DNA of 30,664 bases from a virus. Both the position numbers and the translations under genes were made by a program. Below are positions 1-30,664 of the stretch, one piece after another. Within the stretch, counting starts at the first letter, position 1, and the number at the start of each line of letters is the position of its first letter. The DNA lies in the IMG/VR virus record IMGVR_UViG_3300048583_000274, positions 64,001 through 94,664 of that record, one strand, 5' to 3'. Under the pieces are notes generated by a model that was given only the letters and a program-made list of their open reading frames with translations, did not search any database and was not told where the DNA came from.

Positions 1-1
1 C

Positions 2-241
2 AAAACCAACAAAGACTTACATAAGAACTATCAAGGTCAAACTATGCTTGGGCCTTTTCAGCATCTTTTAGATTGCCCTTTAAATCACTATGCTTTACAA
101 CTATCTTATTACCAAATACTCTTAGAACAAATAGGAGTAAATGTAAGTCAGAGAGTAATTGTTTGGTTAGGTTTGGATGGTAATTACACTTTGTTTACAA
201 CAGAAGATTTAACTAATGCCTTAAAACAAACCTTGAACTAA
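2..241 (+). CDS. C-terminal end of probable RecB-like PD-(D/E)XK nuclease (partial)
   Basis: The frame is open from the left edge, so this is the 3' end of a longer gene; the ATG at 44 is probably internal because residues KTNKDLHKNYQGQT read through before it. About 79 residues are visible. The segment HYALQLSYY (bases 86-112) contains QxxxY (Gln at 98-100), the motif that follows the catalytic core in RecB/Cas4-type PD-(D/E)XK nucleases, and the preceding 'hxLLDCPLNHYALQ' pattern is typical of phage members of that group. The catalytic Asp and Glu/Asp-x-Lys residues would lie upstream of the window, so activity cannot be judged. Its stop TAA overlaps the next gene's ATG (TAATG), which implies translational coupling to the connector genes. 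It could also be a non-catalytic relative. Confidence 0.55.
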   Translation, partial: KTNKDLHKNYQGQTMLGPFQHLLDCPLNHYALQLSYYQILLEQIGVNVSQRVIVWLGLDGNYTLFTTEDLTNALKQTLN

Positions 242-942
242 TGTTAATAGAAGCCTTTATAGATAGAATAGAAGCCTTATATGCTAAGGGAGTTCCCTCT
301 GATGAGAGTAGCTTGTCTCCTAGACACATTTATCTTAAAATGAAATCTGTAAGGATGCAATTACTTACTCAACAGATTAAAAAAAGACAAAAGTTAAGTG
401 ATTGGAATTACACAATTTTACCTTGTGTAGAGCTTATAAAAGTTCCTAGTCATGAATGTGCTTGTCTTGGAGAAATTGGTTGTGATGTTTATAGAACTAA
501 ATACCCTCTTCCTAAGATTATTACTGATTCTAATAAACACTATATAGACTTTGTAATGACTGTTGATAGTGGAAAAAGACTAGAAGAAATTTCTAGAGAA
601 GGAGTTTTGTATTTAAAAGGAAACAAATACACTGCTAATAAACCAAAGTATGTAATTGAAAATGGACACTTATATTTCCCTGTAAAGAAATCTCCGGGAA
701 TTGTAAAAATTAAATTTCTTGCTGAAGATCCTATTGAAGCTAAGACATATCCTTCTTTTTGTGATGATTGTCAAGACTGCATTGATTGTACTCCTATGAC
801 TAAATATGAATTTCCTATAGATGGAAATCTTATAGAGACTTTGATTACTCTTTGTAAAGAAGAATTACTTGGAGAATTTAACAGGGCTTTAAAAGATACT
901 AATAATGATTCTACAGATAATCAGAAAAGACAAGAAGAATAA
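241..942 (+). CDS. Cys-rich probable connector/ring structural protein
   Basis: This 233-residue protein is not assigned to a named family with certainty. Its N-terminus (IEAFIDRIEALYAKGVPSDE, then SPRHIYLKMKSVRMQLLTQQ) resembles proteins encoded just before the tail adaptor in crAss-like and other Bacteroidota podoviruses, where they form rings below the portal; that role is inferred from position. Nine Cys are visible, in two groups: HECACLGEIGC (C73, C75, C81) and FCDDCQDCIDC (C174, C177, C180, C183, a regular C-x2 repeat), which could bind a metal. The C-terminus is charged and probably flexible. The start ATG overlaps the upstream stop (TAATG) and the gene's own TAA overlaps the next ATG in the same way, so three genes are chained by one-base overlaps. 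Confidence 0.6.
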   Translation: MLIEAFIDRIEALYAKGVPSDESSLSPRHIYLKMKSVRMQLLTQQIKKRQKLSDWNYTILPCVELIKVPSHECACLGEIGCDVYRTKYPLPKIITDSNKHYIDFVMTVDSGKRLEEISREGVLYLKGNKYTANKPKYVIENGHLYFPVKKSPGIVKIKFLAEDPIEAKTYPSFCDDCQDCIDCTPMTKYEFPIDGNLIETLITLCKEELLGEFNRALKDTNNDSTDNQKRQEE

Positions 943-1415
943 TGTACAAAACTGAATTAAATATAAGGTCTGCCTATAAAGAGTATAGTAAAGAGTCTTC
1001 TAATCCTGTTGAATGTAAAGAGTTTGTCTCTATTGCTAATGAGTATATGAAGTTTCTTTTTGAAAAAGTCCTTGAAGGAGAAGAAGTAACTCTTCCTGCT
1101 AAAATGGGAACCTTATTAATCACAGGTAGAAAAAGAGCTTTAAAGTTCAATAAAGATGGAGTACCTATGTTACCTCCTAATTGGGGAGCAACTAAAAAGC
1201 TTTGGGAAAGAGACCCTGAAGCTAAGGCAACAAAAAAAGTTGTGTACTGTCTTAATGAGCATACTAATGGAGTTAGTTATAAAATCAATTGGTCTAAAAA
1301 TAGGGTACCTATAGAAAATAAGATTTACTATAACTTAATAATGGTAAGAGAAAATAAAAGAGCTGTTAATAAGAAAGTCACAAAAGAGAAAAAAGAGTAT
1401 TTAATTAAAACTTAA
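942..1415 (+). CDS. IHF/HU-like small structural-block protein
   Basis: This 157-residue basic protein has an N-terminal helical part followed by the segment around residues 28-68 (FVSIANEYMKFLFEKVLEGE, then VTLPAKMGTLLITGRKR). Two helices, a 'GE.V.LP..G.L.I' strand turn and a basic strand are the pattern that led to 'IHF subunit' annotations in crAss-like phage capsid blocks. The C-terminal 30 residues are Lys/Arg-rich (KKVTKEKKEYLIKT). It may bind DNA in or near the portal, or use the same fold as a ring component; the sequence does not decide between these. Two Cys are present. The gene begins inside the previous stop codon and is followed 4 bases later by the next gene. Confidence 0.6.
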   Translation: MYKTELNIRSAYKEYSKESSNPVECKEFVSIANEYMKFLFEKVLEGEEVTLPAKMGTLLITGRKRALKFNKDGVPMLPPNWGATKKLWERDPEAKATKKVVYCLNEHTNGVSYKINWSKNRVPIENKIYYNLIMVRENKRAVNKKVTKEKKEYLIKT

Positions 1416-1419
1416 AATT

Positions 1420-1689
1420 ATGTCAGAAGCAATATTAAATGCAGAGTATGAAAGCAAAAAAGCTTTTACTCTACCTGAAGGAGCTGTTATTATTAAAAAA
1501 TCTGAAACTATCTCTGTGAGAGAAATAGAAAATGGTTTTATTCTAAGAAAGTCCTATGACATTAAATGGAAAGCTGCAGATGGAGATGATACTCAGTATG
1601 AGTATTTTTCTAAAGAGTGGCACTCAACCAAAAATCCTTTATCTATAACAATGCCAAAGGAGAAATCCTTAGCAGATAAACTAGTTTAA
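1420..1689 (+). CDS. Small protein of unknown function in the connector operon
   Basis: An 89-residue protein that I do not recognise. It has no Cys, no signal peptide and no membrane segment. The middle alternates hydrophobic and polar residues (ENGFILRKSYDIKWKAADGD), suggesting a small beta-rich fold, and the C-terminus (ITMPKEKSLADKLV) is likely helical or extended. It starts after TAA-AATT-ATG and ends two bases before the tail adaptor gene, so it is clearly co-translated with virion genes and is probably a minor connector or assembly component. That role is inference from position alone. Confidence 0.6.
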   Translation: MSEAILNAEYESKKAFTLPEGAVIIKKSETISVREIENGFILRKSYDIKWKAADGDDTQYEYFSKEWHSTKNPLSITMPKEKSLADKLV

Positions 1690-1691
1690 TC

Positions 1692-2702
1692 ATGCCAAAG
1701 AAGTATAATTATGTAACTGTTGATACTATCCTTTCTAAATATCTCAGAGATTTTAGAGGGGGAGATTTCAATGAAGATGATGCTTTAGAGTGGATTGGAG
1801 AAGCTTTAGGTTTTATTAAAGCCCCTAATCTTTCTGAGGAAGCTATTGCTTTTCTTGAAGTTAAGAATTATCAAATCAATGTTCCGGAAGGATTACATTA
1901 TATTATACAGATAGCTAAAAACAATATGTGGTCTGCTGAAGAAACTTCTGCTTGTACTCCTAGTAATATTGTTAGTGAACTTGTTTCAGATCCTAGTTGC
2001 TCAGATTGTAGCCCATGTGGAGGGAACTCAAACTTAGTTCCTGTAAATTGTCAAGGAGAAATAATAGGAGACACTGAAGTAGCTTACTATAGACCTTACT
2101 TTGACTTACAATATGAGTACACAGATTGGGCAAATTCTAAAGGGTACAGAACTAAATTTACTCCTGTTAGACTAGCTGACCATACTTTTTTTAATACTTT
2201 GGTTTGTCAAACTGAAGAAACAAAAGGACTATACTCTAATCACAATAATTATGAAGAATACTCTATAATTCAAAATCAAATTAGGTTTAGTTTTAAAGAA
2301 GGGTTTGTAGCTGTTGCTTATGTGAGAACTAAACTAGACCCTGATACAGGCTATCCTATGGTGCCTGATGATGAATCTGCCAAATCAGCTATAACTTATT
2401 ACCTAGCTTGGAAAACTAAGCAGAGAGAAGCTTATAATCATAGAGAAGGGGCTAAGCTTTTAGCAGAAGAAGCAGAACAAAGATGGTTGAAGTACTGTAA
2501 ACAATTTAGAAATGCCGGCAAAATGCCTTATGGAATTGATGATTATCAAGATTTATTAGAACAATCTACTTATCTTATCCCAAGAAAAGGAAGATATTAT
2601 GATTTCTTTGGTAATCTTTCTAGAATGGAAGACAGAACTTTTACTGATCCTGACTTTAAAAATAAATTTACAGTAGGTCACAGACCTCATTATACATATT
2701 AA
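1692..2702 (+). CDS. Probable tail-tube / ring adaptor protein
   Basis: This 336-residue protein opens with YVTVDTILSKYLRDFRGGDF and an acidic helix (NEDDALEWIGEALGFI), the form of the N-terminus of head-tail adaptors and tail-tube proteins (P22 gp4 / T7 gp11 type roles) in crAss-like phages. A second long helical pair at about residues 232-280 (SAITYYLAWKTKQREAYNHR, then AEEAEQRWLKYC) supports an all-helical adaptor core. Between them is a Cys-rich insert, SCSDCSPCGG (C103, C106, C109), which may bind metal or form crosslinks. The gene lies immediately upstream (2-base gap, TAATTATG) of the giant nozzle gene, the order seen in crAss-like genomes. The general role is fairly secure; the exact ring position is not. 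Confidence 0.65.
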   Translation: MPKKYNYVTVDTILSKYLRDFRGGDFNEDDALEWIGEALGFIKAPNLSEEAIAFLEVKNYQINVPEGLHYIIQIAKNNMWSAEETSACTPSNIVSELVSDPSCSDCSPCGGNSNLVPVNCQGEIIGDTEVAYYRPYFDLQYEYTDWANSKGYRTKFTPVRLADHTFFNTLVCQTEETKGLYSNHNNYEEYSIIQNQIRFSFKEGFVAVAYVRTKLDPDTGYPMVPDDESAKSAITYYLAWKTKQREAYNHREGAKLLAEEAEQRWLKYCKQFRNAGKMPYGIDDYQDLLEQSTYLIPRKGRYYDFFGNLSRMEDRTFTDPDFKNKFTVGHRPHYTY

Positions 2703-2704
2703 TT

Positions 2705-5700
2705 ATGGCTAAAGAAGAAAAACAAAATCCTAACTCACAAGTAACAGCTTTAGGAGGGTTAAATACTGATACCTCTTTAGTCAATCAACCTCAAGGAACT
2801 ACAAGATTTGTTTTCACAGGAGTAAATGAAACTAATGAAGGAAACTTAGATAAGATTTCTGTTGAGGAATCTAATGAGATTTGCTATGTCCTTCCTGTAG
2901 GATACATTCCTTTAGGAAAAGTTTATATAGGAGAAGAAAATAAACTTCTATTTGCAGCTAATACTAGCGGAGATTCTTTAATACTTATCTTAGATAGAGA
3001 AAATACTGTAATTTCTACAATAGATGATAGTGCACAAACTGAAAAATTAGGTTTTTCTATTTCTCAACAAATTGATGCTACCTTTAGATTAAGAAGAGGT
3101 TGTGAAAGAACTGTATATTGGATTGATCCTAAACCTAGATCTGTAGTATTAGATAAGCTAGAAGACTTTAAAAATCCTTTGACAGGAGAGTGGGATATAT
3201 CTAAATTCTCTTTAATCAAAACCTATAAAAAAATACCTAAAGTTAATAATATTGAAGTAATAGATGGAGGAGGACAACTTGCTCCGGGAAGCTATAACTT
3301 CTCTATTAGATATTTAGATGAGGATTTTAATCCTACAGAGTTTGTAACTAGTACTGAAACTATTAGTATTTATAACTCAGCTCTATCTTCTTCTTATAAA
3401 GAAATTAGAGGAGCTACCAAAAAACAAGAAGTTTACACTAACTATGAAAATAGTAATAAATCTATTAAGCTTACTTTAGACCCTGAGAGTCTTGATACTA
3501 CTTTTCCTTTTTATCAAATAGCAATTACAGAGGCCAATACCGGTATAGGAATTATTTCAGATACTAAGTTTACTTCTGAAATTTCTACAAGTCAACCTAT
3601 TTTTTATTACACTGGCACTAATTTTCAAAGCTCAGGCTCTCAAGAAGAAGTTACTCTGTTTAATAATATTATAGAAAAGGCTCAAAGTATTGAACAAATT
3701 GAGAATACTTTAATTCTTGGAAATACAGAAGGGAAACAAATCAATTATTGTAAGCTACAAAAATATGCTAGTTTAATTAGTGCTGATTTAGTGACTAAAG
3801 AAATCTTTATTTCTGTAAAAGATGAAGGAAACTCTAAAGACCCTGCAGCTCATTTCCATGGTATAGGTTATATGCCGGGAGAAATTTATGGTTTTGGTAT
3901 TAATTTTATCTTAGAAGGAGACAACCAAGTTACTCCTACTTTTCATATCCCGGGAAAAAGCCCTTTAGCAGCTTTAAATCAAATGTACAGTATAGGTGCC
4001 AATGTGTATCCTATGTCTAATGTTAAAAACCAATGTCAAAGTACTAGATATACTGATATTAACTCTTGTGATTCAGGAGATTTATGGGGTAAAGATATAG
4101 AAGGAGAAGACCTTAAAGATGAACTTGTAAGACATCATAGATTTCCTTTAAGAACAGATTATGGAATTCCTTTTGTAGAAAAGATAGATGCAGAGAGTAC
4201 TGAAATAAATACTGTAGTAAGAAACATTAGAATTACAGCTACAAAAGAAGATGCAGTAATTCCTTTAATATGTCCTGCTAGTGATGCAGCTTGTCTTCCT
4301 ACAGATGAAGTTATGGCTGATTTTGGAGATCCTGTTACAGGGGCCGCATTTCAATTAGAATTAAACTATCAAGAGAATTTTGAGCCTAGAACTTTTACTG
4401 AAATCATAGACCCTTTAAATTATCTAGGGGAAGTGGGAGGAGCAACAACTGCTAATGTTTCTTATAATTCTGTTACCGGAACTATATTTTCAACTTTAGT
4501 TACAGTCACTTCTTTAAATGAAGTGTTTGAAGCTCCTACAGCTCCTAACCCTGTTACTTTAACTCTAGGAATAAATGCTATTACAGGCTTTCCGGAATAT
4601 ACCGGAACTTCTTTAATTACAGGACTTACTTATGTATTAACTGTAGGGATAGCTGAACTAGATTCTAAAGAAGATTTATACAAAGCCAATATTTTTGGTA
4701 TTAAATTTTCTAACATTCAACTTCCTTCTTTAGCAGATACAGGAGGCTACAAAGTTATTGGATACAACATAGTTAGACTTGAAAGAAAAGAAGAAGAGAA
4801 AACTATCCTAGATAGTGCAGTGCTTCTTCCTACTATCAAAGAGAAAAATTTTGTTTCTCAAGGATTACTATTTCCTCAATATGTTGATTCTACAGAAGAA
4901 AACATCAAACTTAAGAAAGACATATTAGGTTTTATTTCTCCGGAACATAAATTTAATAATAAGAAGTACTCAACTTTTACTGAAATTGTTCAACAAGGTA
5001 GATTTAGAAAAGATGAGGTCATTAAAAGTAGAATTAAAATCCATGATGTAGCTCCGGGTTCAGGGTATGTAGATGGTAAACATAAAGATGGAGAAAGAGA
5101 TATTGATGGATTTTGTCTTCATGTTAAAACTAGAGATAACTTCAGTACTTTCCTTCCTAGTAAAGACTTCATTATAGCTAATGCAGATATAAATGAAATC
5201 TTTTATCTAGATGCATTAGAAGAAAAGAATATTGAAGATAGTCAAGAAGCAGGGGTAAATGTATTTAACCTTGCTTGTGATAATAAGATAGGTATTCTTT
5301 CTTTAAAAGATTTGTACTCTTTCAATAATATAGCTTCTTTAAACTATGTTTATCTTTCAAGAGATAATGCAGAGCCTTACTCTAATTTTAGAGTAGACCC
5401 TTATTATCTAGATACAAAGAATCCTGTTTACTTTGGAGAAGATACTACTTCTAGTGTAGAGGTTTTTAATGGAGATTCTTACATTAATTCTATTAAATAT
5501 GTAAACAGTATTTACTATGATACTAGAATGAAACAAAGAGCAGGGAAGACCAATGCTTTTAGTTATGTTTTAGCTGCTGTTCTTGTTATAGCTGCTATTG
5601 CTATCACTATATTTAGTGCCGGTACAGGATCAATTATAGGAGCTGCTTTAGTAGGAGCTGCTGCAGGTCTTGTAGGAGGAGCTACAGCCTTAGTTCTTTC

Positions 5701-8578
5701 AGGTGTAAAACAAGATGCTTGGAATAAAGCTTACAATACCTTATACAAACAAGGTCTTAGAAATACTATCTCAGATAACTTTTTAGAAAGAGATTTAGAC
5801 CCTTTGAATGGAGAAGATAGAGGTAATTTAAAAAATCCCCATGATGATGAAATTCAGTGGTTAGGAGAAGCAGTTAATCTTTGGTTTGAATCTGCAGTTA
5901 ATATGGGATTAAGACATGGGGCCACAGATAATACTCCTGACTTTTTAGATGCTCCTAGTTCAGTACAACAAGGAACAAGCTATTCTGAATGGAATAGAGA
6001 ATACTTTGGAATTAATTCTGTAGGCTCCGGAAGTAAAAGAATTGAAGGAGGAACTAGACAAGAAGATATTATTCCTACTAATGCCTTGGATTTTCACATG
6101 TTCAATAAACTTACTTATGCTGATGCAGAAAAGAAAAGTGGGAGAGCTTATGTGGGAATAGCTTTAGCAGAAATGTATCTATTAAATCCTGACTATACTA
6201 GAAGAAACAAACAAAAAATCTATAATGCACTTGGCCCGGAATATGACTGTTGCTCAGATTGTGTAGAAACTTTTCCTCATAGATGGTATTGGTCAGAACA
6301 ATCTTTTCAAGAAGAATTAACAGATAACTTTAGAACTTTCTTACCTAACAACTATAGAGATTTAGAAGCTGAAACAGGAGCTATTACAGATATTTTTAGA
6401 GTTAAGAATAATTTGTATATCCATACTGAAGAAGCTTTATGGCATTGTCCTCAGACTTTTCAAGAAAGAGTTACTTCTGATATTATTTCTTTTATTGGAA
6501 CAGGGAGCTACTTCTCTATTCCTCCTAGAAAAATAGTAGATGATGCTAATTCTTCTGCAGGCAGCACTCATAAATGGGCAAGAATTAAAACTAAATATGG
6601 AGTTTTATTTCCTTCAGGAAAAGAGAAAAAATGGTATTTATTCAATGGAGAACAACTTCAACCTATTAGTGATAAAGGGAATAGTAGTTATTTTAGAAAC
6701 AATATGAATTTTAATATTGAAGATTCTTACTATCTTACTAATAAAAAGAACTATCCTTATTCTAATAACCCTTCTAATCCTATGGGAGTAGGCTTTGTTT
6801 CTGCTTATGACTCTAGTAAAGAAAGGTTTTTAATTACTAAAAAAGATTTCAAGATCAGTAATCTTCCTACTCAAGCTTATGAACTTTGTTCTGAGGGAAC
6901 TACTCCTATTCTATTTACTAATATGGCAGCCACTATTGCTGCAAGAGCTTTAGATGGTTGGGTATATTTAGGAATAGAAGATTGTAAAATGAAGTTTGAA
7001 AGAACTACCTATGTAGAAGATTTTGTGACTGTAAATCAATTCACAACTATTCCTAATGACTTGGATATCTATTATTTTATGGATACTTCAGGCTCTTTCC
7101 TTGCTGCTGACTTAGAACAAATTGAAGATAGCTTGTTGGCTTGGGTAGATGATACTCTAGTTCCTACAGGATGGGTAGGAACTATTACTAGAGTAGATAG
7201 TGCTACAGAAAAATGGTTAGCTTTCCCATCTGAAATTCCTTTATTAGATAGAGGTAAAGTATTATTAATCTCATTTGTCAATGAAGCTCAAGGAATACAA
7301 GGAGGAGGAGAGTATCACACTACTAGCCTTAATCTTACAGGACAACCTACTGCTAAATACATAGCAGATTATAATGCTTTTGTAACTAGTATTCATCCTA
7401 CTTATGAGCAATTTATAGGAATTAATTATCCTATAGCTACAGTAGGAGCTTCTAAACCTTTTATTTTGCATGCTCTTGCTGCTGTAAAAGGACAGGATTA
7501 TACTTTAGAAGAAGCAAATGAAATACCTTTCAATCAATTCTTTAGTGGCCCGGAATGGAGTACTTTAAAAACTGAGCTACAGACAAATCCTTATAACTCT
7601 TTATTAGATCCAAATAGTGAACCCGGCCTTGAGCAATGGGGTTGGCTAATTAAAGCTGATAGGAGTAGTGAAGGTAGTGCCGGGACTATAGATTGTCCTG
7701 CTAGTGAGTTAATCATATCTCCTTGTCAATTTGCATTAGATATGAATGAACTTCTTAGTGCCCAATTTACTGTTGAAGAAGTTATAGTAAGTGTTCTTAC
7801 TCCTACTACTGAAGTAGAGTATGAGTTTGGGTTAGCTTTTATTCCGGAGTATGTAAACTCTAGTTGGACTATGAGCTACTCTTTAAAGAAACAAGAATGG
7901 GTAGGATGGCATCCTTATCTTCCTAGTTTTTATTTACATGACCAAGAAAGAGTTTATTCTTGGATTCAAGGAAATAGAAATATTTTTAGACATAATAGAA
8001 AAGGACATTATGGTAATTTTTATGGCACTCAATACCCTTTTATTATTGAGTATGTAGATAATCCTAATCCTTTAATGACTAAGATTTGGGAAATGCTTTT
8101 GTTTCAAACTGAAGCTTCTAAATTTGATGTGGCTTCTCAAGAGTTTATAGATTTACCGGAGATTACTTTTAATAAAGTTTTATTCTATAATTCAGAACAA
8201 ATAAGTGGAGTCTTAGATTTAATTTTTAAAAATAAAACTAATCCTAACTATTTATTTCAACAAACTCAAAATGCTATTATATCTGACCAAAGTATTCTTC
8301 TTGATAAGAATGAGAAAGATTGGACTATAAATGATTTAAGAGATTATAGAACAAATATCTTGGTACCTATGTTCTTAAAGAATCTAGAAGCTTTACAAGC
8401 TAACTATTATGCAGACAAAATAGTTAATCCTGCTGCAATAAACTTTGCAAAAGATTGGACTCAACTTGAGAGTTTCAGAGACAAGTTCTTGGTAGTAAGA
8501 TTAATATTTGATACATTTGCTGATGTTAAGTTAACTTTTGATTTTGCATCTTTGGCTAAAAACAATTCAGAAAGATAA
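2705..8578 (+). CDS. Tail nozzle / muzzle ('stabilisation') protein, 1957 aa
   Basis: This very large protein matches the crAss-like phage stabilisation/muzzle family, the distal part of the short tail. The N-terminus (ALGGLNTDTSLVNQPQGTTR, then VFTGVNETNEGN) and the C-terminal region (KKQEWVGWHPYLPSFYLHDQ, then RHNRKGHYGNFYG) are the recognisable family stretches; beta-strand repeats dominate between them. Residues 951-1000 (bases 5555-5704) are an uninterrupted hydrophobic Ala/Gly/Val/Ile segment, long enough for two membrane spans and unusual inside a beta-rich tail protein. Residues 1454-1464 read DIYYFMDTSGS, with a DxSxS MIDAS-like motif (D1460, S1462, S1464) followed at 1519 by VLLISFVNEA, suggesting an inserted VWA-like domain. 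About 17 Cys are present, including DCCSDC at 1181-1186. The start follows TAATTATG. Family role is known; the membrane and VWA roles are inference. Confidence 0.8.
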   Translation: MAKEEKQNPNSQVTALGGLNTDTSLVNQPQGTTRFVFTGVNETNEGNLDKISVEESNEICYVLPVGYIPLGKVYIGEENKLLFAANTSGDSLILILDRENTVISTIDDSAQTEKLGFSISQQIDATFRLRRGCERTVYWIDPKPRSVVLDKLEDFKNPLTGEWDISKFSLIKTYKKIPKVNNIEVIDGGGQLAPGSYNFSIRYLDEDFNPTEFVTSTETISIYNSALSSSYKEIRGATKKQEVYTNYENSNKSIKLTLDPESLDTTFPFYQIAITEANTGIGIISDTKFTSEISTSQPIFYYTGTNFQSSGSQEEVTLFNNIIEKAQSIEQIENTLILGNTEGKQINYCKLQKYASLISADLVTKEIFISVKDEGNSKDPAAHFHGIGYMPGEIYGFGINFILEGDNQVTPTFHIPGKSPLAALNQMYSIGANVYPMSNVKNQCQSTRYTDINSCDSGDLWGKDIEGEDLKDELVRHHRFPLRTDYGIPFVEKIDAESTEINTVVRNIRITATKEDAVIPLICPASDAACLPTDEVMADFGDPVTGAAFQLELNYQENFEPRTFTEIIDPLNYLGEVGGATTANVSYNSVTGTIFSTLVTVTSLNEVFEAPTAPNPVTLTLGINAITGFPEYTGTSLITGLTYVLTVGIAELDSKEDLYKANIFGIKFSNIQLPSLADTGGYKVIGYNIVRLERKEEEKTILDSAVLLPTIKEKNFVSQGLLFPQYVDSTEENIKLKKDILGFISPEHKFNNKKYSTFTEIVQQGRFRKDEVIKSRIKIHDVAPGSGYVDGKHKDGERDIDGFCLHVKTRDNFSTFLPSKDFIIANADINEIFYLDALEEKNIEDSQEAGVNVFNLACDNKIGILSLKDLYSFNNIASLNYVYLSRDNAEPYSNFRVDPYYLDTKNPVYFGEDTTSSVEVFNGDSYINSIKYVNSIYYDTRMKQRAGKTNAFSYVLAAVLVIAAIAITIFSAGTGSIIGAALVGAAAGLVGGATALVLSGVKQDAWNKAYNTLYKQGLRNTISDNFLERDLDPLNGEDRGNLKNPHDDEIQWLGEAVNLWFESAVNMGLRHGATDNTPDFLDAPSSVQQGTSYSEWNREYFGINSVGSGSKRIEGGTRQEDIIPTNALDFHMFNKLTYADAEKKSGRAYVGIALAEMYLLNPDYTRRNKQKIYNALGPEYDCCSDCVETFPHRWYWSEQSFQEELTDNFRTFLPNNYRDLEAETGAITDIFRVKNNLYIHTEEALWHCPQTFQERVTSDIISFIGTGSYFSIPPRKIVDDANSSAGSTHKWARIKTKYGVLFPSGKEKKWYLFNGEQLQPISDKGNSSYFRNNMNFNIEDSYYLTNKKNYPYSNNPSNPMGVGFVSAYDSSKERFLITKKDFKISNLPTQAYELCSEGTTPILFTNMAATIAARALDGWVYLGIEDCKMKFERTTYVEDFVTVNQFTTIPNDLDIYYFMDTSGSFLAADLEQIEDSLLAWVDDTLVPTGWVGTITRVDSATEKWLAFPSEIPLLDRGKVLLISFVNEAQGIQGGGEYHTTSLNLTGQPTAKYIADYNAFVTSIHPTYEQFIGINYPIATVGASKPFILHALAAVKGQDYTLEEANEIPFNQFFSGPEWSTLKTELQTNPYNSLLDPNSEPGLEQWGWLIKADRSSEGSAGTIDCPASELIISPCQFALDMNELLSAQFTVEEVIVSVLTPTTEVEYEFGLAFIPEYVNSSWTMSYSLKKQEWVGWHPYLPSFYLHDQERVYSWIQGNRNIFRHNRKGHYGNFYGTQYPFIIEYVDNPNPLMTKIWEMLLFQTEASKFDVASQEFIDLPEITFNKVLFYNSEQISGVLDLIFKNKTNPNYLFQQTQNAIISDQSILLDKNEKDWTINDLRDYRTNILVPMFLKNLEALQANYYADKIVNPAAINFAKDWTQLESFRDKFLVVRLIFDTFADVKLTFDFASLAKNNSER

Positions 8579-8591
8579 AGGATAACCTTTA
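8576..8591 (+). other. Small hairpin over the nozzle-gene stop codon
   Basis: The sequence TAAAGG-ATAA-CCTTTA forms a 6-bp stem with a 4-base loop and includes the TAA stop of the nozzle gene. It is followed by an A-run rather than a T-run, so it is not a conventional intrinsic terminator. It lies in one of only two gaps longer than 4 bases (30 bases, 8579-8608) within the operon. It could be an RNA processing or translation-control element, or chance; AT-rich DNA makes short stems common. Confidence 0.3.
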
Positions 8592-8608
8592 AAAAAGTAA
8601 AGAGTATT

Positions 8609-10069
8609 ATGAAAAAGAAATGTTCAACTAGAAAAAAATATGGTAATGGAACAGGTAATCAAGGAATTGATACTTCTAACTATATCCCTGACCCTTCTGA
8701 AGTTTTAAATGATTACAACATCATGTTAGCCAAAACTGATTTAGAGGCTTCCACAGATCCTTTACTTCCTGTTGTTGCAGGTATTGGAGGATTACTTTCT
8801 TCTGCTTTGCCTAGCTTTCAAGAAGCTGCTTTACCTAAGCCGGCCACTGCTGCTCTTGGAAATTCAGGAGTAGAAGCTGATATTGAAATGGAAGGAGGAG
8901 AAATTATAGAAACTCCTGCAGGTCAAATTGAAGAACTACAAGGCCCTTCCCATGAACAGGGAGGTATACCTATGAAAGTGGGAGAAGATGTTCCTCAAGG
9001 CACTGTAGTTTATTCTGATAGATTATCTCTTGCCGGTAAGACTCTAGCTGAAAGAAAAGCAATTAGAGAAAAAAAATTAGCCAATATTAATAAAAGTATT
9101 GCAGGCCCTCAAGTAGACTTAGCTTTAAAAAATTCAGCTCAAAGACAAATCCAAAGCATTGAAAAAGAAGAGGCAGGAGATTTAAGCTTTCAAGAAAAGA
9201 TAAATAACATGCAAGCTCTTGCTGACAATATGATTAAGGCTTTTGGTACAGGAGCTAAAGGAGTTCAAAAAATGGCTACAGGTACAGGAGCCACAGGAAT
9301 AGGAGGAAAAAGAATTATAGGGTATGATGAAACAGGAAATGCTATTTATGAAGAAAGCTCTACTAGAATGGATGATCCAAATTATATAGCTCCTACAGAA
9401 GCTAAAACAGACTTTTCAGGAGTAATGGATACAGTAGGAGATATAGTTCCGGGACTTGGAGATGTTACTAAATTAATTGGTAATTATTTGGGAAGTACTG
9501 CAGGAATTAAAACTGCCAATGAACAAAGAAGTACTGATATTACTCATACAAATGTTTTTGCTAATGCCGGCAAAGATGCTATGAAGTTTCTTGATGAATC
9601 TGCAGGAGCTATAGAAGGACAAAAAGCTCAAGCTATTTCTAAAATGACTGCTAATACTAGAGGAGGAAAAAGAGGAGCTAGAGGTTCAGCTAGAGGAGTA
9701 AATCAAATGAGAGCTACGGATTGGTTATATGATACTGCTTTATCTCAAGGCATAGCAGATATTTCTACAAATACTGCAGCTCAAATAGCTGCTCTTTCAG
9801 GACAGAAAGCTCAAGTAAGCCTGTCTGCTGATGAATTAAAAGGAAAAGGTAAACAAGTAGCAGATGCTTCAAATGAAGCTGCTAAGGATGCTTATTACAC
9901 TGCATTAGGATTAGGAAGAAAAGACCAAGCTTCAGGAGTACAACAAACAGGAAAAGATTTGAATGATATGGCTCAAAATGATATAATTACTAATCTGTTA
10001 CAACAGTTAGGAAAATATGTCACAGTAGATGCTCAAGGAAATGTTTTAGCTAAAAATACAACTAAGTAA
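8609..10069 (+). CDS. Internal/cargo-type structural protein (GPSHEQGGI family)
   Basis: This 486-residue protein has a basic N-terminus (MKKKCSTRKKYGNG) carrying its only Cys at residue 5. The segment VEADIEMEGGEIIETPAG leads to GPSHEQGGI (G112-I120) and then GTVVYSDRLSLAGKTLAERK, a module I recognise from many Bacteroidota-phage virion proteins including crAss-like ones; its function is not known to me. A Gly-rich middle (GTGAKGVQKMATGTGATGIG) and an Arg/Gly patch (TRGGKRGARGSARG, residues 350-363), which may contact DNA, precede an Ala-rich helical C-terminus. By position after the nozzle gene it corresponds to proteins described as cargo/internal virion proteins in crAss-like phages. ATG is preceded by gtATT with only a weak purine stretch (AAAGAG) upstream. 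Confidence 0.7.
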   Translation: MKKKCSTRKKYGNGTGNQGIDTSNYIPDPSEVLNDYNIMLAKTDLEASTDPLLPVVAGIGGLLSSALPSFQEAALPKPATAALGNSGVEADIEMEGGEIIETPAGQIEELQGPSHEQGGIPMKVGEDVPQGTVVYSDRLSLAGKTLAERKAIREKKLANINKSIAGPQVDLALKNSAQRQIQSIEKEEAGDLSFQEKINNMQALADNMIKAFGTGAKGVQKMATGTGATGIGGKRIIGYDETGNAIYEESSTRMDDPNYIAPTEAKTDFSGVMDTVGDIVPGLGDVTKLIGNYLGSTAGIKTANEQRSTDITHTNVFANAGKDAMKFLDESAGAIEGQKAQAISKMTANTRGGKRGARGSARGVNQMRATDWLYDTALSQGIADISTNTAAQIAALSGQKAQVSLSADELKGKGKQVADASNEAAKDAYYTALGLGRKDQASGVQQTGKDLNDMAQNDIITNLLQQLGKYVTVDAQGNVLAKNTTK

Positions 10070-10071
10070 TT

Positions 10072-12051
10072 ATGGGACAGTACTATAAAGGAACAGAGGC
10101 AACCTTTCTTGATGATGCTATGTTTAAAGCACCGGCAGATTTAATTGAATCTATCATAACCAAGAAAGATAAAGAAATCCAAACAGATGTAGATGCTACA
10201 AATGCTTTGGCAGAACTTCTTAATGCTCAATCTTTAAAAGTAGATGAACCTAGACTTCAACAAAAACTAAGAGATTATCAAGATGAAATTGATGGAACTG
10301 TCCAAAATATTCTTAAGGACCCCTTAAACTATGATACTCAAGGTCTTCAAAAACTGAGAAGAAAACTTAACTCAGATTGGAAGACAGGAGAAATAGGAGC
10401 TATACAAGAAAACAGAGATGCTTATTTAGCTTGGGTTAAAGAAGAAGAAGCTAAGATAAAAGCTAACCCTGATTTATATGAAGGCAATCAATTTGAAGCT
10501 CTTAAAGCTAAGAAACTTGCTGAGTTTGCAGGGACTAATTATGCCGGGCCTAATCAGTATGGACAATTTCAAGGAGAAGAGGTCTTAGGAATGAAAGCTA
10601 CTTTACCTGTTCTTGAAGAGCTTATGAAAGGAGCTATTGAAGATAAAAATAGTACAGTTAAATGGGATAGTGATAAAGGAGAATGGAATGTCAAAGGAGA
10701 AAGAACTGAAAAATTCTTTTCTCCGAAACAGCTTCAAAAAATGTATGAAGGATATTTAGAAACTAATCCTAGCTACTTACAAGCTATTAAACAAAGAAAT
10801 CAACTAGGCTTACCGGGATGGGAAACAGCTTTAACTGAAGAAGGAGCTTTAAACTTTGATAAAGGAGGCTTCTTCAAAGAAAGTATGGATTTACTCCAAG
10901 ATAAATATGGAGGAAAACAAACTACTAAATCTGATAGCAAAACTATGAATGCTTTAGGATTAGATGCAGCTAGAGAAGAGGCTGACACTTTCAATGTAGA
11001 TACTACTGTAAAAAATGTTTATACTTCTTACTCAGGAAAGACTATTTCTCAATTTAATGAGAATGTTAAAACTGCTAAAGCTACTATGGCCAATACTAAA
11101 TCTAGAGCAGCTCAATTATATTTAGATTCTCTAGGAGGAATTCCTTTATCTCAATTAACTATTCAACAAAAAGCTCAATTAAAACAAATTGAAAGAGGAG
11201 ATTTCTCTAGTGTAGCTAATACTCCTGAAGGACAAACTATTATAAAAGAATATAAAACTGCTACTAATAGAAATGCTGTTCTCAATGCTACTCTAATTCA
11301 ATTTAAAGCTGATAATCCGGGAATGGATCCTACTAATCCTAAAGACACTAAAGCTATTGCTCAGTTCAATGATTGGTTAATGGAAAATGGAAAAAACAAA
11401 GAAGCTAATGTAAACATGGGATATGGAGTTACAGATATTGTAAACAAAGATCAAAAGAAAGTAGCAGAACATTTCTTCAATAATGGACTTCACATGGACA
11501 CTAAAATAACTCTTCCTCAAGGTTTTAAAATTAAAGGAGTAGATGTAGGAGGAGATGAAAGAACTTTAAATGATTTAAAAAACCAAGGTTTCTTTAAAGT
11601 AGAAAAAAAAGAAACAGGAAGAAGTATGGATTCAGATTTTAATGAAATTGTTACTTACACAGATGGAACTCAGATTATTAATTTTACTACAGGTAAATCA
11701 GGAGTTATCCCAGTAATGGCTAAGAATGATTCTAATGAAATAGAATACCAATTTAATGTAAATATAAATGGTACACAAGTTGGGGCTAGAGCAAGTAATA
11801 TCAGTACTAAAGATGTAAACAAAGTCTTTGAAGGAAGACAAGGAACTATTTTAAGTGCTCAAAGATTTTTAAATAAAACTCCTGATATTATACTTCCTAT
11901 TCCTAATAGTAATTTAACCTATTATGGAAGAGATGTAATAGAGAATGGAAAAGTGAAAAGAAGAAAAGGAACTATTAGTGATGGAGTAACTACAATAAGT
12001 GTAGATGATGAAGATGCATTATTCGCTGTTGGAAAAGCTTTAGGATATTAA
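10072..12051 (+). CDS. Internal/cargo-type structural protein, 659 aa
   Basis: A 659-residue protein with no Cys. The N-terminal part (residues about 1-120) is helical, with a conserved-looking stretch DEPRLQQKLRDYQDEIDGTV, then DPLNYDTQGLQKLRRKLNSD and TGEIGAIQENRDAYLAW, which I recognise as a common pattern in crAss-like and related Bacteroidota podovirus virion proteins. The C-terminal third becomes more beta-like (NVNINGTQVGARASNISTKD). The start follows TAATTATG two bases after the previous stop, so the two structural genes form a tight pair ahead of the polymerase gene. No enzymatic motif is visible. It is probably packaged inside the virion or part of the tail interior; that is inference from synteny and the shared lack of Cys. 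Confidence 0.65.
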   Translation: MGQYYKGTEATFLDDAMFKAPADLIESIITKKDKEIQTDVDATNALAELLNAQSLKVDEPRLQQKLRDYQDEIDGTVQNILKDPLNYDTQGLQKLRRKLNSDWKTGEIGAIQENRDAYLAWVKEEEAKIKANPDLYEGNQFEALKAKKLAEFAGTNYAGPNQYGQFQGEEVLGMKATLPVLEELMKGAIEDKNSTVKWDSDKGEWNVKGERTEKFFSPKQLQKMYEGYLETNPSYLQAIKQRNQLGLPGWETALTEEGALNFDKGGFFKESMDLLQDKYGGKQTTKSDSKTMNALGLDAAREEADTFNVDTTVKNVYTSYSGKTISQFNENVKTAKATMANTKSRAAQLYLDSLGGIPLSQLTIQQKAQLKQIERGDFSSVANTPEGQTIIKEYKTATNRNAVLNATLIQFKADNPGMDPTNPKDTKAIAQFNDWLMENGKNKEANVNMGYGVTDIVNKDQKKVAEHFFNNGLHMDTKITLPQGFKIKGVDVGGDERTLNDLKNQGFFKVEKKETGRSMDSDFNEIVTYTDGTQIINFTTGKSGVIPVMAKNDSNEIEYQFNVNINGTQVGARASNISTKDVNKVFEGRQGTILSAQRFLNKTPDIILPIPNSNLTYYGRDVIENGKVKRRKGTISDGVTTISVDDEDALFAVGKALGY

Positions 12052-12065
12052 ATTTTTTAATACCT
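12042..12065 (+). other. Imperfect hairpin over the stop codon before the giant polymerase gene
   Basis: AGGATATTAAA pairs with TTTAATACCT across a TTT loop, giving a 10-bp stem with one bulged A (12045). It covers the TAA stop (12049-12051) of the upstream gene and lies in the 38-base gap before the vRNAP gene. Its outer sequences, AGGATA on the left and ACCTTTA on the right, are the same words found in the hairpin at 8576-8591. No T-run follows. It may set message ends or control translation; the stem is mostly A-T and could be fortuitous. Confidence 0.35.
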
Positions 12066-12089
12066 TTACCATCATTAATTTTACTTACC

Positions 12090-15000
12090 ATGTCAGGAAA
12101 AAAAGAACTTACTATTCAAGAGTTATTTAATAGAGCTGCAAAAAAACAAACTGCTCAAGGGCCAACTCCAACTATTTCAGGAGCTAATGTAATAGCAGGA
12201 AGTCAAGGAGCTACAGATAGTCAAATTGCAGAGGCAAGTTCCAAAGGAACTTATGGAGAAAGACAAAAAGTTCTTTCAGCTCCTTCTAAGGAAGCTATTT
12301 CCATGGAGAAAAGAAAGCTTGAAATTGAAGTAGCAAAAGAAACTGCTCAACTTGAAAAAGAAGCTGCTCTTGATGTTGTTCCCGGTACTTTAAATGCTAC
12401 TATCAAAGAGCAAGTAAAAGATGATGATAAATTTGTAGAGATAGTAAAAAAAGGAGAAAAAGTTGAAGCTAATCTAGCTGAAGCTTCTAAAAAGAATACT
12501 GACTTCTTTGATGGAAATGGATTTAATCTTTTTGCTCCTGCTTATAAACTTTATGATTTATTTGCAGAAGAAAAAGATAAATTAGGTAGAGGAAAAGAGT
12601 ATGATGTAGCTAAAGCTGAGAAAGCTCAGTACTTAGAAGAGATTAGACCCTATACTGAAACTCACAATAAATTCTTAAAAGCTGAAGTAGAAAGACTTGA
12701 AGCTGAAGAGCAAGAAATTAGAAAACAAAAAATAGAATTAAGTCAACAAACTAATATTCCTACTATTTCTTCTTCTGCTTTTATGCCAATAGGAGCTAAA
12801 TTAGAAGCTGAACAACAGACTAGAACTCCTGAACAAATAGAATTAGATAAAAAACAAAATCTTAAAAGAAGCACTAGAATTCTTCTTGCTCAAGCTCAAA
12901 GCAAACTTAATGACTTCACTACAGGAGAGACTTCTATATGGAATGGTATTGGTAATACCAATAGAGACCTTGCTACTGTAGGGCTTTCTTCTATGACTAC
13001 AGACCTTGAAGTTTTAGGAGTAGTTAATAAAGCTGAAAAAGATAGAACTCCTGAAGAACAAGAACTCTTAACTGCTTATGCTAGAAAAGCTGAAGTAGAG
13101 AAATTAGATTTATTCCAAGATGAGTTTTGGTACAGAGCTGCAGAAGGCACAGGACATTCTCTTGTGTTCATGGAGTCTATGTTACTTACTAGAGGAGCAG
13201 GAGGAGCTGTAAGACAAGCTACTCAAAAAGGAATGCAAGGAGCTTTAAAGAAAACTTTATCTGAAACTATAAAAGGATCTTTCAAAAGAAAATTAGGAGT
13301 AGCTTTAACTCAAAGAGCAATTCCGGCTTCAGTTGAAATAGGAACTCAAACTTTACTTTCTCCTACTACTTATGCTAGTATGGTTAAAGAAAAATTAGGA
13401 GATGTAAGTATTGTAAAAGATATTGATGGGAAAGAAAGAGTTGTAGTTAATGATGAAGCTTTCAAAGCTTTTGAAAAAGAACACTTCTTAAACAAAGAAT
13501 ATATTGAGTTTCAGAAAAATAAAATCTTAGGTAAAGGAGAACTTACTCCTAAAGATGAAGAAAATTTAAAAATGTTAGACTCTAGATTAAAAGATTTAGA
13601 CTCTACCTTAGAACAACTTAGACCTAAATCATGGTTTGAGTCTTTTGCTTATGGGGCCACAGAAACTGCAAAGGAATTTGTAGCTGAAAAATATGTTGGT
13701 AGAATTGGAGATAAACTAGGAGCAAGTAAGTTTGTTCAAAAAGGCTTATCTAAATTACCTTTTGCTAAAACTAGAAAATTTTTAAATGAGCAAATTGTCT
13801 CAGGACAAGATGTAATCAATAAGAGTTTCTTAGGGACTTTGAGTAGTAAAGCTATGTATCACACCGGAGCCAATAAAATCTATAATGGATTACCCGGGGA
13901 GATATTAGAAGAGATTGCTGTACAAGCTACTCCTACTCTTAGATTTGAAAATTTTGGACAGGAGTATCTAAATCAATTAGCTGAGCTTACAGAGCCGGCT
14001 TTCTATGCTGATGTGGTAGGACAAACTCTATTGATGTCAGGAGGAACTACTACTTTAGGAACTGCAGGAAACATTGCTAATTATAAAAAAAGAAAACAGT
14101 TTTATAATGATAGAAGAGAAATCAGAAATGCTTATAAAAATATTGACAAAGCTATTACTGATGAAGATTTAGCAGAAACTATTTTAATGGCTTCTGCCGG
14201 CACTTCTTTTAGTCAATTAGATTATAACTATAAGATTGCCAAACTAAGAAAAGAGAATAAGCATGAAGAGGCTAATGCCATTGAACAGAAGAAGTTTATG
14301 ACCATGGCTGTAAAAGCTATTGAAACTAATACTTTGGATGAATTTGAAAAAGCTTTATCTAAACTATCTAGTAATACTGATACTCAATTTAGCACTGAGA
14401 CTGCTGTAAATATTGGTTTGGCCAAAGCTAAAATTGAAGAAATTAAAAAGACTTATGCTCAATATAGTAATAGAAGTAATGTAGGTAAGATTCTTGATTT
14501 AGCTACTCAAAAGATAGCTCTTAAAGAATCAGTACAAAACTTAGATAAAGAGCTAGATACTCAGAGAGCTTTAGCTAATGAAGAGTTAGAATTGCTTATG
14601 CCTGAAAGAGCTAGTGAATCTTTAGCTCCTATTGTTTTAGATATTGATAGCATAATAGATGAAACTGCAGATACTCCGGAACTTCAATCTGAAGTAGACA
14701 GATACTTAGACCTTATTGACAAGACAGCTAGTCCTGCCATTAAAACTTACATTTCATTACTTGAAGCTAAAGAGAATACTCAAGCTGCAAGAAGAATGGT
14801 AATGAAAGAATACAATGAACAAGTAAGTCCTGAATTTGAGGTAAGTGCCCAAAGAATTAAAAGTGTTCAAAGACAAATAGCTGATACTGTTAATTTTATT
14901 GAAAAAAATAATATATCTGAAGCTGCTTCTTTAGATTCAACAGGAAGAATAGTTTGGACAGATTCTTTTGTAGAGGATATCTTTAAGAAAGTAGATACTA

Positions 15001-18000
15001 AAGGAATATCTAAAGCTAAGCTAGATCAATTAAAACAAGGATATAAAAATATTGCTAAGAGTCAAGCTCAAATTAGAAATGCCGGGGCCTCAACTAGGAT
15101 TGCAAATTTATATGACCAAGCTTTAATTGAAGCTAAAAAACAACCTGTTACTCCGGAACCTATTACTTCAACTAATGAAGTAACTGATGCTACCCAAGAA
15201 GTTGATACTCAAGTACAATATGAAAAAGAATTAAGTGCTATTAAAGAAGGTCTTTTAGATCCTATGATTACTCAAAGTCCTGAGATTGATGAAGACTACC
15301 TTTTCCAAATCCCTTCTTTTGCTAATGCCTTAAAAACAAAAGAAGGAGAAATTACTATTTCTGATGTAAAAAATATTACAGGAATAACTTCTGATGTTCT
15401 TGCTCAAAAAATAATGGGTTCTATCAATGCTAACCTTAAGGCCACAAGGCCTACAGAATTAGCTCAAGAAGAAGTTGTACAAGAAGCTCAAGAACAAGTA
15501 GCTCAAGCTGTAGTTAGTTTACAAAGTCAAGTAGAAAATATTATCAATCCTGTACAAGAATTTCCTGATTATCTTCAAGTTGAAGAGGATTCTTTAGATT
15601 TAGACCCAACAAGCCTAAAACCATTAGGAGTTGAAGGATTGACTCCTGAACAAATTAAAGCTTTAGGAGTATTTGCCAAAGATGCCTTCAATCAAGTAAA
15701 ACAGTACTCAGGAGTAGAGCCTACTTTTAAAGATTTTGTTCATTACTTTATAAGATTTGCAGGCAAAGAAAAAGCTGAAAATTCTTTTGAAGCATACAAA
15801 TTAGGTTGGGAAGTAGCTAACTTACCTTCAGCAAATTATACTGAAGTGTATGATGAAATTTTTGAGCCTTTAAAAAATACTTTTTTAGCAAGTCAAGCTC
15901 ATATTGATTCTATATTTTCAACTACTCCTACTAGTCTAGCTACTGTTACAGAAGCAGTTGAAGATGCTAAAGAACAAAATAAAGTAATAGAAAAAGCTCA
16001 AGTTGAAACTGTTACTTTTAATGAAGAAAATGTTCCTGTTAAATCTGATAATGATAGAAGAATTTCAGGAGAAGCTTTGAGGTTAGGCTTTAATGCTATT
16101 AAATATGAAGAGCAAGAAATCTTAGATGAGCAAGGAAATAAAACAGGTAGATTTAAAAGAATAGCAGTATTAACTGATACTTTAAATCTACAAGATTCTG
16201 TTATTGATTTTAGAAGTCTACTTGACCCGGATAAAAATAATGCAGGAGATACTCTTAATGTAGGAGTAGTGCCGGAAACAGAGTGGAATACTATTCCTGT
16301 TTATGTAGGCAGAGATTCAGAACAAAAACCTATTATCAAAACTTTTGCTGAAATCTTTAGTGAAAAATTAATTGAGAACCCTAATTTTAGGGAGACTCAG
16401 GAGTTTATTGATATTGTTCCTGTAGTAGCTTATAACTCTAACAATAAACCTATAGCTCATATTCATGAGACTTCATGGTATAATATTTGGAATGTAAGTG
16501 ATCCAAGTAAAAGAGATGGGGTTATAGACCCTACTAATGTTAGTATGTCTCATCTTCAAGCTATTGAAGAAGCTAAACAAACTGTTTCAGATTTTAGAAG
16601 TGCTATTGTAAACAAAGGAGTTAAAAAAATAACTATTCTTGAAAAGAAAGAAGGGCCCTTTTATACTATTGAAGACAGAAAAGATGAGCAAGGAAATGTT
16701 GTTGATTTTGTTTCTCTGAATGAAACTAATCCTCAAGCTATTGTAGCTGTACAAGGAAACCAAGGGGTTCTTGAAGTTGGAGATAAACTTCCTTTTGAAA
16801 ATGAAAGTAGAGCCATTATCAATAAAGACCAAGTTTTCCAAAAAGGAAAAGGAGGACATATATGGAACTTAAGAAGAATTGGAACTAGCCCTGAAGGAAA
16901 ACAACTTTGGAGAGCCTTCAAATCTATGAATGCCAAGAATACTAAAGAACCTGCTAGAATCCCTGAAGAAGAATTAGAAACTGTAAGATGGGCATGGTCT
17001 GCTTACTCTTTCTTTGATACTCAAGTATTCCAAAATGGAGGAGCTATTATTCAACAAAATAGAGAAAAGCATGTAGTAGGTACTGCCTATGATATGGATG
17101 AAGCTAAAGCTAGAGAAATTATTCAAGCTATCAAAGATAATACAGGATATAACCTTATGAGATTTGAAGATGCAGATGCTTTCTTCAGCTTGTATTTCCA
17201 TCCTAAAATTGGAAGACAAAGACAAGATTATGCTAAAAGTATTTATAGTACTGTAAATGGAACTGAGTTCTATCACAATGTAAATAGAAATGCTTTGAAC
17301 AAAGATCCTAATATGGTTAAAATTGTAGCCGGAGAAGTTATTTCTTTAAATCAAAAATACAATGACTACCTAAAAAGTAAATACTATACTGGTGTTCTCT
17401 CTTTCAATATTGGGACTGCAGAAGAACCTAACTATGTTACTTCTATTCAACCTACTATTACTTTTCAGTATGACATGGAAGTAAAAGAAGAGACCCCTGT
17501 TACAGTAGTTGAAGAAAGAAAACTTGCTACAGAAGTTGAAGTTACCCAACTGAAACAAACAACATCTACAGCAGCTCAGTTAATTGCAGAGGCTAAGAAA
17601 TTACAACAAGAATTAGGGTTTAAACCTCAAAGCACCTCTTTAGCTTTACCTTCTACTATGAAAGGTATTGATGCATTAAAAGATATTTTTAATTTGACTC
17701 CGGGGCTAGATATAGCTCAAGAAGCTCATCTATTGAACTTCATCTACAATTACATTAATACAGCTATTGGAATTAAGAAAGACTCTAAAGCTAATAAAAA
17801 AGAAGTCCTAACTGCTATTACTAATTCTTATAATGATATTGTACTTCCTTCTAAACAAAAGATAGATACTCTTAAAACTCAATTAGAGGCTTTAAAAGAA
17901 ACTGATTTCAGTACAGAGCTTGCAGATACATTGGAAAACTTAAACTTTATGTCAAGAGTTTTAACCAATATTGAAAACAATTGGAATGTAAATAATATCA

Positions 18001-21000
18001 AAGCTACTCTAGAAGCTCAGGGAGTTCCTTATTCAGGTCAAAAAGGAATTATTGAGAAAGCTATGGAAGAAGTAGAAAAAACTTCTGATATCAAAGAAAA
18101 GCAACTTCAAAATGATTTAGAAGACAAAGAGAAAGCTGATGAAACAAGTGATGAAGGAGGAGAAGCTTTAAAAATTAAATCCTTTGAAGACAATGCTTCC
18201 TTAACTGAAAATGGCAAGAACAAAACTTCTTATAGACTAAGAAGATTTATGTCAGGTATTTTAAGAGTTGATAGTGAAGGAAATCCTATCAAAGGGTTCT
18301 TAGGTTTACCTGAATACATCAACTACAATGAAGCTTATGATACCTTGTTTCAATTACTAGGTTCCGGAGTTTATATTGAGTCTGACTTTGTTCTTATGAA
18401 AGCCAAGATTCTTGAGATGAAAAAAGCTCAACCTTGGGTAGTTGAATTAATGGAAAGATTTGATAAAGCTGATGCTCAGCTTAGAAATGAATTTGTAGTA
18501 AATTACAGAAAGCATGCTGTCTCTATGAAGTTTACTATGTATTCTTCTACTAAAGATGGAGCTAAGCTTAAAGTGTATGACACTAATGCTAATGAAGTCT
18601 CAAGAGTAATTGTAAAAGAGTGGGAAAATAACTTTAAACTTTCCCCTTTGGTTAATACAGTTGAGGGGAAATACCTTATCAATAAAGAGAAAGCCAAAGA
18701 ACTTTTGGACCAATATAATTCTTGGGAAAGACAAGGCCACTTACAACCTGATAGTGTTGTAAAAGGTTGGTTATCTAATTTTGGTTTGAAATTCTCAGAA
18801 GGATATTGGGATGAATTAAAAAATACAGGTTTTAATTATGGAGGAGAAGCTATTCCTTATAATAGATCTTTTGAAGGAAACACAACTCCTATAGGATTGC
18901 TTGTAAAATATCTTGAGAATGTAGATAAACAAAAGGATTTGAACTTTGAAGAGAATGAGAAAGCTCATCCTTTTAAAGATATGAATGCTGTAATCAAAGC
19001 TTTATCTAAAGGAGAGAGCAAATACTCAGGTAAGATTTTGTCTAAGTCTTTCAGAGATGCTAAGAAAAGTATCTCAGGACTTACTCAACCTACTCATGCT
19101 ACAGATAGAGTTGATGATTTGATTAGAGCTATTTCTTCAGGTAATACTGAATTGATAGACACTTTAAAATCTATTTCAATCACTTCTAATTCTACTTTAT
19201 TAGAGTTACTTCAAAATGACACTGACTTCTACAAGAAATTAGAAATTAATCACTTAGGATTAACTTCTATTAAAGAGTATGCTAAAGAGAATTTTAACTC
19301 TGCTGCCATTACTGATTTGAACAACTTAGACCATGATTTAGCTAAGCTAGGTATGTTCCAAGATACTCAACAAGGTACTGTAGGAGCTGAAATAGGAGGC
19401 TTTAAGCTTAGAATGGCTAGAATGTTTTTACCTACTATGTCTGATAAAACTCAAATGCTTACAATGGCTACAGGAGTTTTTGATTTCATGTCTCAAAGCA
19501 CTATTGCTTTTTACAAAAAAGATGGTGAATTAGCCTTCACCCCTGACTTAAGAGAACTTTTATATCAGAAACTAATCCTTCCTGAGATGAAAAGAATCTC
19601 TAAATTCCATAAGGAAGTAAAGTCAACTGATATTAAAGACTACGACAATGCAGCTCAGCTATTTAATTTCTTTCCTGCATTGAATATGTTGACAGATTCT
19701 AATGGAGACAGAATTACTAAACACCTTGTAGAACAAGATGTTGAGACTGTAGAAAAAGCTTATAAAGAACAATTAATTGATGTCATAGAAGCTACTATGC
19801 ATTCCTTAGTTGAAGAGAAAAAAACTAAGCTAGCTCCTTTTGTTAATAGAGATGTAAGTGGTAAAGTAGATAAGGTTAAATTCTTTGATGCTAAGTACCT
19901 ATCTAAAGGTAAAGGAAATCTAGAAGAGAACTTTGAAACTGCAGTTTATGATTTTGTATTAAACTCAGTCCTTACTAATGCAGATATGTTTACCATACTT
20001 GCAGGAGATCCTGCTTTGTATTCTCAAGACAAACTTTTCAAAGGGCAAGAAAGTCCTAATTCAGTTATTGAAGATAATTTCTATTCTACTTTTGCTGAGA
20101 AGCATGGTGTGAATATTGGTAAAAGACTTGCTTTATTAATTGCTCCGGGAAGGGTTCTTGCTCAATCTAACACAGCAGATGCTCAGTACCTTCAAGTATT
20201 CTTAAAAGACTCTGTGGATATTACAGCCAATGCAGATTATTTGATTACTCTATTTGCAGGAAAAGAAGCTCTTAGTGAGCCTTTATTTGAAAATGCTACT
20301 CAAACTGTAGCTGAGGCTTTAATTGAATACAGAGCCTCTGAAAATAATACTAGAAAGAGTGTTATTAGAACTGCTTTAAAAAATAAGTTTGCTGACATTG
20401 ATAAGTTAGGAGATTACTTTGATATTGAGTCAACTGATGCACAGGAATATACTACTGTCAATGAACATTTAAAAGTTTTATTTTTAGATGGTAAATTATC
20501 TGAGGAAGACTACAACCAACTTTTAGCTAAAGTTGCTGAGGGACAAGTATTATCTAAAGAAGAATTAGGCCAAGTACTTCAACCTATTAAGCCTGTTTAC
20601 ACAGGACAAATATTTGAAAAGAATGATAAAGGAGAAATTAAAGGAGATGTAGCAAGAACTGTATACATCAAATCTTCTTCTTTTCCATTAATACCTCAAC
20701 TTGTAGCCGGCACCAACCTAGAGAATTTGAAAAATTCTTTAGAAGCTTTAGAGAAAAAACATGGTAAAACTGTGAGAGCTTCTTATGAAACTGCTAATAA
20801 AGTAGGGTCTAAGATTAGTTCTGTTACTATTAATCCTGTGAACCTCAACACTGAAGAGAGTCTAGAAAAAGCTATGCTAGTTTTAGACAGAAAGAATTTC
20901 AGAATTCAACAAGATGTACCTTTCAAATCTGATAGTAAAAAAGAGGATACAGTAGCCATGGGAACTCAAATCTTTAAACTTTTATTTGGAGATGGAGTTA

Positions 21001-24000
21001 TTGATGTTCAAGAAAAATCTTTTGAATATGAAGGAGCCATATATAATGGTAGAGAGTTGTATGAAAAATATAAAGATAACTTTGAGACCTTAGTAAACCT
21101 AAAGAAACAAGACCTATTCAAGGAATTAGGATTAAATGAAATAGGAGTTCCTATCAGTGAAGAAAAAACTATGAATAAGCTTCAGACTCTTTTACAGAAA
21201 GAAGCTGAAAGCAGAGACTATCCTTTGCAGGATATTAGAAGTTTAGGAATTGAAACTCTTTATGATAAAGCCGGTAATGTTTACTATGATTTTAAAACTC
21301 CTCTTTGGTTAACAACAAATAGTGATAGATTTGAATCTTTACTAAATGCTATTGTTACTAAAAGAATTATGAACCATAAGATGCCGGGTAATGCTTTTGT
21401 AGCAGGATCTGAAAATGGTTTCTCTTTCAAAAAAGACTTAACAGGGATAAATCAATCCCGAGTTATTTACTTTGATAATTTCAATGGTAAAGAACTTGAG
21501 GCGGCTCAATTAAATGAGGATGGGTCTTTGAAAAAAGCTCAAGTCCTTGTTCCTTCTAAGTTTAAAAATAAAGAAGGAAAGCTTATTGATTTATTTGCTA
21601 CCAATGATGAAGGACAAAATATCTATGTGGAGAAAAGAGAAAATGGAACTTGGAAGTTAAAAGAAGGAGTTATTTCTCCTGAGCTTTTCAATCTATTCTC
21701 TTTTAGAACTCCTACTTCTTCACATGTCTCTGCTTCTAGTATAGAGGTTGTAGGGATATTGCCTCCTGAAGTTGGAGATTTAATTATTACTCCTAAAAAC
21801 TTCACTAAGCAAATGGGGCAAGACTTTGATGTGGATAAGTTGAGTACTTACCAATTGCACCATGTAGTTGATTTTAAGACAGGTAAAGTAGAACCTTTAA
21901 CTCAAAAACATAAAGAAAGAGGCTTGAGAAAAATATCTATGTTCCTTGAAGAACTAGATTTTCAAAGAGAATCTATGAATAGAAAGATGGTCTTTGCTGA
22001 TGTTCTTGAAATTCTTACTGTATTTGAACAAAAAGAAGAAATCAATTTAGGAGAATTATTGGGCCCTGATTTAATGGAAGAACTTATTGAAGAACAAGAA
22101 GATAAGTATGCTAAAGTTGAATCTACTTTTAATAAAAAATTAGCTGAAAATGCTTTCATAAAAATGCACTTGTCTGTATTCAATAGCTCTTCTCCTGTAA
22201 TACAAGAGAAGATTAATAAAGTATTGTCTATGGAGTTTGCTAAAAGTCAAGCTAATAAGATTCAAGACTTAATTGAACAAGGTAAAAAAGAAGAAGCTAA
22301 TTATCAAATGACTCAAGAAGGACTAACTCCGGAAGAAATTAAGGAAGTTACTCCTATGATTCAAACCTCTTTTACTATCTTATCTGATGAATACCAAAAA
22401 AGCAAAATGGCTTTAGGTTCTGCAGGTAAGATGGCTATTGGTATTTACTCTAACTATGTTACTTTTCATGCTCTTACCCAACAGGTTAATACTAAACTTT
22501 CTTTAAATGAGAAAGAAGTTACTATTGGTAATTACACTTCAAGTGGATTAATAGGAAAGAAAGATACTCTAGATGGTAAGAGAAGTATTGCTGAAGCTTT
22601 TGCTGAAAGACAAAATACAGCTACAGATAATGAGAAAGAACAAATCTTAGGTAGAGTAAATGTAAACTCAACTACTATTGGTGTTGATAGTTTACTTACT
22701 TTATTAGGCTTTGATCAAGATGAAAAAGGAAATTCTATTTCCTACATGTTGCTTTCTCAACCTATTATCAAAGATTATGTAGAGATGATGAGTGCTTCTA
22801 AAGGTATTACTGCTCCATTCCAAAAGAATGTAGAAGAGAGTACTTTGACTGCTCTTGTAGCTAAGTATGGTAAAGGAGAATACAATTTTGATTCTAATGA
22901 AAGAACTATCTCTAATGAAAAAGGATTAGTAGAAGGGGCTGAACTTACAGGAGAAGCTTTAACTCAAGGTATTACTAAGAATGGTAAAGAAGCTAAAGTT
23001 CAAATGGCAGCTCTTCAAACTTTCCTAGACCTTAAAAAATATGCTGAAAACATTGCTAAAGTTCAAAGTGTATTATTTACTGACAACTTAGGTAAATCTA
23101 TTGTAGAGTCTAATGTTAAATATGAAGCTTTAAAGACTTTCTCTGAGAATAAATTAATCAATAATGTTGATCAATTAATAGGAGAATTTGCTCCTGTAGA
23201 AGCCGGAAAACCTGAAGGAAATGGTTATATACTAGTAGGAGACTACTACATAAAACCTACTACTCCTCAAGGACAAATTGCTGTGCAGGGAATGACCACA
23301 GCTCAAACTCTTTGGTCTGATTTCTTTCCTTATAACTCTCCGGGGTTACAAGCTATTATCTCTGAAGTATTAAAGATTAGTGAAGTCAAAGCTGACAGTA
23401 AGTTTCAGACTATTGAGAAAACTCTAGAAGTACTTAAAGAAGCTAAGAAATATATCTATTCTTGGAAAGGGTTGGGTCTTTATACAGAACCCACTACTGA
23501 AGAGAGAAAAAGATTATTTATCAGTAATGGTACCAATACTTCTTTAGCTCAATATCTTAGCCAAAACTCTAAAGATGAAGCCTTAGTAAACAATAAGCTT
23601 TTAAATAGATTCACTTATGAGGTAGAACTTGATGGAAGACCTTCTTTAATTAAGTACAATAATACTATTAGTGATAACCTTGAAGAAAAATATCTTTACA
23701 ATTCTCTTGCTGAATTAATGCTAGAAGATAAGCCTTTACCTGATTTTAATGGTAATAAGTTTTCTACTAGACAATTAGCTCAAGAGCTTGTAAGCTATGC
23801 TTATTTAGAAGGAGGAGTTCAACAAGCTATTCAATTTATTAAATACATTCCTGTAGAATATTTAAGTGAAGTAGGAATAAATACTGCAGAAGGTTTCTTA
23901 TCTGCAGCAACTGTTTTACAAAGAATAAATGTAAAAAGAGACCCTATGATTTTTGATAAATTATTGGGTACTCCGGGAGGGACTGTTGAAACTAGTCCTT

Positions 24001-25355
24001 TTATTACTCAGTATTATCAACATAATCCTGACCAAGTGAAAAGCATTGCTTTAAATGATAAAAGTATTGCAGACCTTTCTGCAGACAGAACTGCTTTTAC
24101 TTTAAATCAAGACATCAGCCCTAAGTTTTTATCTGTAAAACAGAAAACAAACAGTAAGTTAAAACAAGATAAGTTCACTTTGTACAAGCATGTTGGCTAT
24201 AATAAATATGTCAAAATTGATGTATTAGGTATCCATGGTATGAATGAATATGATGCTCTTAATAAAGATGTCAAATCTATTATTACTAAAGTAGACTCTG
24301 TAATTGGAGAAGGAGAAAGAGTTCCTCTTGATCCTACTACTTTTATTAGTCCTAATGTTGAAACTATTATTCAACCTCAAGGAGAACTTATCCAAGATAA
24401 TAGTAATGGATTAGACACTTTAAAAAGAATTATAAGTAGCAGTACTTCAAATAGATACAAAGCTTTAGCTGAAGCTTTACTTCCATTTGCTAGTATAAAT
24501 ACTCAAGTAAAAGTTGGAGCCACTAGTACAGGATTTGGAACTAAAGTAAGTGGATTCTTTAAAGACAACACAATCACTATTGACAACACTGTGCCGGCAC
24601 AAGAAAAGGAAAGAGTATTTATGCATGAAATGGTACATGCTATTACTTTAAATAAGATTAGACCTTATTACAGTCAAGATGCTGATGGATTTTATACTGT
24701 AGTCAGTCCTACTGCTCCTAGTTATGTGAAAGAGCTAGATACTGTATGGAAAGAATACATTAAAAATACAGACCCTGTATTAGTAGAAAGAGCTAAAAAG
24801 AAAACTATAGATTTGAGAAACAAAAGACCTGCTTTATTCTCTACAGAAGAACTAGAAATAGGCTACCCTGCTATAGATATTTTTGAATTCTTTGCAGTAG
24901 CTTTAGAATCTGAGACTTTCCAAAAACATTTAAGTAGCATACCAATGGATAAGGCTACTCTTATGGATAAATTCATAGATGTAATTAGAACAGTCTTATC
25001 AGAAATAGGAGTTTCTATAGAAAAGGGTAGTCTTGCTGAAAAATCTTTAAGCTCTATCTTTAATTTTATAGAAAATGAAGCTGAGGTAGAAAAACAAAAA
25101 GCTATCTTTGCTTCTATTAATGCAAACATTTCTGCTGAAGAACTTGCTATAATGGATAGAGCTTTAGCTGAAGAACAGGAAAGAATTAGTCAGTTGCCTC
25201 CTGATAATTTTGATCCTACTGAGGATTCAAATGAAGCTCCTGATGAAACTTTAATGCCGGCCTCAGAAGAATTACTTTCAGAAGTAGGCTTAACTCAAGA
25301 ACAATGGGCTTCTTTGAGTAAGACTGAAAAAACTAAAATAAAAGATTGTAAATAA
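12090..25355 (+). CDS. Giant virion RNA polymerase fused to a zinc metallopeptidase domain, 4421 aa
   Basis: The catalytic loop D3245-F-D3247-V-D3249 (bases 21822-21836) is the DxDxD Mg-binding motif of crAss-like vRNAPs, which belong to the single-chain, double-psi-beta-barrel polymerases. It is preceded by FRTPTS (R3206), spaced 39 residues before D3245, much as the beta' subunit places its conserved Arg-x-Pro-Thr before NADFDGD. An earlier block, MGTQIFKLLFGDG (K2963), probably belongs to the partner barrel. The polymerase part likely spans about residues 2040-3900, after an acidic Lys/Glu linker near 2005-2030. The first about 2000 residues are helical, Ala/Lys/Glu-rich and unrecognised. 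Near the C-terminus HEMVH (H4179, E4180, H4183) with a possible third ligand E4266 marks a zincin. The only Cys is residue 4420. It would be packaged and ejected to transcribe early genes. Phi14:2 gp66 is about 2180 residues and N4 vRNAP about 3500, so this is very large. ATG at 12090 lacks a Shine-Dalgarno site. Confidence 0.85.
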   Translation: MSGKKELTIQELFNRAAKKQTAQGPTPTISGANVIAGSQGATDSQIAEASSKGTYGERQKVLSAPSKEAISMEKRKLEIEVAKETAQLEKEAALDVVPGTLNATIKEQVKDDDKFVEIVKKGEKVEANLAEASKKNTDFFDGNGFNLFAPAYKLYDLFAEEKDKLGRGKEYDVAKAEKAQYLEEIRPYTETHNKFLKAEVERLEAEEQEIRKQKIELSQQTNIPTISSSAFMPIGAKLEAEQQTRTPEQIELDKKQNLKRSTRILLAQAQSKLNDFTTGETSIWNGIGNTNRDLATVGLSSMTTDLEVLGVVNKAEKDRTPEEQELLTAYARKAEVEKLDLFQDEFWYRAAEGTGHSLVFMESMLLTRGAGGAVRQATQKGMQGALKKTLSETIKGSFKRKLGVALTQRAIPASVEIGTQTLLSPTTYASMVKEKLGDVSIVKDIDGKERVVVNDEAFKAFEKEHFLNKEYIEFQKNKILGKGELTPKDEENLKMLDSRLKDLDSTLEQLRPKSWFESFAYGATETAKEFVAEKYVGRIGDKLGASKFVQKGLSKLPFAKTRKFLNEQIVSGQDVINKSFLGTLSSKAMYHTGANKIYNGLPGEILEEIAVQATPTLRFENFGQEYLNQLAELTEPAFYADVVGQTLLMSGGTTTLGTAGNIANYKKRKQFYNDRREIRNAYKNIDKAITDEDLAETILMASAGTSFSQLDYNYKIAKLRKENKHEEANAIEQKKFMTMAVKAIETNTLDEFEKALSKLSSNTDTQFSTETAVNIGLAKAKIEEIKKTYAQYSNRSNVGKILDLATQKIALKESVQNLDKELDTQRALANEELELLMPERASESLAPIVLDIDSIIDETADTPELQSEVDRYLDLIDKTASPAIKTYISLLEAKENTQAARRMVMKEYNEQVSPEFEVSAQRIKSVQRQIADTVNFIEKNNISEAASLDSTGRIVWTDSFVEDIFKKVDTKGISKAKLDQLKQGYKNIAKSQAQIRNAGASTRIANLYDQALIEAKKQPVTPEPITSTNEVTDATQEVDTQVQYEKELSAIKEGLLDPMITQSPEIDEDYLFQIPSFANALKTKEGEITISDVKNITGITSDVLAQKIMGSINANLKATRPTELAQEEVVQEAQEQVAQAVVSLQSQVENIINPVQEFPDYLQVEEDSLDLDPTSLKPLGVEGLTPEQIKALGVFAKDAFNQVKQYSGVEPTFKDFVHYFIRFAGKEKAENSFEAYKLGWEVANLPSANYTEVYDEIFEPLKNTFLASQAHIDSIFSTTPTSLATVTEAVEDAKEQNKVIEKAQVETVTFNEENVPVKSDNDRRISGEALRLGFNAIKYEEQEILDEQGNKTGRFKRIAVLTDTLNLQDSVIDFRSLLDPDKNNAGDTLNVGVVPETEWNTIPVYVGRDSEQKPIIKTFAEIFSEKLIENPNFRETQEFIDIVPVVAYNSNNKPIAHIHETSWYNIWNVSDPSKRDGVIDPTNVSMSHLQAIEEAKQTVSDFRSAIVNKGVKKITILEKKEGPFYTIEDRKDEQGNVVDFVSLNETNPQAIVAVQGNQGVLEVGDKLPFENESRAIINKDQVFQKGKGGHIWNLRRIGTSPEGKQLWRAFKSMNAKNTKEPARIPEEELETVRWAWSAYSFFDTQVFQNGGAIIQQNREKHVVGTAYDMDEAKAREIIQAIKDNTGYNLMRFEDADAFFSLYFHPKIGRQRQDYAKSIYSTVNGTEFYHNVNRNALNKDPNMVKIVAGEVISLNQKYNDYLKSKYYTGVLSFNIGTAEEPNYVTSIQPTITFQYDMEVKEETPVTVVEERKLATEVEVTQLKQTTSTAAQLIAEAKKLQQELGFKPQSTSLALPSTMKGIDALKDIFNLTPGLDIAQEAHLLNFIYNYINTAIGIKKDSKANKKEVLTAITNSYNDIVLPSKQKIDTLKTQLEALKETDFSTELADTLENLNFMSRVLTNIENNWNVNNIKATLEAQGVPYSGQKGIIEKAMEEVEKTSDIKEKQLQNDLEDKEKADETSDEGGEALKIKSFEDNASLTENGKNKTSYRLRRFMSGILRVDSEGNPIKGFLGLPEYINYNEAYDTLFQLLGSGVYIESDFVLMKAKILEMKKAQPWVVELMERFDKADAQLRNEFVVNYRKHAVSMKFTMYSSTKDGAKLKVYDTNANEVSRVIVKEWENNFKLSPLVNTVEGKYLINKEKAKELLDQYNSWERQGHLQPDSVVKGWLSNFGLKFSEGYWDELKNTGFNYGGEAIPYNRSFEGNTTPIGLLVKYLENVDKQKDLNFEENEKAHPFKDMNAVIKALSKGESKYSGKILSKSFRDAKKSISGLTQPTHATDRVDDLIRAISSGNTELIDTLKSISITSNSTLLELLQNDTDFYKKLEINHLGLTSIKEYAKENFNSAAITDLNNLDHDLAKLGMFQDTQQGTVGAEIGGFKLRMARMFLPTMSDKTQMLTMATGVFDFMSQSTIAFYKKDGELAFTPDLRELLYQKLILPEMKRISKFHKEVKSTDIKDYDNAAQLFNFFPALNMLTDSNGDRITKHLVEQDVETVEKAYKEQLIDVIEATMHSLVEEKKTKLAPFVNRDVSGKVDKVKFFDAKYLSKGKGNLEENFETAVYDFVLNSVLTNADMFTILAGDPALYSQDKLFKGQESPNSVIEDNFYSTFAEKHGVNIGKRLALLIAPGRVLAQSNTADAQYLQVFLKDSVDITANADYLITLFAGKEALSEPLFENATQTVAEALIEYRASENNTRKSVIRTALKNKFADIDKLGDYFDIESTDAQEYTTVNEHLKVLFLDGKLSEEDYNQLLAKVAEGQVLSKEELGQVLQPIKPVYTGQIFEKNDKGEIKGDVARTVYIKSSSFPLIPQLVAGTNLENLKNSLEALEKKHGKTVRASYETANKVGSKISSVTINPVNLNTEESLEKAMLVLDRKNFRIQQDVPFKSDSKKEDTVAMGTQIFKLLFGDGVIDVQEKSFEYEGAIYNGRELYEKYKDNFETLVNLKKQDLFKELGLNEIGVPISEEKTMNKLQTLLQKEAESRDYPLQDIRSLGIETLYDKAGNVYYDFKTPLWLTTNSDRFESLLNAIVTKRIMNHKMPGNAFVAGSENGFSFKKDLTGINQSRVIYFDNFNGKELEAAQLNEDGSLKKAQVLVPSKFKNKEGKLIDLFATNDEGQNIYVEKRENGTWKLKEGVISPELFNLFSFRTPTSSHVSASSIEVVGILPPEVGDLIITPKNFTKQMGQDFDVDKLSTYQLHHVVDFKTGKVEPLTQKHKERGLRKISMFLEELDFQRESMNRKMVFADVLEILTVFEQKEEINLGELLGPDLMEELIEEQEDKYAKVESTFNKKLAENAFIKMHLSVFNSSSPVIQEKINKVLSMEFAKSQANKIQDLIEQGKKEEANYQMTQEGLTPEEIKEVTPMIQTSFTILSDEYQKSKMALGSAGKMAIGIYSNYVTFHALTQQVNTKLSLNEKEVTIGNYTSSGLIGKKDTLDGKRSIAEAFAERQNTATDNEKEQILGRVNVNSTTIGVDSLLTLLGFDQDEKGNSISYMLLSQPIIKDYVEMMSASKGITAPFQKNVEESTLTALVAKYGKGEYNFDSNERTISNEKGLVEGAELTGEALTQGITKNGKEAKVQMAALQTFLDLKKYAENIAKVQSVLFTDNLGKSIVESNVKYEALKTFSENKLINNVDQLIGEFAPVEAGKPEGNGYILVGDYYIKPTTPQGQIAVQGMTTAQTLWSDFFPYNSPGLQAIISEVLKISEVKADSKFQTIEKTLEVLKEAKKYIYSWKGLGLYTEPTTEERKRLFISNGTNTSLAQYLSQNSKDEALVNNKLLNRFTYEVELDGRPSLIKYNNTISDNLEEKYLYNSLAELMLEDKPLPDFNGNKFSTRQLAQELVSYAYLEGGVQQAIQFIKYIPVEYLSEVGINTAEGFLSAATVLQRINVKRDPMIFDKLLGTPGGTVETSPFITQYYQHNPDQVKSIALNDKSIADLSADRTAFTLNQDISPKFLSVKQKTNSKLKQDKFTLYKHVGYNKYVKIDVLGIHGMNEYDALNKDVKSIITKVDSVIGEGERVPLDPTTFISPNVETIIQPQGELIQDNSNGLDTLKRIISSSTSNRYKALAEALLPFASINTQVKVGATSTGFGTKVSGFFKDNTITIDNTVPAQEKERVFMHEMVHAITLNKIRPYYSQDADGFYTVVSPTAPSYVKELDTVWKEYIKNTDPVLVERAKKKTIDLRNKRPALFSTEELEIGYPAIDIFEFFAVALESETFQKHLSSIPMDKATLMDKFIDVIRTVLSEIGVSIEKGSLAEKSLSSIFNFIENEAEVEKQKAIFASINANISAEELAIMDRALAEEQERISQLPPDNFDPTEDSNEAPDETLMPASEELLSEVGLTQEQWASLSKTEKTKIKDCK

Positions 25356-25357
25356 TT

Positions 25358-28300
25358 ATGGCAAATTGTATAAATAAAAAGTCTCCGGAATTTCAAGCCT
25401 TATTAGCTAATGTTAGAAAAAGCTCTCCTATTGAGGGAGCTTTTTCTACTGAAGCTAGTATTGATATTTTAGCAGCTAGAGTAAGTATTTGGCAAGATTT
25501 GAATGGATTAAATAAATTCCCTTCTCCTCAAGAAATGCTTAAGACTAATTGGAAGAAAAAAGAAAGTATGTCTAATTCAATCTATGAATTAGAACAAAGA
25601 GGAATTACTTCAATTAGAGCTATTCAACCCGGAATGAAAACAGCTTTTCACTCTTTTCATAATAACCTAGTAGCTCAAATGAATAAGGCTTATGGTTTTA
25701 ATTTTAAAGAGTTATTTACTGTTGAAACTGTTATAAAAGAAGGCAGTTTTGATGGTAAGTTTCCTAGAAAAGTATCTGAGAGAATAATTCCTAATAAACA
25801 AGCTTTTGAAGCTATTGATGCTAAAAGAAAAGAGTTAGGTTTATATGAAGATGGATTTCCTTTTTCTGCTTTAGAAGAAGCTAAAAAAGTAGAATACACT
25901 TCAGACCAAGCTTTAGAAGATGTTGAGAACTCTGATTTAGTTTATAATGGAGAACAATACCATAGTAGAGAAGCTTTTGAAGCTGATATGCAAGCCGGAG
26001 AGCAATTAACTTTGTTTATGGGAGCAACATACTCAGCTACTAATTATGCTTCAGTAGTGAGCTTTAAACAAAGTGTTCTTAAAACTGTAGAAACTAGGTT
26101 AAAAGATGCTCAACAAAAAAGAAGTACTGATAAAAGTGTAGAGCTTAAACAAGAAGTAAAAGACCTTACTAACCTCAAAGCTAAACTAAATAGAGATATT
26201 AGTGAGCTTATGAATGATCCTGATATTTTTAGTAAGACAATGTCTGTATTTAATCAAGACATTGCTTTTATGAAAAATCTAATAAGAAAAGGAAGACTTG
26301 AAGATTTACATTTAGCTGAAGATTATGTACAATATTTTAAGAATATCTCTAATTATTCCGGAAGTAACACTTCCAATACTTTTATTGTAGATACTTCAGA
26401 CCCAAATCTTATTGAGCCTGCCATTAGACAAAAGCTTGATGAACTTACTGTTGAAGTTCAAAATGCTGAAGGAGCTATTATCACAGCTAAGAAAGATTAC
26501 TTACTTCAAATCATAGAAGAAAGTGATGCTCTTAAAGGTATGTTTGGGGATAATGCAGAAGAAGTAAGAGATTTACTTTTAGGTATTGATAAAAATGGAG
26601 AACAAACTCAGAAAGATATTGATAAGTTAAGCAAGTACTTTTTAGCTACAGACTTTACTTTTGGAGGAGCCTCAGAGCTTTTAGGACAACTTATTGTCAA
26701 TGTATTAAAAGACAAGAAATCTACTAATAAAGTAGAAGCTAATAAATATATGCAAGCTATTTCTAAATTAGAAGCAGGAGTAAAAGCTGAGCTATCTAAA
26801 TTAGGACAAGGAGTTACTTATTTTAGTAAACTTCCTTTTATTGGTAAGCATATTTCTGAAGTGTCCTATGATTTATTCTATCAAATAACTTCTAAAGGAA
26901 ATAAAACAGGAAGATTAGTAGGTAAGTATGCTCACAAATGGTTCCATGATATTTCTTTCTTCAATAAAGACATCCTAAATAGACTAGATGCTGCTATTGC
27001 TGCAGGAGATGGAATTAAAGCTAATGAAATTCTAGCTGAAAAGTATAAAGGATTAGCTGAAAGAGTTGATTTTATAGAGCTTCAGAAATTACCTGAGATT
27101 ATAAATAATCCTGAATTTGCAGTATTTGCTCCTTACTTTGATAAAGCCGGAGCCAATGCTTACAGTGCAGAGCTTAAAGCTAAAATTGGTAATTATGAGT
27201 ATAAAAAACTTGTAGAACAACAGACTGTATTCTTAGAAGATTATTTGTATGGTATTACAGAAGATCTGAATCAACTGATGAATTTACATGGGGTTACTAC
27301 ACCGGCAGATTTACCTATGCCTGTTGTTCATCATCATAATATCACAGTTAGAAGAAAAAATCCTTTTGAGTTTATTAAATCTCACACTTCAGGCCACTTA
27401 CCTGACAGAGGAAAGATAACCTATACTACAGGAACTAGTACTAATGAGTATCAAGCTTTGATTACTCACAATACTTATATTCCTAAGAAAGAAATTCAAA
27501 AATATAATTCTGTAGCTAATCAAATATTCACAGAAGACTCCGGTTACTATGATGAAAACTTCAATACTATTGAATCTAATCCTACTTTACTTGAGTTTTG
27601 GGAAACTATGAGTGATGCAGTAGAATGGATGAATAATAGTTTGAATGATGCTAACACTCCTTTAAGTCATAACTCTTTATTGAGAATGGAGCAATCCTTC
27701 ACAGATATTCTATTGAGTAAGAAAATAGGAGTAGGAGCTAAGGCAGTACACTTATTCAGAAGCACAGGGAAGACCCTGAAGGACTTATTTACAAAACAAA
27801 TAAGAAGTATTAGTGCAGAACAAAAAGAAACTGTTGCAGCTCAAAATATAAAGACTATTCAAGGCCCGGTTAACAAAAGAATGAAAATAATTTTAATGGC
27901 TTTATCTAATGAATTGGGGACTCAATTATCTACAACTAGTAAGATTAATTTAGATACTATCTCAGCTAAAACCACTAAGATTATTCAGGATGTAATGCAA
28001 ACTCCTATAAATACAATTAGAGCTGAATTTGGTACTGAATTTCCTCTTACTGCATTAAGAGAAGTTTTGACTGATCAAGTAATGGAAGAACAAACTTTTA
28101 ACTTGCCTGTAATGTTAAGAGCTTATCTTGATGCTACCGGTACCTATAGAGCCCAAAAAGAATCTCTTCCTAAAATCAGTATTCTTAAAGATTTATATGA
28201 TAGAATAAAGTTAGCTAAGGAAAATCCTAATGCATCTGTACTCCCAACTGTAACAGCCAAAGTATTCAAAAGAAAGGTTACTAAAGAAGGAGACATTAGC

Positions 28301-30523
28301 AATACTAGAGTTAATGCTATAGAAAGAATGAACTATTGGATAGAAAGAGCTGTAAAAAATAGAGCTGAAGAAGGTCTTACTGATACTGCTTATTATTGGG
28401 CTAAGTTAGGAAAGACTTATACTAAAGAAGAAAAAATGTTCTTAGAACAGGCTAAAGAATATCTTAAACAATTACAAGATAAGATTGATGCAAATGACCC
28501 TAATGATGATATAGAAGCTTTACAAAATGAAGCTATGGAGATTCAACATATTGTTGATAATACAGGTCACTATTATGCTTTATCTGCAGCCTATGAAGCC
28601 ATAGCTAATAAACTTATGGTATTTAAAGGATTAGCTTGGAATGCTCCTGCTCAAGTAATGAACAGATTTCAAGGATTACACTCTGCTTTAATTAATGATA
28701 CAGGAAGATTTTGGACTCAAGGAAATATTTATGGGGCCATGGCTTTTGTAAATAGAAAAGGAATAAGAAGAATTCCCGGAATGTCTTCTTACAGAGAAGA
28801 AGTATCTAAGGTAAAACTTCTTGTAGAAATGTTAGGAGTTCTTCAAGATGCTACTAATGAATTAGATAGAGCCCAAAATACTTCAGGTATTACAGGATTG
28901 AAGAAAAAACTAAATCCTTTCTATTTAACTGAATATGTTGAGTGGCACAATCAAGTTCCTATGATACTAGCTATGTTAGCTGACCATCACATTCAGGTAC
29001 CTAATATTTTAGATGCTAATGGAGAACCTGTATATATTCCTATCTTCAATGACTCTACTAAAAAAGTTGTATTGAATGATGGAAGCACTTATACTATTCC
29101 TTATGGCTTACCGGCATACTCTTTAAAACAAGGTAGGCTTACCTTAAAACCTGAGTTTGACACTCCTGAAAACAATGAAACTTGGATGGATTTTTCTAGT
29201 TCAGAAGGCAACCAAATTTATAATAAAATTGATACTAGTCTAGCTTATATCAATGGAGATTATAGAAAGGATGCTGCTATCCTATTGAAAAAGACTCCTA
29301 TAGGTAAATCAGCTTTAACTTTTAAGAGTTGGGCTGCAATGAACTACCATAACAGATTTGCAAGAAAAGCTACCAATATTAATCTTGGATTAAAAGATTT
29401 TGATGGAGCTTATACAGGTGCTATGACTTCAGGAAAAACCTCTATTGCCGGAGCTTTTGGTATGGCTTCTATAGCCGGAGCCGGAGTAATTGCAGGAGGA
29501 ACTTTTGGATTATTTGCAGGAGGAGCTATAGCTACAGGCCTTATAGGATATGGGGCTTGGAAAGCTATCAACTATAAGAAACATGAACAAGAAGAAATAA
29601 AAGCTCTTCTTCAAATGACAGCTATGGGACAAGCCTTACTGAAGAAAGCTATAGGAGTTCCTGTAAATTTAGTATCAGGAAAAGATATTATCAAAGCTCA
29701 TACTTTTAATGAACTTAACCTTACTCCTCAAGAAAGACAAAACTTGCAATTTATAATAGGAGAAATGACCAATTTAGCTTATGCACTTTTATTAAAAATT
29801 CTTTATAAAAGTCTTGCAGGAGATGATGAAGAAGAAGAGCCTAAAACTGTGCTTAACTCACAAGGAAAGAGAGTTCCTAATCCTTTATATGGTAAAGAAG
29901 AAAAGACTATCTTAGAAAAAGGCTTGTACAATCTTCAAGAAAATATGCTTACTGATTTCATTCAACAAAGTACTCAGTTTGTAAATCCCATGGAGAGTTG
30001 GGAATTAGCTAGTGCCCCTGCTGCTTTAGATAGTTGGTTTACCACTTCTACTAAAATAGGAACAGCCTTGTGGAAATCTGCAAATGGAGAACCTACTTTA
30101 CAAACAGGGCCCAATGCAGGTAAAAATAGAATAGGAGTAGCTGCTGTTAAAGGCTTCCTTCCCGGAGTTATAGGAGAATACATTCTTCTATCTGATGATG
30201 AAGAAGCAATGCCTTATGCTTTTGGTTTTGGTAATAAGATGTCTCAAGAATGGAACTCTTCAGAAATTGTAGATGATTGGTTTACTTCAGACTATAAAAA
30301 AGATAGAAAAATTTTCAAAGAAAGAAGAAAAGAATTGAAAGATGATCTAACTAAATATTGGGAAAAAGAGTGGAAAGAAAGACTTGAAAAGAATAAGGAC
30401 AATCCTGTAAAGCTTGATAAAATTAAAGCTAAAATAGACAAAAAAGTCAAAAGAGAAGTGAACTCAACCCTTCCTTATCCTAACAGAGCTTTATATGATA
30501 AAGACCAACAACTAAAAGATTAA
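25358..30523 (+). CDS. Large cargo-type virion protein with hydrophobic hairpin, 1721 aa
   Basis: The N-terminus (MANCINKKSPEFQALL, then ILAARVSIWQDLNGLNKFPS) is a pattern I associate with the starts of giant crAss-like phage proteins next to the vRNAP; its single Cys is residue 4. Long helical stretches fill most of the length, with a His-rich spot VVHHHN (H658-H660) of unknown meaning. Residues 1362-1401 (bases 29441-29560) are a Gly/Ala/Ile-rich hydrophobic segment long enough for one or two membrane spans. The C-terminus (about 1645-1721) is highly charged, rich in Lys, Glu and Asp. It follows the vRNAP gene by two bases (TAATTATG), so the two are co-translated and probably co-packaged. 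No catalytic motif is visible. A part in membrane passage or as a polymerase partner is inference. Confidence 0.7.
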   Translation: MANCINKKSPEFQALLANVRKSSPIEGAFSTEASIDILAARVSIWQDLNGLNKFPSPQEMLKTNWKKKESMSNSIYELEQRGITSIRAIQPGMKTAFHSFHNNLVAQMNKAYGFNFKELFTVETVIKEGSFDGKFPRKVSERIIPNKQAFEAIDAKRKELGLYEDGFPFSALEEAKKVEYTSDQALEDVENSDLVYNGEQYHSREAFEADMQAGEQLTLFMGATYSATNYASVVSFKQSVLKTVETRLKDAQQKRSTDKSVELKQEVKDLTNLKAKLNRDISELMNDPDIFSKTMSVFNQDIAFMKNLIRKGRLEDLHLAEDYVQYFKNISNYSGSNTSNTFIVDTSDPNLIEPAIRQKLDELTVEVQNAEGAIITAKKDYLLQIIEESDALKGMFGDNAEEVRDLLLGIDKNGEQTQKDIDKLSKYFLATDFTFGGASELLGQLIVNVLKDKKSTNKVEANKYMQAISKLEAGVKAELSKLGQGVTYFSKLPFIGKHISEVSYDLFYQITSKGNKTGRLVGKYAHKWFHDISFFNKDILNRLDAAIAAGDGIKANEILAEKYKGLAERVDFIELQKLPEIINNPEFAVFAPYFDKAGANAYSAELKAKIGNYEYKKLVEQQTVFLEDYLYGITEDLNQLMNLHGVTTPADLPMPVVHHHNITVRRKNPFEFIKSHTSGHLPDRGKITYTTGTSTNEYQALITHNTYIPKKEIQKYNSVANQIFTEDSGYYDENFNTIESNPTLLEFWETMSDAVEWMNNSLNDANTPLSHNSLLRMEQSFTDILLSKKIGVGAKAVHLFRSTGKTLKDLFTKQIRSISAEQKETVAAQNIKTIQGPVNKRMKIILMALSNELGTQLSTTSKINLDTISAKTTKIIQDVMQTPINTIRAEFGTEFPLTALREVLTDQVMEEQTFNLPVMLRAYLDATGTYRAQKESLPKISILKDLYDRIKLAKENPNASVLPTVTAKVFKRKVTKEGDISNTRVNAIERMNYWIERAVKNRAEEGLTDTAYYWAKLGKTYTKEEKMFLEQAKEYLKQLQDKIDANDPNDDIEALQNEAMEIQHIVDNTGHYYALSAAYEAIANKLMVFKGLAWNAPAQVMNRFQGLHSALINDTGRFWTQGNIYGAMAFVNRKGIRRIPGMSSYREEVSKVKLLVEMLGVLQDATNELDRAQNTSGITGLKKKLNPFYLTEYVEWHNQVPMILAMLADHHIQVPNILDANGEPVYIPIFNDSTKKVVLNDGSTYTIPYGLPAYSLKQGRLTLKPEFDTPENNETWMDFSSSEGNQIYNKIDTSLAYINGDYRKDAAILLKKTPIGKSALTFKSWAAMNYHNRFARKATNINLGLKDFDGAYTGAMTSGKTSIAGAFGMASIAGAGVIAGGTFGLFAGGAIATGLIGYGAWKAINYKKHEQEEIKALLQMTAMGQALLKKAIGVPVNLVSGKDIIKAHTFNELNLTPQERQNLQFIIGEMTNLAYALLLKILYKSLAGDDEEEEPKTVLNSQGKRVPNPLYGKEEKTILEKGLYNLQENMLTDFIQQSTQFVNPMESWELASAPAALDSWFTTSTKIGTALWKSANGEPTLQTGPNAGKNRIGVAAVKGFLPGVIGEYILLSDDEEAMPYAFGFGNKMSQEWNSSEIVDDWFTSDYKKDRKIFKERRKELKDDLTKYWEKEWKERLEKNKDNPVKLDKIKAKIDKKVKREVNSTLPYPNRALYDKDQQLKD

Positions 30524-30544
30524 CATACACTAAAACAAAAAAAA

Positions 30545-30580
30545 AAAAATAAAGTGAGGCTTTGGCTTCACTTTATTTTT
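30545..30580 (+). terminator. Strong bidirectional intrinsic terminator
   Basis: AATAAAGTGAGGC (30548-30560) pairs with GCTTCACTTTATT (30565-30577) across a TTTG loop, with one G-T wobble; three more A-T pairs extend the stem to 16 bp. The right arm runs into TTTTT (30576-30580) for + strand transcripts, and the long A-run before the left arm (30537-30549) supplies the U-tract for minus-strand transcripts. It sits between the end of the virion operon and the stop codon of a convergent gene, exactly where a two-way terminator is expected. Confidence 0.9.
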
Positions 30581-30664
30581 ATGGGTAATAGTAATGTAGT
30601 TTATTTAAGAAATTAGGGTCTTCTTTTGTCAAGTACTCTTGTAAAGGTAAATGTACAGCCATCT
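30579..30664 (-). CDS. 3' end of a convergent minus-strand gene (partial, unknown product)
   Basis: Reading the minus strand from the right edge, a frame stays open for 27 codons from ATG (30662-30660) and ends in TAA at 30581-30579: MAVHLPLQEYLTKEDPNFLN followed by KLHYYYP. Codon choice matches the rest of the window (AT-rich, TAA stop), and the stop abuts the bidirectional terminator, which fits a real gene end. Whether the ATG is the true start or an internal Met cannot be told, since the frame continues to the edge. The fragment is too short to identify a family. If real, it marks the boundary with an oppositely oriented gene block, common in crAss-like genomes. Confidence 0.55.
   Translation of the reverse strand, partial: MAVHLPLQEYLTKEDPNFLNKLHYYYP

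Follow-up and report, generated by a model that had tools for sequence, protein, structure and literature searches.

Near-complete, transition-only conversion of CTGG and CCAG to CCGG in a crAss-like phage genome, with the form of a Vsr repair footprint

A crAss-like phage genome has exchanged CTGG and CCAG for CCGG by a directional, motif-specific and transition-only conversion that is nearly complete at synonymous positions. The stretch analysed here (the window; 30,664 nucleotides) covers positions 64001-94664, the final third, of the 94,664-bp IMG/VR record IMGVR_UViG_3300048583_000274. It contains 67 CCGG sites, two CTGG (3612 and 17389) and one CCAG (11710). Of its 75 CpG dinucleotides (O/E 0.094), 67 lie inside CCGG and the other eight at 2968, 4345, 9717, 10724, 12024, 19643, 21459 and 21502. 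The first-pass annotation, made from the sequence alone, had given all four of these counts correctly, and its positions for the eight isolated CpGs were correct to within 0-2 bases. The relevant features are listed below in window coordinates.

1..30664, no strand: window-wide conversion, with 67 CCGG, 2 CTGG and 1 CCAG
2705..8578, plus strand: 1957-aa virion protein
3612..3615, plus strand: residual CTGG, read as ACT GG., where conversion would be synonymous
11710..11713, plus strand: residual CCAG, read as CCA G.., where conversion would be synonymous
12090..25355, plus strand: 4421-aa virion protein with 24 CCGG and 1 residual CTGG
17389..17392, plus strand: residual CTGG, read as ACT GG., where conversion would be synonymous
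25358..30523, plus strand: 1721-aa protein with 0 residual CTGG/CCAG

A 127-bp direct repeat was common to both ends of the 94,664-bp genome, which was therefore taken as complete. Pfam searches matched the crAss capsid family (PF23898, E = 3e-163) and CrAss_Ring families, and the major capsid protein (MCP) shared 83% identity with its counterpart in phages of Flavobacterium psychrophilum, Fpv3 among them, and 71-92% with those of dozens of IMG/VR contigs. The capsid and ring proteins, the ~95-kb genome and the kinship with Flavobacterium phages place the phage in the Crassvirales as a Fipvunavirus-like member, and its host is probably a Flavobacterium-like bacterium. The window encodes virion proteins, those of 1957, 4421 and 1721 aa among them.

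Expected site numbers were obtained from 200 synonymous-codon shuffles of the window genes. Against these, CTGG was found twice rather than 111.8 +/- 5.8 times (z -18.9), CCAG once rather than 18.1 +/- 3.8 times (z -4.5) and CCGG 67 rather than 22.1 +/- 4.1 times (z +10.9), so the depletion of CTGG and CCAG first noticed by eye stands. The codon choices reported with it were also borne out: all 19 Pro-Gly pairs in the window are written through CCGG (CCG in 13, CCC in 6), and Ala-Gly is written with GCA (26) or GCC (17) and never with GCT. The same signature extends over the remaining 64 kb (120 CCGG, 26 CTGG/CCAG), giving 187 CCGG, 16 CTGG and 13 CCAG in the whole phage. Expressed as CCGG/(CCGG+CTGG+CCAG), the fraction was 0.957 in the window (67/70) and 0.82 over the remainder of the genome (120/146), compared with 0.124 in a 25-contig sister set, 0.002 in CCGG-free sisters and 0 in Fpv3. 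Relatives of the 1957-aa protein (~60% identity, L001-L004) carried 0-7 CCGG and 86-93 CTGG+CCAG per 25 kb. The equivalent fraction for the nine other CpG contexts was 0-2% in the window and the remainder of the phage, and 0-0.03 when the sister sets and Fpv3 were included; CCGG is thus the sole CpG context affected by the conversion.

The fate of the lost sites at the codon level distinguishes conversion from avoidance. For proline before G[ACT], CCA fell from.27 in CCGG-free sisters to.03 in the phage and CCG rose from.00 to.19, with no significant difference in CCT (.72 and.76). For serine, threonine and alanine before GG, xCT fell from.27 to.03 and xCC rose from.00 to.21, again with no significant difference in the remaining codon, xCA (.72 and.76). 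The swap is therefore transition-only and one-for-one (xCT|GG to xCC|GG and CCA|G to CCG|G), with the other synonymous shares unchanged, and the T:A to C:G change is limited to the T variants of a single methylase-type motif. Restriction of CTGG/CCAG by a host enzyme could in principle empty the same sites, had the phage evaded it through synonymous transitions whose products chanced to be CCGG. Full purging of 4-bp sites does occur in phages of this group (Fpv3 has no GATC, no CCGG and nearly no CTAG), MW202828, a phage described below, has purged CTGG, CCAG and CCGG, and the present phage itself avoids GGWCC and GGTGA. Real avoidance in these kin, however, proceeds by transversion to preferred codons: at CTAG in Fpv3, xCT|AG became xCA (.36 to.92) and CTA|G became CTT (.66 to.93), and in MW202828 CCA|G went to CCT (.98) and xCT|GG to xCA (.93). 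The lost sites of our phage did not redistribute by codon preference, which predicts less than one CCG where 54 of 273 were found (p 9e-78) and is likewise rejected for xCC (68 of 308, p 6e-105), although CpG is otherwise shunned in this genome. Partially converted contigs (G033 and G034, below) are already one-for-one. Taken together, these results make restriction avoidance a poor explanation for the swap, and we consider it quite unlikely.

Codon alignments showed how the conversion met the constraint of the encoded proteins. CCAG and CTGG of relatives became CCGG in synonymous phases, and CTGG at tryptophan codons of relatives became TTGG, never CGG, which indicates that damaging conversions were purged by selection. 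Every one of the 67 CCGG sites in the window lies in codon phase 0 or 1, with none in phase 2. Modified bases can give rise to systematic miscalls on some sequencing platforms, and a read or assembly artefact from such bases was therefore considered. Since all 67 CCGG sites respect the reading frame by falling in phases that allow synonymous entry, and conserved tryptophan codons are intact, an artefact is effectively ruled out; the pattern was also found again in several independent metagenomes. Residual sites were commoner in genes of limited distribution among the sisters, a 712-aa tail gene being one of them (Fisher p 0.004), as would be expected were newly acquired DNA still undergoing conversion.

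We next considered how widely the signature occurs. Among ~150 related loci, near-complete loss of CTGG/CCAG with gain of CCGG was confined to this phage, and the CCGG state switches at least seven times on the MCP tree. When the 712-aa tail protein of the phage was used as query, 34 contigs were matched, and an equivalent one-for-one swap was present in L313 (74:0), L315 (41:6), G033 (174:104) and G034 (120:156), ranging from complete to about half-way; G035 and G036 were weaker, and other contigs bearing this gene lacked the signature. A second tail gene used as query returned no relatives. The 712-aa protein (L007 17165-19303; phage 57165-59303) is 65-87% identical across viral contigs of 30-70% GC, and its gene is an unusually mobile phage gene. 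The signature thus reappears, in full or in part, in no fewer than four further, unrelated flavophage-type contigs with little or no CpG loss. The fully converted L313 has 74 CCGG, 0 CTGG, 0 CCAG and normal CpG, and its terminase matches phages of Flavobacterium, Cellulophaga, Tenacibaculum and Maribacter. The conversion was absent from the cultured Flavobacterium phages checked (Fpv3, 6H, 11b, FCL-2 and elemoA).

The first-pass annotation had taken the survival of CpG within CCGG as part of a repair record, and this part of its reading was not supported; it mixed two phenomena: a group-wide loss of CpG, and the loss of CTGG/CCAG with gain of CCGG. CpG depletion is common to nearly all close relatives, many of which lack CCGG entirely, with CTGG/CCAG at least as frequent as expected, so that CpG, CCGG included, is stripped group-wide in phages without conversion. 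Conversely, L313 is fully converted yet normal in CpG. CpG O/E falls to 0.01-0.1 in Flavobacterium-phage-like crAss contigs (the window and L001-L163), and this loss is not of deamination type. Deamination of 5mC as its cause was rejected on two grounds: the window has no excess of TpG or CpA (TG O/E 1.05, CA 0.82), and before G the lost xCC share has gone to xCA rather than xCT.

Repair of T:G to C:G at CCGG would leave such a directional, transition-only pattern, as had been proposed at the outset by analogy with Vsr, and in both form and strength the pattern matches the Vsr footprint of E. coli. The E. coli genome, where Dcm and a proven Vsr are present, has xCT before TGG in 1 of 213 cases compared with 23% before other T codons. 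The same codon signature was seen in the temperate phages lambda (3% xCT|TGG), P2 (3%) and P1 (2%), so that a host Vsr can imprint phage genomes almost completely; lytic T7 (36%) lacks the footprint, so not all phages carry the mark of a host Vsr (L360-L363). Very-short-patch (VSP) repair by Dcm/Vsr in E. coli therefore resembles the conversion described here in being a motif-specific T:A to C:G change, in the near-complete replacement of xCT by xCC and in a host imprint visible in temperate phages. It differs in motif (CTWGG/CCWGG rather than CTGG/CCGG), and the enzyme on the side of our crAss-like phage is deduced from the footprint.

Based on this likeness, we favor, with reasonable though far from full confidence, host-encoded CCGG methylation coupled to Vsr-like T:G repair as the agent of the conversion. 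CTGG and CCAG would become CCGG by sequence-specific T:A to C:G conversion of phage DNA inside the host cell. Most likely, the Flavobacterium-like host methylates CCGG with a C5-methylase and a host Vsr-type endonuclease nicks at the T of the T:G mismatch in CTGG/CCGG. Such repair would reverse 5mC deamination at CCGG, and would also turn T:G mismatches that arise at ordinary CTGG sites in replication or recombination into C:G, just as E. coli Vsr 'repairs' T:G mismatches at CTWGG to C:G. Over many generations CTGG and CCAG would drain into CCGG where the change is synonymous; at C|TGG (Trp), C|CAG (Gln) and CTG|G (Leu), selection would keep the protein and the site would be lost by other synonymous changes.

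Components of such a system have been described elsewhere. V.NgoAXIV, a Neisseria Vsr with in vitro cutting activity on T:G in CTGG/CCGG (PMC6116569), comes from a phylum other than that of the Flavobacterium-like host, and a clean one-for-one codon swap was absent from the one 50-kb stretch of N. gonorrhoeae examined. In F. psychrophilum, which is host to phages such as Fpv3 and belongs to the genus infected by the nearest cultured phages, an HpaII-like restriction-modification (R-M) system of CCGG specificity (FpsJI) is among the two most prevalent (PMC11837570); the text on these systems does not mention Vsr (PMC11837570). By restricting CCGG, an HpaII-like system explains the CCGG-free sisters, not the CCGG-rich phages. 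Helicobacter genomes with CCGG R-M genes show a CCGG excess for which no explanation was offered (PMC4687349), a likeness to our phage that covers the excess alone.

The first-pass annotation had left open whether the methylase and Vsr-like nuclease belonged to host or phage. Neither Vsr (PF03852) nor a C5-methylase (PF00145) was matched in the complete phage genome, nor above cut-off in any of 30 sister records. Vsr was absent from all 17 records searched that bear the 712-aa tail gene, and the single C5-methylase among them lay in a signature-free contig (G046/L337). No recognisable enzyme of either kind thus supports the phage half of that proposal, which narrows the agent towards the host. 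Together with the repeated changes of CCGG state and the swap in separate contigs, this argues that the conversion is host-driven. Conversion by an unrecognised enzyme of the phage is unlikely in our judgement: several phage genes do lack relatives among nine complete sisters, and some are ORFans or homing-endonuclease-like (LAGLIDADG, HNH, GIY-YIG), but Pfam and genome searches found no methylase or Vsr, the large tail protein that sisters lack also occurs in signature-free contigs, and the sisters show intermediate states and repeated switching. An adenine deaminase acting specifically at CCAG (A to I), or a different glycosylase pathway that targets T:G or A without the Vsr fold, would make the identical base change on both strands, and the class of enzyme cannot be read from the sequence pattern by itself. 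To our knowledge, however, there is no CCAG-specific DNA adenine deaminase, whereas Vsr is the one known class with such a footprint and has a CTGG/CCGG-cutting member, and we regard these non-Vsr routes as equally improbable. A search for the host by MCP among genome contigs returned only JAGLZG010000009.1 (L166), a crAss-like contig (MCP 63%) that is probably misbinned in a Nanoarchaeota-labelled MAG. A scan for CTGG loss in viral contigs that carry a Vsr found none with a deficit as strong as that of the phage, and in vsr-bearing Bacteroidota segments the sole trend of this kind was a weak one in Parabacteroides, which was not used as support.

The closest annotated kin of L313, the podovirus MW202828 from Manatee Spring, has 3 CTGG, 1 CCAG and 0 CCGG in 50 kb (L355; MW202828.1 1-50000), and proline codons stand before GG in only 4 of 513 cases. 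Its near-absence of Pro-Gly is the removal of a dipeptide by selection at the DNA level. Exactly this pattern would be imposed by a host in which CCGG is restricted and CTGG/CCAG are also converted to CCGG; it is a prediction of the model and not proof of it. More broadly, we tentatively suggest that host mismatch-repair enzymes may rewrite resident phages near-completely at their motifs, so that phage composition would report the methylase and Vsr repertoire of the host; where CCGG is also restricted, CTGG and CCAG might become a liability, being first converted and then cut, leading to an MW202828-like purge of all three sites and most Pro-Gly. The open-access literature searched contained no report of such a footprint at CTGG or of a Vsr footprint in phage genomes, including a near-complete VSP-type footprint of CTGG/CCGG specificity such as this one. 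Such footprints could allow host methylation and repair systems to be read from the sequence of uncultured phages, and suggest a testable explanation for the unexplained CCGG excess of some genomes. The codon test tells mutational conversion and restriction avoidance apart, which has long been hard to do when sites are missing from phages.

Several other site deficits were seen in this group. In the whole phage (G000), GGWCC occurs 5 times compared with ~46 expected and GGTGA 9 times on two strands compared with ~86, which suggests further host R-M systems. The GGWCC loss was rejected as a second conversion, as Gly-Pro forces GGNCC and avoidance suffices. L018/G001 (CCWGG 1 compared with ~53 expected, CCSGG 47, GATC 0) was likewise rejected, since most of its added CCGG falls at Pro-Gly, a pair that must be written through CCSGG once CCWGG is avoided. 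The 88-kb genome of Fpv3 (L164-L165) is almost wholly devoid of GATC, CCGG, CTAG, GGCC and CTNAG, with GATC and CCGG both at 0. Finally, a spore-photoproduct-lyase-like radical SAM gene lies in the early region (L005 5827-6666) and is present in several sisters too.
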